Positions 1 through 64,000 of a DNA stretch of 64,000 nt are shown piece after piece. The notes under the pieces were generated by a model. It made no database searches. It was not told the DNA's origin and saw only the letters and a list, made by a program, of their open reading frames with translations. The number at the start of each line of letters is the position of its first letter. The stretch's first letter is position 1. The stretch comes from a virus. The position numbers were made by a program, and so were the translations under genes. The stretch lies in IMG/VR virus record IMGVR_UViG_3300046616_000314, positions 62,001-126,000 of that record; one strand, 5' to 3'.

Positions 1-2219
1 AAGCCCGTATTCAATTCTACGACGGCATGGCTACCGAGACTATCGACAAGCTATTGCTACGCGCCATGATCGATCTAATCGACGTGTCGGATGACCCGGA
101 AACTGGTCACACCAACTACCAATACGTTGCCGGTCGCCAACGTCTGTCCATGCTCCGCAAGGAAGTCTACGGACAATACGAGCCGCCGCGCCTTTATGAT
201 ATCGTCAAGAAGAACGTCAAGGCGAAGCTGTACACCAAGGAACTACTGAACTGGTACAGTGAAGCCGAGTGGGATCAGATCGATTCGTTCATCGATCACA
301 AGAAAGACCTGAAGTATTCGTACGCTGCTATTGAACAATTGGCAGAAAAGTATCTGGTCAAGAACCGCGCCACTAAGGAAATCTACGAAACTCCGCAAGT
401 TCGTTACGCGATTGCTGCTGCAACAGCCTTCCATAACGAACCCAAAGAGAGCCGTATGGGCTATGTTAAGGATTACTATGCCTACGGCTCAAACGGCGCC
501 TTCACCCTGGCTACACCCGTCCTGGCGGGCTTGGGAACCCCCACAAAGCAGTTTTCTTCGTGCGTTCTAATCCGTAGCGATGACGATCTCGATTCCATCT
601 TCGCTACTGGCGAAATGATGGCGAAGTATGCTGCGAAGCGTGCGGGCATCGGTCTCGAAATTGGTCGCTTGCGTGGTCTAGGTGCGCCTATCCGCTTCGG
701 CGAGATCATGCACACCGGCTTGGTTCCCTTCCTGAAGAAATGGTTCGGCGATCTGCGTAGCTGTTCGCAAGGCGGCATCCGCAATGCTTCGGCAACGGTT
801 CACCTTCCGATCTGGCACTACCAGTTTGATGACTATATCGTCCTGAAGAACAATCAGGGCACGGAAGAAAACCGCGTTCGTCACATGGACTATTCGGTTG
901 TCTTGAGCGCGTTCTTCTGGAACCGTTTCAAGCAAGGCGGCATGATTACGTTCTTCGATCCGAATGACGTGCCCGATTTGTACGAAGCGTTCTATTCGGA
1001 CGTGGAAAAGTTCAACGAACTGTACGTCAAGTACGAAAACTCTCCGTTGCTGCGTAAGAAGCAAGTTCCGGCTGAAACCGTCTTTAAGGATTGGTTGCTC
1101 AAGGAACGTTCGGACACCGGTCGTATCTACATGGTGTTTATCGACAACGTTATTCGTCACTCGCCGTTCGACAGCAAGACGCACCCGATCTATCAATCCA
1201 ACCTCTGCCAAGAAATTCTTCTACCTACGAAGTCTTTCAAGCGCATTGATGACGTTGAAGGTCGTATCGCACTCTGCACCTTGGGTTCGATGAACTGGGG
1301 TAAGTTCAAAGAGCCTGCCGACATGGAACGTGCGGCAAAGGTTCTGGTCCGCGCTCTGTCGAACGTCCTAGGCTATCAGGACTTCTTGAGCGTCCAATCG
1401 AAGCTGGCAAACGATGAGTTTGAACCTCTGGGCGTCGGCATCACCAACCTTGCTTACTGGCACGCTAAGCGTGGCTACAAGTACGGCACGGAAGAGTCGC
1501 TGAAGGAAGTTCGTCGTTGGATGGAACACCAAGCGTTCTATCTGACTGAAGCCACGGTTCAACTGGCTGAAGAACGCGGCGCCTGTAAGCTGTCGCATAC
1601 CACGTCGTACGGTCAGGGCGTCTTCCCTTGGGAAAATCGCGCCAAGGGCGTCAACGAACTGACGGACTTCACGCCTAGCCTGGATTGGGAACCGCTGCGC
1701 ACCCGTATGATCAAGTACGGTGTCCGCAACGCTACCCTGATGGCGATTGCCCCGGTGGAATCATCGTCGGTGGTGGTTGACTCGACCAACGGCATTGAAA
1801 TGCCGATGGATTTGATCTCGACCAAGGAATCCAAGGCTGGTTCGTTTATTCAAGTTGTTCCTGAGTATCTGAAGCTCAAGAACAAGTATCAGCTTATGTG
1901 GGATCAAACAGACTGCATCGAATACTTGAAGGTTGCGGCTGTTCTGTCTGCATTCTGTGATCAGTCTATCTCTACCAACACCTTCTATTCTCCGAAGCAC
2001 TTCGCTGATGGTAAGGTTCCGATTACGTTGGTGGCGAAGAACCTGATGCTTGCACATAAATGGGGCATCAAGACATTTTATTATAGCCTCATGGACAAGC
2101 AAGGTGCTAAAAATCAAACGTCGGTTGCGATGGAAAGCGAAGCCCTAACTGCGGTTACGGCTACGTTCAGTGCCTTCGATGAAAGCTTTGAAGACGATTG
2201 TGAAGCCTGCAAACTTTAA
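1..2219 (+). CDS. nrdA: Ribonucleoside-diphosphate reductase class Ia, alpha subunit (5' end outside window)
   Basis: Large catalytic subunit that reduces ribonucleoside diphosphates to deoxy forms for phage DNA synthesis. The reading frame is open from base 3, and residues before the ATG at 27 (IQFYDG) match the E. coli NrdA N-terminal region, so the true start and the ATP-cone lie upstream. Visible family marks: QFSSC (first redox Cys), QSNLCQE with the radical Cys codon at 1206-1208 flanked by the usual Asn and Glu, ALCTLGSMN (second redox Cys), and a C-terminal CEAC pair that would relay electrons from glutaredoxin. It is co-oriented with nrdB and a glutaredoxin gene. The stop codon overlaps the next ATG (TAATG). 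Confidence 0.97.
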   Translation, partial: ARIQFYDGMATETIDKLLLRAMIDLIDVSDDPETGHTNYQYVAGRQRLSMLRKEVYGQYEPPRLYDIVKKNVKAKLYTKELLNWYSEAEWDQIDSFIDHKKDLKYSYAAIEQLAEKYLVKNRATKEIYETPQVRYAIAAATAFHNEPKESRMGYVKDYYAYGSNGAFTLATPVLAGLGTPTKQFSSCVLIRSDDDLDSIFATGEMMAKYAAKRAGIGLEIGRLRGLGAPIRFGEIMHTGLVPFLKKWFGDLRSCSQGGIRNASATVHLPIWHYQFDDYIVLKNNQGTEENRVRHMDYSVVLSAFFWNRFKQGGMITFFDPNDVPDLYEAFYSDVEKFNELYVKYENSPLLRKKQVPAETVFKDWLLKERSDTGRIYMVFIDNVIRHSPFDSKTHPIYQSNLCQEILLPTKSFKRIDDVEGRIALCTLGSMNWGKFKEPADMERAAKVLVRALSNVLGYQDFLSVQSKLANDEFEPLGVGITNLAYWHAKRGYKYGTEESLKEVRRWMEHQAFYLTEATVQLAEERGACKLSHTTSYGQGVFPWENRAKGVNELTDFTPSLDWEPLRTRMIKYGVRNATLMAIAPVESSSVVVDSTNGIEMPMDLISTKESKAGSFIQVVPEYLKLKNKYQLMWDQTDCIEYLKVAAVLSAFCDQSISTNTFYSPKHFADGKVPITLVAKNLMLAHKWGIKTFYYSLMDKQGAKNQTSVAMESEALTAVTATFSAFDESFEDDCEACKL

Positions 2220-2461
2220 TGAATTTTCGCCTGAAACTTGCCCCGGATTTGATTGATAGAGTTTATGGATGGGCGGCTGATAACCACTCATTCATAACTC
2301 TCCGGGTGAGTATGGCGTATAAGAAATACACGGTTAGTCCTGAAGCGATCAGAATAATTGTTGTCGGTCTTAAGAATGACGAAGAACAGATTTCACATTT
2401 TAAGCTGAAATTTTCAGACTATATTTTAAACGATGAATTAAATTATATAGGTAATAGATGA
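2219..2461 (+). CDS. FKLK-tail family protein between nrdA and nrdB
   Basis: 80-residue protein of unknown function joined to nrdA by TAATG and to nrdB by ATGA. Near the C-terminus it has NDEEQISHFKLKFSDYIL, the shared tail of the small-gene family that fills much of this window, here in the subtype continuing as FSD plus a short hydrophobic strand. Its A/T-rich codon use differs from the flanking nrd genes, suggesting insertion of a cassette into an older nrdAB operon. No catalytic motif is visible. Confidence 0.8.
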   Translation: MNFRLKLAPDLIDRVYGWAADNHSFITLRVSMAYKKYTVSPEAIRIIVVGLKNDEEQISHFKLKFSDYILNDELNYIGNR

Positions 2462-3558
2462 GCCAATACGACTTTAGTAAAGTACCCAATTACTTAAACC
2501 GACAAATGTTCCTTGATCCGGCTGGTGGTGTAACCGTCCAACGCTTTGAAGATTTCGCCTATCCCAAGGTTGCCAAGTTCGAAGAATTGGGTCGTAGCTT
2601 CTTCTGGAACCCCGAAGAAATCTCGCTGACCCAAGACAAGTCTGACCATAAGAACGTTTCCGAAGCGACTAAGTTCGTCTTCACGCAAAACCTTCTGCGT
2701 CAAACTGCCCTGGACAGCATTCAAGGTCGCGCTCCTGCGCAAATCTTTGGTCCGGTTGCATCTGTTCCTGAATTGGAAGCGATGGTTATGGCTTGGAGTT
2801 TCTTTGAAGGAAACATCCACTCGCGTAGCTACAGCCACATTATCCAGAACGTCTACAACGTCCCCAAGGATCAATTCAATACGATCCATGACACGTCGGC
2901 TATCATTGATATGGCTGCGTCCATCGGTCGTTATTACGAGCATCTTCACATTCTGAATTGCCGCAAGGAAGTCGGCATGACGGTGACTGAAGAGGAACAT
3001 ATTCGGGCTATTTGGATGGCTATGAACGCCTCTTACGCCCTGGAAGCTCTGCGCTTCATGGTGTCGTTTGCAACCTCATTGGCGATGGTTGAAAACCGCA
3101 TTTACATCGGCAACGGCAACATCATCAGCCTGATTCTTCAGGACGAATTGTTGCACACCGAATGGACTGCCTATCTGATCAATCAGGTAGTCAAAGACGA
3201 TCCTCGCTTTGCTAAGGCGAAGGCTGAAATGGCTGGCGAAGTTTACGCCATGTACCAAGAAGTCATCGGCGAAGAAAAAGCGTGGGCTGACCACTTGTTC
3301 CAAAAGGGCGTCGTGGTTGGTCTGAACCCAGAGATCATGAAGACTTTCGTGGATTACATTGCGACTTTGCGACTGAAAGAAATCGGTCTGAAGTACGTTG
3401 AACATCCGACGAAGGTCAACCCGATCCCTTGGTTCAACAAGCACATGAACACGTCGAAGAAGCAAACGGCTCTCCAAGAATCGGAAAGCACGAGCTACGT
3501 CATCGGCATCATGAGCACGAATATTAATTACGAAGAATTACCCGATCTGGATATGTAA
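2458..3558 (+). CDS. nrdB: Ribonucleoside-diphosphate reductase class Ia, beta subunit
   Basis: 366-residue diiron/tyrosyl-radical subunit partnering NrdA. By alignment to E. coli NrdB from memory: Asp86 in LDSIQGR, Glu117 and His121 around EGNIHSRSY, radical Tyr125, Glu in EALRFMVSF, and Glu/His in QDELLH. All ligands are present. One oddity is that Glu117 and His121 are separated by three residues, whereas E. coli has E-T-I-H with two. Start overlaps the preceding stop as ATGA. Followed after 10 nt by the glutaredoxin gene. Confidence 0.96.
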   Translation: MSQYDFSKVPNYLNRQMFLDPAGGVTVQRFEDFAYPKVAKFEELGRSFFWNPEEISLTQDKSDHKNVSEATKFVFTQNLLRQTALDSIQGRAPAQIFGPVASVPELEAMVMAWSFFEGNIHSRSYSHIIQNVYNVPKDQFNTIHDTSAIIDMAASIGRYYEHLHILNCRKEVGMTVTEEEHIRAIWMAMNASYALEALRFMVSFATSLAMVENRIYIGNGNIISLILQDELLHTEWTAYLINQVVKDDPRFAKAKAEMAGEVYAMYQEVIGEEKAWADHLFQKGVVVGLNPEIMKTFVDYIATLRLKEIGLKYVEHPTKVNPIPWFNKHMNTSKKQTALQESESTSYVIGIMSTNINYEELPDLDM

Positions 3559-3568
3559 GGAAAAAATT

Positions 3569-3811
3569 ATGAAAGCAGAAGTATACTCAAAGCCCAATTG
3601 CACCTATTGCACCGCTGCCGAAGAACTGTTGAAGCGTCGTGGCATCGATTACGTTAAGACCGATCTGACCGAAGGCGACAACCTTTCTAAGCTGATGGAG
3701 CGTTTCGACTCTTCCGGTCTGCAACGTCCGCAAAAGGTACCGCAAATCTTCTTGGATGGAGAATACGTTGGTGGATTCGACAAGCTCAACGCCCTTCTCG
3801 CTGCCAAGTAA
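3569..3811 (+). CDS. Glutaredoxin, likely electron donor for the phage ribonucleotide reductase
   Basis: 80-residue thioredoxin-fold protein with a dithiol CTYC active site at residues 11-14, a VPQIF cis-proline segment and a C-terminal GGFD turn, all typical of class I glutaredoxins. Preceded by AAGGAA a few bases before ATG. Its position directly after nrdB suggests it re-reduces NrdA. T4-type phages carry comparable small redoxins. Confidence 0.95.
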   Translation: MKAEVYSKPNCTYCTAAEELLKRRGIDYVKTDLTEGDNLSKLMERFDSSGLQRPQKVPQIFLDGEYVGGFDKLNALLAAK

Positions 3812-3962
3812 TTTCACAGAAATTACCAATCTGCATGAGTATGCTTATTTGTGTAACGAGAACGATGAAGAAATTCCTCCGAAACATACACCGGAGTTTG
3901 ATCGTTGGATGTACATAGATAAGCTACTATGCGATTACGAGAATTATAATACACGTGGATAA
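3756..3962 (+). CDS. Possible small acidic protein overlapping the end of the glutaredoxin gene
   Basis: Open frame of 68 codons whose second half (after 3811) lies outside the glutaredoxin gene and reads as a plausible acidic sequence ending before the terminator at 3968. The only ATG is inside the glutaredoxin gene, giving a 56-nt overlap without a clear ribosome site, so the start is uncertain. A shorter frame from ATG 3835 is an alternative. No family recognised. Confidence 0.35.
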   Translation: MENTLVDSTSSTPFSLPSNFTEITNLHEYAYLCNENDEEIPPKHTPEFDRWMYIDKLLCDYENYNTRG

Positions 3963-3967
3963 GAAAA

Positions 3968-3994
3968 GGGCTGTGATATTTCGCAGCCCTTTTT
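3968..3994 (+). terminator. Rho-independent terminator after the nrd operon
   Basis: Stem of 9 bp (3968-3976 with 3981-3989, including one G-T pair), 4-nt loop, then TTTTT. It separates the nrd/glutaredoxin operon from ileS. Confidence 0.85.
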
Positions 3995-3996
3995 CG

Positions 3997-4025
3997 TTGA
4001 CCTGACGATAATTTTCCCGTAGGTT
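3997..4025 (+). promoter_or_regulatory. Probable promoter of ileS
   Basis: TTGACC, 17 nt, TAGGTT, just after the terminator and about 25 nt before the ATG at 4051. AAGGCG precedes that ATG and can serve as ribosome site. The -10 match is only 3/6. Confidence 0.45.
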
Positions 4026-4050
4026 AGAACTTTCCGTTTAAGGCGTAGCT

Positions 4051-6837
4051 ATGACCATCGACTACAAAGATACCATCTTCCTCCCGAAGACAGATTTCCC
4101 CATGAATCGCGTCGCGGATGAAGCTGCTATTTTGGGTGGCATGGCTAACCATTACGCTTTCATGAGCGCGAACAATACCGGGACGCCGAAGTTCGTACTG
4201 CATGATGGACCGCCCTACGCCAACGGCAACCTTCATATGGGTCACGCCCTGAACAAGATCATCAAGGATATGGTGGTCCGTTCCAAGTATGGTCTAGGTT
4301 TTTCTGTCGATTATACGCCCGGCTGGGACTGCCACGGTCTTCCTATCGAGTGGAAGGTTGAACGCGAGCTTATGGAAGCTGGCGACAGCAAGTCCAATTA
4401 CACCGTCATGCAATTCCGTGAAATGTGTCGTGCGGAAGCCCTGAAGTGGGTTGATATCCAGCGCGAGCAATTCAAGAAGCTTGGTGTGCAAGCCAACTGG
4501 GATAATCCCTATCTGTCCACCAATACCGAAGCGGTCATCGCTGACGAACTGCTGAAGATCGCAGAGAGCGGTAAGCTGTATCGCGATCTCAAGCCCGTTC
4601 TGTGGAGCCCGATTGAAAAGACGGCTCTGGCTGAAGCCGAAGTTGACCACAAGGAACTGAACACCAAGCAAATCTGGGTGGGCTTCCCGGTCAAGAGCGG
4701 TTACGTGAACCTCCCCACGGATATGCGCCCCAATTCGGTGTCGGTCTTGATCTGGACGACGACGCCTTGGACCATTCCGTCTAACAAGGCGGTCGCGTTC
4801 AACCCAAAGATCGAATACGGACTGTATAAGCGTCCCGACCATACCGGCGGGGTGATCGTTGCTAAGTTCTATGCCCCTGATAGCTGGACGCTGTTGGGTG
4901 ACGTGAATCCTGCCCAACTGGAACTGTATCATCCGTTGCGCGGGCAAGCGGAACGCTATGACATCACCGTTCCCGTTCTAGAAGCCGATTTCGTGGAAGA
5001 AGGCGTGGGTACGGGGCTGGTGCATATCGCCCCGGAACATGGACCCGACGATTTCGCTGTTTGGAAAAAATATTTCCCACATGATCGCCTGGGCATGACG
5101 GTCGGGTCGGAAGGCGAATGGCAGTTCGACCTTGGATTCCCCTTCGGTGGCGTGAAGGTCGTTGAGGAATACGTCAAGGAAAAGAAAGGCAAGAAAGAAT
5201 ACACTTATTCTTTCAACGCAGCCAATCAGGTTGTGATCGATGTCTTGCGCGGTAATGGTCGCCTGTTCGGTGTAGAACCGATCAAGCTTTCGTATCCGCA
5301 TTCCTGGCGTTCAGGTTCGCCTCTGATCTATCGTGCGACGAAGCAATGGTTCATGAAACTTGATGGTGTTCGCCAGCAAGCCTTGGATTCACTCAAGAAA
5401 GTGACCTTTGTTCCCGATCAACGGCAAGCAAGACTTGAGAATGCCGTTTCAGGGCGTCCAGATTGGCTCCTAAGCCGTCAACGGGTCTGGGGCACGCCTA
5501 TGTGCCTTTTCACCAATAAAGGCTCTGGTGAGCTTCTAATCAACTCTGTGGTCAACGACAACATTCGCCGAGTGTTGGCGCAAGACCCTGATGCTTGGTG
5601 GACAACGCTGATCCCAGAATTCTTTGAAGGTTCTGGGCTGAATCATTACGACTACGAAAAGTGCAACGATGTCCTTGACGTTTGGTTTGACAGTGCTTGT
5701 AGCCTGAACCAAGCGGGTCTAGACGCGCCTGCTGATCTTTATATTGAAGGGTCGGACCAACATCGCGGTTGGTTCGGATCATCCTTGCTGAAGACCATCG
5801 CATCGGATGGTGTGGCGCCGTTTGAAACGTTGATCACGCATGGCTTCGTCCTTGATGGCAAGGGTGAGAAGATGTCCAAGTCCAAGGGCAACGTGATCGA
5901 TCCGCAAACGATCATCGATCAGTATGGTACCGACACGCTGCGTCTCTGGGTCGCCATGAGCGATTGGACGCAGGATGTCCGCGCGAGCGATGAGTCGTTC
6001 AAGACGGCGCATGACGCCTATCGCAAGCTGCGCAACACGCTGAAATATCTGATCGGGGCTACGAAGGATTTCAATCCGTTCGCCATTTCGGGTGGTCCGC
6101 TTGGAAACCATTCGGTCCTGCACGATTTGATGTATAAAGAAATGCAGATGGTGCAGCACAAAGCTCAACACGCCTACGACGAATATCGTTTCAAGGACGT
6201 TGTTAAGTTGATCATGGATTTCTGCACCAACGATCTGTCTTCGTTCTATTTCGATGTTTTCAAAGACACGCTGTATTGTGATCCTTTGGAATCAGCGGAG
6301 CGTCGTCACTATCTTTCTACTCTGTCAGCAATCTATATGATGCTGTCAAATATGTTGATGCCTATCATCCCCTTCACGTGCGAAGAGGGTGCTGATCATT
6401 CACAGAAGGGTCGTTGGATCACGACAAGCCGTTGGTATGTTAGTGAAAACTACGGCTGGGATCGTCGTCGCCTGGACGCCATCAAGGATGTTGTTCGTCG
6501 CGTCAATCTCGCATTGGAAGAAGCGCGCAACAACAAACTGATCGGCTCATCGGCGGAAGCCCACGTAATCGTTCAAGTCACGCCGTACGAAGAAGAATTG
6601 CTGAATGATGAAAGACCATCAGCGGCGATGATCTTCCGTACAAGCCAAGCCACGCTTGAAGTCGTGTACACAAGCCCGTCTGTATTGCAGGTCACAGTTG
6701 AAAAAGCCAAAGGTAAAAAATGCGCCCGAAGCTGGCTTTATAATGAAGGGGTGGGGAACGATAGTGAATACCCGGACATTTCCGAGCGGGATGCTGTCGC
6801 TGTACGCGAGTGGGTCAAGCGAAATGTTTCCGCTTGA
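4051..6837 (+). CDS. ileS: Isoleucyl-tRNA synthetase, phage-encoded
   Basis: 928-residue class I aminoacyl-tRNA synthetase that charges tRNA-Ile. Seen: HMGH (HIGH motif) at residues 62-65, the editing-domain WTTTPWTIPSN and GTGLVHIAPEHGPDDF, GSDQHRGWF before the active site, and KMSKS at 607-611. The opening YKDTIFLPKTDFPM and HDGPPYANGN recall alphaproteobacterial IleRS as I remember it, which is the main clue to the host. The C-terminal zinc knuckle is degenerate: only Cys891 of the usual four cysteines remains (C-A-R-S, then I-S-E-R-D where C-E-R-C is usual). It has its own promoter and its 3' end overlaps the next small gene. A phage-borne aminoacyl-tRNA synthetase is unusual; it could provide a variant resistant to host-side inhibition or sustain charging late in infection (inference). 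Confidence 0.96.
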   Translation: MTIDYKDTIFLPKTDFPMNRVADEAAILGGMANHYAFMSANNTGTPKFVLHDGPPYANGNLHMGHALNKIIKDMVVRSKYGLGFSVDYTPGWDCHGLPIEWKVERELMEAGDSKSNYTVMQFREMCRAEALKWVDIQREQFKKLGVQANWDNPYLSTNTEAVIADELLKIAESGKLYRDLKPVLWSPIEKTALAEAEVDHKELNTKQIWVGFPVKSGYVNLPTDMRPNSVSVLIWTTTPWTIPSNKAVAFNPKIEYGLYKRPDHTGGVIVAKFYAPDSWTLLGDVNPAQLELYHPLRGQAERYDITVPVLEADFVEEGVGTGLVHIAPEHGPDDFAVWKKYFPHDRLGMTVGSEGEWQFDLGFPFGGVKVVEEYVKEKKGKKEYTYSFNAANQVVIDVLRGNGRLFGVEPIKLSYPHSWRSGSPLIYRATKQWFMKLDGVRQQALDSLKKVTFVPDQRQARLENAVSGRPDWLLSRQRVWGTPMCLFTNKGSGELLINSVVNDNIRRVLAQDPDAWWTTLIPEFFEGSGLNHYDYEKCNDVLDVWFDSACSLNQAGLDAPADLYIEGSDQHRGWFGSSLLKTIASDGVAPFETLITHGFVLDGKGEKMSKSKGNVIDPQTIIDQYGTDTLRLWVAMSDWTQDVRASDESFKTAHDAYRKLRNTLKYLIGATKDFNPFAISGGPLGNHSVLHDLMYKEMQMVQHKAQHAYDEYRFKDVVKLIMDFCTNDLSSFYFDVFKDTLYCDPLESAERRHYLSTLSAIYMMLSNMLMPIIPFTCEEGADHSQKGRWITTSRWYVSENYGWDRRRLDAIKDVVRRVNLALEEARNNKLIGSSAEAHVIVQVTPYEEELLNDERPSAAMIFRTSQATLEVVYTSPSVLQVTVEKAKGKKCARSWLYNEGVGNDSEYPDISERDAVAVREWVKRNVSA

Positions 6838-7291
6838 TATCGTCTCCAAACACGTATTGAGCCGAACCCGTAAGTACGGTGCGGGTCATCCTGACCTGAA
6901 GCTAAACGTTCGCAAGTACCTTGATGCCCATTTTGGGCAATGGTCTTGGCAAGTTCGTACCGATGTTGTCGATTCGGACATGAAGCCTATTAAGCTGGTC
7001 CGCTTCAATTTGAATGGCGGACCCGGTATTGACGTGCGAAAAGAGGTACTTCTTTTCTACGTCAAGTTCACTAAGATGTACCAATTCGATTGGTTGAGTC
7101 TTTCGAGAGATCAAATGCATGTTGTTCGCATAACAAAGCCCGATTTCTATATCTCGACAGAAGTCAACGCATGGTTGGATGAACTGTGTACCGATCAAGG
7201 ATGGGTGTGCCTGGACGAAGGTCGGGATGGCGTCACTGTGTTCTTCTCCAATGAGGATAACGCGGCAACCTTCAAGTTGAAGTACGGATGA
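6824..7291 (+). CDS. FKLK-tail family protein, possible double unit
   Basis: 155 residues from ATG 6824, which overlaps the end of ileS by 14 nt; ATG 6791 in the same frame is an alternative start. Ends SNEDNAATFKLKYG. A second tail-like strand (LLFYVKFTKM) lies mid-protein, so it may be two fused units. It opens the run of paralogues on the plus strand. Function unknown. Confidence 0.8.
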   Translation: MFPLDIVSKHVLSRTRKYGAGHPDLKLNVRKYLDAHFGQWSWQVRTDVVDSDMKPIKLVRFNLNGGPGIDVRKEVLLFYVKFTKMYQFDWLSLSRDQMHVVRITKPDFYISTEVNAWLDELCTDQGWVCLDEGRDGVTVFFSNEDNAATFKLKYG

Positions 7292-7527
7292 GACCAATCC
7301 CGCGCCATATTCTGTACGTGGATCGGGACAAATCAATTGATCCCGCGACCGGGGTGTTTTTGCCTGAATTCTATAAGTTCATGACGGACCAATATGGAAC
7401 AGCGAGTGGGGCATGGGCACGAGATTATATGTATTATTCTCGCACCGGGGATAACAATAAAATTGTGATCTTCATCTTTAAGGAAGACCCGGAATTCGCA
7501 ATGATGTTTAAGTTGAAATACGGATGA
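7288..7527 (+). CDS. FKLK-tail family protein
   Basis: 79 residues, joined to both neighbours by ATGA. Ends KEDPEFAMMFKLKYG. The N-terminal part has no similarity to its neighbours that I can see. Unknown function. Confidence 0.85.
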   Translation: MRPIPRHILYVDRDKSIDPATGVFLPEFYKFMTDQYGTASGAWARDYMYYSRTGDNNKIVIFIFKEDPEFAMMFKLKYG

Positions 7528-7901
7528 AAAGTCTCTTCGAAGCTATGCGCGAACGCGGATATGAGCCAACCGAAGCTTGTTGTGGTCCTATCCCGCGCGA
7601 CGCGCATGACGCATTTCTATATGAGCGAGTGTATGTCAAAGAAGCTGGTGGACCCCGATCCGTTACGGGTGATCGTGTCTCCCGTTCCAGTGAAGATATT
7701 TTCGATAATCATTGGCTGATAGTTGCATTTGACCAACCAGTCGCCATGAAAAGCGAACGATGGATTCAATGGATTGATTTGATCCAACAAGAGAAATATC
7801 AACCCTTTTTCTTTGATATGCGCAATCAGGCGAAGACAGTCCTCGCCTTTGGCTTTGCTGACGAAGAAGATGCAGTTCTAATGCGGTTGAAAATGCTATG
7901 A
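7524..7901 (+). CDS. FKLK-tail family protein with diverged tail
   Basis: 125 residues, ATGA-coupled on both sides. Tail reads FADEEDAVLMRLKML, with M-R replacing F-K. Unknown function. Confidence 0.85.
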   Translation: MKSLFEAMRERGYEPTEACCGPIPRDAHDAFLYERVYVKEAGGPRSVTGDRVSRSSEDIFDNHWLIVAFDQPVAMKSERWIQWIDLIQQEKYQPFFFDMRNQAKTVLAFGFADEEDAVLMRLKML

Positions 7902-8206
7902 AGGGTCATCGTATCTATTTCCCAATGAATGCCGGTGGATGCTGGCAGTATTTGGACCCTAGCCTTAGAAATCTAGAATTCACGTCGCCGGGAGCCGATA
8001 CTATTCCCGAGAACGCCGCCATCCTAACCTTTTCTAATTTCGGTACGCAACCGGATGACAGTAAAGAGAATATACGATGGAACGAATTCATGCGATTACA
8101 GGCATCGGGGCATAACGCATGGTTCATTTCGTTTGACACGCCGACGTTTGCTCTAGAGTTTGAAACCGAAGAAGAAGCTTTCAAGTTCAAGTTGAAATTC
8201 GGATGA
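7898..8206 (+). CDS. FKLK-tail family protein
   Basis: 102 residues, ATGA-coupled. Tail FETEEEAFKFKLKFG. It contains the segment RWNEFMRLQ preceding the tail; a similar W-x-x-F/L helix (RWNAFLNFA, RWERLHSYV, RWNSVFKAV) occurs at the same place in several neighbours, indicating a common second half. Confidence 0.85.
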   Translation: MKGHRIYFPMNAGGCWQYLDPSLRNLEFTSPGADTIPENAAILTFSNFGTQPDDSKENIRWNEFMRLQASGHNAWFISFDTPTFALEFETEEEAFKFKLKFG

Positions 8207-8616
8207 GCCTGCAACATTTTCGGTCTGACGTTAACAAAGAGGTTTTCTTTCTGGAAACCAAGTGGGTAGGGCAAACTGCCACTACCTACGTTATTTCTAT
8301 GGATGACCATGGGAACCGGAGATATTACGCGGTTGTTCCGTTAGAAGATGTAAAAGCACTTGCTAAAACCGATCTGCATTACCACGTTCGGAAAGATTTC
8401 GCAGTCAACGTCAAGATTCCTGTTCCCGAACATAGGGAGACAGGGGTGACGACTTATAGCTTGCTCGCGCCCCATATGTCATGGATCGCCCATAACGTGA
8501 AAACAAAATGGTCGATGACCACTCCGTTTGCCAATAAAAACGTCATGGCTATCAACATGACCTTTTACTTTGGTGACGAAATCGAGGCGGCTGCGTTCAA
8601 GCTGAAATTCGTATGA
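8203..8616 (+). CDS. FKLK-tail family protein
   Basis: 137 residues, ATGA-coupled. Tail GDEIEAAAFKLKFV. The region before it (NMTFYFGDE) forms the hydrophobic strand that usually precedes the acidic segment. Unknown function. Confidence 0.85.
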   Translation: MSLQHFRSDVNKEVFFLETKWVGQTATTYVISMDDHGNRRYYAVVPLEDVKALAKTDLHYHVRKDFAVNVKIPVPEHRETGVTTYSLLAPHMSWIAHNVKTKWSMTTPFANKNVMAINMTFYFGDEIEAAAFKLKFV

Positions 8617-8945
8617 TTTTGATGGATGTATTAGAAGGCGTTTCGCGCGGAGAAATTCGCGCCCTTGGTCTCATTGAAGAGGATGATGGGCAAGTTCGGT
8701 GTGATTTTTTGAATTACACTCAAAAACTTGACCCATTGCATATAACGACCGATGGTTTCTTCTTAGTGTTAAGCAACGGCGATGATGGATTGTGTACGGG
8801 CACACGTTGGAGTAACATCATTGCGTTTTGTCATTCGTTCAGAGGCAAGATGTATCAATCTAATGACCGAAGAGACCAAGTGTATATAATCTTCGACATG
8901 CCTTCAGAAGAAGAAGCTATGCTATTGAAGTTGAGACTCGGATGA
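8613..8945 (+). CDS. FKLK-tail family protein
   Basis: 110 residues, ATGA-coupled. Tail MPSEEEAMLLKLRLG. Carries TRWSNIIAFCHSF before the tail, the same W-helix seen in neighbours. Unknown function. Confidence 0.85.
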   Translation: MILMDVLEGVSRGEIRALGLIEEDDGQVRCDFLNYTQKLDPLHITTDGFFLVLSNGDDGLCTGTRWSNIIAFCHSFRGKMYQSNDRRDQVYIIFDMPSEEEAMLLKLRLG

Positions 8946-9292
8946 AACTCGTTGACGCAGTTCCGCATATGTCGCGATACCGGCACGTATTTCCTATGGG
9001 GCGAACACCGGGTAAATTTTTTCTCCTCCATAAGGACAAAGAAGAAAAAATCTCCAATACAATTCACTGGGACAAGGTACGTAAAATCACGGGCAAGCGT
9101 TGGGTGATTTTCGAGTTTGAAAACCGAAACAATTACTTAAAAAATCATTGGTCAGAATTCTCCCGGTATTGTAAGAGCCGGGCTCAGGCTGGTTACATGA
9201 TTGTGGATCGCTATGGAAATAATGTAACGATTGCATTGAATTTCCGCGCGGACGAAGATGCGTCCTATTGCAGATTGAGATTCAGCAAATGA
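8942..9292 (+). CDS. FKLK-tail family protein with diverged tail
   Basis: 116 residues, basic, ATGA-coupled. Tail FRADEDASYCRLRFSK. Unknown function. Confidence 0.82.
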   Translation: MKLVDAVPHMSRYRHVFPMGRTPGKFFLLHKDKEEKISNTIHWDKVRKITGKRWVIFEFENRNNYLKNHWSEFSRYCKSRAQAGYMIVDRYGNNVTIALNFRADEDASYCRLRFSK

Positions 9293-9618
9293 TCCAGCTA
9301 CGCCCCAACGAATTAATTACCGGGTTGATCATCGAAATCGCGTATTACTCGCGGGCAGATGGTACAAAGTACATTCGATATTCGAGTGTGCTAAATTCTA
9401 GAGGCGGACACGATAGACAAGAACTTACTCTATGTAGTCCGTTTGTTGTAAGCATAAAAAATAACAGACACATTGTTGATGATCCGCGTTTTATTGACTT
9501 TGTTGACAAGTTCACCGGAACTGTTGTATATAAGGACTCGACAGATGAAATCTTCATGGATTTTGCAAGTGAAGAAGACATCGTAATGTTCAAGTTTAAA
9601 ATGACAGGGCAATGCTAG
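9289..9618 (+). CDS. FKLK-tail family protein
   Basis: 109 residues from ATG 9289, chosen over an in-frame ATG at 9268 because it restores the ATGA overlap seen at almost every junction. Tail FASEEDIVMFKFKMTGQC; stop is TAG. Confidence 0.82.
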   Translation: MIQLRPNELITGLIIEIAYYSRADGTKYIRYSSVLNSRGGHDRQELTLCSPFVVSIKNNRHIVDDPRFIDFVDKFTGTVVYKDSTDEIFMDFASEEDIVMFKFKMTGQC

Positions 9619-9977
9619 AAGCGCAGCGCATAACAGTACCGACGACAATCCTAGCATATCGTCTATCACCTTGGACGACAGGGTTTTCGCTCACCTATGC
9701 TCAGCGCGATTCTAACCGCAATGGTGTACCCTGCGAAGTCATGGGCGCACACCTAGTCATTTTCCCGATGAAGATACTTTCGGAGATCAAACCGGAGTAT
9801 GAAAAATTTGTCGAGTTTTCGAAAACGTTTCCCGGTGAGATTTATTCGATCAAGCGGTTCTTCACACATGACCTTTCGCCTGGACGTGGCGAGCATATGC
9901 ATTTCTTGCTTTCATTCCCGACCGCTGAAGATGCCGTAATCTTCAAGATGCGTATGAAAGTGGATTACAACCTATGA
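9612..9977 (+). CDS. FKLK-tail family protein
   Basis: 121 residues, overlapping the previous gene by 7 nt. Tail FPTAEDAVIFKMRMKVDYNL has a short extension past the motif. Unknown function. Confidence 0.82.
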   Translation: MLEAQRITVPTTILAYRLSPWTTGFSLTYAQRDSNRNGVPCEVMGAHLVIFPMKILSEIKPEYEKFVEFSKTFPGEIYSIKRFFTHDLSPGRGEHMHFLLSFPTAEDAVIFKMRMKVDYNL

Positions 9978-10264
9978 ACGGCGCGGATGAAGTATACGCG
10001 GGTTATGTGGTCGAAATCTCAGATGACGAAATCAGCTATAAACTTAATGCACGCGGAAAGCAAATGCATGTGAGTTATCCATGCAATGAATGCGCCGTTC
10101 TGCGTCTTGATAAATCAACCGCATTGGGAGATTTGGACGTTACAGATTTCAGAAAAACTATGCAAACAATCTCAAGGAAAGCTACGGTATTCTTTGGCGG
10201 ATCATATGTTTTTCATTTCAAGAACCCAGATGATCTTATCCTGCATTGTCTGAAATACTCATGA
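9974..10264 (+). CDS. FKLK-tail family protein, degenerate tail
   Basis: 96 residues, ATGA-coupled. Tail FKNPDDLILHCLKYS keeps strand, acidic turn and final aromatic but loses F-K-L-K. Membership rests partly on position. Confidence 0.75.
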   Translation: MNGADEVYAGYVVEISDDEISYKLNARGKQMHVSYPCNECAVLRLDKSTALGDLDVTDFRKTMQTISRKATVFFGGSYVFHFKNPDDLILHCLKYS

Positions 10265-10641
10265 AACAAGTTACAGCTAAAATCATGAAACTTAGCGAAT
10301 TTGTTGCTCTACACAATCCGCGAGTTTGCGACGGCACGGTGGATTGCTATATCGATGAAGCAACGACTTGTGAGGACGAAGACCCGCGCAACTATTCCTG
10401 TGAACCCATTGCCGATGACGATCTTGAACTAATTGAATATCCTTGTTACACCGCGCATCATTTCACGCATTCTGAAATCTATAGCGACCGCTGGAACAGT
10501 GTGTTCAAAGCCGTCAAGGTGCATAAACTTCCGGCGTATTTTGTGGATTACCATCTAGGCGGTGTTCCCATAGAATCGTGCATTATCTTGGCGCACAAAA
10601 GCGACGAAGATGGCATGTTGTTTAAATTGAAACTCACATGA
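10261..10641 (+). CDS. FKLK-tail family protein
   Basis: 126 residues from ATG 10261 (ATGA overlap; ATG 10246 is in frame upstream). Tail HKSDEDGMLFKLKLT, preceded by the W-helix DRWNSVFKAV. Acidic N-terminal half with a cluster of Cys. Unknown function. Confidence 0.83.
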   Translation: MKQVTAKIMKLSEFVALHNPRVCDGTVDCYIDEATTCEDEDPRNYSCEPIADDDLELIEYPCYTAHHFTHSEIYSDRWNSVFKAVKVHKLPAYFVDYHLGGVPIESCIILAHKSDEDGMLFKLKLT

Positions 10642-10946
10642 CTGTTCACAAAGGCTGGAAAGTCACCATTGAACCGACCGATGTCGCCGGGATCGAATGG
10701 GAAGCGCATCGTTATGGTGGTCCGCAAATAATCACGGGTGATTGCTTGTATACACCCATTTTTGACGTGAGAGATATAACGCGATGGAATGCATTTTTGA
10801 ATTTTGCTCATACCTATGAGAGAACAATTTGGCAAATTGCGCGGGATCATGGTGAAGCCCCCGATACCTATTATGCTCCTGTTGGCTATGTGATCGATTT
10901 CGCTTCTGAAGAAGAAGCGTTGTTGTATAAGTTGAAACACGAATGA
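10638..10946 (+). CDS. FKLK-tail family protein
   Basis: 102 residues, ATGA-coupled. Tail FASEEEALLYKLKHE, W-helix TRWNAFLNFA. Unknown function. Confidence 0.85.
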   Translation: MTVHKGWKVTIEPTDVAGIEWEAHRYGGPQIITGDCLYTPIFDVRDITRWNAFLNFAHTYERTIWQIARDHGEAPDTYYAPVGYVIDFASEEEALLYKLKHE

Positions 10947-11425
10947 TCCCTGTATTTGACAACGACAGTCTCAAGCCAGATATCACGCGCTTCGTAATAG
11001 AGAAGACGAACCTTCCTGCACGTCATAACAGTGCAGTCGTATATGTCTTAAATCAAGTGGACTATTCCCCTGGCATATATTCTTTAGATCAGCAAACGTC
11101 TAAGATTGAATTCTTTCGCGTTGGCGTAATCAAACACACGAATATGAAGAAATTCCAATCAATGGAATTCGATACGGATGTTGCTGGACAACATGAAGTA
11201 GAACTATTCAACAAAGAATTAACAGCACTCGACGCAAGCTATCATCACCCCGTGAATATTGGAATAATGACCAATTGGCGATCTGAAGTCATAAACTGGA
11301 TCATCGAAAACATTGACGGTGCTTGGACGCTTATGTCACTTCTGCATGAGAATCGGAAATGGGGTTGCACTTTTTATTTTGCATCTGACGAAGATGCGGC
11401 TACAATAAAATTTAAGTTTGGTTAA
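10943..11425 (+). CDS. FKLK-tail family protein
   Basis: 160 residues, ATGA-coupled at the start. Tail FASDEDAATIKFKFG, stop TAA. Longer N-terminal region than its neighbours; unknown function. Confidence 0.84.
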   Translation: MIPVFDNDSLKPDITRFVIEKTNLPARHNSAVVYVLNQVDYSPGIYSLDQQTSKIEFFRVGVIKHTNMKKFQSMEFDTDVAGQHEVELFNKELTALDASYHHPVNIGIMTNWRSEVINWIIENIDGAWTLMSLLHENRKWGCTFYFASDEDAATIKFKFG

Positions 11426-11447
11426 AGCGTATTTTTACGAGATTTTT

Positions 11448-11888
11448 ATGAAGCCCAGTCATGCTCTCATTGGTGGTGAATTAATTCCAATTCAATTTTA
11501 TGAACTGGAAAGCCCCAATCAATTCGGAACCTATCTTGTCCCATTCGCCAAAGCGTTGTTGGTCGAACAGACCCCGTGTCTGAACGTGTACGACATCAAG
11601 GGCACGAAGTTCCTTGTGCTTGCTGGATCGGCGCCAGAGACCCCGTTCAACGTCATCGTAGCCGAATTCAACGAGCGTGGTTTCGATCTGGGTTTGGAAA
11701 TCCCTAGCGTTGAAACGCGCAACATTCTGTCGATGTTCACACTGTTGGAAGTCGATGACGCTTTTGAAGTAGAATTCTACGAAGAAGAGGTTATCCTGTC
11801 GAGCATGGGCGATATCGTCATGGAAGATGTCAGAATCGCCATTGAATGTGATTCCGATCCATACTTCACGGATGAGCCGCCATTTTGA
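11448..11888 (+). CDS. Acidic protein of unknown function, no tail motif
   Basis: 146 residues from ATG 11448; an in-frame TTG at 11418 would restore overlap with the upstream stop. Strongly acidic C-terminus (EEEV, EDVR, DEPPF). It breaks the run of tail-family genes. Higher GC and nrd-like codon use suggest an older core gene. Family not recognised. Confidence 0.75.
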   Translation: MKPSHALIGGELIPIQFYELESPNQFGTYLVPFAKALLVEQTPCLNVYDIKGTKFLVLAGSAPETPFNVIVAEFNERGFDLGLEIPSVETRNILSMFTLLEVDDAFEVEFYEEEVILSSMGDIVMEDVRIAIECDSDPYFTDEPPF

Positions 11889-12253
11889 TCCTCGCTGATT
11901 ATATCAAAAAGCATTTCGCGGATGGATATAATAGTCTCAAGGTAGGGACTACGACTGATCCTGCGTTGATTATTGAACACGGAAATAAATGGTGTTACAA
12001 CGTCGATAACGACGCAGATGCGGATTTTCAGAAAGCCGCTTACTATTCGCATTACTGCTTTCCAAGCGGGACAGTTTTCAATGATCAATGGAAGCGATTG
12101 TATGAATACATCGTTGCCCGAGACATTGAAATATTTTTCATTAGAGTCCACGATTACTACGCTACAATTAATAACCCTCGACAAATATCAGTAGTTGTCA
12201 TTCCGCACGATACAGAAGAAGAGGCGGTATTTGCTAAGGTAAAGGTCGGATGA
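11885..12253 (+). CDS. FKLK-tail family protein, first of a tandem pair
   Basis: 122 residues beginning at TTG 11885, which overlaps the preceding stop (TTGA). Starts MILADYIKKH and has YYSHYCFPSGT and IPHDTEEEAVFAKVKVG, closely matching the next gene, so the pair arose by tandem duplication. The tail is a variant (V-F-A-K-V-K-V-G). Confidence 0.8.
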   Translation: MILADYIKKHFADGYNSLKVGTTTDPALIIEHGNKWCYNVDNDADADFQKAAYYSHYCFPSGTVFNDQWKRLYEYIVARDIEIFFIRVHDYYATINNPRQISVVVIPHDTEEEAVFAKVKVG

Positions 12254-12615
12254 TCCTTACTGAATACATCGATACCATCATGTACGATTACAACAGCATC
12301 AGGGAAGGGAGACCGGACGACCCGTTTTCAATGCCATCGGTGTCAAATATAATTTACCGCTATACCAAAACACATATTAATCCCGACACCGTAGATCATG
12401 CCTGTTATTCCCATTATGTTTTCCAGTCTGGAACGCTAAGAGGCTCCCGATGGGAACGACTACATTCGTATGTTTTAGGAAGAAAATCTAAAATATATTT
12501 TATTACTCGCTATGCTTCCGACGTTAATTTCATACACTATCAACAAGAAGCCGTTATCATCGTTCCACACGATACGGAAGAAGAAGCATTCTTCGCTAGA
12601 GTTAAAAACGGATGA
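12250..12615 (+). CDS. FKLK-tail family protein, second of a tandem pair
   Basis: 121 residues, ATGA-coupled. Starts MILTEYIDTI, with CYSHYVFQSGT and VPHDTEEEAFFARVKNG; clear paralogue of the gene at 11885. Unknown function. Confidence 0.84.
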   Translation: MILTEYIDTIMYDYNSIREGRPDDPFSMPSVSNIIYRYTKTHINPDTVDHACYSHYVFQSGTLRGSRWERLHSYVLGRKSKIYFITRYASDVNFIHYQQEAVIIVPHDTEEEAFFARVKNG

Positions 12616-13313
12616 TCTACCATCTTGAACCCATCGGTGATTGGTCTACGGTAGCTGATGAAGATCGCTTTAGCGGTTTTCTAGACGGCGACCGCCGAGC
12701 ACTACATAATCCAAAGTGGCGCGGAAACGTGCGCGATGCTTTCCGTAATACATCGCACCAATACAATTTCTTTTTCCTTCAAGACGTAAAAGATCGTCGT
12801 TCAACGTACACGGCTAAATCTCTATTTGAAGTGAGTGATTACCTTCTTGACTATACATTCGATATGTCAGTACCAGACTCAATCAACGTGGTGTTCACGA
12901 ACAATTTCGGTACTGATCGCGTCGCAATGACACCCTGGATCATTGCTCATAGAACGTCGCACACAATCCACGAACACTTGGATGATGGCAAGGGTGTAGA
13001 ATACGTTCAAATATTACACGATATGTGTATTCATATCAAAAATATCAATAATTGCCATCATCGATTGAATAAAGACTTGCGCCAAGTCTTGAAATTCCGC
13101 AGCGCAAAGAAACAGCTTACGCGATATGGCGAATTGTTTCATGAAATATTCGCTCAATACTTGATACAAGGAAGCGTGACATTCATCAAACTCCCAAACA
13201 CCGTTCCTGATGCGGATGTAATCAATTCGATTACTAGAAAATATGCACCGAAGATCAATGCCTCTATCAAGAGACTATTAGATCAATCTGTTGGTAACAT
13301 TTATATTCTTTAG
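12612..13313 (+). CDS. Protein of unknown function, last gene of the plus-strand run
   Basis: 233 residues, ATGA-coupled, no tail motif. Contains TPWIIAHRTSHTIHEH and later YGELFHEIFAQYLIQG; such W-I-x-A-H-R-x-x-H and F-H-E-x-F-A-Q segments recur in uncharacterised proteins of large phages as I recall, but no reaction is known to me. Its end overlaps by 4 nt the convergent gene on the other strand. Confidence 0.8.
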   Translation: MIYHLEPIGDWSTVADEDRFSGFLDGDRRALHNPKWRGNVRDAFRNTSHQYNFFFLQDVKDRRSTYTAKSLFEVSDYLLDYTFDMSVPDSINVVFTNNFGTDRVAMTPWIIAHRTSHTIHEHLDDGKGVEYVQILHDMCIHIKNINNCHHRLNKDLRQVLKFRSAKKQLTRYGELFHEIFAQYLIQGSVTFIKLPNTVPDADVINSITRKYAPKINASIKRLLDQSVGNIYIL

Positions 13314-14200
13314 TAATAGCCGTCGTCTTCGCGAGGATCGAAGACGCCTGGAACATAGATGTCATCCAATGCCAGACGCTTGACCATTTTGACATTGTGC
13401 AGCAACGGTTCGCCATCGGCTCCATCGTCTTCTAGCTCTGTTCCCTGGACAAGGAAGATATCGCGCTTACCCTTAGCGGTAGCCGAGAACAAACCGTCCA
13501 TCGTTCCATTGAGCGTGTTTTCATTGATGCCGTCCCCGATTGCCCAACGTTGTTCTTCCATTTCCCAATCGGCATGATAGGCGGATACGCCCTTTTCCCA
13601 CACCGGATGACCTTCTTCGCGAGAGGCTAGGAAATTCTGTGAACGTTCATCATCGCGCCATAGACCGAAACGAACATAATATCTGCCTAGCATGTAGGCT
13701 TTGTTTTCAGGCGTGAACATTTGTTTGACATATCGTCTTGCCAAATCAAGTGCGCCAGGAAGCGGAATAGAGATCAGTTCGCCACGATATGTGCCGCCCG
13801 TGTCTACGATATTGCCATCTAGATCGAAGACAACGCGCAGATGATCAGGTTCAGCTTTTGAACCACGATTGGGGTGATATGAGATAGCCGGGACGTTGTA
13901 GATAGCAAAAGTGTTCTTGTGCTTGTCTAGGTATTTTTGGACGGTTACTTGCGTCCAGCTACGCCAGCCAAAATAAGCATAGAATGCAAGCCACTCAGGG
14001 TTTTGCATTACCTTGCCTTCAATGCGCTTTAAGTCTGCCCCAGAGGGTGGCCACGTCTCAGGGGTGAAATCGGGCTTGCCTTCGGCATCCATTTGCGAGG
14101 ATGTCTTGTAGTGGGGAGCTAAGTCCTGCCAATAAGAACGCCCAACGTCTGTCGGATGCTCGCGATAATACTTTTCTTCAAACAGTTCTGACAGGCGCAT
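13310..14200 (-). CDS. Late protein with MR-ELFE N-terminal signal
   Basis: 296 residues starting MRLSELFEEKYY, the N-terminal pattern (M-R-x-x-E-L-F-E) shared with six other genes in the window and resembling the capsid-targeting start of T4 internal proteins. A T4-late-like AATAAATA lies 4 nt upstream of ATG. The C-terminal part ends in a strand-rich region (LVQGTEL, VKRLALDDIYVPG). No ART triad could be assigned. Likely a late, possibly packaged, protein of unknown activity. Confidence 0.85.
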   Translation of the reverse strand: MRLSELFEEKYYREHPTDVGRSYWQDLAPHYKTSSQMDAEGKPDFTPETWPPSGADLKRIEGKVMQNPEWLAFYAYFGWRSWTQVTVQKYLDKHKNTFAIYNVPAISYHPNRGSKAEPDHLRVVFDLDGNIVDTGGTYRGELISIPLPGALDLARRYVKQMFTPENKAYMLGRYYVRFGLWRDDERSQNFLASREEGHPVWEKGVSAYHADWEMEEQRWAIGDGINENTLNGTMDGLFSATAKGKRDIFLVQGTELEDDGADGEPLLHNVKMVKRLALDDIYVPGVFDPREDDGYY

Positions 14201-14203
14201 CCA

Positions 14204-14497
14204 TTATTTATTATGGGCGTGGAAGCATCCGTTTGCGATGTTGAACATGACACATCCACCGATGAAACATAGGACACTGATGCCGATGAAAGAATCAACT
14301 CCCGTTGCATCATACAGAGTGAAACCAGCGACCAGAAGGAACGGTGACGTGATGAAAAGAATGGCGCCTGCGATCAGGGCGACGTAACCCGTGATGGCTT
14401 CGGATCGTGCGCGCTCGCGGATCATGATCAAGGATCGGTTAGCCAATCCATGCAACATTTTATTGAGAACATTGATGTTGTGGGAAACCATTTTCAT
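14204..14497 (-). CDS. Small membrane protein, two helices
   Basis: 97 residues with two predicted transmembrane segments (about 36-60 and 68-88) after a basic N-terminal region. ATGA-coupled to the gene at 14494. One of four membrane proteins in a row. Unknown function. Confidence 0.8.
   Translation of the reverse strand: MKMVSHNINVLNKMLHGLANRSLIMIRERARSEAITGYVALIAGAILFITSPFLLVAGFTLYDATGVDSFIGISVLCFIGGCVMFNIANGCFHAHNK
14205..14212 (-). promoter_or_regulatory. T4-late-type promoter element AATAAATA
   Basis: 7/8 match to TATAAATA, exactly 4 nt upstream of the ATG at 14200, and overlapping the stop codon of the upstream gene. The same spacing recurs at 44632, 54423, 56224 and 62252. Confidence 0.65.
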
Positions 14498-14745
14498 ATT
14501 CTTTCCTCAACATGAACGAAGAAAATTGTTGCAACGGCGATCACCAGGGCGACCACTGCTAAGAACACGTTATGATGCGCTGCACTCATGCCAAACATCA
14601 TGCCAAGCATGATGATAAACACGTGTTTCACTGCGAGCAATATGTGAGTGTATCTCGCAGTTTTGGTGGCGTTTTCGCGTTGACGCAAACGATCTTTGTT
14701 GCGTTGCTCATTGATGAGCCTAACGAATTCGTCTTTTACAAACAT
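14494..14745 (-). CDS. Small membrane protein
   Basis: 83 residues: charged N-terminal helix (residues 1-30), then two hydrophobic segments (about 34-52 and 58-78). Overlaps neighbours by 4 nt and 1 nt. Unknown function. Confidence 0.8.
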   Translation of the reverse strand: MFVKDEFVRLINEQRNKDRLRQRENATKTARYTHILLAVKHVFIIMLGMMFGMSAAHHNVFLAVVALVIAVATIFFVHVEERI

Positions 14746-15053
14746 TATTTCATACCGAAGAAGTGTGCCCGATGCACGGTCTTATAGGAATCCATTGCGT
14801 ATGCGGGTAAATGCGAAACCCCAACGATATCGAACATCGCTTTCGATCCCGCGCCGAAGAACAGCAAATGGATTAAGAGCAAGCCCAATCCGACACCTGT
14901 GACGATGGGCGATTGGATATGGATACCGAAGGCGAGGATCAGACTCAACACGATAGTACCATGCACTAACACCAACACTGTGCCTATCGCAACACGGAAT
15001 TGGTTTTCGGCTTCTTTGCGTATCGATTTATATTCGTAGCGAACTTCGTTCAT
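14745..15053 (-). CDS. Small membrane protein, two helices
   Basis: 102 residues; hydrophobic stretches about 22-44 and 50-70 between a charged N-terminus and a His-containing C-terminus. Coupled to both neighbours. Unknown function. Confidence 0.8.
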   Translation of the reverse strand: MNEVRYEYKSIRKEAENQFRVAIGTVLVLVHGTIVLSLILAFGIHIQSPIVTGVGLGLLLIHLLFFGAGSKAMFDIVGVSHLPAYAMDSYKTVHRAHFFGMK

Positions 15054-15316
15054 CGGTATTCACAACCTTTGAACCAATGCGTTTGCCCAACTCTTTTAAG
15101 ATCGACTTTGAAAAGAGCAATGAACACACCGGTTGCAGGAACAGTGAGCGCAATTATTGCCAATGCCACCATATAGTCTTTATTGAAAATACAAGTTACG
15201 ATCAATCCAATCATAACCGAGAGCATGGTAGCATGAAATGAAGTATTCATATACAAATCGCGCAGAGCATCTTCCGCACAAGTACGAACATCTTCGATTT
15301 CATACGGTTTAGGCAT
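15050..15316 (-). CDS. Small membrane protein, two helices
   Basis: 88 residues with an acidic start and hydrophobic segments about 27-45 and 48-69. ATGA-coupled downstream, overlaps the upstream gene by 8 nt. Unknown function. Confidence 0.8.
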   Translation of the reverse strand: MPKPYEIEDVRTCAEDALRDLYMNTSFHATMLSVMIGLIVTCIFNKDYMVALAIIALTVPATGVFIALFKVDLKRVGQTHWFKGCEYR

Positions 15317-15548
15317 TGCTCATCCATTTCAACTTGAACAAGATCATGTCTTCTGCGTTCGCAAACTCGATGAAATCGTGAAAGTATCCTTCAGTATACC
15401 AATACCAACCCTTAGTCAAGTTAGTACGACACCAATCCTCAACGTCTTCATTGAGATACGTTTTTTCTATAAGTCTACCGTGACCTTTTGCAGCCGTTTG
15501 AACAAACATTGCATAGGTCAAATAAGAGGGAAGGTTGATCCTAAACAT
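15309..15548 (-). CDS. FKLK-tail family protein
   Basis: 79 residues, tail FANAEDMILFKLKWMSNA with Trp instead of the second Phe. A tail gene embedded among membrane-protein genes. Unknown function. Confidence 0.83.
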   Translation of the reverse strand: MFRINLPSYLTYAMFVQTAAKGHGRLIEKTYLNEDVEDWCRTNLTKGWYWYTEGYFHDFIEFANAEDMILFKLKWMSNA

Positions 15549-15798
15549 GATTCAATTCGTCAGGAATGTCGCGCGTGAGTGCAGAGACACAATAACTTAA
15601 ACCGGCTGCTACGGCGAAAAAACAGGTCACGATTAAAAGAATGGCGGTGTGCATCAAAGCCCAAATACCAATCGGAACAAATATAACCAAAAGAATGAAG
15701 CCGACACAATACTCACGAAGTTGTGTGCTGGCGGTAACTTCGGCTGTACGTCTTTTGTATTTAAGAGTTGCGTGTCTTAATTCTTGCATCGAAGCCAT
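15541..15798 (-). CDS. Small membrane protein
   Basis: 85 residues; basic N-terminal 25 residues and two adjoining hydrophobic segments (about 29-48 and 52-70). Unknown function. Confidence 0.78.
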   Translation of the reverse strand: MASMQELRHATLKYKRRTAEVTASTQLREYCVGFILLVIFVPIGIWALMHTAILLIVTCFFAVAAGLSYCVSALTRDIPDELNHV

Positions 15799-15799
15799 A

Positions 15800-16000
15800 T
15801 CAACACCACTTCAATTTGAAAGTGATCATTTCTTCGTCGCTATGGAAATTGAGAACTAAGTTTCCATTCACGTCTTCGAACGGAGGATCAATTTTGATAT
15901 CATTGTCGATAAGCCATGCAACAACGTCTGGGTTGATAGCCATAGTTGTTTTGTAATTCCAGATATGATGTTCTGGAACGATGACTTGTTTGTTGCTCAT
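15800..16000 (-). CDS. FKLK-tail family protein, minimal size
   Basis: 66 residues, tail FHSDEEMITFKLKWC. One of the shortest members, so it nearly defines the minimal unit: one helix (NPDVVAWLIDNDI), one strand pair, then the tail. Coupled to 15997 by ATGA. Confidence 0.85.
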   Translation of the reverse strand: MSNKQVIVPEHHIWNYKTTMAINPDVVAWLIDNDIKIDPPFEDVNGNLVLNFHSDEEMITFKLKWC

Positions 16001-16344
16001 AAGTATTTCAACTTGAAAGCGGTATACGCTTCATCATTCGGAAAGATGAATTCGTTGTTGCCCGTCTTTTCGATTGTAGTTTTGACATCATGGGCTTTCA
16101 ACCACTGACGAAACTCATTAGTCAATTTCGGCGGATCAACCCAACGATGCTCAGGCGCGCTCATACGTGGGTCAGCCCATATATAAATGAGACCCAATGC
16201 CATATGAATTTTGTCTTCCCAACGCCAATAATCGGGAGGCGGAATACCCGTCATGTCCAATGTCCCATCGGTATTGGTTGAACTTTTCAAAAAATGTTTC
16301 CATTCGGTTTCGGAATACAGCCGAGGATAGGGATTCGTTTTCAT
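15997..16344 (-). CDS. FKLK-tail family protein
   Basis: 115 residues, tail FPNDEAYTAFKLKYL. Has the EFRQWLKAHDVK helix that precedes the final strand in many members. ATGA-coupled both sides. Confidence 0.85.
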   Translation of the reverse strand: MKTNPYPRLYSETEWKHFLKSSTNTDGTLDMTGIPPPDYWRWEDKIHMALGLIYIWADPRMSAPEHRWVDPPKLTNEFRQWLKAHDVKTTIEKTGNNEFIFPNDEAYTAFKLKYL

Positions 16345-16598
16345 GAGCCGAAACGCATCTTGAAGGCTACGGCATTTTCGAGCGTGGTGAAAGTAAGAAT
16401 GTATCGCCCACGTGCCGTTTCGGGTGCGCGATCAAAGAAATAAAAGAATTGGATTTCGCAGGCTTGCATCCACGCTGCCATGTCATCGGTAACAGGACCG
16501 CGCACGGCATTGCGAGGAATTTCCATACCAAATGGGAAAACATGCCCGTGGTGAGAGAATGCGGTGATCTCGAATAATGCAGGTTCAGTCATTGCCAT
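16341..16598 (-). CDS. FKLK-tail family protein
   Basis: 85 residues, tail FTTLENAVAFKMRFGS; helix MAAWMQACEIQFFYF before it. Overlaps the upstream gene by 10 nt. Confidence 0.85.
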   Translation of the reverse strand: MAMTEPALFEITAFSHHGHVFPFGMEIPRNAVRGPVTDDMAAWMQACEIQFFYFFDRAPETARGRYILTFTTLENAVAFKMRFGS

Positions 16599-16861
16599 TT
16601 CAACTTGAACATCACACGGTCTTCATCCGACGTGAAAGAAATCGAGGGATAATTCGACCAGCCGTTGTCATACGTCAGCCAAAACGTGGAATAACGAATT
16701 TCATTGTCTAGAAGATAGTCCAGCACTTTCGCCGAAAGCAACGGACGCATTAAGCCCGCGCCTCCGCGTTGTGTTACAAGTCGGAAAGCAATAGTCATGG
16801 CAAACGGATACCCGGTCTTGAATTCCGGTATATCCATGAACGCTTCAATCTTATCGGTCAC
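16589..16861 (-). CDS. FKLK-tail family protein
   Basis: 90 residues, tail FTSDEDRVMFKLKWQ; helix KVLDYLLDNEIRY before it. ATGA-coupled to the SLOG gene. Confidence 0.85.
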   Translation of the reverse strand: MTDKIEAFMDIPEFKTGYPFAMTIAFRLVTQRGGAGLMRPLLSAKVLDYLLDNEIRYSTFWLTYDNGWSNYPSISFTSDEDRVMFKLKWQ

Positions 16862-17490
16862 AGTGTCTTCCGCTCATAGTAGCGTAGAAGCGTTCTAATC
16901 GCTTCCTTGCCCTCTGTAGACAGGTCACGGCTACCGATGCCCGTCCACACGCCATGGGGCTCTGGTGGGCTTTCTAGAGCGTTCCAGCGCACACGACTGT
17001 TCAGACCATTCCAGACGTACCATTGTTCGGTTAGTTGATCGAAGACGTAGCATTCGCACGCTGCACCATTGACGCGATCAATGAACATTTGAACAGCCCA
17101 AGCCGTTCCGCCTGATACCATACCATCTTCAATATCAGCCACGGCGTATACTCGTTCGGTATCTTTGACTTGATAGTAATTACGGCGCAACAGATTACGA
17201 ACGTAAAGATATTTGTCAGGAATGTTGGCGGGCGTATTGAGTTGAAAACTCTTTCGAGTCTTCACACCAGCGGCTTTGTATCGCGCATTCATGTTCTTCG
17301 CAGCGGTATGACACGCCTTGTTCGCCGCTTCTAATTGCTCATCGGTCAGCCGGGCAACTTCGGCTTCGGGAACATAGACCTTTGCATCAGCGAAAGACCA
17401 ATGGACGACTTCATGTCCAGCCGTACCGGCACACATGCCCCATTGGGCATCGGCGCCTTTAGCTCCACCACTGAGACAGATCGGTTTCAT
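16858..17490 (-). CDS. SLOG/LOG-like Rossmann protein, apparently circularly permuted
   Basis: 210 residues. N-terminal LSGGAKGADAQWG (residues 6-18) is the glycine-rich nucleotide-binding motif of the SLOG (DprA/LOG-related) superfamily, followed by GHEVVHWSF. The motif that usually opens this fold, GIGSRDL, is instead near the C-terminus (184-190) followed by a helix, so the strand order is permuted. SLOG proteins bind nucleotides or nucleotide-derived ligands and several act in phage-host conflict; the ligand here is unknown. Coupled by ATGA to tail-family genes on both sides. Confidence 0.75.
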   Translation of the reverse strand: MKPICLSGGAKGADAQWGMCAGTAGHEVVHWSFADAKVYVPEAEVARLTDEQLEAANKACHTAAKNMNARYKAAGVKTRKSFQLNTPANIPDKYLYVRNLLRRNYYQVKDTERVYAVADIEDGMVSGGTAWAVQMFIDRVNGAACECYVFDQLTEQWYVWNGLNSRVRWNALESPPEPHGVWTGIGSRDLSTEGKEAIRTLLRYYERKTL

Positions 17491-17921
17491 TTGCTTTTAG
17501 TGATTCCGAGGACGGGAAGATCATTCCAATTTTTCAACATGCAGCTTTCCGTATCGAAATAGACAATCGGCTTATTCGAGGCGGTGAAACGATTCTTGAG
17601 CATGGTGATCATCATGTTGGTTTTACCCATCCCACGACCAGCCATCATGGCAAAACCAGTTTTCCACCGAGTGGCATACATCGTGCTCAGCCGCGCGGAA
17701 TATTTCAGCTTGAAGGTAGCTGCATCTTCGCTGTTCTTGATTTTGACCTGAACAACGTTGGTATAATAAAACTCATCAAGGCGAGTATTCTTCTCCCATG
17801 ATCCCCGAGTCTTGACGCGACCTTGCGTGCAGTTTTCAGCCAACCACGTTCGCAATTCTGCCGTGGCAGATGTTGGGGATGAATCTTTTAGATCATAGGT
17901 GAAAGTATGCCACTTACTCAT
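17487..17921 (-). CDS. FKLK-tail domain followed by a Walker A-like segment
   Basis: 144 residues. A tail unit ends at about residue 74 (NSEDAATFKLKYS), then about 70 further residues contain AGRGMGKT (94-101), which satisfies the Walker A pattern, and PIVYFDTE (118-125), a possible second ATPase strand. Too short for a full P-loop domain; either a truncated ATPase captured behind a tail unit or a chance match. Nothing similar is seen in other members here. Confidence 0.8.
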   Translation of the reverse strand: MSKWHTFTYDLKDSSPTSATAELRTWLAENCTQGRVKTRGSWEKNTRLDEFYYTNVVQVKIKNSEDAATFKLKYSARLSTMYATRWKTGFAMMAGRGMGKTNMMITMLKNRFTASNKPIVYFDTESCMLKNWNDLPVLGITKSK

Positions 17922-18198
17922 TGATGATCTTCACTTTGATAGCGGTTGCTCTGAAGGAGTAAAACTTGCTGTATTCGAATTGATTGAGTTTCAAACGCAA
18001 AATGAACAAATCTTCTTCCGAACCTTCAACACGAACTTCGGGATTTATGTAGGACGCTCTCTCGTTGGCATCTATGTTAAAATCACCGATGTTTGCGCAA
18101 AATGCTACCAACGACTCTCGCCAGCACCAGAAAATATTATTCCTGGCGGCTTCTCGTCCACAGATGACCAGACACGATTGCATAAACCAATTTACCAA
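17914..18198 (-). CDS. FKLK-tail family protein, extended subtype
   Basis: 94 residues. Tail EGSEEDLFILRLKLNQFEYSK continues into a strand (KFYSFRA) closely resembling KFYSFPL in the gene at 18428. Cys/Trp-rich N-terminus. Unknown function. Confidence 0.78.
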   Translation of the reverse strand: MVNWFMQSCLVICGREAARNNIFWCWRESLVAFCANIGDFNIDANERASYINPEVRVEGSEEDLFILRLKLNQFEYSKFYSFRATAIKVKIINE

Positions 18199-18213
18199 AA
18201 ATTTACGACAAAA

Positions 18214-18444
18214 TCAACGTCCAAAAATGCTGATCGCGTGGGACCAACGTAGCATGACCAGGGCTCGTTGCTCGTCGGTTAAATCCTTGGCTAGGATGAC
18301 ACCATATACCGATTTGTCATATACCTTCACTGTAGGAAGATTTTCGGCAAACCAAGCTAAGATGGGAGCCGCGATACCATTCCATGCCTCAATGCTACGG
18401 ATTAACGGTCCCGGTGTGAGTTTGAGATCATAGAGTTTTTGCAT
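18214..18444 (-). CDS. Small protein, possible diverged tail-family member
   Basis: 76 residues. LTDEQRALVMLRWSHAI resembles the tail (acidic turn, hydrophobics, L-R-W) but with low identity. Overlaps the upstream gene by 17 nt. Unknown function. Confidence 0.7.
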   Translation of the reverse strand: MQKLYDLKLTPGPLIRSIEAWNGIAAPILAWFAENLPTVKVYDKSVYGVILAKDLTDEQRALVMLRWSHAISIFGR

Positions 18445-18763
18445 TGATTTCCGTCAGGGGAAACGAATAGAACTTCCCGTTGGTATGTTGGAAAGAGAAT
18501 TTCTCATATTTGATTTTGAACATAACTGCATCTTCGGGAGCCTTGAACTTGATCCGAATGCAATGCTCTGTACGAGAGGCACCATCACCAAATCGTGCAA
18601 GTTGCTTATGCATATTGATATTGATGCGTCCCTGCGTTTCAGCACCCAAAAACTCGCGCAGCATCGTAACAACAAGGCGATATTTCGCAATGTCTCGTGG
18701 ATAATACGATTGTTCGTTCAGGACATAAACATCAAGCGCAACAATGGAACCCCAATTAGACAT
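18428..18763 (-). CDS. FKLK-tail family protein, extended subtype
   Basis: 111 residues. Tail FKAPEDAVMFKIKYEKFSFQ followed by a further strand and 12 residues. Similar extension to the gene at 17914. Unknown function. Confidence 0.82.
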   Translation of the reverse strand: MSNWGSIVALDVYVLNEQSYYPRDIAKYRLVVTMLREFLGAETQGRININMHKQLARFGDGASRTEHCIRIKFKAPEDAVMFKIKYEKFSFQHTNGKFYSFPLTEINAKTL

Positions 18764-19082
18764 TTAGCGTCCCCATGAATTTATTGATGCCAGTAGGGTC
18801 CGTGACATCGAACATGATTGTACAAGTGACATCATCGGAATTGCTGTAAACAAAATACACTCGTGGATCATTAACGATTCGATCACTGAACTTCATCTTG
18901 AACAAGATCATATTCTCTTCTGTATCGAAATACAGAGCCATCAAGCGCGTATATTCTTGCGTGATTTCGCGCCCGAAACCCGAAACGCCAGGGTTAGCAG
19001 CACGCCACGCCGTAACGTCGTCCAGATTTTCATCGGTAGACAACACGTTGACTTCGTATTCAGTACGAATGAGTTTATTCAT
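18756..19082 (-). CDS. FKLK-tail family protein, FSD-extended subtype
   Basis: 108 residues; the tail FDTEENMILFKMKFSDRIVN sits mid-protein and is followed by about 45 residues of strand-rich sequence ending TGINKFMGTLNV. So the motif need not be C-terminal. Same FSD-x-I extension as the gene between nrdA and nrdB. Confidence 0.82.
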   Translation of the reverse strand: MNKLIRTEYEVNVLSTDENLDDVTAWRAANPGVSGFGREITQEYTRLMALYFDTEENMILFKMKFSDRIVNDPRVYFVYSNSDDVTCTIMFDVTDPTGINKFMGTLNV

Positions 19083-19297
19083 CGAACCATCTTATAGAAA
19101 ACGCTTCCGGGCATTTGAAACAGGCTTGTGTAGTCAGCCGTAACCAAATGGCTAAACTTCAGCAAGAAAACCGTTGCGCTTTCATCGTCATAGAATATCA
19201 CGTGATTGCTACCAAGAGTATTGAACGGAGTCATGGTTTCTTTCAACCACGCATCAATCGTGCTTTGGTGTTTTTCAAGGAAAGCGTAGATTTTCAT
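19079..19297 (-). CDS. FKLK-tail family protein, extended subtype
   Basis: 72 residues; tail YDDESATVFLLKFSHLVTAD followed by a short strand. Helix TIDAWLKETM before it. ATGA-coupled both sides. Confidence 0.82.
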   Translation of the reverse strand: MKIYAFLEKHQSTIDAWLKETMTPFNTLGSNHVIFYDDESATVFLLKFSHLVTADYTSLFQMPGSVFYKMVR

Positions 19298-19512
19298 TCC
19301 ATTTCCTTAACACGAAAATGGCGAATGATCGACGCAAATTTTAGACGAAACAAAGCAGCCTCACCCTCATCAGCAAACTTGATATGCTGATAGACAGTGC
19401 TGATATGGCGACCCGTTTGGATATCGTTTTGCACCATCCATTCATCAACGCGCGGCTTATGTTGATGCGGGTAGCTGAACCGATACGGATAAAACGTGGG
19501 AGCATCAGACAT
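19294..19512 (-). CDS. FKLK-tail family protein, extended subtype
   Basis: 72 residues; tail FADEGEAALFRLKFASIIRH, helix RVDEWMVQNDI before it. Unknown function. Confidence 0.83.
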   Translation of the reverse strand: MSDAPTFYPYRFSYPHQHKPRVDEWMVQNDIQTGRHISTVYQHIKFADEGEAALFRLKFASIIRHFRVKEME

Positions 19513-19846
19513 CGTTCACCGCTCGATATTCTCGCGCAGGAGTGTTAACACCGAACGTGTATTCACCCACGATGCCGTCACCAAACTTCAGCTTGAACAG
19601 CATCGCCGTTTCGGTGTCATACAATTGCACCCGCAGCAGATAATGCTTGTTCGACTTGCTATGGAACTTGCGCATCAAGTGCGCCGGAAGATCGCGGGCT
19701 TGCTTTTGCGGAACGTTGAACAAAGGCGTCCAGCCCTCCGGTGAGGGGTTGGCTTCCAACCAATCCTTGACGCGATTGATCTCGTCAATGCACTCGCCAC
19801 AAGTGGTCGCTTGGGGAAACGCATACCTGAAATTATAGGTGATCAT
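19505..19846 (-). CDS. FKLK-tail family protein, extended subtype
   Basis: 113 residues; tail YDTETAMLFKLKFGDGIVGE then 17 residues. A C-x-x-C pair (CGEC) lies near the N-terminus. ATGA-coupled to 19843. Confidence 0.83.
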   Translation of the reverse strand: MITYNFRYAFPQATTCGECIDEINRVKDWLEANPSPEGWTPLFNVPQKQARDLPAHLMRKFHSKSNKHYLLRVQLYDTETAMLFKLKFGDGIVGEYTFGVNTPAREYRAVNDV

Positions 19847-20190
19847 TCGGGCGCCCGCTTCTCATAGAACTGGGTCGTTTTATCGGCGAACTTCAGCATG
19901 AACGCAGCCATGTCCGAACCGATCATCATATCCAGTTGAGCGTAAACGTGCGTCATCCCCTTGGGCTCCGGTAGCGTAACCCAGAACCAAGCATTCGAGT
20001 TGGAACCGTTTTGGATATAATAGCCGCCCATGTCGTGAAACAGGGGAGAGGATAGCCTGAACTTGGCGCGGGCGTTTTCGTTCAACCAAGCCTTATACAT
20101 ATGGAGGCGTGCAACAACCATGTCGAAAGTTTGAAACTCGACACCGGGGTCTTTCCAATCCATATAATAAGTGAGTTTGAAAGCTGCCAT
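19843..20190 (-). CDS. FKLK-tail family protein, first gene of its transcript
   Basis: 115 residues; tail IGSDMAAFMLKFADKTTQFY. It has its own AGAGGA ribosome site about 6 nt before ATG and a promoter at 20214-20241, unlike its coupled downstream neighbours. Confidence 0.84.
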   Translation of the reverse strand: MAAFKLTYYMDWKDPGVEFQTFDMVVARLHMYKAWLNENARAKFRLSSPLFHDMGGYYIQNGSNSNAWFWVTLPEPKGMTHVYAQLDMMIGSDMAAFMLKFADKTTQFYEKRAPE

Positions 20191-20213
20191 AAAATCCTCT
20201 AATGTAATACCTT

Positions 20214-20241
20214 ACTGTACTACACTTTGGGATTATGTCAA
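20214..20241 (-). promoter_or_regulatory. Promoter for the minus-strand operon starting at 20190
   Basis: TTGACA (20241-20236), 16 nt, TACAGT (20219-20214). The -35 box contains the stop codon of the upstream gene. Same class as promoters at 26005, 42134, 48525, 50817, 57996 and 63056. Confidence 0.65.
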
Positions 20242-20756
20242 CGACTTAGTACATATTGGATTTTGTAGGGGTTTAGATATCTATCCTTACCACTGTCGGC
20301 TATAGTCCAACGTACTGCATCGATTTCTGCATTGAAAAATCTATCCGAAAATGCATTCGCATGAGCTTTGGATTTGAATTTAATTTCCGTCCAACGATGG
20401 CGAAGCAATATGCGATGAACCTTCGGAGACTCGTCCGTAACTGTCGCAATAGGATATGGAATATTGTTACGCAACCATTCATCTATTTCATCGGGAAACG
20501 ATGCATAACGATCAGCCCACAAATCCATATCGTATTCGCCCATCAGGCGTTCGCCATAATAGCGCACCCATTCACTAGGAACGTAAAGGCTATACATATA
20601 GGGAACTAATCGATACAGTGGATTAGAAACTCTATGCTTTACAATAGCTTCGGGAGGCTTTGCATAGTAAGTAATACTTTCAAAGGGGCAGAGACGTTGC
20701 CAGCCTTTAGTGAAAGTCTTCGTTCTAGTAAAAGTTTGTTTGGTTGTAATGTACAT
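20238..20756 (-). CDS. Protein of unknown function
   Basis: 172 residues, aromatic- and Arg-rich. The segment RWTEIKFKSKAHANAFSDRF near residue 120-140 may be a distant relative of the tail (strand, then K-A-x-A-N-A-F helix) but lacks F-K-L-K. Overlaps the dNMP kinase gene by 32 nt. Confidence 0.75.
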   Translation of the reverse strand: MYITTKQTFTRTKTFTKGWQRLCPFESITYYAKPPEAIVKHRVSNPLYRLVPYMYSLYVPSEWVRYYGERLMGEYDMDLWADRYASFPDEIDEWLRNNIPYPIATVTDESPKVHRILLRHRWTEIKFKSKAHANAFSDRFFNAEIDAVRWTIADSGKDRYLNPYKIQYVLSR

Positions 20757-21390
20757 TTTGAATCAAAAGGTTTTCTACCCGAGCATGTAGAGTTTCGAGA
20801 GTATCATCGTTTTCGATAACGTGGTCAAATTTATTTTGGTAGCTCAACCATGCCCACTCTGATTCGTGAATTTCGTATTTGTCAGCCATCATCACGATAG
20901 CCGGTTCATATCCGCGTGCAGCAGCTTCAGCCGTTGCGAACCATTCGGGTTCATTACCGCGCTTCACTCTGGCGACCTTGCCTTGGAATTGATGGACCAA
21001 TTCTAATTCGTTCGGGAAGCGTCCATCAGTGATTACGACATCGGCATTCGCAGGCATGTTCAACAGCTTGCGTTCGATATTCATGATCCAGATATCGGGG
21101 TTGAAATGTTTCCGAAACAGATTGGTCCCCACCAACTGCATAGCCTTGCGAGGCGTGAATTCGGGAATGTCTAATTTATTAGACCACCAGGGATCGACAG
21201 TTTCACGCCACTCGCGGCTTTCTTTGGTGAGACCTTCTAGAAGCTCACGATCCCAAATGAAGATGGTAGCCAGGGTGTCTTTTAGACTATCGGCGAAACT
21301 GAACGCGGTGTAACCGTGCTGTTCAACTAGATATGTACCGGCGGTGTCTTTACCGCTGCCTTGAAACCCAACCAACCCAATGAGACGCAT
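20725..21390 (-). CDS. Deoxynucleoside monophosphate kinase (T4 gp1-like)
   Basis: 221 residues. P-loop GFQGSGKD at residues 8-15, then SFADSLKD, PRKAMQLVGTNLFR and VVITDGRFPNE, the order and spacing of phage dNMP kinases that phosphorylate dNMPs to dNDPs for DNA synthesis. It complements the ribonucleotide reductase at the left end. An inverted repeat abuts its ATG and no strong ribosome site is visible. Confidence 0.9.
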   Translation of the reverse strand: MRLIGLVGFQGSGKDTAGTYLVEQHGYTAFSFADSLKDTLATIFIWDRELLEGLTKESREWRETVDPWWSNKLDIPEFTPRKAMQLVGTNLFRKHFNPDIWIMNIERKLLNMPANADVVITDGRFPNELELVHQFQGKVARVKRGNEPEWFATAEAAARGYEPAIVMMADKYEIHESEWAWLSYQNKFDHVIENDDTLETLHARVENLLIQNVHYNQTNFY

Positions 21391-21416
21391 TTAACTATCC
21401 AAGAAAGAATAGTTAA
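21391..21416 (-). promoter_or_regulatory. Inverted repeat abutting the dNMP kinase start codon
   Basis: 8-bp arms TTAACTAT / ATAGTTAA around a 10-nt loop, ending directly at ATG. Could be an operator or an mRNA hairpin controlling initiation. Confidence 0.45.
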
Positions 21417-21451
21417 CAATACCTCACTGGGTTGACATTTGCATTATTTAA

Positions 21452-21640
21452 TTACTGCCCGAACAGAATTGCGAACGCCAGGGCGACCGCAGACAGGACA
21501 GCGATCACGGCGCAAACAAAGGCGATTAGAATGCCCAGGAAGCCCGCGCTTGGACCCTTGCCGTTGAAGATGAATCCTTGGACGAAGATGCCCAGGATTG
21601 CCACGATGAGGACGCATGAAAGGGTATGAGTAACTGACAT
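21452..21640 (-). CDS. Small membrane protein, two helices
   Basis: 62 residues from ATG 21640, supported by GGAG about 9 nt upstream and the upstream stop 2 nt away. Hydrophobic segments about 6-24 and 34-58 separated by a Gly/Pro turn. Unknown function. Confidence 0.78.
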   Translation of the reverse strand: MSVTHTLSCVLIVAILGIFVQGFIFNGKGPSAGFLGILIAFVCAVIAVLSAVALAFAILFGQ

Positions 21641-21641
21641 A

Positions 21642-22247
21642 TTAATTCTCCGGTGCAAATTGTTTTAGAAGATACGGGACGTAATCAATCGGCGTGGTAT
21701 AGCCTTGGTTTTCGGCGTACTCCAACGTCGGCTCAATAGTGTCCGTATCCTTGTTGGGCATCAAGGTCATGGCGATCTTGTCGCGCTTACCCCACCATTG
21801 ATCAATGTGTTTTTGGAAATTGGGGAAGCGCAGTTTCGCGGTGACGATCAGATCGCCCATCAGTCCGCGCAAGACACGATGATGTTCCATCGTGATAATC
21901 GCCGCCATGACATCACGGGGAACGATCACGCCGTAATGCACGGCACTATTCTTGTTGAGCTTGCTCACGTCCGTCTGATCTTCGAAGATCAAGACTCGTG
22001 GCGCGGGACCGATGGACAAAATGTCACGTTCGCATTTGCGTAACAGTGCCAGATTGTAATTGAATTCGTCGCTAAACTTCGACGCAGCGAGAACGAATTC
22101 TTCAATTTGCTGACGATGTTGCGGATGGTCGAACCGATGAATGATCGCGGACAGCACTTCGGGGTCCTTGGCGACCAGCCAAGGGAATTGGCTATAGCAC
22201 CTAGCACCGGTTTCGCGAAGCGATACTGTTCCGAGAAGCATATTCAT
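21642..22247 (-). CDS. Protein of unknown function
   Basis: 201 residues; ATG 22247 or 22241, with AGGA upstream. Soluble, His/Arg-rich. A 6-bp inverted repeat (CTATAA/TTATAG) lies at about 22257-22275 upstream. Family not recognised. Confidence 0.8.
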   Translation of the reverse strand: MNMLLGTVSLRETGARCYSQFPWLVAKDPEVLSAIIHRFDHPQHRQQIEEFVLAASKFSDEFNYNLALLRKCERDILSIGPAPRVLIFEDQTDVSKLNKNSAVHYGVIVPRDVMAAIITMEHHRVLRGLMGDLIVTAKLRFPNFQKHIDQWWGKRDKIAMTLMPNKDTDTIEPTLEYAENQGYTTPIDYVPYLLKQFAPEN

Positions 22248-22292
22248 ATGGCTATCCTATAAACAATACTTATAGAATAACACAGAAATGAA

Positions 22293-22631
22293 TTATTGCA
22301 ATACCTTAAACATGGCTAAGTCTTCTGCATCCTTGAAGAAGAAACCATAGCCGCTTACACCAAAGAAAAATGTCCATTCATCTTTAAATGGAGATTCGTG
22401 CTTCACGATACGCTGTAAAATTGGAACGATTTCTTTGAACACTGATGCCGATGGAATCTTAACTAGCGCATAATGCGGTAAGGTAAGTTCGACAGACCAT
22501 TCATGAGCATGGGCTTCATCGTCGTAAAAGCCATCGCGAGTTACTGATAGAAATGTCGTGTTTTCGAGTGCCTTGCGGCAATCTAGAATCGCATTAAATA
22601 TTTCCATCGGACTATTCGGTGCGCCAAGCAT
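22293..22631 (-). CDS. FKLK-tail family protein, truncated tail
   Basis: 112 residues; ends FKDAEDLAMFKVLQ, the motif cut two residues after F-K. Shares W-T-F-F with the upstream neighbour. Unknown function. Confidence 0.8.
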   Translation of the reverse strand: MLGAPNSPMEIFNAILDCRKALENTTFLSVTRDGFYDDEAHAHEWSVELTLPHYALVKIPSASVFKEIVPILQRIVKHESPFKDEWTFFFGVSGYGFFFKDAEDLAMFKVLQ

Positions 22632-23028
22632 TTCTTAAATCTTTAAGCGTGTACAGGGCAAGATCATTCTCGGATTGGAATCCGATGATCAATCCTTCAT
22701 GTGGCGGGGTCGTAGCAACTTTAGACCAACCCGTATAGCACAAGAATGTCCATGGTGCTTCGAATTGGCTGCTATTGTCGATGACAGCCTTGATATTGCA
22801 CCAAAGAATATTCGCCATACTATGCTTTGCAAGCGGCGCCAATCCAAATTCTCTTGTCGAAACGTTTGATTGGCTGCTATGCATGTAGCCATGGTAATCG
22901 AGATAATCGATTGCAACTACTTCGGTATGTCGAAACATTTCCGTAAAACTTTTATAGTTCGCCCCCGGAACGTGTTTCATTCCATGGGCGGGACCGGCAT
23001 CGATCAAATCAAGTAAGGATTCGCTCAT
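22612..23028 (-). CDS. FKLK-tail family protein, diverged tail
   Basis: 138 residues from ATG 23028 (ATGA with the upstream gene). Ends FQSENDLALYTLKDLRNAWR. Related to 22293 by the PWTFL strand. Unknown function. Confidence 0.8.
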   Translation of the reverse strand: MSESLLDLIDAGPAHGMKHVPGANYKSFTEMFRHTEVVAIDYLDYHGYMHSSQSNVSTREFGLAPLAKHSMANILWCNIKAVIDNSSQFEAPWTFLCYTGWSKVATTPPHEGLIIGFQSENDLALYTLKDLRNAWRTE

Positions 23029-23363
23029 TTTTTGAATCCGCGCGGCTTTGGCGTTGTCCAATCATGGAAACGCACCGCTTCATGCTTGAACCCACACCAT
23101 GCCAGGATTTGAACGACAGGATGTCCAACGAGGTTATGGAACGCCCAGGCGCCTTGCTTCCACTTCAGGCGACGCCCCTCAAGCGCAGAAGGCTTGCCGA
23201 AGACCCAGATAGCCTCGATAGCGTCGAAGCCATGGGCTTCATACACCGTACCGTCATAGAGTGTGATCTTCACGACTTCCTGTTCGATATCCGTGATATC
23301 GATGTCGTGAACCTCATCCACCAACACTAATTTGTTGCCAGCCTTGATGGATAGGGGAATCAT
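23025..23363 (-). CDS. Conserved phage protein of unknown function
   Basis: 112 residues with WAFHNLVGHPVVQILAWCGF and a C-terminal VRFHDWTTPKP. This W-A-F-H-N-L-x-G-H-P signature occurs in uncharacterised phage proteins as I recall. N-terminal half reads as small beta strands. ATGA-coupled on both sides. Confidence 0.8.
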   Translation of the reverse strand: MIPLSIKAGNKLVLVDEVHDIDITDIEQEVVKITLYDGTVYEAHGFDAIEAIWVFGKPSALEGRRLKWKQGAWAFHNLVGHPVVQILAWCGFKHEAVRFHDWTTPKPRGFKK

Positions 23364-23566
23364 TTAATACCAAACTTCATGTAGAGCATCAGGGCATCGT
23401 CTTCGGAACACCCTGACGCCGTTTCGATCTTATAGGGGCGACCGCCGATTGTAATCATGAAATGGGGACAGACGTTCTCGTGATAGTCAATCATTTCATC
23501 GACGCGGGTTTCATCCACGTCGAATATCCACACCGGTCCATACCCATATTCACGTTGCTGCATCAT
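23360..23566 (-). CDS. FKLK-tail family protein, minimal size
   Basis: 68 residues; ends CSEDDALMLYMKFGIK, with helix TRVDEMIDYHENV before it. ATGA-coupled both sides. Confidence 0.8.
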   Translation of the reverse strand: MMQQREYGYGPVWIFDVDETRVDEMIDYHENVCPHFMITIGGRPYKIETASGCSEDDALMLYMKFGIK

Positions 23567-24189
23567 TGGATGATGTTGTAACCGCCCATGAGGTTAGCCC
23601 ACGGGCAGAACCCTTCGGCGCCATCACCGATCCGACGAAGCTTGATCAGTTGCGTTCCGCTCTTGGGAGCGTTCAGCTTCTCGACAGCCGTCAAACATTC
23701 GAATTCTTGACCGACATCCATGGGGATCGCGGTTTCGTTGTCATAGTCGATTTCGGTGGTGGAATACAGCGCGGCGTAGTTCGTGCCGTCAGTCGGCTTC
23801 ATCTTGATCTTCACGCCCGGTTGCAGCAAATCCTTCGCCTTGGGCTTAGCACCCACCAGGGCAGGCGGGACAACAGCCGTGGCACCGATATGGTCGCAGT
23901 TGGCGCGCAGTTCGCACCAGTAGACGTGACCTTGAACGCCCGTGGCGACTTCCTTCACGATGGCGGTGTTGATGCCTTGGGTCTTCTTGGGAGCCCGAAC
24001 CACTTCTAGTTCAGTGCCGCCGTGGATGGCGCGCGTGCCGTCGAACAAACCACCGGCTTCAGCCGTCATGGACATATGCGGAATGGTTTGGTCTTGACCG
24101 AAGGCGAAAGCACCCGTGACGCCACTCTTCAGAACACCAAGGCGAACCTTCATGCGGTTGCCAGGAACCATCAATTCTTTCTTCAGCAT
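23563..24189 (-). CDS. Protein of unknown function with internal duplication
   Basis: 208 residues in two similar strand-rich halves: KVRLGVL...GTELEVV...VQGHVYWCEL and KIKMKPT...GQEFECL...AEGFCPWANL. Each half looks like a small SH3-like barrel ending in G-x-V/F-x-W. No enzyme motif. AAGAAAGAATTG near the start gives no clear ribosome site. Confidence 0.8.
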   Translation of the reverse strand: MLKKELMVPGNRMKVRLGVLKSGVTGAFAFGQDQTIPHMSMTAEAGGLFDGTRAIHGGTELEVVRAPKKTQGINTAIVKEVATGVQGHVYWCELRANCDHIGATAVVPPALVGAKPKAKDLLQPGVKIKMKPTDGTNYAALYSTTEIDYDNETAIPMDVGQEFECLTAVEKLNAPKSGTQLIKLRRIGDGAEGFCPWANLMGGYNIIQ

Positions 24190-24192
24190 CGG

Positions 24193-24939
24193 TTAGTCCT
24201 TTCGAGCCAGACGCATCATGACCGCGATCTCTTCGATACTGTCGGGCATACGCATAATTTTACGGGTAGCATTGTTTTCAAGCGGAATGCGGTCCACTTC
24301 GCCGCTCTCGACGCTTTCGATGACCACACGGGTTTCGTCCGAGAAACCTTTGACCAAACAAAGGTCAAGACCGGCACCATAGTTGTAGGCGACGACGACG
24401 AGATCACCGATGTTGACTTCTTGTCCCAGGCGATCTTCAAACGTCAGCGGACGCTTCTTTTCGTCCATGCAGAACACGGGATCGCCTTCGTAGTCGAGAA
24501 GCAGACTACAATTTCTGAGGACTTCTTGCGCGCAGAACGTCGGATAGATGGTATGGTTTTGGACCTTGATAGGTTGATCGCCCCAACCGATATGCATGGA
24601 AAAATGATTAGTGAAGATCGGAGCTTGATCCTTGAGCTTCGGTTCGCCACGCTCTGCCGAATACGTCGGTGATTTCCAAACTGCTTCCGGGTAAATGTGA
24701 ACGCTAACCGATTCGCGGCGACGCGAATTGGAATGTGGGTTTGCGCGGAAGATCGTACCCTTGAAAATCCCGTTGTTGATCTTCAGCCAGTGGCTAGAAG
24801 CCCCGACTTCGATGGCGAGACGATCAATGATCGCTTGACGCTCAGCAAGCTTCTTCTTGTCGTTGGCGGTCAAATTCTGACTGGGAATAATCCGCGACAG
24901 AGGCGACGACCAAGTTGACGAGTGTTTGACTTCGATCAT
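24193..24939 (-). CDS. Protein of unknown function
   Basis: 248 residues, possibly with a small barrel in its C-terminal third (IGDLVVVAYNYGAG to ESVESGEVDRI). Ends IEEIAVMMRLARKD, which vaguely resembles the tail motif. ATGA-coupled to the upstream membrane protein gene. Confidence 0.78.
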   Translation of the reverse strand: MIEVKHSSTWSSPLSRIIPSQNLTANDKKKLAERQAIIDRLAIEVGASSHWLKINNGIFKGTIFRANPHSNSRRRESVSVHIYPEAVWKSPTYSAERGEPKLKDQAPIFTNHFSMHIGWGDQPIKVQNHTIYPTFCAQEVLRNCSLLLDYEGDPVFCMDEKKRPLTFEDRLGQEVNIGDLVVVAYNYGAGLDLCLVKGFSDETRVVIESVESGEVDRIPLENNATRKIMRMPDSIEEIAVMMRLARKD

Positions 24940-25160
24940 TTGTACGACTTCTGATTAGAGCGTTCAGCGATGAGATCATAGCCGCGAACGATGAACGTGA
25001 GAACGAGCATGGCGACCAGCAGAGGCGAGGCAATAACGAATACCGCAGCTTCGTTTGCGTTACGGACAAATGCATTGTCCATCTTGCGCGTGGCGAACCA
25101 GATGATAGCCGTGATGCTCAGCAGCACCGCCATAAACCAAGGAAGATCGGGACCGTACAT
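24936..25160 (-). CDS. Small membrane protein, two helices
   Basis: 74 residues; hydrophobic segments about 8-24 and 40-58. Coupled to neighbours by 4-nt and 1-nt overlaps. Unknown function. Confidence 0.78.
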   Translation of the reverse strand: MYGPDLPWFMAVLLSITAIIWFATRKMDNAFVRNANEAAVFVIASPLLVAMLVLTFIVRGYDLIAERSNQKSYK

Positions 25161-25393
25161 CAGATGTACTCCACAAACTTCGACTGCCAGCCGTAGTTGC
25201 CGGTCGCACCGCCTGCGATCAGAGCGTGAAGAGGAACTTCTTCTTCATCGATCACGCGCTTGAACCTCATGCCCAGGACGTGAGTCGTTTCGATCAGATA
25301 TTGCTTGTGAACTTCATCGGTACCGATGTAGCCACGCGGAGCGGGGACGTTGAACTTGCGATGGACAACGGAGCGGGTGCGCTTGAAATTCAT
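25160..25393 (-). CDS. Small basic protein of unknown function
   Basis: 77 residues from ATG 25393, which overlaps the upstream stop as TAATG; a longer in-frame reading from 25477 would overlap the upstream gene heavily. No motif recognised. Confidence 0.75.
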   Translation of the reverse strand: MNFKRTRSVVHRKFNVPAPRGYIGTDEVHKQYLIETTHVLGMRFKRVIDEEEVPLHALIAGGATGNYGWQSKFVEYI

Positions 25394-25596
25394 TAGTCGA
25401 TCTCCCACCGATGGTTGACGACCCAGCCATCCGGTTGATCGTATTGGTTGCGATAGAGCACCAGTTGTTCGCCGCACGGGATACCTTCGAAGGTATGTTC
25501 CGTGCGAATCACGCGCCAGCCCTCGCGGGTATAGTCGGCGGTGATTTGCGCGGCTTCCGCTTCGTTCAGCGTGGGTTGATTGAAGAGATTGCTCAT
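25393..25596 (-). CDS. Small protein of unknown function
   Basis: 67 residues, acidic start then strand-rich C-terminal half (GEQLVLYRNQ, GWVVNHRWEID). Unknown function. Confidence 0.78.
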   Translation of the reverse strand: MSNLFNQPTLNEAEAAQITADYTREGWRVIRTEHTFEGIPCGEQLVLYRNQYDQPDGWVVNHRWEID

Positions 25597-25597
25597 T

Positions 25598-25972
25598 CTA
25601 GACTTCCACGATCACGGGCAGTTCAGTGATGTCGAACGGATCGATGGAGCCACCACCGCCCCACGAATACCAACCCTTTTGCACTACCGCCCACCGGATC
25701 GCGGCTTCCAGCGTGCCATGCACATAGCCCAGGATGCGCCCAGCGCGGTCTTCGCCTTCGCCTTGAGCGCGCCAGTAGCCGACCGTTTCGAGCGTGATGC
25801 CCTTCTTGGTCATGTAGCTCATCGAATAGCTGTTCAGGAATTGCTCGAAACTCTTTTGTTCCGGGGTCTTCAGCAGTTCAACATCCCACGCATCGGCTTC
25901 AGCTTCGGTGTCGAACACCTTGCCGTCGGCAGCAGAAAACTTCGTGATGATTTCGACAATGGGCTTAGCCAT
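25598..25972 (-). CDS. Protein of unknown function, first gene of its transcript
   Basis: 124 residues from ATG 25972 (alternative ATG 25987). Contains FDTEAEADAWD, a strand-plus-helix like modified-nucleotide or viral accessory proteins, and a Gly-rich WYSWGGGG. Downstream of the promoter at 26005. Confidence 0.75.
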   Translation of the reverse strand: MAKPIVEIITKFSAADGKVFDTEAEADAWDVELLKTPEQKSFEQFLNSYSMSYMTKKGITLETVGYWRAQGEGEDRAGRILGYVHGTLEAAIRWAVVQKGWYSWGGGGSIDPFDITELPVIVEV

Positions 25973-26004
25973 GCAAAAATGTCCCAAACAATGATCGTTA
26001 GACT

Positions 26005-26032
26005 ATAGTACCACCATATTAAAAGCTGTCAA
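26005..26032 (-). promoter_or_regulatory. Promoter after a terminator
   Basis: TTGACA (26032-26027), 16 nt, TACTAT (26010-26005). With the terminator at 26074 it marks a transcript boundary inside the minus-strand block. Confidence 0.65.
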
Positions 26033-26073
26033 CTTCGAATATTGGAACAGTTAATGTCCGTTAGTGCTAAAGA

Positions 26074-26101
26074 AAAAGCCTCTGAGATCAGAGGCTTTTT
26101 T
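26074..26101 (-). terminator. Strong terminator hairpin, probably bidirectional
   Basis: A-rich side, GCCTCTGA / TCAGAGGC stem, then T-run; symmetrical, so it can act on both strands. The stop codon of the gene at 26088 lies inside the stem. Confidence 0.85.
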
Positions 26102-26435
26102 GTATCTTCAAATTGGACATCTTCAGTTTGAACATCATTCCCACGTCCGCATCCCCGAAGAATAGGTAGTAGCTACTACCATGATAAATGCGATGTCTGT
26201 CAGTGTCTTTGTATTGAGCCGAAGTCCACCGTTCGGGACGAAAATTCGTAAAGCTCAATTCATGAATCAAGTAATCCAAATTTTCATGAAGTTCGGTTTC
26301 ATATTCCGAATGCCCGAAAATGGCATAATATGGCATACGAATACGTTTCGCGAACTTGGATAGCCCCATGTTTCCGGGGCGCGTGAAATCTACGTGCCCC
26401 GTGTGTGCCGGAAAAGAAAGCCAGGGCATAAACAT
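26088..26435 (-). CDS. FKLK-tail family protein, extended subtype
   Basis: 115 residues from ATG 26435 (TAATG with the upstream gene). Tail FGDADVGMMFKLKMSNLKIQ; the last residues are encoded within the terminator hairpin. Confidence 0.83.
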   Translation of the reverse strand: MFMPWLSFPAHTGHVDFTRPGNMGLSKFAKRIRMPYYAIFGHSEYETELHENLDYLIHELSFTNFRPERWTSAQYKDTDRHRIYHGSSYYLFFGDADVGMMFKLKMSNLKIQKSL

Positions 26436-26596
26436 TAGTGATTCGCCGCGAACCACGCCAGGAGACTAATGATCTTCCCCACGGTCAGGACAATACCAAC
26501 GCCCGTGGCAAGCCCCGCGCCAATCGTTGCAGACATAATGAACAGGATGCCGAGGGTCTTACCGAATGGCACGTCTTTAGTTTCCGACTGTTCCAA
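26435..26596 (-). CDS. Micro membrane protein starting at TTG
   Basis: 53 residues read from TTG 26596, with GGAGG 8-9 nt upstream. Charged N-terminus, then one long Gly-rich hydrophobic stretch (about 14-50). Fills the gap between two tail genes exactly and ends TAATG into the next. Unknown function. Confidence 0.7.
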   Translation of the reverse strand: MEQSETKDVPFGKTLGILFIMSATIGAGLATGVGIVLTVGKIISLLAWFAANH

Positions 26597-27032
26597 AATA
26601 AGTCCCTCCGAATTTCAATTTAAACAATGTTAGATCATTTTCGTTAGAAAAGAAAATGAAATTGTCGCGGACCATCCACGAACCGGATAGACTATTATAC
26701 ACCCATTCGGCTATCTCGTGGTCCAAGCCGACATAGTTGTCACACCCACTTACCGAACACGTGTATACGCTCGTCATTTTCGACGTATCGGTCAGTACAA
26801 AAATTCTATCAATCGAAGTCGAACGATCTTTGGTGAACCAATGATACCGATCATGGCGCGAGAAAATGATATCTCTTACCAACGGTGGAGGCAAAGCATT
26901 ATCAAACTCAACTGCCCTACGGAATGCTGACAATTTTTCTAATGCCAAACTATTACGATTTTGTAATAACTGAATATCGCCTATCGTTAGCGAATAGAAA
27001 TCAGCGAAAGCTATTAGCGAAATGTCGCGCAT
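26577..27032 (-). CDS. FKLK-tail family protein
   Basis: 151 residues, tail FSNENDLTLFKLKFGGTYFG; helix LDHEIAEWVYNSL before it. Start overlaps upstream stop as TAATG. Confidence 0.83.
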   Translation of the reverse strand: MRDISLIAFADFYSLTIGDIQLLQNRNSLALEKLSAFRRAVEFDNALPPPLVRDIIFSRHDRYHWFTKDRSTSIDRIFVLTDTSKMTSVYTCSVSGCDNYVGLDHEIAEWVYNSLSGSWMVRDNFIFFSNENDLTLFKLKFGGTYFGTVGN

Positions 27033-27160
27033 TAGAAATCTGGAAAATAATGTTCAGAACGATTGTTCTTGTTCTCGTATTCATAGTGATTGCGCATCCA
27101 ACCAACAAAGATTGCGATCACAAGAACAGCAATGATAGCAATCGGGATGATACTATTCAT
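27032..27160 (-). CDS. Micro membrane protein
   Basis: 42 residues from ATG 27160 (ATG 27172 is in frame). One hydrophobic helix at the N-terminus (IIPIAIIAVLVIAIFVGW) then a polar Asn/Glu tail. Overlaps both neighbours, as expected for a real cassette. Unknown function. Confidence 0.68.
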   Translation of the reverse strand: MNSIIPIAIIAVLVIAIFVGWMRNHYEYENKNNRSEHYFPDF

Positions 27161-27323
27161 CTGATTCGCCATGGAAGGCGGCTGCATCAGCTTTAGCACG
27201 GTCGTACTTGCGTTTGGCGCGGTGAGCTTGATAGCAGAAGAATGCAGCCACCAATCCCATCATCAACAGAACGCAGAGCATGATGGTGTTCATTTGGTCG
27301 ATAGGGTCGTGACTAGTAGTCAT
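27153..27323 (-). CDS. Small membrane protein, one helix
   Basis: 56 residues from ATG 27323; hydrophobic segment about 12-29 followed by a basic then acidic helix. Overlaps upstream gene by 11 nt. Confidence 0.72.
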   Translation of the reverse strand: MTTSHDPIDQMNTIMLCVLLMMGLVAAFFCYQAHRAKRKYDRAKADAAAFHGESDE

Positions 27324-27528
27324 CGGGGTTCTCCACGATGCCGTAATTAGTGAAACCTTCGCCGCCGTTGGCGGCATCGTTCAGGTACTCCAAAAGGTCT
27401 TCCAATTTTTCATCTTCCAAATCGCGCACGATCTCGCGAATCGAACCTTCTTGACCACGGGTCAAGAGATCAACGAACAAATCTTCAGCACGTTCGCGCG
27501 TGATAAGCATGGTGGACTTAACGCCCAT
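27313..27528 (-). CDS. Small acidic protein of unknown function
   Basis: 71 residues from ATG 27528, which lies inside the end of the upstream micro gene. Helical and acidic (REIVRDLEDEKLEDLLEYL). No family recognised. Confidence 0.73.
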   Translation of the reverse strand: MGVKSTMLITRERAEDLFVDLLTRGQEGSIREIVRDLEDEKLEDLLEYLNDAANGGEGFTNYGIVENPDDY

Positions 27529-27631
27529 TGGATAACCCTTTGAAATAACGACGAATAGCCCAGGCACCAACACCGCCTAAGCTAAGAACAAACACGACAT
27601 AGCCAACGGCTATCCAGTCACCCAAGGTCAT
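27518..27631 (-). CDS. Micro membrane protein
   Basis: 37 residues from ATG 27631 with GGAG 7 nt upstream. One hydrophobic helix (WIAVGYVVFVLSLGGVGAWAI) and a basic end. Overlaps both neighbours. Unknown function. Confidence 0.66.
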   Translation of the reverse strand: MTLGDWIAVGYVVFVLSLGGVGAWAIRRYFKGLSNGR

Positions 27632-27791
27632 CGGTAGACTCCGGTTTGTTGATCACCGTGGCATCTGGGAAATGATTTTCCATCATATCTTCGCCAGGAG
27701 GAAATCTGACAAAGAAATCATCGCACATTTTGCAACCTTCGCGAGGACGGCTCCAAAAATTGCACCAGATATGATGGTCGCCTCTAGCCAT
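27618..27791 (-). CDS. Small Cys-containing protein
   Basis: 57 residues from ATG 27791, overlapping the upstream stop (ATGGCTAG). CNFWSRPREGC followed by KMCDDFF gives three cysteines and nearby His, a possible metal site. No family recognised. Confidence 0.68.
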   Translation of the reverse strand: MARGDHHIWCNFWSRPREGCKMCDDFFVRFPPGEDMMENHFPDATVINKPESTDDLG

Positions 27792-27993
27792 TCGGAATGT
27801 GTGTTCCGAAGATGTTCACAGTTTCGGCTTTGAACACAGACATAGGAACGCCGCTGAAAGCCGATTCGTCCAGCCGGTGTTCAATATTCATCTTGTGATT
27901 TTCGGCGCGATCTTGTTTGCTGTCGGCAATATCCCGATCAGCGCGGGCGAACATCCGAATGCGCAGCATTTCGTCGTTAGTTGTTTTCTTCAT
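27784..27993 (-). CDS. Small charged protein of unknown function
   Basis: 69 residues from ATG 27993. Helical, Arg/Asp-rich first half; ends FKAETVNIFGTHIPNG. Unknown function. Confidence 0.75.
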   Translation of the reverse strand: MKKTTNDEMLRIRMFARADRDIADSKQDRAENHKMNIEHRLDESAFSGVPMSVFKAETVNIFGTHIPNG

Positions 27994-27994
27994 A

Positions 27995-28417
27995 TCAGTT
28001 TCCAATCACAACGATGTCGGGTTGATCGACTCGACCACTGAAATGCCAATGATCGTCCGTCACACCTTCATCAAGACTTTTCTGCATGTAGTCCGCGACT
28101 TCAAGCAGATGCTTTCCAATGACGCGAAGGTCTTTGGGACCAGTCTTGATGACAATACTTTTCAGAGGAATATTGTGCTCGCCCTCTTCGTCATCCTTGT
28201 GAATGCCCGTCAGTTCCATTTCAACGAGGTTTTCGTCACGTTCCACGCGATAGTAGACGATGTTGTCACCTTCAGCAGGTTCTTCATCGTCGTACAGCGA
28301 GCCGTCAACGATCATACGACCATCACCGTAACACGTGGTACAGGTCTTGAAGCCCATGCCCTTGCACGTCGGACACAGGACAATAGTTTCATCTGCGTCT
28401 AACGTTGCAGTTCTCAT
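27995..28417 (-). CDS. Protein with DnaJ-type CxxCxGxG zinc motif
   Basis: 140 residues. CPTCKGMG (15-22) and CTTCYGDG (26-33) form a two-knuckle zinc site like that of DnaJ, TsaB-associated and small phage proteins; no J-domain is present. The rest is acidic and unassigned. ATGA-coupled to the CoaB-aldolase gene. Confidence 0.83.
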   Translation of the reverse strand: MRTATLDADETIVLCPTCKGMGFKTCTTCYGDGRMIVDGSLYDDEEPAEGDNIVYYRVERDENLVEMELTGIHKDDEEGEHNIPLKSIVIKTGPKDLRVIGKHLLEVADYMQKSLDEGVTDDHWHFSGRVDQPDIVVIGN

Positions 28418-29673
28418 GCGACCAGCCCACCCGTCTTAGCCGACAGATCGAAGTTAGCTTCGATGAAGTCGATGATGCGTTCCGGCGGGGTATCCCGCGA
28501 GAACACGATGTTCGGACCATGCTTGTCCAGCATGACAGCCTTCAGCCCGTCGAAATCCTTCAGACCGCGCGAAGTCGCTTCGCCGCATTGGTGCGAGCCG
28601 CATTCGTTAGGAGCTTGGTCCACCAGGGGCAGAAGGTCGCGAGCATCAGCGCGCAAGGGAACGTGCGCGTGAACGATGCAATCCAAGCCAGGGTGTTCTT
28701 CGAAGATCACCCGTTGAGATTGACCGCCCACGGAAGGTTTCGCACCGTGTGCGATCACCTTGTCATAGCCTTCGTAATCCACGGCGACCAAGCCGATGTC
28801 CGACAGGAAATTGTAGTTGGTCTTGCGCTTGGACGTGAGGATGCGATTGTCATCCACGCGGACGGCGAAATGACCGGCTGTCACACCACGGAACGGCTTG
28901 TAGGCACCGCGATTGATGCAGTGATTGACAACCGTTCGCAGGTTTTCGGGAACGTCTTGCGAATTCCAATCGATACTGTCGCCAGGGACAACAGTCGAAC
29001 GGGTGAAGGTGTTGCTGGATCGCGACAGAACCATTTCGACCAGCTTGGACAGAACTTGGTTGCGATCAGTCGTTTCGCTGTAGCGGGTTTCTTCCGGGGC
29101 GACGATCATATTGTTGCGAGTGACGGTATCATTCGCCAGCATGAGATTGATCGAACCCGCCTTCAGCGAATTCAGAGCCGTAACATATTGTTCTTGGCTC
29201 GTTGCGTTCGTCGTGGTCTTGAAACCAACGACGAAGATGTCTTTGCGCGTCTTGCGGATTTCGCCGATCAGCTTCGCAGCGGGCGTCAGCTTCAGGGCTT
29301 GTTCGCCTTCCGCAGTCTTCAGGCGTTGAGCGTGTGAGCCCGAGGCGACATCACCGACTTGACCATCATAGTCACAGAGCGCGGCATTCATGATGATGAC
29401 CCGAGTGTCGGGGTCAGCCTTCAGGGTTTCCAGCAGTTCAGCAACGTCGTCATTGGTAACGAGGTAGCGCGTCTCGGATTCGACACTGGCGCCGCCCGTA
29501 GCCATCTTGGTCAGATGTAGATGGACGGACAGTTCGTCATTGTAAAAAGTTTTCTTGCTCAGTTCCTTATAGAGGAAGCGAGCGGTATTACCGAACGCAA
29601 TAGCCGACAGAGCCATGTGATTGCGGATCGGGCTGAACGTGCCGCCGCCGATAACGTGAATCTTTTTGGTCAT
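28414..29673 (-). CDS. CoaB-like (phosphopantothenoylcysteine synthetase-like) domain fused to a class II aldolase domain
   Basis: 419 residues. Residues 1 to about 215: Rossmann start VIGGGTFSPIRN, IIMNAALCDYDG, KLTPAAKLIGEI and LMLANDTV, matching the CoaB half of Dfp, which joins phosphopantothenate to cysteine using CTP. Residues about 240-419: class II aldolase/adducin fold, with AGHFAVRVDD, the metal-binding HAH at 335-337 and His361 in CGSHQCGE. The pairing suggests a sugar-phosphate or nucleotide-linked substrate handled in two steps; the true reaction is unknown. Coupled to a 29-residue membrane peptide upstream and to the zinc protein downstream. Confidence 0.78.
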   Translation of the reverse strand: MTKKIHVIGGGTFSPIRNHMALSAIAFGNTARFLYKELSKKTFYNDELSVHLHLTKMATGGASVESETRYLVTNDDVAELLETLKADPDTRVIIMNAALCDYDGQVGDVASGSHAQRLKTAEGEQALKLTPAAKLIGEIRKTRKDIFVVGFKTTTNATSQEQYVTALNSLKAGSINLMLANDTVTRNNMIVAPEETRYSETTDRNQVLSKLVEMVLSRSSNTFTRSTVVPGDSIDWNSQDVPENLRTVVNHCINRGAYKPFRGVTAGHFAVRVDDNRILTSKRKTNYNFLSDIGLVAVDYEGYDKVIAHGAKPSVGGQSQRVIFEEHPGLDCIVHAHVPLRADARDLLPLVDQAPNECGSHQCGEATSRGLKDFDGLKAVMLDKHGPNIVFSRDTPPERIIDFIEANFDLSAKTGGLVA

Positions 29674-29759
29674 GACAGTTGCCCAGTGATAAAGCCTGCG
29701 ACGCCACCAATGGCGAGGAAGACAACAAATACGATAGCATACTTGAGGTACTTGTTCAT
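29670..29759 (-). CDS. 29-residue membrane peptide
   Basis: Short frame from ATG 29759 ending as ATGA into the CoaB-aldolase gene. Nearly all one hydrophobic helix (YAIVFVVFLAIGGVAGFI) with a basic N-terminus. No strong ribosome site; supported mainly by position and composition. Confidence 0.55.
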   Translation of the reverse strand: MNKYLKYAIVFVVFLAIGGVAGFITGQLS

Positions 29760-29765
29760 TTTATT

Positions 29766-30137
29766 TCAGCCTCGCTTGATGATCGAGGCGGTTGCATCAC
29801 CACCAATGTCATCACAATTGATAGAGCCACCAGCCTTGGCATTCCCGGCGATGTCATCGCAGTTGACCGATCCACCAGCCGTGACGTTTCCGCCTACGTT
29901 GTCGCAGTTGATCGATCCACCAGCGGTCACGTTGCCCTTAACGGACAAGGCAGTCACCGATTTATCGCTTGTCAGGTGGTTTAGAACACCTTCCAAGATA
30001 CGAACTTCAACGCCGCCTTTGAGTCCGGTGAGGGTTTCATGGACCTTGCCATTGATGATGACATTGCCACCAGCGATGTTCACGCTGGCGTTGTCATCAA
30101 CCTCGATGGTGACACCGTTGATTGTGACTGTAGTCAT
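29766..30137 (-). CDS. Repeat protein, short beta-solenoid
   Basis: 123 residues from ATG 30137. Residues about 70-115 hold three to four copies of a 15-residue unit (G-N-V-T-A-G-G-S-I-N-C-D-N/D-V-G), likely stacking as a small beta-helix. Preceded by a strand-rich cap. Similar Gly/Asn/Cys repeats are common in uncharacterised phage proteins. Not recognised as a structural tail component. Confidence 0.82.
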   Translation of the reverse strand: MTTVTINGVTIEVDDNASVNIAGGNVIINGKVHETLTGLKGGVEVRILEGVLNHLTSDKSVTALSVKGNVTAGGSINCDNVGGNVTAGGSVNCDDIAGNAKAGGSINCDDIGGDATASIIKRG

Positions 30138-30556
30138 CGCGCTAGAATCCAATCAGAATATTTGTCAAAAAATCTATTGATAGCCGGGCTCCTAGAAGGT
30201 TGGAAGACTAGGTTCCCCGAACTAAGCAACATTCTGAGTATAGCATATGGAAAGACACTATTCGGAATAGTATCGAAAAATTCTGGCGGCTGTAGCCCCG
30301 ATACATTGGGTACTTTAGACCAATCGTCGCGGGTAACTTCTTCGGGAAAACTATCCATGAGATTGTCAATCCAAGAATTGACAAGCGCATTATGCTCAAG
30401 AACTACGGCATCGTCAAAATCGATTGTGCTGATCGCTTTGGGAGTATTGATGGGTCGTGTTTCTTCAGGCACAATTTCATCAGGAAATTTTACCATTACA
30501 CCAGCCCATGATCCAACTAGGCGTGTGGCGGTATCAAAGAAATATTGACGATCCAT
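30134..30556 (-). CDS. Protein of unknown function
   Basis: 140 residues from ATG 30556, 2 nt after the upstream stop. Acidic and helical, no motif recognised. ATGA-coupled to the repeat protein gene. Confidence 0.77.
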   Translation of the reverse strand: MDRQYFFDTATRLVGSWAGVMVKFPDEIVPEETRPINTPKAISTIDFDDAVVLEHNALVNSWIDNLMDSFPEEVTRDDWSKVPNVSGLQPPEFFDTIPNSVFPYAILRMLLSSGNLVFQPSRSPAINRFFDKYSDWILAR

Positions 30557-30558
30557 CT

Positions 30559-30741
30559 TTACCACCATTTGAACACCATGAGGACAACGCCGCCGATGAC
30601 TGCCATGATTCCGATCACACCTTGCCAAGCGGAATGATCAACTTCGCCGTATTCACCCGATGGCGTACCATTCCAGGCGAGATATGACAGGAAGGCGCCG
30701 ATCAACAGAACAACGATCCCGAGACCCATTTGATTGATCAT
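30559..30741 (-). CDS. Small membrane protein, two helices
   Basis: 60 residues; hydrophobic segments about 5-23 and 41-58. Overlaps upstream stop by 1 nt. Unknown function. Confidence 0.77.
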   Translation of the reverse strand: MINQMGLGIVVLLIGAFLSYLAWNGTPSGEYGEVDHSAWQGVIGIMAVIGGVVLMVFKWW

Positions 30742-30974
30742 CAGGAAACAACCACGTCATACCAATCTTGCGATTGGAAATTTTGATCAAAGTCTCGCAT
30801 GGAAATGATCGCTCCCACCTTGGGCGGACTAACGTAGCTCACACCGCTGGCAAAATCAGCTTCCAGACCTTCGCGGAAATCCTTGGCGGCTTCTTCCGGG
30901 GTACCCGTGCCATCAGCGGCGAAGATTTCACCGTAATGGATTTCACGGGCACGAGGATTAGCGATCCGAGTCAT
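30741..30974 (-). CDS. Small protein of unknown function
   Basis: 77 residues, soluble, alternating helix and strand. Overlaps the membrane protein gene by 1 nt. No family recognised. Confidence 0.77.
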   Translation of the reverse strand: MTRIANPRAREIHYGEIFAADGTGTPEEAAKDFREGLEADFASGVSYVSPPKVGAIISMRDFDQNFQSQDWYDVVVS

Positions 30975-30983
30975 GACTACCTC

Positions 30984-31712
30984 TTACGGGTGCATCAGCA
31001 GAGCGGACAGGGCGTCAACCGAGTCCTTCTTGCGACAGAACACATAGCCGCCCAGGTCCAGCGGAATGTAGTGAACATATTCGCCATCGACCAGCGGATA
31101 GGTCGGGTCATGCATGATGCCCGCGTGCAGCTTGTCCATGTTGGCGCGCTTGATGGCGCCGTACAGGTCATTCGGCTTCGGAGCCGCCAGGGTGATGCAG
31201 GTACCAAAGCCCAAGGCTTCGTTCTGCCACACGTCCAGCAGACCCTTCAGGGCTTCATCACCCTTGGCGATTTTGGCTTGGGCTTGATAGACCATCTGGT
31301 TCGCGACGTGACCGGCTTGAGCATAGCCCTTACCGACGTTCAGCGACGCCAGATCGGTACGCATAATCATGTAGAAATACGGCACGTAGGGAGCCAGCTT
31401 GCCGCTCAGAGCGAACATGATCTTGCGAATCATGTCTTGAGCCGTCTTATCGCCCGTGTCGGGACCGTTGGTTTGCGTGGCGTGATGCAGAATCGCCAGC
31501 GGAGCCGACAGTTCTTTGATCGCGGCGTTGATGTCAGCCAGAATGGCGCCATCTTCATCTTGATCGTCTTCGGGGGAAGTCAGCAGAGAGATAACCGTCG
31601 TCAGGTCCGCGAAATCCTCGTGGAATTTCTGCGTAACCTTATTACCCCACTTGGAGTAATTTTGCTTCCACCGCAGGGCGGTATTAATGACGGCGTTGCC
31701 TTGAATGCTCAT
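30984..31712 (-). CDS. Pth2-like peptidyl-tRNA hydrolase domain protein
   Basis: 242 residues. From about residue 112 the order YFYMIMRTDLASLNVGKG, AQAGHVANQMV, a W-x-N-E-A-L-G-F-G-T-C-I-T-L strand, a helix with LHAGIMHDPTYPLVDG resembles archaeal/eukaryotic-type Pth2, which frees tRNA from stalled peptidyl-tRNA. The usual R-x-D-L...G-K-G...A-Q-x-x-H is present, but the normal DAGRTQ loop reads DPTYPL. N-terminal 110 residues are helical and unassigned. If active it would work with the release factor and IleRS in translation control. Confidence 0.6.
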   Translation of the reverse strand: MSIQGNAVINTALRWKQNYSKWGNKVTQKFHEDFADLTTVISLLTSPEDDQDEDGAILADINAAIKELSAPLAILHHATQTNGPDTGDKTAQDMIRKIMFALSGKLAPYVPYFYMIMRTDLASLNVGKGYAQAGHVANQMVYQAQAKIAKGDEALKGLLDVWQNEALGFGTCITLAAPKPNDLYGAIKRANMDKLHAGIMHDPTYPLVDGEYVHYIPLDLGGYVFCRKKDSVDALSALLMHP

Positions 31713-31739
31713 AAATTAGTCCTCGAATTTCGAGTGACC

Positions 31740-31768
31740 AATCTACCGCATTTATTTTCGTTTGTCAA
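31740..31768 (-). promoter_or_regulatory. Promoter of the Pth2-like gene
   Basis: TTGACA (31768-31763), 17 nt, TAGATT (31745-31740). Identical over most of its spacer to the promoter at 32398, so the two arose by duplication or share a bound factor. Confidence 0.65.
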
Positions 31769-31772
31769 ACAA

Positions 31773-32372
31773 TTAGATGCCGACAACCCGGTCTGTTAAA
31801 GGCATCAATGCCTTGCGCAGAACCTTTTCAAGGTCTTCTGGCGTTTCGCCGTCTTTGGCGCGCAGGACATATTCAACACCATTGGTATCAACGGTGTATC
31901 CCGCAAACAAACTTGCAATGGCACCGTCTGGAAAAGGAATGTCCAGGGCAACATCGTGCTTCTCATCCCGCCGGATGTACCGAACCATGAATTGAAGGTC
32001 GTTGGTAACAGCCGTGATCTTATAGCGCGGCGACATGATCCGCAGATTATCGGTGTAATCCCAGTTCATAGCTTTCTTGAAGAACTTCATCGGAGGCAGA
32101 GCCATCGCCTTGTCGAGAGCCTTCTGATAACGGCTCTCATCGGTATTGGCGTCGCCCGCATCATTGATGACTTCACTGAACCATTCATCATGGATCAGAC
32201 CGGACGAGCACAAAGCATCGCCCAGCAGTTCATTGGTCAGATTTTTGTCAGGAGCTTCCCCACCCAGGCTCCGCAGCAGCTTGATAGCTTGCGAGCGCGT
32301 GAAGATGGTTTTGAAGTCAGGCGTCTTGCCGTATTCGGAAGCCGGATATTCGCTTGCGTATTGATCGCTCAT
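31773..32372 (-). CDS. Protein of unknown function
   Basis: 199 residues; helical N-terminal half, strand-rich C-terminal half (YKITAVTNDLQFMVRYI, VEYVLRAKDG). GAGCC lies near the start. Own promoter at 32398. Family not recognised. Confidence 0.8.
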   Translation of the reverse strand: MSDQYASEYPASEYGKTPDFKTIFTRSQAIKLLRSLGGEAPDKNLTNELLGDALCSSGLIHDEWFSEVINDAGDANTDESRYQKALDKAMALPPMKFFKKAMNWDYTDNLRIMSPRYKITAVTNDLQFMVRYIRRDEKHDVALDIPFPDGAIASLFAGYTVDTNGVEYVLRAKDGETPEDLEKVLRKALMPLTDRVVGI

Positions 32373-32397
32373 AAATGGCTCCCTTCAAAGAAGGATA

Positions 32398-32426
32398 CCA
32401 ATACAACATTTATTTTCGTCTGTCAA
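32398..32426 (-). promoter_or_regulatory. Promoter of the gene at 31773
   Basis: TTGACA (32426-32421), 17 nt, TATTGG (32403-32398). Shares the spacer core GACGAAAATAAATG with the 31740 promoter. It overlaps the 3' end of the upstream gene. Confidence 0.6.
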
Positions 32427-32547
32427 ACAATTCCCGAAATTCTCGGATGCATTGTTTGGGATTGGTGAGCGGCATAAAGAACCGCTTCACCGCTGAAATG
32501 GCGGTTTCTTTGAACCATTTCCCGTTTAGGACAACATACTTAGTCAT
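32410..32547 (-). CDS. Small basic protein of unknown function
   Basis: 45 residues from ATG 32547 (ATGA with upstream gene). Ends LFDRRK within the promoter of the downstream gene. No family recognised. Confidence 0.66.
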   Translation of the reverse strand: MTKYVVLNGKWFKETAISAVKRFFMPLTNPKQCIREFRELFDRRK

Positions 32548-32789
32548 TTGCCGAAACGCTTTCCAAATTTCCAATCTTCGAAAGTCGGAACTTCCTCGCC
32601 CATATCTTGGAGAGCCTTGACGAACGGAGAGTCAGGAGCAAGAGCCGCCTTCAGAAATTCATTCTGTTTATCGACTTGCTCTTGAAAAAACTGTTCAGTC
32701 AATCGAGCAGCTTCATCCGGCGGGGTATCGGGACCAACGCCAGGAGTGATGTAGAGATCAAAGCTTTGGTTGTCTGTATTCTTGGTCAT
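32544..32789 (-). CDS. Small acidic protein of unknown function
   Basis: 81 residues: Pro/Asp-rich start, central amphipathic helix (AARLTEQFFQEQVDKQ), basic end. ATGA-coupled both sides. Confidence 0.78.
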   Translation of the reverse strand: MTKNTDNQSFDLYITPGVGPDTPPDEAARLTEQFFQEQVDKQNEFLKAALAPDSPFVKALQDMGEEVPTFEDWKFGKRFGK

Positions 32790-33010
32790 AGCGAAATCTC
32801 TTCGTCTTTGATATCGAACATGGCGGCGCGAATAGAATCGATTGCCGCGAGCCGATATTGTTTCTTGTTATAGACTGACGCATCGCGCCACGAACAAATG
32901 TGTCGTGATCGATTGTATTCGATGCTGGCTTGCGCTTGGCTCTCATACAGAGCAATCGCCACTAACTCGATTTCGGCAATCGAAATCTCACCAATACCGT
33001 CAATGATCAT
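32786..33010 (-). CDS. Small protein of unknown function
   Basis: 74 residues, mostly helical. Ends AAMFDIKDEEISL, which is reminiscent of the acidic tail segment in reverse order but is not a match. ATGA-coupled both sides. Confidence 0.76.
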   Translation of the reverse strand: MIIDGIGEISIAEIELVAIALYESQAQASIEYNRSRHICSWRDASVYNKKQYRLAAIDSIRAAMFDIKDEEISL

Positions 33011-33198
33011 TGTGCCACCGGGTGAATGACGCCCATCAGAACGAGCGAGACGTAGATGAAACGTAGGGCGATGAACGCAACGCCGCTGAAGGCGATGATC
33101 TTCAGATAGAAAACACCGGTTTCAAGCACGCCTTTCCCAAATTCCTTGAGATAGCCTTTGGGAGGCGTGGGTTGCTTGTATTCAGGACCATCGATCAT
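33007..33198 (-). CDS. Small membrane protein, one helix
   Basis: 63 residues from ATG 33198 (ATGA). Pro-rich N-terminus, hydrophobic helix about 33-58. Unknown function. Confidence 0.77.
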   Translation of the reverse strand: MIDGPEYKQPTPPKGYLKEFGKGVLETGVFYLKIIAFSGVAFIALRFIYVSLVLMGVIHPVAQ

Positions 33199-33737
33199 GC
33201 GTATTCGTCCTTCTTGTGATGATCCACGTTCTTCCACGGGGGAAGAGTTGCCATGCGTTCTAGAATTTGCTCAAGCGTTATAGGCTCGAAATTCCAGCAG
33301 TCAACGCCCACGTCTAGACTTTGGTCATTGCCCTCCATAGAGCCATGTGAATGACCGTAGAGCATCAGAGAACCATAGTGAGATTTGTTCCAAACCCGCA
33401 TTGAGTAATGGCATAGAACGATGAGCTTATCCGCTTCCTTGATCTCTAGTGCGTACTGTGACGATGCCCAGAGATCAAGCTTGCGGGTTTGATTGCTGTC
33501 GTGATTTCCCCAAATTAGATGCTTAGTGCCATTGAGGCGCCGCAGAATATTGGGGGCAGCATTCTTGCCCATGGCAAAGTCACCCAAATGGTAAACTGTG
33601 TCATTGGGCTTAACGATGGCATTCCATCGTTCGATCATCGCTTCATCCATTTCATCCGCGTTGGCGAATGGGCGGTTGCAGTAGCGAATCACGTTCTCAT
33701 GTCCGAAATGAGAATCTGAGGTAAAATAATTAGTCAT
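33195..33737 (-). CDS. Calcineurin-like metallophosphoesterase
   Basis: 180 residues with the full motif set: D8-S-H10, GD at 52-53, GNHD at 77-80, His110 and GHSH at 128-131. Such small phage enzymes hydrolyse phosphodiesters or phosphomonoesters; substrate unknown. The promoter lies 6 nt from ATG and no ribosome site is present, so the mRNA is probably leaderless. Confidence 0.9.
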   Translation of the reverse strand: MTNYFTSDSHFGHENVIRYCNRPFANADEMDEAMIERWNAIVKPNDTVYHLGDFAMGKNAAPNILRRLNGTKHLIWGNHDSNQTRKLDLWASSQYALEIKEADKLIVLCHYSMRVWNKSHYGSLMLYGHSHGSMEGNDQSLDVGVDCWNFEPITLEQILERMATLPPWKNVDHHKKDEYA

Positions 33738-33743
33738 GCTCGC

Positions 33744-33752
33744 ATTATAACA
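33744..33752 (-). promoter_or_regulatory. Extended -10 promoter of the metallophosphoesterase gene
   Basis: TGTTATAAT: consensus TATAAT at 33749-33744 with TG one base upstream. No good -35. Six nt separate it from ATG, placing the start of transcription at or next to the start codon. Confidence 0.6.
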
Positions 33753-33772
33753 TGAAATGTGGCATGACGAAA

Positions 33773-34108
33773 CTAAAGTTGGTGTCGTAGCACTTTGTCG
33801 ATAAAATCATGAGCGTAATTGGTCGGCACCAAAACGAAGTCTGATGTCTTAAGCTTAAACATCACAAAATCTTCGTCATGAACAATTTCTGCATACCAAA
33901 AATCAATTCCATAAGCGCGTTGTGTAAACACTTCATGCGAAATGTTATGCAGATAGTCACGAAGTTGACTTACGCGCGCTAGACGTTCATCGTATAGTCT
34001 AACCAGTAACATTTCCAGCGTCGTTCGATATGCAGGATAAATTGTGAACATCTGGCTAGCATGTAGCCCGACTCTATCGATGTTATAATGAAGTAGAATG
34101 CGGGTCAT
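33773..34108 (-). CDS. FKLK-tail family protein, extended subtype
   Basis: 111 residues from ATG 34108 (ATGA). Tail VHDEDFVMFKLKTSDFVLVP then an amphipathic helix. Similar extension in the upstream gene. Unknown function. Confidence 0.83.
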   Translation of the reverse strand: MTRILLHYNIDRVGLHASQMFTIYPAYRTTLEMLLVRLYDERLARVSQLRDYLHNISHEVFTQRAYGIDFWYAEIVHDEDFVMFKLKTSDFVLVPTNYAHDFIDKVLRHQL

Positions 34109-34461
34109 GCTTCTGGGATATTTTCGATGTAGTCGTGAACACAGTCCGCGATATTTTCGGGGATGATAGAAATGTAGGGGCATTTCAACTTGAAGATCAT
34201 CGCGTCGTCTTCGGACGAAATTTCGATACTATACAGTTCGACATTCTGATAGAGATTGTATGCCACCGAATACTTGATGCCGCTGTTTTCCAGGGCATTT
34301 TTCATATCATCCATTTCGGCTTTGATGTCCGCATACCAGACATTTGCTTTCACCGAATCAATGGTGTGGTAGATGGTCGCCGTCATGTCGGAGCCGCCAC
34401 GCTCTCTGGCGCGCAAAGCCAGACTACTCGTTGTCTTGAAGTACAACAGGAAACGGATCAT
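34105..34461 (-). CDS. FKLK-tail family protein, extended subtype
   Basis: 118 residues; tail SSEDDAMIFKLKCPYISIIP followed by a helix (ENIADCVHDYIENI) like that in the gene at 33773, so the pair is paralogous. ATGA-coupled. Confidence 0.84.
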   Translation of the reverse strand: MIRFLLYFKTTSSLALRARERGGSDMTATIYHTIDSVKANVWYADIKAEMDDMKNALENSGIKYSVAYNLYQNVELYSIEISSEDDAMIFKLKCPYISIIPENIADCVHDYIENIPEA

Positions 34462-34823
34462 AGCAGCGGGAACTTCATCTTGAGTGTGACAGCGTGTTCA
34501 TCGTCATAAATGAGGATGCCCCAATTGAGATATTTTTCTAGAAAATATTTTTCGTTGGGCGTCCTAGCTGACCGCTGCACCGAATAAAATCGAACGACGT
34601 TGTATTGGATTTCAGCACGGTTTTTTGACAGATAGTCCTCAAGCTCAAACAACATCCGTTTGTTTGGTTCAGGTAAAGTGTTTCCATAGAGAATGTCTGG
34701 AAACACTTGTGGAATGTGATTGTTGATAGGATCGGCATACAGTTTTTCGTGATCCTCAACCTCTTCAAGGTCATTGAATTCAATCAAATCCGCGAAATGC
34801 TCAATGACAACGAACAAATGCAT
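34458..34823 (-). CDS. FKLK-tail family protein
   Basis: 121 residues; tail YDDEHAVTLKMKFPLL. Start overlaps upstream stop as TAATG. Unknown function. Confidence 0.83.
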   Translation of the reverse strand: MHLFVVIEHFADLIEFNDLEEVEDHEKLYADPINNHIPQVFPDILYGNTLPEPNKRMLFELEDYLSKNRAEIQYNVVRFYSVQRSARTPNEKYFLEKYLNWGILIYDDEHAVTLKMKFPLL

Positions 34824-35350
34824 TACGGAATACGATTTGACAGACGAATAATAGCTCCTAAAACATTGCTGATCCAGCTACGTCCCGGCGCGGGGTGCGC
34901 CTTGAGCATGGCTTGAGTCATTGCCAAATGCTCTTGGGCTGCTTCACGCTGAAACGCCTCGCGGTCGGCAACTTCGCCTTCAGTCAAATCAAAATCGGTG
35001 TAGACGAGATCATATCGGCTAGTGAACATGCGTTCATTTTCGTCATAGTAATAGCCGAATTGTTCAAACACTTCATCTTCATCACCTTCACAGGTCATGA
35101 CGATATCGTAATCACCCGCCCAGGCGAATAGACGATCAGCCAGAATCCCGGCGTCAATCGTGTTCATGTCGCTAGTGAACGGGCTGACGCACGTCACCTT
35201 ACGAATGTAACGAACTAGGTCTTCGCGAGACCATTCCGACATCTTGAAGACGCGATAGTTTTCCGATTGGCAAATCTTGAACCAGTCGCCCTTATCAAGG
35301 TCGAAGCTTTCGTGCGTGTCGAGTTGATGGAGCGAAAACGTATTACTCAT
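34823..35350 (-). CDS. Acidic protein of unknown function
   Basis: 175 residues, very acidic centre (EGDEDEVFEQFG), C-terminal amphipathic helices. Overlaps upstream gene by 8 nt. Family not recognised. Confidence 0.79.
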   Translation of the reverse strand: MSNTFSLHQLDTHESFDLDKGDWFKICQSENYRVFKMSEWSREDLVRYIRKVTCVSPFTSDMNTIDAGILADRLFAWAGDYDIVMTCEGDEDEVFEQFGYYYDENERMFTSRYDLVYTDFDLTEGEVADREAFQREAAQEHLAMTQAMLKAHPAPGRSWISNVLGAIIRLSNRIP

Positions 35351-35561
35351 CGAAAACCTTATCTGCGATAGTGGATGGCTTGGGAGTCATCATGTAATGA
35401 ATGCGCGAAAATGCGATGGCGATTATGATCATGACAGCGACCATAAAGGCATAGACCCACCCGAAGTTGAACAACAACCCCGGCAAAGGTGCAAGGACGA
35501 TCACCAAGAGAAACTTGACAGTAGCGTGTTGGTCAAGCCACTTATGGATTTTGTAGTTCAT
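35343..35561 (-). CDS. Small membrane protein, two helices
   Basis: 72 residues; hydrophobic segments about 15-33 and 35-53. Start shares one base with the upstream stop. Unknown function. Confidence 0.77.
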   Translation of the reverse strand: MNYKIHKWLDQHATVKFLLVIVLAPLPGLLFNFGWVYAFMVAVMIIIAIAFSRIHYMMTPKPSTIADKVFDE

Positions 35562-36547
35562 CAGTACAAATCCTTTAGGGTTTCAGCAGTGATTTCGCCG
35601 TTGACGATGCGGGCGCCGTGCTTCTTCAGCAGTCGCTTCAGCATAACGATTTCTTCCGCCCGATCCCGGTGTTCGGCTTCCGCGTTGATCTTATCATATG
35701 CGTCCTTGACACGCGCATTGTCGTCTTCAAACCACTTCAGGAAGGCGCGTGTCTTGCGATACTCGTCGGACTTCAAGAAATTATCCGTGAAGGTTTCCGA
35801 TTCGGTGATGACGCTATCGGGAATGAAAATGCCATCCATTCCACCTTCACCCGGTTCGAAGTATGCGAAATGGAATCCATTGACTTCGCCGACGCTCTTG
35901 ATGCTCATACCTTCCACCGGAATCGAGGAAACGGCACGAGTCTTCCACACCAGTAACTCAACGCCATCGTTGAGAATGTTCATGTGGATCGGAGAGCGAA
36001 CCGGGTTCACCCCAAACGTCAGGTGGTCGCCCAGTGCTTTTTGCTTACGGATACGCGGGTGTCCGTACAGCGGATGGTCAGGACCGATGTCCTTGACGTT
36101 CTCAACCATCTGGATCGTTTTGTCAGAGGTTTCATAGCCGTTGCGGTCGAAACGATAAGTAGACTCGCCCATGAACCTACACGCGAACTGGTAGTCCGCC
36201 TTGTAACCGCTGCTATGATGAATGTTGGGCGCACCCATGGCGTTGAACGAACGGATGCCGGGGTTGTGTAGTAGAACGTTCATCGCTTTGCGACGACGAT
36301 CCATCCGGCGTTTGTTTTCCGCAATGTCCAGCGGATTTCCATAAGTGGACGTGGAGGAATAATAGTCGCCCGAACGGTTTCTGTCGTACTGTTCTTTTTC
36401 AAATGTACGGCGATGTTCTGCTATAGTCAGCAGACGTTGTTGATCACTGGCGTCCATTTGCAAGAAGCCGTGGGACGCCAAAAACCGAAGGTCGTCATCC
36501 TTGGTGACGGTCAGCAAAGCGGTGTTCATGCGATCAACTAGCGACAT
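35561..36547 (-). CDS. Large protein of unknown function
   Basis: 328 residues, one of the longest non-enzyme genes here. Arg-rich N-terminal third, strand-rich centre (GVELLVWKTRAVSS, GFHFAYFEPGEGGMDGIF), coiled-coil-like C-terminus. AGGAT lies upstream of ATG. No motif or family recognised. Confidence 0.82.
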   Translation of the reverse strand: MSLVDRMNTALLTVTKDDDLRFLASHGFLQMDASDQQRLLTIAEHRRTFEKEQYDRNRSGDYYSSTSTYGNPLDIAENKRRMDRRRKAMNVLLHNPGIRSFNAMGAPNIHHSSGYKADYQFACRFMGESTYRFDRNGYETSDKTIQMVENVKDIGPDHPLYGHPRIRKQKALGDHLTFGVNPVRSPIHMNILNDGVELLVWKTRAVSSIPVEGMSIKSVGEVNGFHFAYFEPGEGGMDGIFIPDSVITESETFTDNFLKSDEYRKTRAFLKWFEDDNARVKDAYDKINAEAEHRDRAEEIVMLKRLLKKHGARIVNGEITAETLKDLY

Positions 36548-36595
36548 AAAATTATCCTATCAGTTCGACAGGAATTTATATCAAATATTTTTGTA

Positions 36596-36994
36596 CTAGG
36601 CAACAAGCCAGGATGAATTAGTCGAGAGATCGAATTTCAATCGCACAAGGGTAGCGACTTCATCATCTTCGATCATCAAATCAAAGCCCGTACCATTCAC
36701 CGAAAAGGACGACACGTTCAATGTATCGAGCGGCATTTCACGGACATGCCATCCGTTGTACCGGATGATAGAATATTCTATCGAATTCTCTTCAAGAAAT
36801 TCGATAATGGGTTCAATGTACGCTTTAGAATGGGATGATCCCATTTCATCAAAAGATGAATAGCACCAGGGGCGTTCTTCAAAATCTTCATGTAGCGCAT
36901 GGGCAACATACTCTGCATCACGCTCTTGTTGCGTCAGAGTTTTCGAATAGCTGTTGAGACCATAGGCTCTAAAGAAAATTTTGAACCGATTCAT
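36596..36994 (-). CDS. FKLK-tail family protein
   Basis: 132 residues; tail EDDEVATLVRLKFDLSTNSS with L-V-R in place of F-K. ATGA-coupled upstream. Confidence 0.8.
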   Translation of the reverse strand: MNRFKIFFRAYGLNSYSKTLTQQERDAEYVAHALHEDFEERPWCYSSFDEMGSSHSKAYIEPIIEFLEENSIEYSIIRYNGWHVREMPLDTLNVSSFSVNGTGFDLMIEDDEVATLVRLKFDLSTNSSWLVA

Positions 36995-37257
36995 TCACCC
37001 GCCAGCTTATTAAGCCACGCTACCAAGTCTGCATCAAATTTCTTACCCTTGGCTGTTTTCATAAACAATCCCCAAAGGTTACTAATCGTGAGCAACAGCA
37101 CCGAAACCGAGACCAGCCATAACATCATCACCGGAATGATCATTCGCGGAGCATGGGCTTCGGTATACGCCAATGTTGCTGCACCCAGGAAGCCAAGGAA
37201 GTATAACGGTGACATGAACACCATCAATCCCACGAAACCTACGACAAATTTTCTCAT
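36991..37257 (-). CDS. Membrane protein, first of a paralogous pair
   Basis: 88 residues, two hydrophobic segments (about 5-30 and 40-62) and a basic amphipathic C-terminal helix. Starts MRKFVVGF; same layout as the upstream gene, so a tandem duplication. Confidence 0.8.
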   Translation of the reverse strand: MRKFVVGFVGLMVFMSPLYFLGFLGAATLAYTEAHAPRMIIPVMMLWLVSVSVLLLTISNLWGLFMKTAKGKKFDADLVAWLNKLAGE

Positions 37258-37517
37258 TTGCCAGCCGCTTGCTTGATAGCCTTCTCGACTTTATCGCTGA
37301 AGGCTTTACCCATAGGAGTTTCGAGAATCCGGTCGATGAGCTTGGAACCAAATGCCAGAAGCAATAAACAACTCAGAGACGACACGAAACCCACTAGGAA
37401 CATATCGTAGTGACGAGCGCGAGCAAGTTCCATAATCCAGACGTTAAGAATTGCCACGGCAAGGACCGGAGACAATGCTATTGCAAAAATGAATCCCAGA
37501 ACAATGTACTTTCTCAA
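37254..37517 (-). CDS. Membrane protein, second of a paralogous pair
   Basis: 87 residues, starts MRKYIVLGF, same two-helix layout and C-terminal helix (GKAFSDKVEKAIKQAAG) as the gene at 36991. ATGA-coupled both sides. Confidence 0.8.
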   Translation of the reverse strand: MRKYIVLGFIFAIALSPVLAVAILNVWIMELARARHYDMFLVGFVSSLSCLLLLAFGSKLIDRILETPMGKAFSDKVEKAIKQAAGK

Positions 37518-37720
37518 TCGCTTGCTCCAAACACTGAATCTAAGAAATCATCGAGTTTATCATCGGGGAGGAATTTTCCCTCTCGAATCTGTTGGCGCCC
37601 TCGTTCCATACGGATTTCATCGCTGATTGCTTCGCGCTCTTGGAAGCAAGAGGCGCACAAATCATAGCCTACTAACGACGGCTCAGCGCATTCATGGCAC
37701 AACCAGATTTTTTCGCGCAT
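37514..37720 (-). CDS. Small zinc-ribbon-like protein
   Basis: 68 residues from ATG 37720. CHEC near residue 8 and CASC near 23 form a C-x-x-C pair of pairs (Zn knuckle), followed by a charged helix. Perhaps a nucleic-acid- or protein-binding adaptor. Confidence 0.78.
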   Translation of the reverse strand: MREKIWLCHECAEPSLVGYDLCASCFQEREAISDEIRMERGRQQIREGKFLPDDKLDDFLDSVFGASD

Positions 37721-37722
37721 TT

Positions 37723-38172
37723 TCAAAACCATTTCAGTTTGAAAAGCATCATATCTTCTTCGACGGTAAACAACAATTTATATTCCAATTTTCTGGAATA
37801 TTTGTCGATAATTTCGTCAGTGGCGCAGGCTCGAAAATCAATTTCACCCTTCAACGAGTCGGCTTCTAGCCAATCGCTAATATAGGGGTGAAAATCGATA
37901 GGTGTTCCCCACCATTTTGTAAAATCACGATGTTCTTCGAACAGTTTCATAGAGGTTGTCGCATAGCCGCTCAGCGATAACCGATAAGCTGTTGACTGAT
38001 CAATGATGACTTCATGCTTGAACTTCATCATTTTGGCAGCATAGACTTGCCCTCTAGTCGGAGCGACTAAGAACTTAATATAGGTTCTCAACCACCGCAC
38101 GGGATGGTAGGCAACACAGAACGCAAGCCCGAGTAGGAACGTGCCTGTGATGATTTCCATCGCTAGGTTCAC
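37723..38172 (-). CDS. Membrane-anchored FKLK-tail protein
   Basis: 149 residues starting at GTG 38172 (GTGA overlap; ATG 38160 is an alternative). One N-terminal hydrophobic helix (about 7-24), then a soluble region ending FTVEEDMMLFKLKWF. First of three adjacent genes with this design. Confidence 0.82.
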   Translation of the reverse strand: MNLAMEIITGTFLLGLAFCVAYHPVRWLRTYIKFLVAPTRGQVYAAKMMKFKHEVIIDQSTAYRLSLSGYATTSMKLFEEHRDFTKWWGTPIDFHPYISDWLEADSLKGEIDFRACATDEIIDKYSRKLEYKLLFTVEEDMMLFKLKWF

Positions 38173-38633
38173 TCACCCATCCACTTCAGCTTGAACATCA
38201 CCATGTCTTCTTTTTTCTTGAAGTGCAGTTCGTAATGTCGTTCGTAATAAACGTCAGTGACTTTATGGTACTCTCGATAGGGGCGTTGATCGTCTCGTAC
38301 GACCAATTTAAATTTTGCGGGAATCCGAACGATGACCGCATACAATTTGGGTTCCGCTATCGAATGGGTTTCGCACCATGCGCGCACTTCATCCCGAACG
38401 TGAATTTTATAGTAGGCTCGATCTTTGTGAGGATTTTCGTAAAATTGCGTGATGTCTTGTGCCGCCCAAAGGCGATCAGCAATCTTTGTCGAACTGAACG
38501 CAATCTTGTTGCGATTCCAACGCCCAGGCTTTTTGAAATAACCATGAATGATCGGTGCGAACAGAAACAGTCCCGCGAACAGAAACCAACCAATCACTAA
38601 TGCAGTGGGTTTATCGCTCACTTCGACATCCAT
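38169..38633 (-). CDS. Membrane-anchored FKLK-tail protein
   Basis: 154 residues; hydrophobic helix about 10-30, soluble region ending FKKKEDMVMFKLKWMGE. Paralogue of 37723 and 38618. Confidence 0.82.
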   Translation of the reverse strand: MDVEVSDKPTALVIGWFLFAGLFLFAPIIHGYFKKPGRWNRNKIAFSSTKIADRLWAAQDITQFYENPHKDRAYYKIHVRDEVRAWCETHSIAEPKLYAVIVRIPAKFKLVVRDDQRPYREYHKVTDVYYERHYELHFKKKEDMVMFKLKWMGE

Positions 38634-39046
38634 TTAAGCTTGAACATAACTATATCATCGGCGTTGCCGCATGTCACCCGATAATGATATCCCCACAGAT
38701 TCCGATGGAAGCTCAAGATTACTTTCTTCTTCAAATGGGTTTTATTCCATTCGTAGACGTGATCGTGAAATGGGATGGTGTGGAACTTTGACGTGCCGTG
38801 TTGGAGGCGCGACCACCATCTATGGTCACATAGATGGTCAATAACAGAGTCGTTAGGCTCACCAAGATAATCGGGCGTTTGGGGATCGATAATCAAGAAA
38901 TGCTTGGCGTGCTTGACTTTTAATTCAGGATTCCCAATTCGTTCGATAAGGGCGGCGAGACCATAGCCGACAGCCAAAGGCGAAATGGCAACCAAGAGGA
39001 AGCCACACGCCTTCAGCCCGATATCGAAGAACTGTTCAGGACTCAT
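38618..39046 (-). CDS. Membrane-anchored FKLK-tail protein
   Basis: 142 residues from ATG 39046 (ATGA). Hydrophobic helix about 10-35, ends CGNADDIVMFKLKWMSK. Paralogue of its two downstream neighbours. Confidence 0.82.
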   Translation of the reverse strand: MSPEQFFDIGLKACGFLLVAISPLAVGYGLAALIERIGNPELKVKHAKHFLIIDPQTPDYLGEPNDSVIDHLCDHRWWSRLQHGTSKFHTIPFHDHVYEWNKTHLKKKVILSFHRNLWGYHYRVTCGNADDIVMFKLKWMSK

Positions 39047-39435
39047 TTCACGGACAACGCTTGAAGTTCGGTTTCTTCCATATACGAACGGCGATAGACC
39101 GTGCGGAAGCGAATCTTGGAGCCGACACACAGTTCGCCCATGTACTGACCAGATTGGAAAGCATAACCACGTTCATCACCGGGACAACCGTTGATGCGTT
39201 GAGCGGTGACATCCGTGAGGGGTCCGCCTTTGAAATTGTAACCCTTGGCGTCCAGATCGGCGAAGTACGATTGGACCTGATTGGCGTCACGTTCCTCTTG
39301 CGACACCTTCGGAGTCGTCAGCGTTTCGCCGCGTTTGAAGGACGCGCCGATGCCCATACCGACCACCAAAACGATGAAAACAGCAATGATTCCGGCGGCG
39401 ACACGAGTGGGGATATTACCAAATCTACTAGACAT
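39043..39435 (-). CDS. Membrane-anchored or secreted protein of unknown function
   Basis: 130 residues; basic N-terminus, hydrophobic helix about 12-32, then a polar domain with two Cys (NGCPGDERG, GELCVGS) that could pair in the periplasm. No tail motif. Unknown function. Confidence 0.8.
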   Translation of the reverse strand: MSSRFGNIPTRVAAGIIAVFIVLVVGMGIGASFKRGETLTTPKVSQEERDANQVQSYFADLDAKGYNFKGGPLTDVTAQRINGCPGDERGYAFQSGQYMGELCVGSKIRFRTVYRRSYMEETELQALSVK

Positions 39436-39444
39436 GCAGTTCTC

Positions 39445-40146
39445 CTATGATCCAGCTTTAAACTTAAACATGATTGCGTCTTCTTCGGTATCGAAGCTGA
39501 ACTTGAACAAAATGGCAGGAAGCTTCGTAACATCAGCTTCAAACGACCACTTACAGTTCAGGCTCGCCACCGTATTGAGGCAATGTTGCATCACGTCACA
39601 GTCGATTTCATCCATGCCACCCTTGGCGTGAACAATTACGGTATGCTTACGAGGATATTGGACGAAATTTTTGAAACGTCCACTCTTAAGATTCAACTCT
39701 TCTTTCGTGATTTCAACGTCGTACTCAAGATCAGCCCCGGTATTGGGGCAAATAGCCGTGGTGACGAACACATGATCAGCGGGCGCCATAGTAACGCCAT
39801 TGGAATTGGTGACAGATTGCGTATAGTATTCAACACCGTCATACCGATCATGACGACGGCTATGATACCTGACGCCATAGTGAAAGTCTTGACGAATGAA
39901 TTCACGAGTATACGCCCGGCGGAAGAGATACCGTCCAGGCATATGCATTAGATGATTAACCCGTCGCCGCAGTTCGCGCTTGTTCTTATCGATACCATCC
40001 GTGGCAAGACGAATATCACCACTGTTGATCGACACCATCAGCAGATCGGTGTCGTACATGGAATAGCAAGCCGCGAAGTATGCCGACGAGGCGTCAACGA
40101 ACCGCATTTCCATGTGAACGGGGTTGATGACGAGATACTTAGTCAT
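39445..40146 (-). CDS. Long FKLK-tail family protein
   Basis: 233 residues, about twice the usual length. Tail FDTEEDAIMFKFKAGS; contains a His/Arg/Tyr-rich centre (RYHSRRHDRYDG). Similar in length and layout to the upstream gene. Confidence 0.83.
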   Translation of the reverse strand: MTKYLVINPVHMEMRFVDASSAYFAACYSMYDTDLLMVSINSGDIRLATDGIDKNKRELRRRVNHLMHMPGRYLFRRAYTREFIRQDFHYGVRYHSRRHDRYDGVEYYTQSVTNSNGVTMAPADHVFVTTAICPNTGADLEYDVEITKEELNLKSGRFKNFVQYPRKHTVIVHAKGGMDEIDCDVMQHCLNTVASLNCKWSFEADVTKLPAILFKFSFDTEEDAIMFKFKAGS

Positions 40147-40838
40147 TGCGCCGCCTTGAGCTTGAACATCACCGCATCATCTTCATTTTCAAAATGAAAA
40201 ATCATTTGCGGGTCAGCCATCAAATCGTAAGTCGCAGACAAAGACCATTTGTGAGTCACGGCACGGATTGCCGCGAGACGCATTTCGGGCGTTGCGAAAT
40301 CTGCACACGTGACCGGGTTCCGACGTTCATTTGGATCGAAATTCACAAAGCCCGTGGCGAATTCTTCCGGCGTCACCTTGCATGAGATCGAGGCGCCGTA
40401 ATGATCGTCTTCAAACGAACTTTGCGCGATGAAGAAATACAAATCTACGTCGCCATGGGCATGATGGTGCGTCACATGGCGATAATGATAATTCATTTTA
40501 TCGCCGTCGCATTCGCCTTTATATTCAATCGTGAAGCCCGGTTTCACCACTTGCATAGCCGTATTGAATCGAACGCGACCTTCACCACCCGCAAGAGCTT
40601 CGAAATAGCGTTTGCGATACTTGTTCTCAGCATAGCGTTGGAGATCAAGGGGGTTATCCGAGATCAGCCAGGACCAATCACCAATGATCTTGTGTTTGCC
40701 TTTGCCAATGATGACACCGTTTGCCTTTTTATAGTCGCGGGCGTGCTTCTTCATTGCGTGCTCATGCGACCGCGCCCGCACGATTTCATAACCGAGGCGG
40801 TTCGTTTTCATTACGATGAGGAAGTCACGCAAGCTCAT
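40143..40838 (-). CDS. Long FKLK-tail family protein
   Basis: 231 residues; tail FENEDDAVMFKLKAAQ, His-rich centre (HYRHVTHHHAHGD). Probably paralogous to 39445. ATGA-coupled. Confidence 0.83.
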   Translation of the reverse strand: MSLRDFLIVMKTNRLGYEIVRARSHEHAMKKHARDYKKANGVIIGKGKHKIIGDWSWLISDNPLDLQRYAENKYRKRYFEALAGGEGRVRFNTAMQVVKPGFTIEYKGECDGDKMNYHYRHVTHHHAHGDVDLYFFIAQSSFEDDHYGASISCKVTPEEFATGFVNFDPNERRNPVTCADFATPEMRLAAIRAVTHKWSLSATYDLMADPQMIFHFENEDDAVMFKLKAAQ

Positions 40839-41191
40839 TAGATTTCGACCCCTTCGGCACCGTCCAGGCGATCAAGGAAATCCCGCAGGGCTTCATAGTT
40901 CTTGTCACGGTCGAACGTGAATTCACCCATGGACGTACGGAACACGATCTTGTTGGCGATCACCACCTTGCTCCACTTCAGTAGGAAGTGAGCGGCGAAA
41001 TCCTTGCTATGCAGAAACACGTCGGGTTGCTTCGACTGATATTCCTGCACACGGGAGCGAACGTCTTGATCGCGATGTTGGTAGAGCCACGCGCGCACGG
41101 GATCATCATCACCACGCGGAACTTCATTCCGATAGGTGAACCGATAGACATGGTTCCGGTATTGGAAGCGGAGCTTCTTCGTCTCAGACAT
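40838..41191 (-). CDS. FKLK-tail family protein, extended subtype
   Basis: 117 residues from ATG 41191. Tail LHSKDFAAHFLLKWSKVVIA followed by two strands and a helix (about 45 residues). Overlaps upstream gene by 8 nt. Confidence 0.8.
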   Translation of the reverse strand: MSETKKLRFQYRNHVYRFTYRNEVPRGDDDPVRAWLYQHRDQDVRSRVQEYQSKQPDVFLHSKDFAAHFLLKWSKVVIANKIVFRTSMGEFTFDRDKNYEALRDFLDRLDGAEGVEI

Positions 41192-41420
41192 CTTTTTCAG
41201 TCTTTTCCACGGCGACCAAGCTCGAATTGCCATCCCGCGACGTGGCGATGACGGACGGGACCGGCGACAGACCCGAAAGTTCCATCGCCTTGAACAGGGC
41301 GTCATTGTCCAACGACACCTTGACGCCGCCAATCCACAGGTCGGAGACCCGCGAGCCGGGATAGCCGATGGTCACGTTCAGTTGGACGGTCTTGCCCAGC
41401 AATTCGGGGTTCATCTTCAT
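41184..41420 (-). CDS. Small strand-rich protein of unknown function
   Basis: 78 residues from ATG 41420, chosen because AGGAGA lies 7 nt upstream. No tail motif. Unknown function. Confidence 0.76.
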   Translation of the reverse strand: MKMNPELLGKTVQLNVTIGYPGSRVSDLWIGGVKVSLDNDALFKAMELSGLSPVPSVIATSRDGNSSLVAVEKTEKDV

Positions 41421-41431
41421 CAACAAATCTC

Positions 41432-41803
41432 CTACAAAAATTTCAGCTTGAACAGAGCGGCATCTTCAGCTTCCACAAACCCAATTTGAATTCTATGGAA
41501 ACAATAATCAGACTCGACTATATTCGATTCACCTTTCGAAATCATATACGGAAGATCAATTTCTATATACGATTTTTCGTTTATGTCAAGATCGGGAATT
41601 TTCGTGTAATGAACCGGGCGGTCGAAAACACAATAATCTCCGATGAAATGCTCATCCATCCAATATTCTATGTCTTCAAAAAACCGGTTCGCCCGGCGCG
41701 CTTCGCGGTTTGGGTTGATAATCTTTTTGAATTGCTCATCCGTTAGTGTCACCCAATACGGGAGAACTTGGAGCACACGATAGGTCAGGCGCGTAACATC
41801 CAT
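41432..41803 (-). CDS. FKLK-tail family protein
   Basis: 123 residues; tail FVEAEDAALFKLKFL, with helix FEDIEYWMDEHF earlier. Start shares a base with the upstream stop. Confidence 0.84.
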   Translation of the reverse strand: MDVTRLTYRVLQVLPYWVTLTDEQFKKIINPNREARRANRFFEDIEYWMDEHFIGDYCVFDRPVHYTKIPDLDINEKSYIEIDLPYMISKGESNIVESDYCFHRIQIGFVEAEDAALFKLKFL

Positions 41804-42105
41804 CAGTACGGATGCGAGAAAGCCTCGCCCTTCCGGTCCAGATAGTCGCGCAGCTTGATATCAGCCAGTGGCGTGCCAGCCAGTTCTTCGACGGTCACGT
41901 GACCTTCTTGGAATTGCCAGTAGAGATCGTTCAGGATTTCGCCATAGGCAAACTTGGTACGAAATTCTTTTTCAGCGGCATGGGGGCAGCACGCTTGGAT
42001 CAGTTCAGCCGAAACGTATTGATTCGGCTTGCCACGATAGGCGATGTAGCGAACCTTGATCGAACGTTCGTTGTGAACCGCATCAATGTTGCACATATCG
42101 CACAT
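41803..42105 (-). CDS. Small Cys-containing protein of unknown function
   Basis: 100 residues; CDMC at 2-5 and ACCPHAAEK near 38-46 suggest a metal site. First gene after the promoter at 42134. No tail motif. Confidence 0.78.
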   Translation of the reverse strand: MCDMCNIDAVHNERSIKVRYIAYRGKPNQYVSAELIQACCPHAAEKEFRTKFAYGEILNDLYWQFQEGHVTVEELAGTPLADIKLRDYLDRKGEAFSHPY

Positions 42106-42133
42106 AAAAGAATCTCCGAATGATTATCTTCGT

Positions 42134-42161
42134 AAGATACCAAAATTATTTCGATTGTCAA
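42134..42161 (-). promoter_or_regulatory. Promoter for the operon starting at 42105
   Basis: TTGACA (42161-42156), 16 nt, TATCTT (42139-42134), with GG before the -10 as at several other promoters here. Confidence 0.65.
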
Positions 42162-42172
42162 GCAAAGACTAG

Positions 42173-42544
42173 TTACAAGAACTTGATCCGAAACATCGCA
42201 GCATCATCCACACTTTCAAAATAGAGAATGTCGCGATAGTACATCGCTTGCGGCGAGACAAGTCGTTGTTCGTCTAGTGTCGGGTTGTCTATTTCGGCGA
42301 GCGTCAATAACTCGCGACGAACTACCCAACGACCTTCGGTGGAACTAAGCCATTCACCGGAGGGTTGGTTGGGTATGAGGTAGAACGCGCCACCACCTGA
42401 ATACCTATAGAAAAATTCAAATGATTTTCGTGCGCTCATTTGGATTGAAGCCGCCGGTTCGAAACCGAACTTGGCTTCGTTATCGGTAGTCGGTTCAATC
42501 ATATACATTAATAATTTTTTGATGCGTGCAAGGGTCGTAGCCAT
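42173..42544 (-). CDS. FKLK-tail family protein
   Basis: 123 residues; tail FESVDDAAMFRIKFL. Divergent from the release factor gene, with an A/T-rich 79-bp region between them. Confidence 0.82.
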   Translation of the reverse strand: MATTLARIKKLLMYMIEPTTDNEAKFGFEPAASIQMSARKSFEFFYRYSGGGAFYLIPNQPSGEWLSSTEGRWVVRRELLTLAEIDNPTLDEQRLVSPQAMYYRDILYFESVDDAAMFRIKFL

Positions 42545-42572
42545 GCGACGAATTTATAATTTTTAAATTGCG

Positions 42573-42602
42573 TTGGCAAGGTAAATAGGCGTAGGATACA
42601 TT
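42573..42602 (+). promoter_or_regulatory. Possible promoter of the release factor gene
   Basis: TTGGCA, 18 nt, TACATT, about 20 nt before ATG 42624. Weak -35 and long spacer; supported by the divergent gene arrangement. Confidence 0.4.
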
Positions 42603-42623
42603 TCTATCCAAAGGAGAAAGACG

Positions 42624-43325
42624 ATGAAAAATATCATCGAAATTCGCTCCGCTGAAGGCGGGGCTGATTCAGCACTGTTCACAAAAGACCTTCTCAACGC
42701 ATATGTGCGTCTGTTCAACCGCAAGGGTTGAAAGTACCGCATCGTTCGTGAGAGACCGAGTGATGCAGGTTATAGCGAAATCGCCATCGAAGTTTCTGGC
42801 GATGATCTCACACCACTAAAAAATGAAGCCGGTGGACACCGAGTCCAGCGCGTGCCCGAAACGGAAGCCCGTGGGCGTGTTCACACGTCTACGGTAACTT
42901 GTGCCGTCTTAGATGTAGAAACTACAACGGACACCGATTCGATCTACTCGAAACGTAATCCCGATGATTTTGCCTATCGTTGGTATTCTGGCACAGGTAA
43001 AGGCGGACAAAAAAGAAACAAATCGCAATCGTGCTTAGAGCTAACTCATATTCCAAGTGGGTTATCTCAACAATCGCACGGTCGGTCACGGGAAGTGAAT
43101 TCTACACAAGCCATGACTGCCCTGATCGCAGATTTGGATTCCATGGCAAAAAACGCCAAAGCATCAATTGTTGCGGAAGATCGCAAAGGTCAAATCGGAT
43201 CGGGTATGCGCGGTGATAAACGCCGCACGTATCGTTTCCAAGATGGAACAATTACCGATCACGTCACCGGGCGTACTATTACAACGAAGGCATTTTCTAA
43301 GGGTAACTTAGACCTTCTTTGGTAA
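42624..43325 (+). CDS. Class I peptide chain release factor (RF1-type) with in-frame UGA at codon 36
   Basis: Reads from ATG 42624, with AAGGAG 7 nt upstream. All recognisable RF parts after domain 1 are present in one frame: EIRSAEGGADSALF at the start, GGHRVQRVPET (P78-E79-T80, the codon-recognition position where RF1 has P-A/V-T, so UAA/UAG rather than UGA specificity), HTST, GGQ at 127-129 in GTGKGGQKRNKS, and C-terminal GSGMRGDKRRTYRF...TDH. Domain 1 is absent, as in short RF-H-like forms. Codon 36 (42729-42731) is TGA where homologues commonly have Trp (K-G-W-K). Options: regulated UGA readthrough, a recent inactivating TGG-to-TGA change, restart at GTG 42852, or a sequencing error. Neighbouring genes stop at TGA, so the code is standard. 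Confidence 0.85.
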
Positions 43326-43991
43326 TCGTCCCATGATCCATCCACTAGCGAGATAACTTTCCAACTCGCTAGTGGATACCATCATCGATTTCGTTTGGTT
43401 GTTTATCCATTTGCGTCCTGCATTGAAGGCGGGTTTTCCAAAATTAAAATGGGATGAACCAGATAGTTTTCGACTATGCGTGGCTCGCCATTCTGGTGGA
43501 TGAATTTTTCCGAACATCGGATTTTTATCACCCGTAAACCTGCCCTTTTTGCTTTGGGACATTTTATCACGAGATTCAGTAGAATGTGACTTTCCATACA
43601 TATGATGGTGGGTTCCACTGATTTTGCTTAAGCTATCAGAAGAATGTTTCTTACCGTAAAAGGGATTGTTTTTACCCATTGTAGATTTTTTTGCGGTATT
43701 GATAAATCTATCATATGCTCTAGCAGTAGGAGCATTTTCTTTCATACGACATAGCGCGTAGAACATTTTCGAACGAGCTTGTGGATTTTTTAATTTAGTC
43801 AGCAATACGTGTGCAATATAATGCTCTCTGGTCGTAAGATACACTAAGTTGTCTTTAGTATTAGGACCACCAAGGCTTTTTGGAATTATGTGATGGCGTT
43901 CTAAACCAGGAGCTTTAACCCGGTCCAATCGAATTGCATTATCTATAATTTTAGTATAGAGTTTTTTATACTTTATTTTTAGCCAAATCAT
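43308..43991 (-). CDS. HNH homing endonuclease with NUMOD3 repeats
   Basis: 227 residues. HHIIPKSLGG with DNLVYLTTREHYIAH (33-61) is the HNH core; about residues 108-175 carry repeated G-K-x-H-S/P-x-x-S/W-R-x-K-x-S units (NUMOD3 DNA-binding motifs). Free-standing endonuclease typical of T4-type phages. A/T-rich codon use differs from neighbours, a sign of mobility. It converges on and overlaps the release factor gene by 18 nt, so that gene or its 3' flank may be its target. Confidence 0.9.
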   Translation of the reverse strand: MIWLKIKYKKLYTKIIDNAIRLDRVKAPGLERHHIIPKSLGGPNTKDNLVYLTTREHYIAHVLLTKLKNPQARSKMFYALCRMKENAPTARAYDRFINTAKKSTMGKNNPFYGKKHSSDSLSKISGTHHHMYGKSHSTESRDKMSQSKKGRFTGDKNPMFGKIHPPEWRATHSRKLSGSSHFNFGKPAFNAGRKWINNQTKSMMVSTSELESYLASGWIMGRLPKKV

Positions 43992-44006
43992 AACGTATAA
44001 GTATGA

Positions 44007-44270
44007 TTACTTCATGTCCATGAAGGTGTTGGCGAATTTCCACATGCGCGCGGTCGCAGTCAGGATGATAGGTTCACCAGCGTTCGCCGATGCCATGCCG
44101 CCGATCACATTGAAATTGTCGCCTTGCATCAGTTCCCGAACAGCGGCGTCGAAATACTTGTTGTCGGGGGTGATGGTTACGCGCCCATCTTCTGATTCGA
44201 GGAAGCCCTTGGCAATACGTGCCAGCAGGGCGATGCGATAGATATCGTAGTCAGATTGTGGGGGAGACAT
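44007..44270 (-). CDS. Small protein of unknown function
   Basis: 87 residues, helical, GC-rich, no tail motif; resembles core phage genes in codon use. Downstream of the promoter at 44304. Family not recognised. Confidence 0.76.
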   Translation of the reverse strand: MSPPQSDYDIYRIALLARIAKGFLESEDGRVTITPDNKYFDAAVRELMQGDNFNVIGGMASANAGEPIILTATARMWKFANTFMDMK

Positions 44271-44303
44271 AAACGAAAAATCTCAAAGATGGTTAATATC
44301 CTC

Positions 44304-44333
44304 AAGATACCAAACATTAACCGTCTTTGTCAA
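44304..44333 (-). promoter_or_regulatory. Promoter of the gene at 44007
   Basis: TTGACA (44333-44328), 18 nt, TATCTT (44309-44304), the -10 and its GG prefix identical to the 42134 promoter. Confidence 0.6.
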
Positions 44334-44334
44334 C

Positions 44335-44595
44335 TTATAATCGGTAGAAAATTATCGGGTGGCTACAGCCTTGATCCCACAAGATGCCAATCCAGTAATA
44401 GACACCTTCAATACACACGACATCATTCCGATCCACTTTCATGTGATCAGTGGTTTTCTTGATACCCGAAGCAATGTTGGTAATCGGAGAGCCATTTTCA
44501 TACTTGGTGATACGATACGCTTTCTTAAGTTCGGTCGAGCGAACGTATTGGTCAAAGACCAAATTAGTTGCGTTTCGTTTGCGGCTCTTAGACAT
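44335..44595 (-). CDS. Small basic protein of unknown function
   Basis: 86 residues, Lys/Arg-rich first half, strand-rich second half (DVVCIEGVYYWIGILW). Divergent from the ART-GNAT gene. No family recognised. Confidence 0.74.
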   Translation of the reverse strand: MSKSRKRNATNLVFDQYVRSTELKKAYRITKYENGSPITNIASGIKKTTDHMKVDRNDVVCIEGVYYWIGILWDQGCSHPIIFYRL

Positions 44596-44631
44596 AGAGA
44601 ATATCTAGCACAAAATTCGTTTTAGTCTAGT

Positions 44632-44639
44632 CATAAATA
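44632..44639 (+). promoter_or_regulatory. T4-late-type promoter element CATAAATA
   Basis: 7/8 match to TATAAATA, exactly 4 nt before ATG 44644. The only plus-strand case in this set. Confidence 0.65.
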
Positions 44640-44643
44640 ATCG

Positions 44644-46230
44644 ATGCGCTATCGTGACCTTCTCAAAGAATCTCCCCAGACTGGTTTTAAGCCCGGCTTT
44701 GAGCAATGGTTCGCGGGTTCTAAAGTCGTAGACAAATCCGGTCAGCCTTTGGTTTGCTATCACGGTACGTTCAGAGATTTTGCGGAATTCCAATATAACG
44801 ACAACGGTTGGGCGGGCTCTGGCTTCAATCGTCTAGGGTTCTGGTTCGATACCGATCCCAAGACCCCAGGCTGGCTTGCGGGCGACGAAGAGGGCTATGG
44901 CATCGGAGACGGTGGAAACATCAAGCCTTGCTATCTGTCGATCAAAAAACCTCTCGTCATGTCGGGTGACATGATCTGGAACGAGGACTTGGACGAGCTT
45001 CGTCAGCTTCGTAAAAATGTTTCAGCAACGTATGCGGCGCGGCGCGCAGCCAAGAACGGTGATTGGAACTTCGGACAATTAGACCTAACCTATCGCGATG
45101 CGTCGAGAGCATTTGACGCGGCTATGGAAAAGATGATGCAGAATGACGGTTGGACCCGGATCATGCGTCTTCTTCCGAACGGCATTAAGTCAACTACTGA
45201 GGAAGTCGCTGCGTTCCAGGCTGAATGCATCGCCGAAGGTTACGACGGTATTCATTTCGTGGATACGATGGCTGACTCAGGAACCCGTGACTATGCGCCT
45301 ACTGATTGGTGGTTGGCATTCCATCCAAATCAAATCAAGTCAGTCTTCGCTTCACAATTCAATCCACAGTCCACCAACATGAGCGAAGCTCAAGAGTTGG
45401 ATGAAATCATGGAAATCCCTGATTTTGACGATGACATCAACAATCAACGTCGTTCGCTGAATTGGGGAGAAAAAATTAAAGATTCCAAGAAAGTTGGAAA
45501 GATCGGACCCTATAATTTGGTCGTTCATCGCAGTGCTTGGGGTGATGAATATCTTTTGCTAGATAATCAGAAACACCCAATGGGCAAGGCGACTGTCTCA
45601 AAATATTCAGGTGGCTTCTATCGCGTCGGACACATTTGGTTTGATCCGACCGTCCGAGGCAAGGGCTACGGCTATTTGTTCTATCGTTTTCTGATCGACA
45701 AAGGCATGAAAGTCATCACTGACACCGATCAAACACGGTTCAGCCGAGGCGTGTGGTCTAAGCTGGCGCGCGAAGGTTTCGTGTATGAATATTTTGAAGA
45801 TGATACGCTAGGGTCCAAGGTTACGGACACCCAGGATTTCTACGGCAATCGTCTATCTAGATTGGCGGCTGTTAAGCCCGGCACGGTCAAAGAGAGTGCG
45901 CTTGTTGAGAAGACGATCTTCATTCCAGACTCATCGGGTATGAATTTCGTGGTAATGAAAAATCCGTCGAAGGCACAATATTTTAAATTGCTGCATCCCG
46001 ACTCAGACCTGAAGGGTTTGATTTCGGGCAAGGATTTCTATGTGTGGGCAGCATATCACGCTCACCATGGGCAGATTGCGCACGGGTTGGGTCTAGGCGA
46101 GGATGCGTATCGTATCTTTGTTCGATACAACGCGATCCTCGCTCATCCATCGTTGTTCCCGGCTATTCGAGATAATCCGCAGATGAAATATCTATATGGT
46201 CCGTCTGGACCGAATCTAGAAAGCGAGTAA
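44644..46230 (+). CDS. ADP-ribosyltransferase (PolyVal-type) fused to a GNAT-like acetyltransferase domain, late
   Basis: 528 residues starting MRYRDLLKES, a variant of the MR-ELFE signal. Residues about 25-240: ART fold with VVDKSGQPLVCYHGT (Tyr39-His40-Gly41-Thr42), LGFWFDTDP and the closing AFHPNQIKSVF, as in ART domains of phage polyvalent proteins; these move ADP-ribose from NAD to targets. Residues about 275-385: GNAT-like region with HIWFDPTVRGKGYGYLFYRF (acetyl-CoA loop R-G-x-G-x-G) and FSRGVWSKLAREGF. Residues about 415-528 unassigned. Probably an injected or virion-associated modifier of host proteins (inference from N-terminus and late promoter). Confidence 0.85.
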   Translation: MRYRDLLKESPQTGFKPGFEQWFAGSKVVDKSGQPLVCYHGTFRDFAEFQYNDNGWAGSGFNRLGFWFDTDPKTPGWLAGDEEGYGIGDGGNIKPCYLSIKKPLVMSGDMIWNEDLDELRQLRKNVSATYAARRAAKNGDWNFGQLDLTYRDASRAFDAAMEKMMQNDGWTRIMRLLPNGIKSTTEEVAAFQAECIAEGYDGIHFVDTMADSGTRDYAPTDWWLAFHPNQIKSVFASQFNPQSTNMSEAQELDEIMEIPDFDDDINNQRRSLNWGEKIKDSKKVGKIGPYNLVVHRSAWGDEYLLLDNQKHPMGKATVSKYSGGFYRVGHIWFDPTVRGKGYGYLFYRFLIDKGMKVITDTDQTRFSRGVWSKLAREGFVYEYFEDDTLGSKVTDTQDFYGNRLSRLAAVKPGTVKESALVEKTIFIPDSSGMNFVVMKNPSKAQYFKLLHPDSDLKGLISGKDFYVWAAYHAHHGQIAHGLGLGEDAYRIFVRYNAILAHPSLFPAIRDNPQMKYLYGPSGPNLESE

Positions 46231-46354
46231 CCGCTTCCTTTTCTTTGCGTTCCTTGATGCGTTCCTGAACGATGCGTAAGAAGCCCAGGTAGGCAAGAAA
46301 AATAAAGAAAGCAGCGAGCAAGATGAGATCAACGGTTTGCGTAGAGATTTGCAT
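46163..46354 (-). CDS. Small membrane protein, convergent overlap
   Basis: 63 residues; hydrophobic helix about 8-27, then a charged helix. Its 3' half overlaps the end of the ART-GNAT gene by 68 nt on the other strand. Coupled upstream by TAATG. Confidence 0.68.
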   Translation of the reverse strand: MQISTQTVDLILLAAFFIFLAYLGFLRIVQERIKERKEKEAVTRFLDSVQTDHIDISSADYLE

Positions 46355-46488
46355 TATCGTTTCACAAGCTTCCGCAGAGCTTTAAACAAGGCAGCAGCCT
46401 CGCCCTTTTCTCCATTGATTAGATAATCAATGGAATATGCCGTAGCAGTCATTACAACTGCTAAGAGAAGAATGGCAAGGAAAATCAT
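46354..46488 (-). CDS. Micro membrane protein
   Basis: 44 residues from ATG 46488 (ATGA). Hydrophobic N-terminus (about 2-20), then GEKGEAAALFKALRKLVKR, a short segment slightly like the tail motif. Fills the gap between its neighbours precisely. Confidence 0.68.
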   Translation of the reverse strand: MIFLAILLLAVVMTATAYSIDYLINGEKGEAAALFKALRKLVKR

Positions 46489-47174
46489 TCACGAACATCC
46501 AAGGGACGCTTTACATCCCATCGTTGCGGCAAGAACTTCGGTTGCATCGTCTTTACGAAATGCTCGCGCCAGCGCACGGTGAACGGGTAGTAATCTTCGT
46601 TCAGCATTTGAACCACGCGCTCAGCCCAATCGAATTTCATATCAGGGTTGAATGGTAGCGCGGCGATAGCTTCGATTCGAGCACGACGCTCGTCATCCAT
46701 GTAATGACTGTAGTTCGCAAGCGTACGCTTAGCACGTTCGATTTCGCGGTTTTGGTTCGCGGCGCGTTGCAAATCGTGGAATGCTACACCCAAATATTCC
46801 AGACATACTTCTTGGCGCAAGTCATCGCCCATGCGCTCGTAGGTATGATGGCAGTCATCGCACACCACCAGCAAATCATGATGCGAGTGTGACTTATATT
46901 TTTCAGGGAAGAACCGGCGGAAGCAATACGGGATCACGTGATGCCGGGTTAGGTTTTCTTCCGAGCCACAGACTACGCATTGGTTCTTGAAATTCTGCAT
47001 GTAATAGGGATCGTCTTGAGCCCCTACCCCGCCGGGTTCAAACAGCAGCTTGAAAATTTTATCGGTTTCCCAGGTAGCCAGACCCTTGCGGGTGTACCAA
47101 TCGGCACGCGCGCTATCTACGTTGCAAAGATGCGACCCATCTGGCGCCAGCATTTTATATGATTCGTAAATCAC
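46485..47174 (-). CDS. HNH-type protein resembling the C-terminal region of EXD2
   Basis: 229 residues from GTG 47174, which makes GTGA with the upstream stop; the resulting start (VIYESYKMLAPDG) reads well. CVVCG (66-70), LTRHHVIP (75-82), and CDDCHHTYE (105-113) form a zinc-bound HNH-like module. As I recall, the same order (C-x-x-C-G, RHHVxP, HDxLxLC-x-x-CH) follows the exonuclease domain in EXD2 proteins. A DEDDh exonuclease gene lies 0.7 kb upstream in the same operon, so the two may act together on nucleic acid. Confidence 0.75.
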   Translation of the reverse strand: MIYESYKMLAPDGSHLCNVDSARADWYTRKGLATWETDKIFKLLFEPGGVGAQDDPYYMQNFKNQCVVCGSEENLTRHHVIPYCFRRFFPEKYKSHSHHDLLVVCDDCHHTYERMGDDLRQEVCLEYLGVAFHDLQRAANQNREIERAKRTLANYSHYMDDERRARIEAIAALPFNPDMKFDWAERVVQMLNEDYYPFTVRWREHFVKTMQPKFLPQRWDVKRPLDVRE

Positions 47175-47389
47175 AGGAACAAAACCTTCAGACCATACAC
47201 CACCCATATCACATAGGCGGCGGTGACGAAAATCCAACTTCCGATAATTAATCGGGCTTGGCTGTAAAATTCATCGTTGTGAGGCTTTGGGAAGCCCTTC
47301 AGGAGGGTTCGGAGGCGGAATGAACCCACGAGTAGCCCAAGACCTAAAAGGGTCGTAGCGAGGATTAGAAAGCCTTGTAGGAGGATCAT
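47171..47389 (-). CDS. Small membrane protein
   Basis: 72 residues from ATG 47389 (ATGA); hydrophobic segments about 2-22 and 48-68. Unknown function. Confidence 0.75.
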   Translation of the reverse strand: MILLQGFLILATTLLGLGLLVGSFRLRTLLKGFPKPHNDEFYSQARLIIGSWIFVTAAYVIWVVYGLKVLFL

Positions 47390-47619
47390 GAGAACAGCGT
47401 CGCGATTCGATAGACCACTACGGCAACATAGACGAAATATATGAGCCATAGAGCAATGATCACACCGCCTATTAGGTGATCAAATGCTTTGTCATCCGCA
47501 CTTTTTTCCGCGCGAGGTTCACCATAGATGACACTCACCGCGAAACCGGTTAGTCGCGGCAACATGCTACCGATGCCTACCGCGATGACTGTAAGAACGA
47601 ATGCGAAAAAAACGTTCAT
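47386..47619 (-). CDS. Small membrane protein, two helices
   Basis: 77 residues from ATG 47619; hydrophobic segments about 2-20 and 50-70. Unknown function. Confidence 0.75.
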   Translation of the reverse strand: MNVFFAFVLTVIAVGIGSMLPRLTGFAVSVIYGEPRAEKSADDKAFDHLIGGVIIALWLIYFVYVAVVVYRIATLFS

Positions 47620-47620
47620 G

Positions 47621-47830
47621 TTAAATCCAAAAAGGCACGGATAGACAGACCCACCAACCGTACATGCCAATGACCATTGCCGTCAGGACAGCCGACGTGA
47701 TACGGAATTCCAGCTTGATCGGCTTCATGCGCCAAATCCGCACGGTTTGCGCGATGATGGCGACGACCGTCAGTCCAACCGCGATGGTGAACATAATCAT
47801 CCCAAGGACGAACCAAGGATCGTTCGGCAT
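47621..47830 (-). CDS. Small membrane protein, two helices
   Basis: 69 residues from ATG 47830; hydrophobic segments about 8-30 and 45-66. Third membrane protein in a row between two nuclease genes. Confidence 0.75.
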   Translation of the reverse strand: MPNDPWFVLGMIMFTIAVGLTVVAIIAQTVRIWRMKPIKLEFRITSAVLTAMVIGMYGWWVCLSVPFWI

Positions 47831-47831
47831 T

Positions 47832-48518
47832 TTAAGTCCCCTCATGAATCATTTTGAGGAAAACGTCAGCGGTGTATCGCGAATCGTTTCCCGCACAATG
47901 GAAATGGGTTGCGCCCACGTGATAGTAATGCGCCAAATCAACAAGCTTCAGCTTACGCCCAAAGCGAGCCTTACACAACTGCGCGGTGTCATAATAATAT
48001 GGGCGCGGCAAATCGTAGCCCGAGTCTCGTAAGGCATCCAAGTCAAAGTGGACGCTATGACCAACGAGGAAATCGGCGGTGTTGAAATGCGACAGCACCA
48101 GACGCTTCATTTGTGCTTCGGTGGCAACCACAATAGTCTCACCAAATTCAAAGGGGATGGTGCGCTTCTTGGTTTCGAGAGCGTAGTTGTACGTCTCAAT
48201 CGAATTGCCACGGAAGACAGTCACGCCGATTTCTTCGATCACGCCTTCAAGGGTGCGTTCCAGATCGAGTGACAGGAACCTCTTACCTTTGCGGAACTTG
48301 TCGAGCGCGATCCGGGTTGACCGCTCCCAAAATTCATCCTGGCGAGCGAAATACCTGCGATCCGAAATCTTTTTGATCTTGTCCTTGATGCGAGCGATCT
48401 TGGGCATTTCGCGATCATACCGAACGCTGGCTCGCATGTAGCCATACGGACCCTCGCGCAAAGCAATCAGCTTGCGCTCATGATCTTCAATGCGTTCGCG
48501 TAAAAGATTCAGGTCCAT
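47832..48518 (-). CDS. DEDDh-family 3'-5' exonuclease
   Basis: 228 residues. After a helical, basic N-terminal 75 residues come FLSLDLE (Asp85, Glu87), LVGHSVHFDLDALR (Asp159) and HFHCAGNDSRYT (His207, Asp212), the complete DEDDh active site. The N-terminal extension may bind DNA or RNA. The promoter at 48525 lies 6 nt before ATG, implying a leaderless mRNA. Confidence 0.83.
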   Translation of the reverse strand: MDLNLLRERIEDHERKLIALREGPYGYMRASVRYDREMPKIARIKDKIKKISDRRYFARQDEFWERSTRIALDKFRKGKRFLSLDLERTLEGVIEEIGVTVFRGNSIETYNYALETKKRTIPFEFGETIVVATEAQMKRLVLSHFNTADFLVGHSVHFDLDALRDSGYDLPRPYYYDTAQLCKARFGRKLKLVDLAHYYHVGATHFHCAGNDSRYTADVFLKMIHEGT

Positions 48519-49105
48519 TATTCAGCAATACCACGAAGACGTAGTTTGTCAAGAGAAACAGTATGAGTAATCTTGTTGCCCGACAATAGAGCTATGGCGA
48601 TTTCATCGTGTGTCTTGAAGAACAACCACTGACCAAAATTGTGAGCATCGGGGAATTTGGCGAAGAATTTTTTATCATCCGTGCTTCGCAGCATGTACTT
48701 GAATTCGGCATGGTCATCGCGGCTCTGCGTCAAATTGACATACGCAATACCCGCGAGCGCACCATAATTCATGGTGATTTTTTTATAGCGCGGAAGATTT
48801 TTTGTGCGACAGCCGGGGTGCGGATAGTAATGATAGAAGTCCCACTCAGAATTCTTTGCGTTCTGTTTGCTATCGCGCGCCAGGAGCATAGAGAACGCTG
48901 CATCGCGTGAATGGAAATTCGAAATGGGCTGATAGCCATTAGGCAAAATCACGCGCCATTTTTCATAATCAGGAAAGGTGTTATCGGCAAATACGATGCC
49001 GATGTATTCACCAGACCGGCGATACGTCAGATAGCGTGACCCGCCCAAATTTCTGAAACGAGGGTGATCTTTTTCGAATTTATATGGAGGAAATTCGATC
49101 CCCAT
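48518..49105 (-). CDS. Protein of unknown function, possible distant tail-family member
   Basis: 195 residues from ATG 49105 (TAATG). Tyr/Arg-rich. Near the end WLFFKTHDEIAIALLSGNKI has the strand, acidic turn and hydrophobic pattern of the tail with an extension, but no F-K-L-K. Confidence 0.77.
   Translation of the reverse strand: MGIEFPPYKFEKDHPRFRNLGGSRYLTYRRSGEYIGIVFADNTFPDYEKWRVILPNGYQPISNFHSRDAAFSMLLARDSKQNAKNSEWDFYHYYPHPGCRTKNLPRYKKITMNYGALAGIAYVNLTQSRDDHAEFKYMLRSTDDKKFFAKFPDAHNFGQWLFFKTHDEIAIALLSGNKITHTVSLDKLRLRGIAE
48525..48552 (-). promoter_or_regulatory. Promoter of the exonuclease gene, inside the upstream coding region
   Basis: TTGACA (48552-48547), 16 nt, TATTGC (48530-48525), then 6 nt and ATG. 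Located in the last codons of the gene at 48518-49105. Confidence 0.5.
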
Positions 49106-49518
49106 TAGTATCGGATCACCGTGCCGAAGGGAGGAACCACGTCCGCAGGCACGTCCATCAGAACAAACGTCGTCGGGCAATAATGCGGATCGGCGCCTTT
49201 GAAATCATAGGTATCGGTGAAGAACGTCAGTTGGTCGGGTTTGACTTCCACGTTCTTCAGGAAAGCCCACAGGCGACCTAGGCTCGTCCCGCCGCCACCG
49301 TGGCTCAAATCGTAAGACGTGATGCCTTCCACCGCCTGATGATGATCAAAGGTCTGGTAGTTGTGAACCACAGTGTCGAGCGAAAAAACGTGCAGCATGA
49401 ACGGCTCGCCTTGGGCGGTATATCGTTGGGCGACGCCCGTGGCGTGAGCCCTGAAAGCTTCCATGGTGTAAGGACCGACGCTACCCGAAGCGTCAAAGAC
49501 GATGGCGTAATGCTTCAT
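49105..49518 (-). CDS. Single-domain VWA-like protein
   Basis: 137 residues from ATG 49518 (ATG 49530 in frame). MIDAS: D9-A-S11-G-S13, then GGGGTSLGR and FFTDTYD supply the remaining metal contacts. VWA domains bind partners through a divalent metal; here it stands alone, without an AAA+ or protease partner nearby. Function unknown. Confidence 0.8.
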   Translation of the reverse strand: MKHYAIVFDASGSVGPYTMEAFRAHATGVAQRYTAQGEPFMLHVFSLDTVVHNYQTFDHHQAVEGITSYDLSHGGGGTSLGRLWAFLKNVEVKPDQLTFFTDTYDFKGADPHYCPTTFVLMDVPADVVPPFGTVIRY

Positions 49519-49550
49519 GACAAATCCCACATATATTAATCAATGTAGGC

Positions 49551-49578
49551 AGTATCGCTCATAATACTATTTTGTCAA
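49551..49578 (-). promoter_or_regulatory. Possible promoter of the VWA-like gene
   Basis: TTGACA (49578-49573), 16 nt, GATACT (49556-49551), about 33 nt before ATG 49518. Confidence 0.5.
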
Positions 49579-49580
49579 GC

Positions 49581-49892
49581 TTAGACTCGGAGTTTAAATT
49601 CGACCATGCTTTCATCGTCGGGAAACACCACGATTATATGAGATTGTGTCTTCTCAAAATCATAATGATGCCATAGTTCGAATAGATCAGCGGTATTAAG
49701 CTTGTTGTAGACATCAATCATTTTGGATTGTTGTTCAGCGCATTCAGTCGTGCCCTTGTGGACAAACTTGAAAATTCGAGAAGGAAATTCGAATATTCGG
49801 CAGCGTTGGGCGGGCTCGATATACCGGAGCCCCCAATGCATAGCGCCCATGGCAGGCTTAGCCTTTGTGAAATCCATCGGGGGAAATATCAT
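49581..49892 (-). CDS. FKLK-tail family protein
   Basis: 103 residues; tail FPDDESMVEFKLRV, ending one residue short of the usual aromatic. ATGA-coupled upstream. Confidence 0.83.
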   Translation of the reverse strand: MIFPPMDFTKAKPAMGAMHWGLRYIEPAQRCRIFEFPSRIFKFVHKGTTECAEQQSKMIDVYNKLNTADLFELWHHYDFEKTQSHIIVVFPDDESMVEFKLRV

Positions 49893-50425
49893 TCGATTCC
49901 CCGAAGATCGCGAAATTCAATTAGTTTTTCGCCCAGGATCAATCGGGCGATCACCACGTCATCTTCGGTCTTCAACAGACTGATGTTGTCACGGGTGAAA
50001 ATGTTTTCGATCTTTGCCAGCTTAGAGCGGACGGTGATCGGATGGCGAATCAGAAAATGAAATTCTCTCCAATCCTTTCGAGAACGGGTCAGAGACCGAA
50101 ACGTGGAGACCGAACTGTGTCCAGATTTGGTGGCGAGATATTCGATTATCGGTCCCGTGCCAGGAGTATCATTATCCGAAACGTGGTGCCGGATCATAAT
50201 CCCAGGATGGATGGCGGCATTTGTGACCTGAATAGCCGCATCAAACTGTCGAGACTCACACCAATTGGCGACAGTGCCATCAAGTGACACCATTCGCCAA
50301 TTGTACGGTGCGGCTCTGGTAGTGTCTTTGTAGACCCATCCAACGACGGCGTAGCCCTCACACGTGGTCCAATTATGGACTTCATATTTCTTGGGGTTGG
50401 ACCCTTTGACGGGAACAATCATCAT
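49889..50425 (-). CDS. Protein with extended, diverged tail
   Basis: 178 residues from ATG 50425 (TAATG). Near the end LLKTEDDVVIARLILGEKLI then FRDLRGIE, similar in layout to the extended tail subtype of the upstream gene (KDDDDALMMIKLKCGDVG ... IDLRPMYS). Confidence 0.78.
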   Translation of the reverse strand: MMIVPVKGSNPKKYEVHNWTTCEGYAVVGWVYKDTTRAAPYNWRMVSLDGTVANWCESRQFDAAIQVTNAAIHPGIMIRHHVSDNDTPGTGPIIEYLATKSGHSSVSTFRSLTRSRKDWREFHFLIRHPITVRSKLAKIENIFTRDNISLLKTEDDVVIARLILGEKLIEFRDLRGIE

Positions 50426-50787
50426 TAGGAATACATCGGACGCAGATCGATGATGCGCCGAATGCCGACATCGCCGCACTTCAGCTTGATCATCATCAGA
50501 GCATCATCATCGTCCTTGACGAACGTGAAGTTGCTGAACGAGATAGTGTTTTCGACCTTCTCGACCTTCTTCTTGGTGCCGTTCTTACGTTGTACCATAT
50601 AGGCGTAATCCTTGAAGTCGTTGGGACGCATTTCAAAGAACTGCGCGAAAGCGATGCCGCAGTAATCATCAATCGCGTCCAGGGAATCCAAGATATGTTG
50701 GACAGGATCGAAATATCCATTGATCACGTCCAGGCGACGTTGCGTTTCATCGAGCGGAATATTCAAGATGATTTTGATATACGACAT
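50425..50787 (-). CDS. FKLK-tail family protein, extended subtype
   Basis: 120 residues from ATG 50787 (ATG 50793 in frame). Tail KDDDDALMMIKLKCGDVGIR then a short strand. First gene after the promoter at 50817. Confidence 0.8.
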   Translation of the reverse strand: MSYIKIILNIPLDETQRRLDVINGYFDPVQHILDSLDAIDDYCGIAFAQFFEMRPNDFKDYAYMVQRKNGTKKKVEKVENTISFSNFTFVKDDDDALMMIKLKCGDVGIRRIIDLRPMYS

Positions 50788-50792
50788 GAACA

Positions 50793-50816
50793 ACCCTATG
50801 CATTAATCGATAGGGT
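50793..50816 (-). promoter_or_regulatory. Inverted repeat, possible operator
   Basis: 7-bp arms ACCCTAT (50793-50799) and ATAGGGT (50810-50816), 10-nt spacer, lying between the -10 box and ATG 50787, across the expected transcription start. Suits a repressor site or 5' hairpin. Confidence 0.5.
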
Positions 50817-50844
50817 AATGTACCACGGTCTTAGGCGTTGTCAA
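50817..50844 (-). promoter_or_regulatory. Promoter of the operon starting at 50787
   Basis: TTGACA (50844-50839), 16 nt, TACATT (50822-50817), GG before the -10. The -35 overlaps the stop codon of the large upstream gene. Confidence 0.65.
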
Positions 50845-52529
50845 TAGTCCAAGAAATCATCAAGCGTCTTCGTATATACGGTTGGACCAAATGCACTAAC
50901 CTTGTCGAGTATTGGAACAAGACCCGCAAAGTCGGCTCTCTTATAATTGCCAGCTTCCAAGCATGATCTGATCAACAAATCAAATTTGTCTCTTGAGAAA
51001 CCTTGCTTAGCACCCTCAATAATCAATGCATAAAGGAATTGCAACGATCTATCGCCAAAGAATCGACGCGCATGACTATGTGCTTGTGACCAAAAGCCAA
51101 TTAACTCTTTGGGATCGGTACAAGCCGTCATGACGGTAGATTGGTGATTATATAGCAGATACTTGAAATATTCGGGATTTTCGCGCACATACTTCACAGG
51201 ATCGATTGTTCTATTCCACCAAATACTTAACAGGTGTGCTCGTTGACCGGGCTCAAGGAAATCGGCAGCCAATATCTTAGCCATCAATTCTTGAGTCATA
51301 TGGAAATCTCGTTTACCGAGTTGGTACACGGTGTCATCGGCATTGTCCTTCAACTGTTGAAGATATTCTTCATCAGTGAACGGAATCAAATTGTACGGAT
51401 AAGCCCAGGCGAAATATTTTTCCTTGATTTCGTCCTGAATAGATACGGGAAGAATACCCCAACCGAGTGTTGTAAAAATGCTCACGTGAGAGCCTTCTAG
51501 AACATCGCGGACCAACTTAAGTTCTTCTGGTGTAAATTTACCGCCTTGTTGATATCGCTTGGTAAGAAATTTCTTTAGGGCAAGCGGATTGTCAATATAC
51601 ATATCAACAGGTGTCGGAGTACGATCAACAAGGCGCCGATTACGGATGACATCTACCTCGCGCAAGCCTTTCTTAGAGAAAAACAGTGCTTGAACAGGTT
51701 CATTGGTGTGGATGATACCTTCACCCTCGACATCAACGCAACCATCGTAGCCTAACTGCATGAACAGTTTCGACCAACGAGTTGTCAGCTTGATACCATA
51801 TTCGCGGCGTTGAGCACGAATCGCATCAACAACATTTTCTTTACCGAAACTCAGCAATTCTTTCCAGATCGGTGAGTCCATTGTAGTTTTGTGGACCGCG
51901 TTGTAAGTTGCAATTTTATCGTCAAGGTCTTCTAGACTCTTGACTTGATTGAAATTCAACGGATACCAATATTTGTTAACATACATTTGAATTGGCGTAG
52001 CGTGTGCCATTTGAAAATCATCCGTGTCACTTGCTAGTTCACGTGTGATATTCCAAATCATACCACCAGCCGATTTATTAGTCGCTGAATTTTTCGCTTT
52101 TTCTACGATATGCTTGAATCGAAATTCATAATTTTCATTCTTGACGATAATATCGTGTAGCTTACGAACGTCTTCGTCCATTTGTCTCTCTGTATAAAGA
52201 GAGAAATCAATCATGTTCCCGGTTGCCTGAACAACGTACATATAGGCACGATCTTTGGCGAACGGAACATTGCCTTGTGCCATAAGAACGTAATCAACGG
52301 GATAGACATAGATACCCAGAGGCGTACCGTAGCTATAAGTCGGATTGATACCGATCTTTGTGCCTTTTGTATGGGGAGATTTGTTTCTCACCATCCCTTG
52401 ATCCATGCTGTCAACGAACGAGACAAACATAGTCGGATCATTCGCATATTGCTTCAGTTCTTCAAGGCTATCGATTTTTTTGTTGATATGGGCGTTACGA
52501 CGCTTTTCAAACAATTCAAAAGCGCGCAT
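50841..52529 (-). CDS. Large late paralogue with ART-like signature (1 of 4)
   Basis: 562 residues starting MRAFELFEKRRN. Conserved blocks shared with genes at 52529, 54429 and 59918: FVSF, KIGINPTYSYGTPLGIYVYP (58-77), Y-x-Y-V-x-x-x-G-N-x-x-D, TRWSKLF-x-x-LGYDG, and GIIHTNEPVQALFFSKKG around residues 268-285. The H/Y - G-I-Y - E order resembles ADP-ribosyltransferase folds, with the NEP Glu as candidate catalytic residue (inference). The C-terminal half (about 300-562) is a helical repeat-like region that differs among paralogues. Start overlaps the upstream paralogue's stop (TAATG). Likely packaged effector. Confidence 0.8.
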   Translation of the reverse strand: MRAFELFEKRRNAHINKKIDSLEELKQYANDPTMFVSFVDSMDQGMVRNKSPHTKGTKIGINPTYSYGTPLGIYVYPVDYVLMAQGNVPFAKDRAYMYVVQATGNMIDFSLYTERQMDEDVRKLHDIIVKNENYEFRFKHIVEKAKNSATNKSAGGMIWNITRELASDTDDFQMAHATPIQMYVNKYWYPLNFNQVKSLEDLDDKIATYNAVHKTTMDSPIWKELLSFGKENVVDAIRAQRREYGIKLTTRWSKLFMQLGYDGCVDVEGEGIIHTNEPVQALFFSKKGLREVDVIRNRRLVDRTPTPVDMYIDNPLALKKFLTKRYQQGGKFTPEELKLVRDVLEGSHVSIFTTLGWGILPVSIQDEIKEKYFAWAYPYNLIPFTDEEYLQQLKDNADDTVYQLGKRDFHMTQELMAKILAADFLEPGQRAHLLSIWWNRTIDPVKYVRENPEYFKYLLYNHQSTVMTACTDPKELIGFWSQAHSHARRFFGDRSLQFLYALIIEGAKQGFSRDKFDLLIRSCLEAGNYKRADFAGLVPILDKVSAFGPTVYTKTLDDFLDY

Positions 52530-54418
52530 TAGAATACTCCCTCATCATCGTCGGCTTCAGCCCGATCAGTTTCAAACTTGAGCATTTCCATCACGTTGTT
52601 GAGACCAAGCTTTTCAGCACGATCATAGACGGTTGCCCAATACTTGTTCAGACCTTCCATGCGGTCGGACTGACGAATTTCAGGATGAGTGCGAGCCATT
52701 TCTTCATTGATCAAATGAATCAAGTTTGAAATCTGACCCTGTTGGCAATCATTTGCGTATAACAACAGAGAACCCATCCAAGCGGGAGTACGATCAGCCA
52801 AGCTAACAATGTCGTATACATTGCGTTTGACGAATTGGTAATACTTCATGAAGTCTTGAGGCGTGCGGCGTTGACGCAGGAATGCCATAAGAATCGGTTG
52901 GCTAATCTTATAAATGTTGCCATTGAACAGCCCCGGTTTGCTTCCAATGAAATCAAAGATCATCTTCTGGTGATTGACGATGCCCTGATTGACAATCCCG
53001 GCGATAAGATCAGCCGAGGCGCGGGCATCGTTCACGACTGCCTCAAAGACATGCGGGCGACGTAGAATAGCTCTATAAAAACCCTTGGCGTGTCCACTGA
53101 AGTAATGTGGATCGAAGTTTTGCTGATAGTTCAAAACCTGATTGACCATTTGTTTATCTGTGAAGTCAATCGCATCCAACGGGAAACCAATTCGTTCCCA
53201 GTGTTCGCGAACATAGGACTTCACTTCAGCAGGGAACATCGGATAGATGTCGGCAAATACTTCATTGTCATGATTATAGCCGATGACTTCGGTCATCATC
53301 TTGATTTCGTCGGGAGTATACTCGCCCTTGTGCTTATGAATCCATGCCTTGAACAGCTTAGGCTTTTCAATGAAAATCGTAGTCTGACCTTTTGGCTTCT
53401 CGTGCTGGACGTTGTTGAGGACTTCCAATTCTTGGATACCAGCCTTGGAGAAGAACACGGCTTGAGTGGGTTCATTCTCGTGAATAATTCCCTTACCTTG
53501 TAGGTCAGATGCTCCCGAATAGCCAAGGTCACGGAATAGTTTAGACCAATTGGCGATGCCCTTGGTGGATTGGATGCGCCGGAATTCTTCGACCGCAGCC
53601 AATACTTGTTCCGGTGTAGCCTTATTCAGAGCGTCTACAGCACCTTTGAAGTTTACTTCAAGCAACTCACGAATGGTCATCGGCGTTTTTTCAGTCGCCA
53701 CGGATGATTGTCGGTTGAATGCTGCTTTATATTTTTCAACGTCTTCGGCTGTCTTGAGCGTAGAAGAATGAGGAATTAGCTTACGATCATTCGGCGGAAT
53801 ACCGGTTTCAAAATCAGCACTCTTCCATGTCGCCGAAATCAGCATATTCATAGGCGAACGCTGATTGTACATGCCATGGCGCCGCCCTGACAACAGGCGA
53901 GTCAAATTCCAAATCTTCCCACCAGGGGTTCTAGATGTTGAAGTAGAATCAGCAAGTAATTGCATTTCTTGAAATTGCGTATCGCTCATGAGGTTCATGG
54001 CTCGCAACTTTGCGGCATCCTTGTCGTAGTCTTCTTGCGAATACGTGTGTAAGTCCAACACATTACCGCGCGCCTTGACGACATACAGGTATGGGCGTTT
54101 CGCAGCGAAAGGAACGTCGTTGACAAATTTCTTCAAAACGTAATCGACCGGATAGCAGTAGATACCCACCGGGGTATTGTAATTGGTCTTCGGGTTGATG
54201 CCGATCTTAGAGCCGCGTTGGTTCGCCAGTGTTCCCTTGGAACGAATACCGCCAAACGTTTCGTCACCGATGCTGCGAAGAGAGTGCGCGCCGACATCAT
54301 GCGTGAACGAAACGTACACGTCGGGATGACCTTCATATTTTCGCAAGGCATCGATAGCGGAAACCTTGGGATTCAGGTCTGGATTTCGACGTTTCTCGAA
54401 TAGTTCAAATGCGCGCAT
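52529..54418 (-). CDS. Large late paralogue with ART-like signature (2 of 4)
   Basis: 629 residues, the longest of the set; starts MRAFELFEKRRNPDLNPK. Carries KIGINPKTNYNTPVGIYCYP, YVVKARGNVLDL, NWSKLFRDLGYSG and GIIHENEPTQAVFFSKAG. Nearest relative is the downstream gene (identical first 12 residues), so the two are a tandem duplication. A late element lies 4 nt before ATG. C-terminal region helical, unassigned. Confidence 0.82.
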   Translation of the reverse strand: MRAFELFEKRRNPDLNPKVSAIDALRKYEGHPDVYVSFTHDVGAHSLRSIGDETFGGIRSKGTLANQRGSKIGINPKTNYNTPVGIYCYPVDYVLKKFVNDVPFAAKRPYLYVVKARGNVLDLHTYSQEDYDKDAAKLRAMNLMSDTQFQEMQLLADSTSTSRTPGGKIWNLTRLLSGRRHGMYNQRSPMNMLISATWKSADFETGIPPNDRKLIPHSSTLKTAEDVEKYKAAFNRQSSVATEKTPMTIRELLEVNFKGAVDALNKATPEQVLAAVEEFRRIQSTKGIANWSKLFRDLGYSGASDLQGKGIIHENEPTQAVFFSKAGIQELEVLNNVQHEKPKGQTTIFIEKPKLFKAWIHKHKGEYTPDEIKMMTEVIGYNHDNEVFADIYPMFPAEVKSYVREHWERIGFPLDAIDFTDKQMVNQVLNYQQNFDPHYFSGHAKGFYRAILRRPHVFEAVVNDARASADLIAGIVNQGIVNHQKMIFDFIGSKPGLFNGNIYKISQPILMAFLRQRRTPQDFMKYYQFVKRNVYDIVSLADRTPAWMGSLLLYANDCQQGQISNLIHLINEEMARTHPEIRQSDRMEGLNKYWATVYDRAEKLGLNNVMEMLKFETDRAEADDDEGVF

Positions 54419-54422
54419 GACT

Positions 54423-54430
54423 TATTTATT
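54423..54430 (-). promoter_or_regulatory. T4-late-type promoter element AATAAATA
   Basis: 7/8 match to TATAAATA, 4 nt before ATG 54418, overlapping the stop codon of the upstream paralogue. Confidence 0.65.
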
Positions 54431-56219
54431 AGTCCATTTTATGCGCGTCACCGTAAACTTGCGTCACCGGATTTGCTTGATGAATTGCTCGCTTGATCTC
54501 ATCTACATACTTGGGAGCATGAGCCGTAGTCCATGCAAGCAAATTGTTCCACCATGCGCCTTCGTCAGTCGGATGATATGAGAATGCGGGTTCCGAACTG
54601 CGAAGCATATTGGTAACGAGTTGGTCATAGCCTTTGCTCATAGCATATTGAAGACAGCCCATAAGGAAAGTTGGTCCCTTGGCAGATATACCGCTGGAAA
54701 CTAGGGCTCGTTCGACCATTTTACCGATTTCGACAAAGGTTTCCGGGTCTTCAATTCGGCGCATTCCCACTGTTTGAGCAAATGGTGACATTTTGGAGAA
54801 TTCTTCTTTATTATTCTTTATGAACTGATTGACGGCTTCGGTATTTTTAACAATTGACGCCAGTTCGTAGAATACTAAGCTCTTATTACCAGCCGACATA
54901 TAATTTTTGTTCTTTGATTGCATCAAATACAAGAACGTTTCAGGCGTAATGACAAACTTGTCAATTTTGTTGAGAAGGCTTGGGTTACGCATGACCTGAT
55001 AAGCAATCTCGTGTTGCGTCAAGCCAGGAACACATTTGGGATCGAACACACCCTCATACCAGCGAACACGAATATCCTTGCGAATTGATTCGGGAAGCAG
55101 GTTCCAATTGATTACGCGAATAGCTTCTGGGTTCTCCCAAATGAAACTATTAATCAGGTTAACTTCTTCTTCGTTGAATGGCTTGCGGCTATGCTTCTCT
55201 AGATATTTGGCGAACTTCAAATAATCGTAGTACCATTCGGTATCAACGCGATACGGCTTGTGCGAATAGGTGATGTTGTGGATAGTCTCGACTTCACTGA
55301 AGCTTTTCTTATTGAAGAACAACGCTTGTGTGGGTTCGTTCTGGTGAATGATACCATCACCATTATCGATCAGACCATCATAGCCTAGACCTTGGAAAAC
55401 TTTGGACCATCGGGTTGTTGGTTTAGAACCCGAAATGGCACGGAACTTATTCGCGATCTCCGCAAACTCTTCTGGTGACGTGTTTTCGAATTGATCGTAC
55501 ATGCCATTTTGACGAAGGCTGTCACGGAAATTTGTGAGCAACGCTTTCTTCAACGCAACGCCAGTACGATCAGCGATTACTTCCTTATAAGACCACGGTG
55601 AATTCAAATAAATCTTGGCGATGAATTCGTGTAGGCCATCGGTGTATCGCAAATGTTGTGCTTCGAAGGTAGGAAACTCGCGGCAGATGTTGAAGAAATA
55701 TCCGCCAGGAGATTGCACTTTGGCTTCGTAACTGGCTCGATTTACAAACTCTTTCCAGTCATCGTCATCAACGTCTGGAACGTCGGCTTGCAATGCGGCG
55801 CAATCGTTCTCTAAATCATCTTGAGAATACTTTTGTAGATCAAGCATGTTGCCCGTAGAGCGAATGACCTGAATGTATGGACGGTCGGCAGCATAGGGAA
55901 CATCCGGTTCACCGCTGCTTCGATCAAGTACGTAAGAAATTGGGTAGGCGTAGATACCTAGAGGCGTGCCGTGGTCATATTTCGGATTGATGCCGATCTT
56001 GGAGCCGCGCGAGTTATGGCTTTTGCCTTTGGCGTTGATGCCCGTTCCGGTGTTGTACGGTTCAGCGGCAACGTCAGGATTGGATTTCGTACCAACATCA
56101 TCGGTGAAACTGACGTAAACGTCATCGCGACCCTTGTACTTCTTTAAGGAGTCCAGGGCAGAAACCTTGGGGTTCTGTTCGGGATTACGTCGGGCTTCAA
56201 GGATTTCGTATGCGCGCAT
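54429..56219 (-). CDS. Large late paralogue with ART-like signature (3 of 4)
   Basis: 596 residues starting MRAYEILEARRNPEQNPK. Blocks: VYVSFTDDVG, KIGINPKYDHGTPLGIYAYP, VIRSTGNMLDL, TRWSKVFQGLGYDG, GIIHQNEPTQALFFNKKS. C-terminal half is helical with several Leu/Ile-rich repeats, unassigned. Own late element at 56224. Confidence 0.82.
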   Translation of the reverse strand: MRAYEILEARRNPEQNPKVSALDSLKKYKGRDDVYVSFTDDVGTKSNPDVAAEPYNTGTGINAKGKSHNSRGSKIGINPKYDHGTPLGIYAYPISYVLDRSSGEPDVPYAADRPYIQVIRSTGNMLDLQKYSQDDLENDCAALQADVPDVDDDDWKEFVNRASYEAKVQSPGGYFFNICREFPTFEAQHLRYTDGLHEFIAKIYLNSPWSYKEVIADRTGVALKKALLTNFRDSLRQNGMYDQFENTSPEEFAEIANKFRAISGSKPTTRWSKVFQGLGYDGLIDNGDGIIHQNEPTQALFFNKKSFSEVETIHNITYSHKPYRVDTEWYYDYLKFAKYLEKHSRKPFNEEEVNLINSFIWENPEAIRVINWNLLPESIRKDIRVRWYEGVFDPKCVPGLTQHEIAYQVMRNPSLLNKIDKFVITPETFLYLMQSKNKNYMSAGNKSLVFYELASIVKNTEAVNQFIKNNKEEFSKMSPFAQTVGMRRIEDPETFVEIGKMVERALVSSGISAKGPTFLMGCLQYAMSKGYDQLVTNMLRSSEPAFSYHPTDEGAWWNNLLAWTTAHAPKYVDEIKRAIHQANPVTQVYGDAHKMD

Positions 56220-56223
56220 CCTT

Positions 56224-56231
56224 TATTTATT
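56224..56231 (-). promoter_or_regulatory. T4-late-type promoter element AATAAATA
   Basis: 7/8 match to TATAAATA, 4 nt before ATG 56219; the four bases are AAGG, which could also serve as a minimal ribosome site. Confidence 0.65.
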
Positions 56232-56238
56232 TGAGGAT

Positions 56239-56451
56239 TTATCTGAACTTCAACTTGAATAGCAATGCATCTTCTTCTGTACGAAACCATATTGTTTTCC
56301 GTACACACTCGTCATCAATCAAGTCGGTTTGTTCCTTATATTCCATTGTGGGATTCTTCTTAAAATATGCGCGAAGTCTCTGGCGCAACACTACGGATGC
56401 AGCCAGCGAATAATCTACTTCAATGGTTACGGAATGTTGATAGTCCTTCAT
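56239..56451 (-). CDS. FKLK-tail family protein, minimal size
   Basis: 70 residues; tail FRTEEDALLFKLKFR, a near-consensus copy. ATGA-coupled upstream. Confidence 0.85.
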   Translation of the reverse strand: MKDYQHSVTIEVDYSLAASVVLRQRLRAYFKKNPTMEYKEQTDLIDDECVRKTIWFRTEEDALLFKLKFR

Positions 56452-56714
56452 CCGAACTTCAGCTTGAAAATCATGGCGATCTCTTCGTCATCGAAATAGA
56501 ACGCTTGGGTTCGAATTCCGGTTGTATACATATTATTGTCGCGATGGTCGTATTCCCACATAACGTCTTCGGACAACGCACGGAACCATTCGGTGATAGG
56601 GTCATAGTCGTCGGGGTGATTGAGCGTGACCACGACTTTGCAAAGCCATGGATCATTTTTCTGGATCGCACTGAAACTACGGTCGGCTACGCCGTCTATG
56701 ACCAATTCTTTCAT
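56448..56714 (-). CDS. FKLK-tail family protein
   Basis: 88 residues from ATG 56714 (ATGA). Tail FDDEEIAMIFKLKFG; helix PITEWFRALSEDV earlier. Confidence 0.85.
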   Translation of the reverse strand: MKELVIDGVADRSFSAIQKNDPWLCKVVVTLNHPDDYDPITEWFRALSEDVMWEYDHRDNNMYTTGIRTQAFYFDDEEIAMIFKLKFG

Positions 56715-57055
56715 TGGAATTTCAACTTGAACATCAGAAAGTCGTCTTCGCTTTCGAACACGAATTTCTTTTTGCAGCATTTTTCCAGTTTGCGGAGTGC
56801 GTAACCAACAGTTGTCGGCATAGCAGACCAATTGCCTACCGTTCCTGCCAGATGGTCGGTGAGACGCTGATAGAAGGCGCGGGTTTCCTCATCACATTGC
56901 GAATAGTTGTCGCTATGGTTGTTGAGTCCGAGTTTGTGGAACGGAAGATCGATTTCGATGATGTTGGGGTTTCCGCGCATACGAAGATGCAATCCGTTCA
57001 CCTTGCCACAGGCAACGGGATAGACCACACCAGCAGTACGCGGAACAAATGTCAT
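56711..57055 (-). CDS. FKLK-tail family protein
   Basis: 114 residues; tail FESEDDFLMFKLKFQ. ATGA-coupled both sides. Confidence 0.85.
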   Translation of the reverse strand: MTFVPRTAGVVYPVACGKVNGLHLRMRGNPNIIEIDLPFHKLGLNNHSDNYSQCDEETRAFYQRLTDHLAGTVGNWSAMPTTVGYALRKLEKCCKKKFVFESEDDFLMFKLKFQ

Positions 57056-57357
57056 TTGCGATACTCGAATTTAATTTTGAACAACGCGCATTCATCAACA
57101 TTCTCAAACGCAAACGTCTTGAGAATGATATCATTTCGCCCCGGTCCCCGTCGTGCGCGTAGAGCCGAAACTTCTGTGCCATGATTGCGATAGGCGATCC
57201 AGGCGCCCTTCACGTGCTCCATATGAGCGGACAGCTTGCCGTAAATCTCTTCATCGGGTACGCCCCACGGAATCAAGACATCGACGGTGAGCGCATTCAC
57301 AAAGACGTACTCAGCCGCACGCTCGCATGACATGATCCAGCCACCGTGGATCAGCAT
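57052..57357 (-). CDS. FKLK-tail family protein
   Basis: 101 residues from ATG 57357, overlapping the upstream stop by 7 nt (ATG 57369 is in frame). Tail FENVDECALFKIKFEYRK. Confidence 0.82.
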   Translation of the reverse strand: MLIHGGWIMSCERAAEYVFVNALTVDVLIPWGVPDEEIYGKLSAHMEHVKGAWIAYRNHGTEVSALRARRGPGRNDIILKTFAFENVDECALFKIKFEYRK

Positions 57358-57758
57358 GGGGCAGACCATTTCATACGGAAAAGCATACGATCCTCTTCGC
57401 TGAAGAAAATCAGACTATACACGGAATAGCGATTAAAACGCTCGCAAAGTTCTCTTCCATCCCGAAAATGGTCAAGATAAGTTTCGCTGAAGACCGGAGT
57501 ATAGCCAAGGGTTGTTTCACACCATTCCCTGATGTTGTCGTGCAGATTCGTGCGCTGTTCACCCGTTGGTTTGCCATCGGCGGCGAGCACGACCTTGGGA
57601 CCGAACATCGAGCGATTCACCGCATGATCGCGATTATGGTATTCCCAACGAATCAAGTACAATTGAGCTTGGAAGTGGGCTGTCCAGCCTGAACGAATGG
57701 AGCCTGTCTGCACGTTTCCCGTGCGTCCATCGACAAAATGTAAAGGCAGCATGGACAT
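57351..57758 (-). CDS. FKLK-tail family protein, first gene after the long leader
   Basis: 135 residues, tail FSEEDRMLFRMKWSAPC. TGGAGA lies upstream of ATG 57758. Preceded by about 240 nt without a gene that hold a promoter, a direct repeat and a strong hairpin. Unknown function. Confidence 0.83.
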   Translation of the reverse strand: MSMLPLHFVDGRTGNVQTGSIRSGWTAHFQAQLYLIRWEYHNRDHAVNRSMFGPKVVLAADGKPTGEQRTNLHDNIREWCETTLGYTPVFSETYLDHFRDGRELCERFNRYSVYSLIFFSEEDRMLFRMKWSAPC

Positions 57759-57781
57759 AAAAATTTGGTCTCCAAATATAA

Positions 57782-57811
57782 ATTATGGGGATGGTCGCCC
57801 ACCCCCATAAT
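57782..57811 (-). terminator. Strong hairpin with GCGA tetraloop
   Basis: On the minus strand a 13-bp stem (57811-57799 with 57794-57782; one G-U pair) closed by GCGA, a stable GNRA-type loop, followed by TTATATTT. The G-U pair only works as RNA on this strand. It may end a short transcript or be a leader structure before the gene at 57758. Confidence 0.65.
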
Positions 57812-57995
57812 CTCCTGTCGTAGTCCGCACTTTACTTCAAGACACTTCTATATGTCGCAGCGTACCGCAACATCAACCAACACTTCTATATGCCAGTCTA
57901 TCATAGCTTCTTAGCTTGCGCTCCACTAAGACCACCCCACGGGCTTCAATTACATCGGGATCGGGGCGTCGGGTCTGTTCCCCACCGAGAATTAC
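57812..57995 (-). ncRNA. Candidate non-coding RNA or structured 5' leader
   Basis: About 185 nt between the promoter at 57996-58023 and the hairpin at 57782-57811 with no plausible coding frame. Contains a 13-nt direct repeat (ACACTTCTATATG on the plus strand at 57842 and 57880, 38 nt apart) and several GC-rich self-complementary stretches. No match by eye to tRNA, tmRNA or group I intron cores. Confidence 0.45.
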
Positions 57996-58023
57996 ACTCT
58001 ACTATACTCTAAAATTCTGTCAA
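57996..58023 (-). promoter_or_regulatory. Promoter of the non-coding RNA/leader
   Basis: TTGACA (58023-58018), 16 nt, TAGAGT (58001-57996), just after the stop of the upstream gene. Confidence 0.6.
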
Positions 58024-58027
58024 GCAC

Positions 58028-58270
58028 TTATTTGTACCAACCTGATCGCACCGCGTTTTCGATACGAAAGGTTTCGAAATTCCGTATCATAACCAATCGG
58101 ATAGCAGCCATGTATGCCAGCCAATTCAAAACTGGGACAAGGGCGACTAAGATCATGACCACCATAAGCTCATCGTCATGGTATGCCTTGTGATTATCCA
58201 AAACATAGACTGTTGAGCACGCGGCGGCGCCTGTGATGTATATGACGAAGAATATAAGTGCGCTAATCAT
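58028..58270 (-). CDS. Small membrane protein, two helices
   Basis: 80 residues from ATG 58270 overlapping the upstream stop; hydrophobic segments about 2-20 and 35-58. Same layout as the upstream gene, perhaps a paralogue. Confidence 0.77.
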   Translation of the reverse strand: MISALIFFVIYITGAAACSTVYVLDNHKAYHDDELMVVMILVALVPVLNWLAYMAAIRLVMIRNFETFRIENAVRSGWYK

Positions 58271-58514
58271 AGGCGGCAACCGACTGCACACGACGGTCAG
58301 GGATCGACCGCCAGAACAGGTAAGCTTTGTACAATGACGCCACAGCCAGATTCACAAACGGAATGACGGACGCGATAAGAAGGACTACCCCAAACAGGGC
58401 AGAATCGCGGAAAGCCTCGCCTTCAACGTTATCATCTTCGATCCACAGGAACGCACACCACAGACCACCTATGGCATATTGCAAAATAAGGAAGCTTTGT
58501 ACGAACGAGGGCAT
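58263..58514 (-). CDS. Small membrane protein, two helices
   Basis: 83 residues; hydrophobic segments about 5-25 and 40-65 with an acidic loop between. Unknown function. Confidence 0.77.
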   Translation of the reverse strand: MPSFVQSFLILQYAIGGLWCAFLWIEDDNVEGEAFRDSALFGVVLLIASVIPFVNLAVASLYKAYLFWRSIPDRRVQSVAAYD

Positions 58515-58545
58515 CCCAAACGCATACTAAAATGCGCGGAAGGTG

Positions 58546-59925
58546 TCAATATTTTCGTTTTTGGAGCAACGCCGAATAATTGACCGGATGGCGCACTAGT
58601 TCTTTTTCCAATTCGCTAACGAATTTTTTGATCGCCAGCTTCCAACGCTTCGGGGCATTGTCTTTCAGCGCACTAAAGAAACTACTAGTGAAACCAACGT
58701 GACCCTTCTCGGCTTCCGTCAATCCAACGAACACATTGATAGCATCCCGCAAGGTCGGAGGGGCAGGAAGATAAACGCTGTATTTTTTAATCATTTCCAA
58801 CAGATCATAGAAGTCAGCGATTGCCGAAATAATTTGCGGATCGAATTCAACCGGAGAGGTCAAATAAGGTTCCGCAACACTTCCGTCCGTAGGATGTTTC
58901 TTCTTTTGATCGGGATGGCGCAACACGTTGTATTGGATCATGTGTTGCATTTCATGATGCAAGGTTTTCTTGATACGATCCAATGCAATTTCCAACTCAC
59001 CTAACTTCGCTCCGTTAGGATAATTCTTTAGCGCACCGTTGGTTGGCTGAATGACAATAGAATTCATATCAGGATAATATGCAGCCATGGTCGTTTCGTT
59101 TTCGGGTTTCCACTGCATACCGATGAAGAAATAGCCTTTCCGCACTGGGGCTAGTTTCTGATAGCTTAGAGGTAAGTCTGTAATATCAAATGTGAATGTT
59201 TTGAGATCAAATTTCTCTGGATAATCTTCTTTCGGAATTCTGACGCCATGTTTCTTACATACGTCTTGGAATTCCTGCCACAGAGCCGCATTCTCTTTGG
59301 TCTGGAACATCGGTGTCAGGTCGCGCCATTGATCCCGAGCGTGCCACAAAATCTGTGTGACGACCCAATGATAAGCGAGGACCATAGCAAGAGGCGGGAC
59401 AGCGATCACGCCTTCCATTAGCACGTTGGTATGGGCTTCCAAAGCTTCGGTGAACGTCGCAGCATTTTTAAATTTTTCAAAATGGGGATCGTAGGTAACG
59501 GTTGCCTCGATTTCGTGGCGCCCTGCCAGGATTTGAAGACAGATGCGGTGATGCCCTTCCATGACCCAGTACATACCGTTGGGTAGGGCGACCAATTCAG
59601 GAAGCGGAGCGGTATCCCAATGACTTAGAACTTTTTGGAGATTTTTCAGCCCAACACCGTTTTGATCTTGCGTAACGAGCTTTTCAACCGGAATGAGTTG
59701 GGTCTTGTGGGTTTGGGTTACGATTTCCTCATAGGGAGCCTTACCCATGAGCACCTTCAAATACTCTGGGTTCATGTCTTTCTCGTCGTGGTTCAAACCG
59801 AATGAAGAGAAAGGAATGTCAATATCTTCCCAATTTTTGGTTTCGCGATTGGAATGTGTTTGTGCAAAGAAACGCAGTAACTTAAGCAGGTTCTTTTGTT
59901 CGTCTGAAGTGAAAGGCTTAAGCAT
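58546..59925 (-). CDS. ParB-like domain fused to a zinc metallopeptidase-like domain
   Basis: 459 residues. Around 75-150: VEKLVTQDQNGVGLKNLQ then MYWVMEGHHRICLQILAG (GHHR at 124-127), the ParB/sulfiredoxin nucleotide-binding-fold signature. Residues 320-332: TLHHEMQHMIQYN with HEMQH (324-328), an HExxH zinc site, matching the metallopeptidase modules of phage polyvalent proteins. It lies in the late effector operon, overlapping the ART-like gene upstream by 8 nt, and lacks the MR-ELFE start. Possible roles: prohead or effector processing, or a co-injected protease acting on host proteins. Both are inference. Confidence 0.75.
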   Translation of the reverse strand: MLKPFTSDEQKNLLKLLRFFAQTHSNRETKNWEDIDIPFSSFGLNHDEKDMNPEYLKVLMGKAPYEEIVTQTHKTQLIPVEKLVTQDQNGVGLKNLQKVLSHWDTAPLPELVALPNGMYWVMEGHHRICLQILAGRHEIEATVTYDPHFEKFKNAATFTEALEAHTNVLMEGVIAVPPLAMVLAYHWVVTQILWHARDQWRDLTPMFQTKENAALWQEFQDVCKKHGVRIPKEDYPEKFDLKTFTFDITDLPLSYQKLAPVRKGYFFIGMQWKPENETTMAAYYPDMNSIVIQPTNGALKNYPNGAKLGELEIALDRIKKTLHHEMQHMIQYNVLRHPDQKKKHPTDGSVAEPYLTSPVEFDPQIISAIADFYDLLEMIKKYSVYLPAPPTLRDAINVFVGLTEAEKGHVGFTSSFFSALKDNAPKRWKLAIKKFVSELEKELVRHPVNYSALLQKRKY

Positions 59926-61510
59926 CTTCGGTACCTGTCAATCCATAACGAGAAAGTTGTAATATCTGTTCGGCACGTTCGTCTTTGCCATAGGTGAGAC
60001 GGAGGACACCTAAAACTTTAGAGCGAATTTGCGCACTACGAGAACTAATATGAGCGTATTCAGTGAGAATATCATTGAAATACGCCAGAGTAATGTAATC
60101 ATGCTTATCGATGATCACTGAAGCAACTGACCGGAGCCAACTATACTCATCGTCTCGCAATAGTAATTCGCGAGCAAATAGTTCTGGAATAGTATTGCTA
60201 TGAATAAAACTATGAAGCATTTGCGCATACTCGCGCGGATTCGTGATATTCGAGATAGCACGGGTTTTGACAACATTCGGGAAGAATCGAATGAATGTCG
60301 AATGATCCTTCAGAAATTTTAACGAATCAAATTCGAAATCGGCTCCACATTCAACCGCGAGTGTTTTAAATCTGCCCGTCTTCTGACTATTGTCCAGCAC
60401 TTCTTTTGCAAATGTATCGAGTAATTGCACGTATTGTTGGCGTGTAATAAGCGGTTTCATGAAACGGGTCATGATCCAAGGTTCTTCAGCCACGGCGGCG
60501 AAGATTTCTTCTGGTGATACGTTAGGTAGGTAATACGGATAGATGACGTTGACTGCCCACGAATCTTTCAACCACTGTTGAATAATGGTCGGCACGTTTT
60601 TCCAATTGAATTGGAGGTTGTCTAGGAATGTATCATCGGAACGGAAATCACCAATGTAATCCATGATCTGAGTGTTCTCAGTCTCATTGGTATTACCTTT
60701 ACGATTATTAAGAAACTTGAAGAATGAATTTTGGTTCTTCAACCAGATGTCATATAGCGATGGGGTTCTTTTGGGAGCGGGTGTGTTGTGAATGACTTCG
60801 ACAACCCGGAAGGATTTTTTACTAAAGAACAACGCTTGGTTGGGCTCGTTTTTGTGAATGATCCCATAGCCAGGATCAACCAGACCGGCGTATCCAAGTT
60901 GACTGAAGATACGTGACCACCGAGTTGTCATCTTGGCTTGTACGGCAGATTTTTCCGCTGTTTTCTTATCGAGTGCAAACATGCGAGTGATGTTGAACAT
61001 CTTACCCGCCCACGTGTCTGTAGAAGCGTTATATTCGCCATCATCGATAATGTGTTCATCGTCATAACCGAGAGCCTTCAGCTTCTCGATATCTTCGTTC
61101 ATGTCGCGTTCTGTATACAGTTCAAAATCCAGCATCTTGCCGGTTGGTTCCAGAACGTAAATGTATGGACGCTCGCCAGCGAAAGGAACTTTCACTTCTA
61201 CAGCAGAAGAATTTTTCAAGACATAATTGACGGGGTAGGCGTAGATACCCAAAGGCGTACCATAACCGTATGTAGGGTTGATCCCAATCTTAGGTCCGCG
61301 AGCATTGTGGACATGACCTTTGGCTCTTACGCCATCTTCGGTCTTTTTAACTTTTTGATTGCCTGCATTGTTGGCAGATAGAACGCCGACATCGGCAGTG
61401 AACGATAGAAACACGTCTTTGTCTGTGTACTTGCGCAGTTGTTTCATAACCGGAGCCTTCTGATTTTGTTCAGGATTCCGGCGGGCTTCGATCAGTTCAT
61501 GAAAACGCAT
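59918..61510 (-). CDS. Large late paralogue with ART-like signature (4 of 4)
   Basis: 530 residues from ATG 61510, giving MRFHELIEARRNPEQNQK and a TAATG overlap with the upstream ART gene; a longer in-frame start at 61591 would hide this conserved N-terminus. Blocks: FLSFTADVG, KIGINPTYGYGTPLGIYAYP, YVLEPTGKMLDF, TRWSRIFSQLGYAG, GIIHKNEPNQALFFSKKS. C-terminal half helical and unassigned. Confidence 0.82.
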   Translation of the reverse strand: MRFHELIEARRNPEQNQKAPVMKQLRKYTDKDVFLSFTADVGVLSANNAGNQKVKKTEDGVRAKGHVHNARGPKIGINPTYGYGTPLGIYAYPVNYVLKNSSAVEVKVPFAGERPYIYVLEPTGKMLDFELYTERDMNEDIEKLKALGYDDEHIIDDGEYNASTDTWAGKMFNITRMFALDKKTAEKSAVQAKMTTRWSRIFSQLGYAGLVDPGYGIIHKNEPNQALFFSKKSFRVVEVIHNTPAPKRTPSLYDIWLKNQNSFFKFLNNRKGNTNETENTQIMDYIGDFRSDDTFLDNLQFNWKNVPTIIQQWLKDSWAVNVIYPYYLPNVSPEEIFAAVAEEPWIMTRFMKPLITRQQYVQLLDTFAKEVLDNSQKTGRFKTLAVECGADFEFDSLKFLKDHSTFIRFFPNVVKTRAISNITNPREYAQMLHSFIHSNTIPELFARELLLRDDEYSWLRSVASVIIDKHDYITLAYFNDILTEYAHISSRSAQIRSKVLGVLRLTYGKDERAEQILQLSRYGLTGTEDA

Positions 61511-62247
61511 TAAATTTTCTCCGCAACGGAGAAGAAATTGCTTCCATCTTTTTTGAGTAATTTCAGATCGGTCTTGAGCATACGCCAGCATTCGGAAGGA
61601 TGGATCGTCCCCGCATGGGCGACGTGCATACCACGGTTGATCGCTTCGATCTTCAAATGATCGGGCATCTTCTTCAGCACACGTTTGCCGCCTTGAGCGA
61701 AGTAAGCGTACTCGCCATCAAGAACACGTTTGCGTTGATTTTCGGTCATGCTCCAACCGATGTAATCGTACAGTTGTCTACCGGCATAATCTGATTGCGG
61801 CAGAGAACATTTATAACCAACGGTGACGGGATGCCCATAGCGACCCATTTGTGTGATGGGCTCAGAATTGTGGCTATAAAATTCACCGATGGAATCTTCG
61901 TCAGGCTGCACGTCTACGAGATCGGCGCCTTTGATAACGAACACATATCCATAAGGATCGGTTCGCATATCGTCTTTGAAATCGCCAGCGGCTTCTTGCA
62001 TGGCATGAGTAAAATTGCCACCAAGGGCATACATGATGGCGTATGCGATATCGGATGTAATATAGACGCGCCCGGCAACAGGAGCAAGCATACCCTTGCC
62101 TTGGGTCTCGCGACCTTTCAGACCTTCGGTAGCAACGACATTGGCTGCACGAGTCGATGACGTGCCGTGATAGTACGTTTTTGCACGAACGTTATCGTCC
62201 GGTGCAGCCTCGTCAATTTCGGTACCAAATAATTCGTGAAAACGCAT
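61510..62247 (-). CDS. ADP-ribosyltransferase-like protein, late
   Basis: 245 residues starting MRFHELFGTE. YYHGTSSTRAANVVATEGL (25-43) and GRVYITSDIAYAIMYA (59-74) are the first two ART core elements (H-G-T and the S/Y strand); YGYVFVIKGADLVDV is a later core strand and GEFYSHNSEPI may hold the catalytic Glu. Heads the operon with the large paralogue and the ParB-peptidase gene. Perfect TATAAATA 4 nt before ATG. Confidence 0.8.
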   Translation of the reverse strand: MRFHELFGTEIDEAAPDDNVRAKTYYHGTSSTRAANVVATEGLKGRETQGKGMLAPVAGRVYITSDIAYAIMYALGGNFTHAMQEAAGDFKDDMRTDPYGYVFVIKGADLVDVQPDEDSIGEFYSHNSEPITQMGRYGHPVTVGYKCSLPQSDYAGRQLYDYIGWSMTENQRKRVLDGEYAYFAQGGKRVLKKMPDHLKIEAINRGMHVAHAGTIHPSECWRMLKTDLKLLKKDGSNFFSVAEKI

Positions 62248-62250
62248 CCA

Positions 62251-62496
62251 TTATTTATAGTGGAGTGCGAACGCCTCGTTAGCTAATCGTTTGGCTTCGA
62301 CCATAGCATCTTCTTTGAGCAAGAACGTTTCGCCTACTGCATGTCTAGTCTCAGGCGAATGGATAACGTACGTGCGATTGCTCAGTTCAAGGACATCGAA
62401 ACGAATACGAACATCGTCGTATTGTTCATCATTCTCGCGGTCGATTTCATCGGGGAAGACGTGCCAGTGATCGGCAATGGTATTGGGCGGAATCAT
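62251..62496 (-). CDS. Small protein of unknown function
   Basis: 81 residues from ATG 62496 (ATGA). Acidic first half, then strand-helix (TFLLKEDAMVEAKRLANEAF). Its last codons encode the late promoter of the next gene. Confidence 0.76.
   Translation of the reverse strand: MIPPNTIADHWHVFPDEIDRENDEQYDDVRIRFDVLELSNRTYVIHSPETRHAVGETFLLKEDAMVEAKRLANEAFALHYK
62252..62259 (-). promoter_or_regulatory. T4-late promoter element TATAAATA (exact)
   Basis: 8/8 match to the T4 late consensus, 4 nt before ATG 62247 and overlapping the stop codon of the upstream gene. Confidence 0.75.
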
Positions 62497-62672
62497 TCTG
62501 GTGGAATCTCCTTGCATAACTCACTCAATTCATCAACGCTTTGAGATAAAACGTTAAACAGTTGATCTAAGCCCTTTTGATTTACATTATTCTTGAGAGC
62601 TTCATTATATGCTTTTTGTGCAGCATCAACGGCGGCACTAGCATCAGATAATTTCAAAATAAAATTTGACAT
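62493..62672 (-). CDS. Small helical protein of unknown function
   Basis: 59 residues from ATG 62672, ending ATGA into the next gene. Two predicted amphipathic helices (Ala/Asn-rich). No ribosome site seen. Confidence 0.66.
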   Translation of the reverse strand: MSNFILKLSDASAAVDAAQKAYNEALKNNVNQKGLDQLFNVLSQSVDELSELCKEIPPE

Positions 62673-62846
62673 ATATTAATCATATCGAAAAATTACCAAA
62701 AATTCAATTTATTTCGCAACCTTTCATCCCGATCACGCACCAAAATTGTATGGACGCGGGGGATTCAGCCCGAATTGTCCATCATAATAGGTGAGCCTGT
62801 CACAAACACCCTGGCTCGTCTCCTAATAGATGAAAGGAACCCAAAC

Positions 62847-63059
62847 ATGCAAATCCTAGAGCTTGATCCCGTGTGGACCCTGAACCTCAACACCAATGAC
62901 CTTCGGCTCGTTTTAAAGGCTCTAGGAGGGCGTTTACGAGAGGATGACACCAAGGATGCATTCGACCTTGGAGAACGGCTCACAGAGGCTCGTATCAGCG
63001 TCACACGGTCGCGGCTGAAGGCTATCGACAAGCTAGAGGAAAACTTTCGTAAGCCTTGA
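62847..63059 (+). CDS. Small helical protein of unknown function
   Basis: 70 residues from ATG 62847 with AAAGGA 8 nt upstream; an in-frame TTG at 62775 is less likely. Charged helices (LRLVLKALGGRLREDD, AISVTRSRLKAIDKL-like end). The 174 bp between this and the divergent gene are A/T-rich at the left and hold nothing else I can identify. Confidence 0.75.
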   Translation: MQILELDPVWTLNLNTNDLRLVLKALGGRLREDDTKDAFDLGERLTEARISVTRSRLKAIDKLEENFRKP

Positions 63060-63083
63060 CAATTTACGGAATTTTGGTAGTCT
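63056..63083 (+). promoter_or_regulatory. Promoter with 6 nt to the start codon
   Basis: TTGACA (63056-63061), 16 nt, TAGTCT (63078-63083), 6 nt, ATG 63090. Overlaps the stop codon of the upstream gene. Confidence 0.5.
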
Positions 63084-63089
63084 GTTCGA

Positions 63090-63416
63090 ATGAACAAGGT
63101 GGAACTTCATCTTCTCGAAAAAAGCCGCTATGTGGCGCGACCAGGGAAACTCCTAAAGGACTTCCCTGATTGTGCCATTGTGGTGTTGGAGTATCGCATA
63201 TCGTTCTATCAAAATTTCGATATCGAGTCTGTTCACAACGAGATTACTAATCTGGTGATTGGTAAACTTGAAGGTAAATGGTCTCGGCGTAATCCTCATG
63301 GTTGGCAAGAACAACGTGAAATGGGTTACAATATCAGACAAACGTTCCTTTTCGAACGCGAAGAGGACGCGATGATGTTCAAAATTCTAACGAGTGTGCT
63401 CCCCTATGTTCAATAA
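63090..63416 (+). CDS. FKLK-tail family protein
   Basis: 108 residues; tail FEREEDAMMFKILTSVLPYV, motif breaking off after F-K. Probably translated from a leaderless mRNA. Opens a second plus-strand run. Confidence 0.8.
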   Translation: MNKVELHLLEKSRYVARPGKLLKDFPDCAIVVLEYRISFYQNFDIESVHNEITNLVIGKLEGKWSRRNPHGWQEQREMGYNIRQTFLFEREEDAMMFKILTSVLPYVQ

Positions 63417-63867
63417 GCTGGTTGACATCGCGAAAGACGCTTGGAAAACGTTTCGGGAAGACGAGACGATTGCTCGTGTCAACGTGCGTGTGCCTGAGAA
63501 AATGGTCAGCACGGATCAAGATGTTCTCCAACTTCTGGCGCAACTTCGCACCACATGGCGTGCAAATATGGCGACTGGGGCTATTTCTCCTAACACACCG
63601 ATGCCAGTTCCACCGATTCCCGGTATCCACCGGAAGTCTTTCAACATCCAAGCGGGAAGCCAGCAGTCCAATCGCTATGGGCGCCCTGGCAATGCCTATG
63701 ATTGGGCTGAACCAGAAATTCTCGAATGGTTGCAAAAGACCTATCGCTATCCTGTCGTGTTGACCCGCTATTTCGACTACGGGACTCAGCAGCAAGAATA
63801 TCGCGTGACGTTCAAAACGGACGAACATGCGTCGCTGTTCATCCTGCGCTGGGTTGGCAATAAATGA
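63406..63867 (+). CDS. FKLK-tail family protein
   Basis: 153 residues from ATG 63406, overlapping the upstream stop. Tail FKTDEHASLFILRWVGNK; helix EPEILEWLQKTY earlier; Pro-rich linker in the centre. Confidence 0.82.
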   Translation: MFNKLVDIAKDAWKTFREDETIARVNVRVPEKMVSTDQDVLQLLAQLRTTWRANMATGAISPNTPMPVPPIPGIHRKSFNIQAGSQQSNRYGRPGNAYDWAEPEILEWLQKTYRYPVVLTRYFDYGTQQQEYRVTFKTDEHASLFILRWVGNK

Positions 63868-64000
63868 GCCATGAAATGCTCATAAAACACGCTCTGTTCG
63901 GTAAGGTGTGGTACCCGGTGATCTCTATGGAAGAGGACGTGGGCATACAACCGTCTATCAGCTTTCAAAATTGGGCGAAAAAACATATCGCGGGTTTCGA
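63864..64000 (+). CDS. Partial small gene, cut by the window edge
   Basis: ATGA-coupled to the upstream gene; 45 codons visible, including ISFQNWAKKHIAGF, the helix that precedes the last strand in many tail-family members. Probably another member. Confidence 0.7.
   Translation, partial: MSHEMLIKHALFGKVWYPVISMEEDVGIQPSISFQNWAKKHIAGF

Follow-up and report, generated by a model that had tools for sequence, protein, structure and literature searches.

Seven tagged genes and their products

The window analysed here, 64,000 nucleotides long, spans positions 62001-126000 in a virus record of 561,116 bases (IMG/VR IMGVR_UViG_3300046616_000314) from a T4-like phage. Seven of its genes had been predicted to share an N-terminal signal resembling the capsid-targeting sequence (CTS) of T4, and all seven N-termini read from the sequence as claimed; the T4 sequences given in that prediction also proved correct when compared with T4. 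Only 44644..46230 lies on the plus strand. The other six are read from the minus strand, and their starts accordingly fall at the high coordinates 14200, 52529, 54418, 56219, 61510 and 62247. With a slash marking the candidate cut, the product of 13310..14200 (296 aa) begins MRLSELFE/EKYY and has no recognised cargo domain, and that of 44644..46230 (528 aa) begins MRYRDLLKE/S, which resembles T4 gp24 (MAKINELLRE/S). The genes 50841..52529 (562 aa), 52529..54418 (629 aa), 54429..56219 (596 aa) and 59918..61510 (530 aa) belong to one ART-like family, their products starting MRAFELFE/KRRN in the former two, MRAYEILE/ARRN in the third and MRFHELIE/ARRN in the last. The tag of 61510..62247 (245 aa) is atypical, MRFHELFG-TEIDE/AA, with G in place of E and a second site, IDE/A, at residue 13. 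Two starts overlap an upstream stop codon (TAATG), namely that of 50841..52529 and that of 59918..61510, for which we used the ATG at 61510 and not the longer ORF start at 61591. Between tagged ART-like genes lies an untagged one (58546-59925) whose product has a stretch, MEGHHR, that is ParB-like and a motif, HEMQH, that resembles those of metallopeptidases.

The original prediction had also assigned late-type promoter elements to five of these genes, and TAAATA-N4-ATG is indeed found at starts 14200, 44644, 54418, 56219 and 62247. The elements occupy 14205..14210 on the minus strand and 44634..44639 on the plus strand, each 4 nt 5' of its ATG, and 54423..54428, 56224..56229 and 62252..62257, all on the minus strand. 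The remaining genes, 50841..52529 and 59918..61510, have no TAAATA of their own and are coupled 3' of tagged genes.

A further claim, that six of the seven carry ART or ART-like signatures, survives in part. It stands for 44644..46230, whose product matches ART-PolyVal in Pfam (PF18760, 3e-19; 70.6 bits against a cut-off of 31.2) and continues into a GNAT-like middle (below cut-off) and a C-terminal part without known family. For the family at 50841, 52529, 54429 and 59918 it stands at the level of an ART-like fold: these proteins gave no Pfam ART match and no match in a sequence search of PDB structures, and a model of the first 250 residues of the 59918..61510 product (pLDDT 84.6) retrieved ART-PolyVal-like and PARP-annotated phage proteins in Foldseek with probabilities of 0.94-1.00, but with TM-scores of 0.26-0.48. 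Because these TM-scores are modest, we call the family ART-like and do not file it among the ADP-ribosyltransferases. In the PDB, the top Foldseek match of the same model was a cyanophage A4 pre-ejectosome chain (5.9e-4), and an anti-CRISPR protein matched weakly. The claim does not hold to the same degree for 61510..62247, which has a YHGT motif suggestive of an ART and no Pfam match; a single-sequence structure of this product (pLDDT 31) was meaningless. No relatives were found in viral contigs for the products of 13310..14200, 44644..46230 and the gene at genome position 205913. Individual support is weaker for 61510..62247 and 13310..14200.

The tag, the late-type promoter and the head module across the genome

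When all six frames of the window are read, the pattern M[RK]xxE[LI]xE turns up five times among the long ORFs, every time at a gene start. A search of the whole record at the DNA level, using the strict motif M-R-x-x-E-[LI]-x-E, returned eight matches, also at gene starts, and none in a reversed control; the three strict-motif genes outside the window encode ART-like homologues at 52785 and 184714 and the anti-CBASS protein Acb1 at 155115. The tag usually comprises 8-9 residues with M-R at the start, within a shared N-terminus of 8 to about 16 residues, and ends in [LI]-x-E (the E is missing in 61510..62247), as do the T4 gp21 cleavage sites. Since nearly every tagged gene has TAAATA standing 4-6 nt 5' of its ATG, the genome could also be searched from the promoter, using TAAATA-N(3-7)-ATG, a pattern blind to protein sequence. 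This gave 69 sites in the whole record versus 17 in the control, and about 26 of the ORFs that follow start with a tag, for example MRDLMDLLNE, MRYSEIINE, MREFMKIVES and MLLTDLFEA. Four further tagged genes lie 3' of tagged genes (starts 52529 and 61510 in the window, 300854 and 293578 in the genome). The seven-gene set originally proposed is therefore too small, the whole record having about 30 tagged genes. These genome-wide counts come from pattern searches, and stretches of the genome were examined gene by gene.

By a simple definition, a gene was counted as tagged if its product has two hydrophobic residues followed by E in roughly the first 13 positions. Outside the window, 20 of the 34 genes with the promoter were tagged in this sense as opposed to 12 of 223 others (p = 5e-13), an approximate figure because the stretches were picked around promoter or tag matches and genes were called by ORF length. 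The same definition applied to T4 picked out 7 of 10 gp21-processed head proteins versus 10 of 115 other proteins; this loose definition has a background of 5-9%. The T4-like TAAATA element is common to tagged genes and virion genes, and most of the structural genes that it precedes are without the tag. Its position only 4-6 nt from the ATG suggests that the mRNAs of many late genes, structural ones included, may be leaderless.

The cargoes behind the tag are unrelated to one another and include several ART types, Acb1, a SprT-like protein and other proteins without a recognised family. The ART-like family occupies 8-10 regions of the genome, and profile matches identify another ART-PolyVal at 293578, a SprT-like protein at 278905 and, below cut-off, an ART-PolyVal at 547053. 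One 642-aa protein has the sequence LTE/ARRNPEQN between its two domains, a possible internal cut site. The tagged Acb1 (genome 155115-156191) is preceded by a late-type promoter and matches PF23474 (129 bits against 27) and the Acb1 structure 7t26 (2e-7); it has the HVT motifs expected of 2H phosphoesterases (HxT) and an extra C-terminal domain, which is likewise present at the C-terminus of an ART-like protein from phage LR756501 (735 kb). The nearest phage relatives of this Acb1 are domains of portal proteins, some of them under prohead-protease annotations, which would fit a head location reached by another route; packaging of 2H phosphoesterases through fusion to portal or MuF had been predicted earlier (PMC9503650). 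A second tagged Acb1 occurs in a 578-kb contig. Elsewhere in the genome, at 491353-493155, the first part of a tagged protein holds three candidate cut sites in succession, MKNFRDLMNAIE/GKAVLTE/NKAVLTE/A.

A search for a gp21-like prohead protease had been proposed as a check on the original prediction, and the genome does encode one, of the Peptidase_S77 family (PF03420, 5.5e-27; phrog_207, 8e-61). It sits in a head module with the order portal, acidic core protein, protease, scaffold and major capsid protein, the core and scaffold roles being assigned from position, and this is the order seen in T4 (20-67-68-21-22-23). The capsid protein matches T4 gp23 (5e-40), and the alignment places LME/S opposite the T4 capsid cut FLTE/A.

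Conservation of the tag in other phages

The ART-like family is represented by 76 loci in viral contigs. Of these, 44 members were aligned, their starts being set in part with the help of promoter and ribosome-site cues. All but three (41 of 44) have the tag glutamate, with L or I at -2 in 37 of the 41 and A directly after it in 24 of them. The distance from the initial Met to this glutamate varies from 8 to 16 and the [LI]xE is kept. One homologue, in a 214-kb contig, begins MIRFKEFIAEAR, compared with MKTYQEFIAEAR in T4 IPII, and thus nearly equals the proven IPII/IPIII signal of T4. In 15 other contigs the motif was matched 39 times versus 3 in the control, the carriers being ART, GNAT and Acb1 proteins together with proteins without an assigned family; one non-ART family has kept the tag, followed by a conserved AP[LI]AD, and is present in two or more additional contigs. 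A gp21-like protease match was found in 0 of 5 contigs with tag-less copies and in 8 of the 10 contigs longer than 150 kb that were tagged or unclassified, a co-occurrence that is suggestive only, since few of the lineages are independent. Several tagged contigs gave no gp21-like protease match; these contigs may be fragments.

Judged by the capsid protein, the closest phages in culture are Sinorhizobium phage Phosso (81% identity) and Agrobacterium phage Atu_ph07 (67.5%). In Atu_ph07, eleven tandem tagged genes, gp53-gp63 (39484-50592), are annotated only as hypothetical proteins and start MKWNDLNE, MRWEQLNE, MRWEQLTE, MKWHQLTE, MRWHQLIE, MRLFQLLE and similar. Eight of them are divergent paralogues at 17-38% identity in which M1, W3, Q5, L6 and E8 are invariant and which have YRG, RxxS and E motifs like those of R-S-E ARTs and no Pfam match; gp53 has a zeta-toxin-type kinase domain. 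The cluster lies inside the CDS 31-76 block, from which 29 products, a count for the block as a whole, were detected in virions by mass spectrometry (PMC6102473); the numbering was confirmed via gp70, the primase/helicase. The TAAATA promoter pattern is not enriched in Atu_ph07, so that the tag and the promoter are separable. No comparable tag set was found in Phosso, or in the roughly 67 kb that were examined of the 378-kb Pectobacterium phage CBB, for which a list of virion proteins has been published.

A predicted set of head-packaged effectors

Given these properties, we consider it likely, with a probability of roughly 80%, that the shared N-terminus is a T4-type capsid-targeting propeptide carried by an unusually large set of injected effectors. 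The reading of the tagged genes as a head-packaged effector set, as originally put forward, draws its support at the sequence level from the tag and its [LI]xE end, the unrelated cargoes behind it, the association with T4-like late promoters, the conservation in distant homologues and the gp21-like protease in its T4-ordered head module. The homologue close to T4 IPII, the position of the Atu_ph07 cluster in a block rich in virion proteins and the portal-borne relatives of Acb1 also speak for it. Weighing against it are the background of the loose tag definition, the G in place of E in 61510..62247, the lack of a comparable set in Phosso, the tagged contigs (perhaps fragments) in which no protease was matched, and the modest structural matches behind the ART fold of the main family. 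Because the tag looks like the label that sends proteins to the T4 head, this phage is likely to package and inject a large, ready-made set of host-takeover proteins.

Three other explanations of the shared N-terminus were weighed. The N-termini might be alike only because the genes arose by duplication within a single family and were spread along with its promoter, the tag being no signal at all; indeed, one family, with 8-10 regions in the genome, accounts for four of the seven genes in the window. Nevertheless, the tag precedes domains as unrelated as Acb1, SprT-like and ART-PolyVal, among others, the residues of the tags agree while their codons differ, and across the family [LI]xE is kept despite the variable distance from Met to glutamate; the five tag residues that are invariant among Atu_ph07 paralogues of such low identity point the same way. 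We therefore reject common descent as a highly improbable account. The least probable of all, and also rejected, is that the conserved start reflects the late promoter or leaderless translation initiation instead of a protein signal. Although a TAAATA so close to most tagged starts leaves no room for the usual ribosome-binding site, structural genes with the same promoter mostly do without the tag, the promoter-less downstream genes (starts 52529 and 61510 in the window, 300854 and 293578 in the genome) keep it, the Atu_ph07 cluster has it with no enrichment of the promoter pattern, and its synonymous codons vary.

Alternatively, the tag may address proteins to the tail, the membrane or an intracellular compartment, or may serve another protease. 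The mass spectrometry of the Atu_ph07 block would leave room for this, as it does not place the products within the particle, but the tag ends in [LI]xE as T4 prohead protease sites do, the start of one homologue is almost that of a proven T4 head signal, the nearest Acb1 relatives are fused to portals, and gp21-like protease matches occur in most of the large tagged or unclassified contigs and in none of the five tag-less ones, albeit among few independent lineages. We thus regard a destination other than the head, or another protease, as highly improbable.

According to the capsid-targeting interpretation, the tagged proteins would be recruited by their tag, late in infection, to the scaffold core as the prohead grows, and the prohead protease would then cleave after the tag glutamate. 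The trimmed cargoes would be retained when the head matures and would reach the next host along with the DNA. There the ADP-ribosyltransferases and other enzymes may modify host proteins, and the tagged Acb1 may break down the signal nucleotides of CBASS ahead of all phage gene expression.

The closest precedents are in T4 itself. The internal proteins of T-even phages are diverse defence proteins that have only the CTS in common (PMC3012670), and in T4 IPIII the N-terminal 10 residues are enough to direct packaging (PMC9026906). Like IPI-IPIII with their gp21-cut CTS, the proteins described here combine a short N-terminal propeptide ending in [LI]xE with diverse cargoes and a gp21-like protease, and their promoters predict the late expression known for IPI-IPIII (PMC9026906, PMC3012670). 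Unlike in T4, the predicted cargoes number about 30 instead of 3-4 and are large enzymes, and their packaging is predicted. T4 Alt, a head-packaged ART that starts MELITELFDED and is cut at ITE-6 and LTE-619 (PMC5694885), has a very similar N-terminus, one of our tagged genes starting MLITELFEAR; the predicted ARTs here, however, are ART-PolyVal or members of a separate ART-like family and come in many copies, the Atu_ph07 copies being Alt-like in their R-S-E-like motifs. The start of T4 gp2, the DNA-end protector (gene 2), MAIFQIINE/STPQ, is also very like the tags seen here.

More distant parallels exist. ARTs and 2H phosphoesterases are likewise predicted to be packaged and injected among polyvalent proteins and other head-packaged phage ARTs (PMC5512222, PMC9503650), but those earlier predictions were drawn from fused domains and neighbouring genes, whereas here each protein has its own predicted address tag. 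In phage P1, the N-terminal signal of DarB sends a reporter into the head and the cargo is antirestriction (PMC9024508), yet the Dar N-termini showed no consensus and the P1 head module is not T4-like in order. The ejection proteins of SPN3US and phiKZ are many head proteins processed by the prohead protease and ejected (PMC5694885), but their propeptides mostly exceed 100 residues and share no common short tag. What we describe is thus a much enlarged, new version of an already known T4-type signal.

Beyond a few model phages, the proteins that are injected with phage DNA are mostly not known, and virion proteomics is normally needed to find them. A sequence tag that marks the cargo would make the injected set predictable and testable, including in metagenomic phages. 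On balance, it seems probable that huge T4-like phages load dozens of effectors, among them an anti-CBASS phosphodiesterase and more than 10 ADP-ribosyltransferases, into the head by means of one transferable tag, that this arsenal acts before phage genes are expressed, and that the tag alone predicts the injected set. The tag further suggests that an anti-CBASS enzyme and numerous ADP-ribosyltransferases arrive in the host preformed, which bears on how such phages may beat the defences encountered in the first moments of infection.
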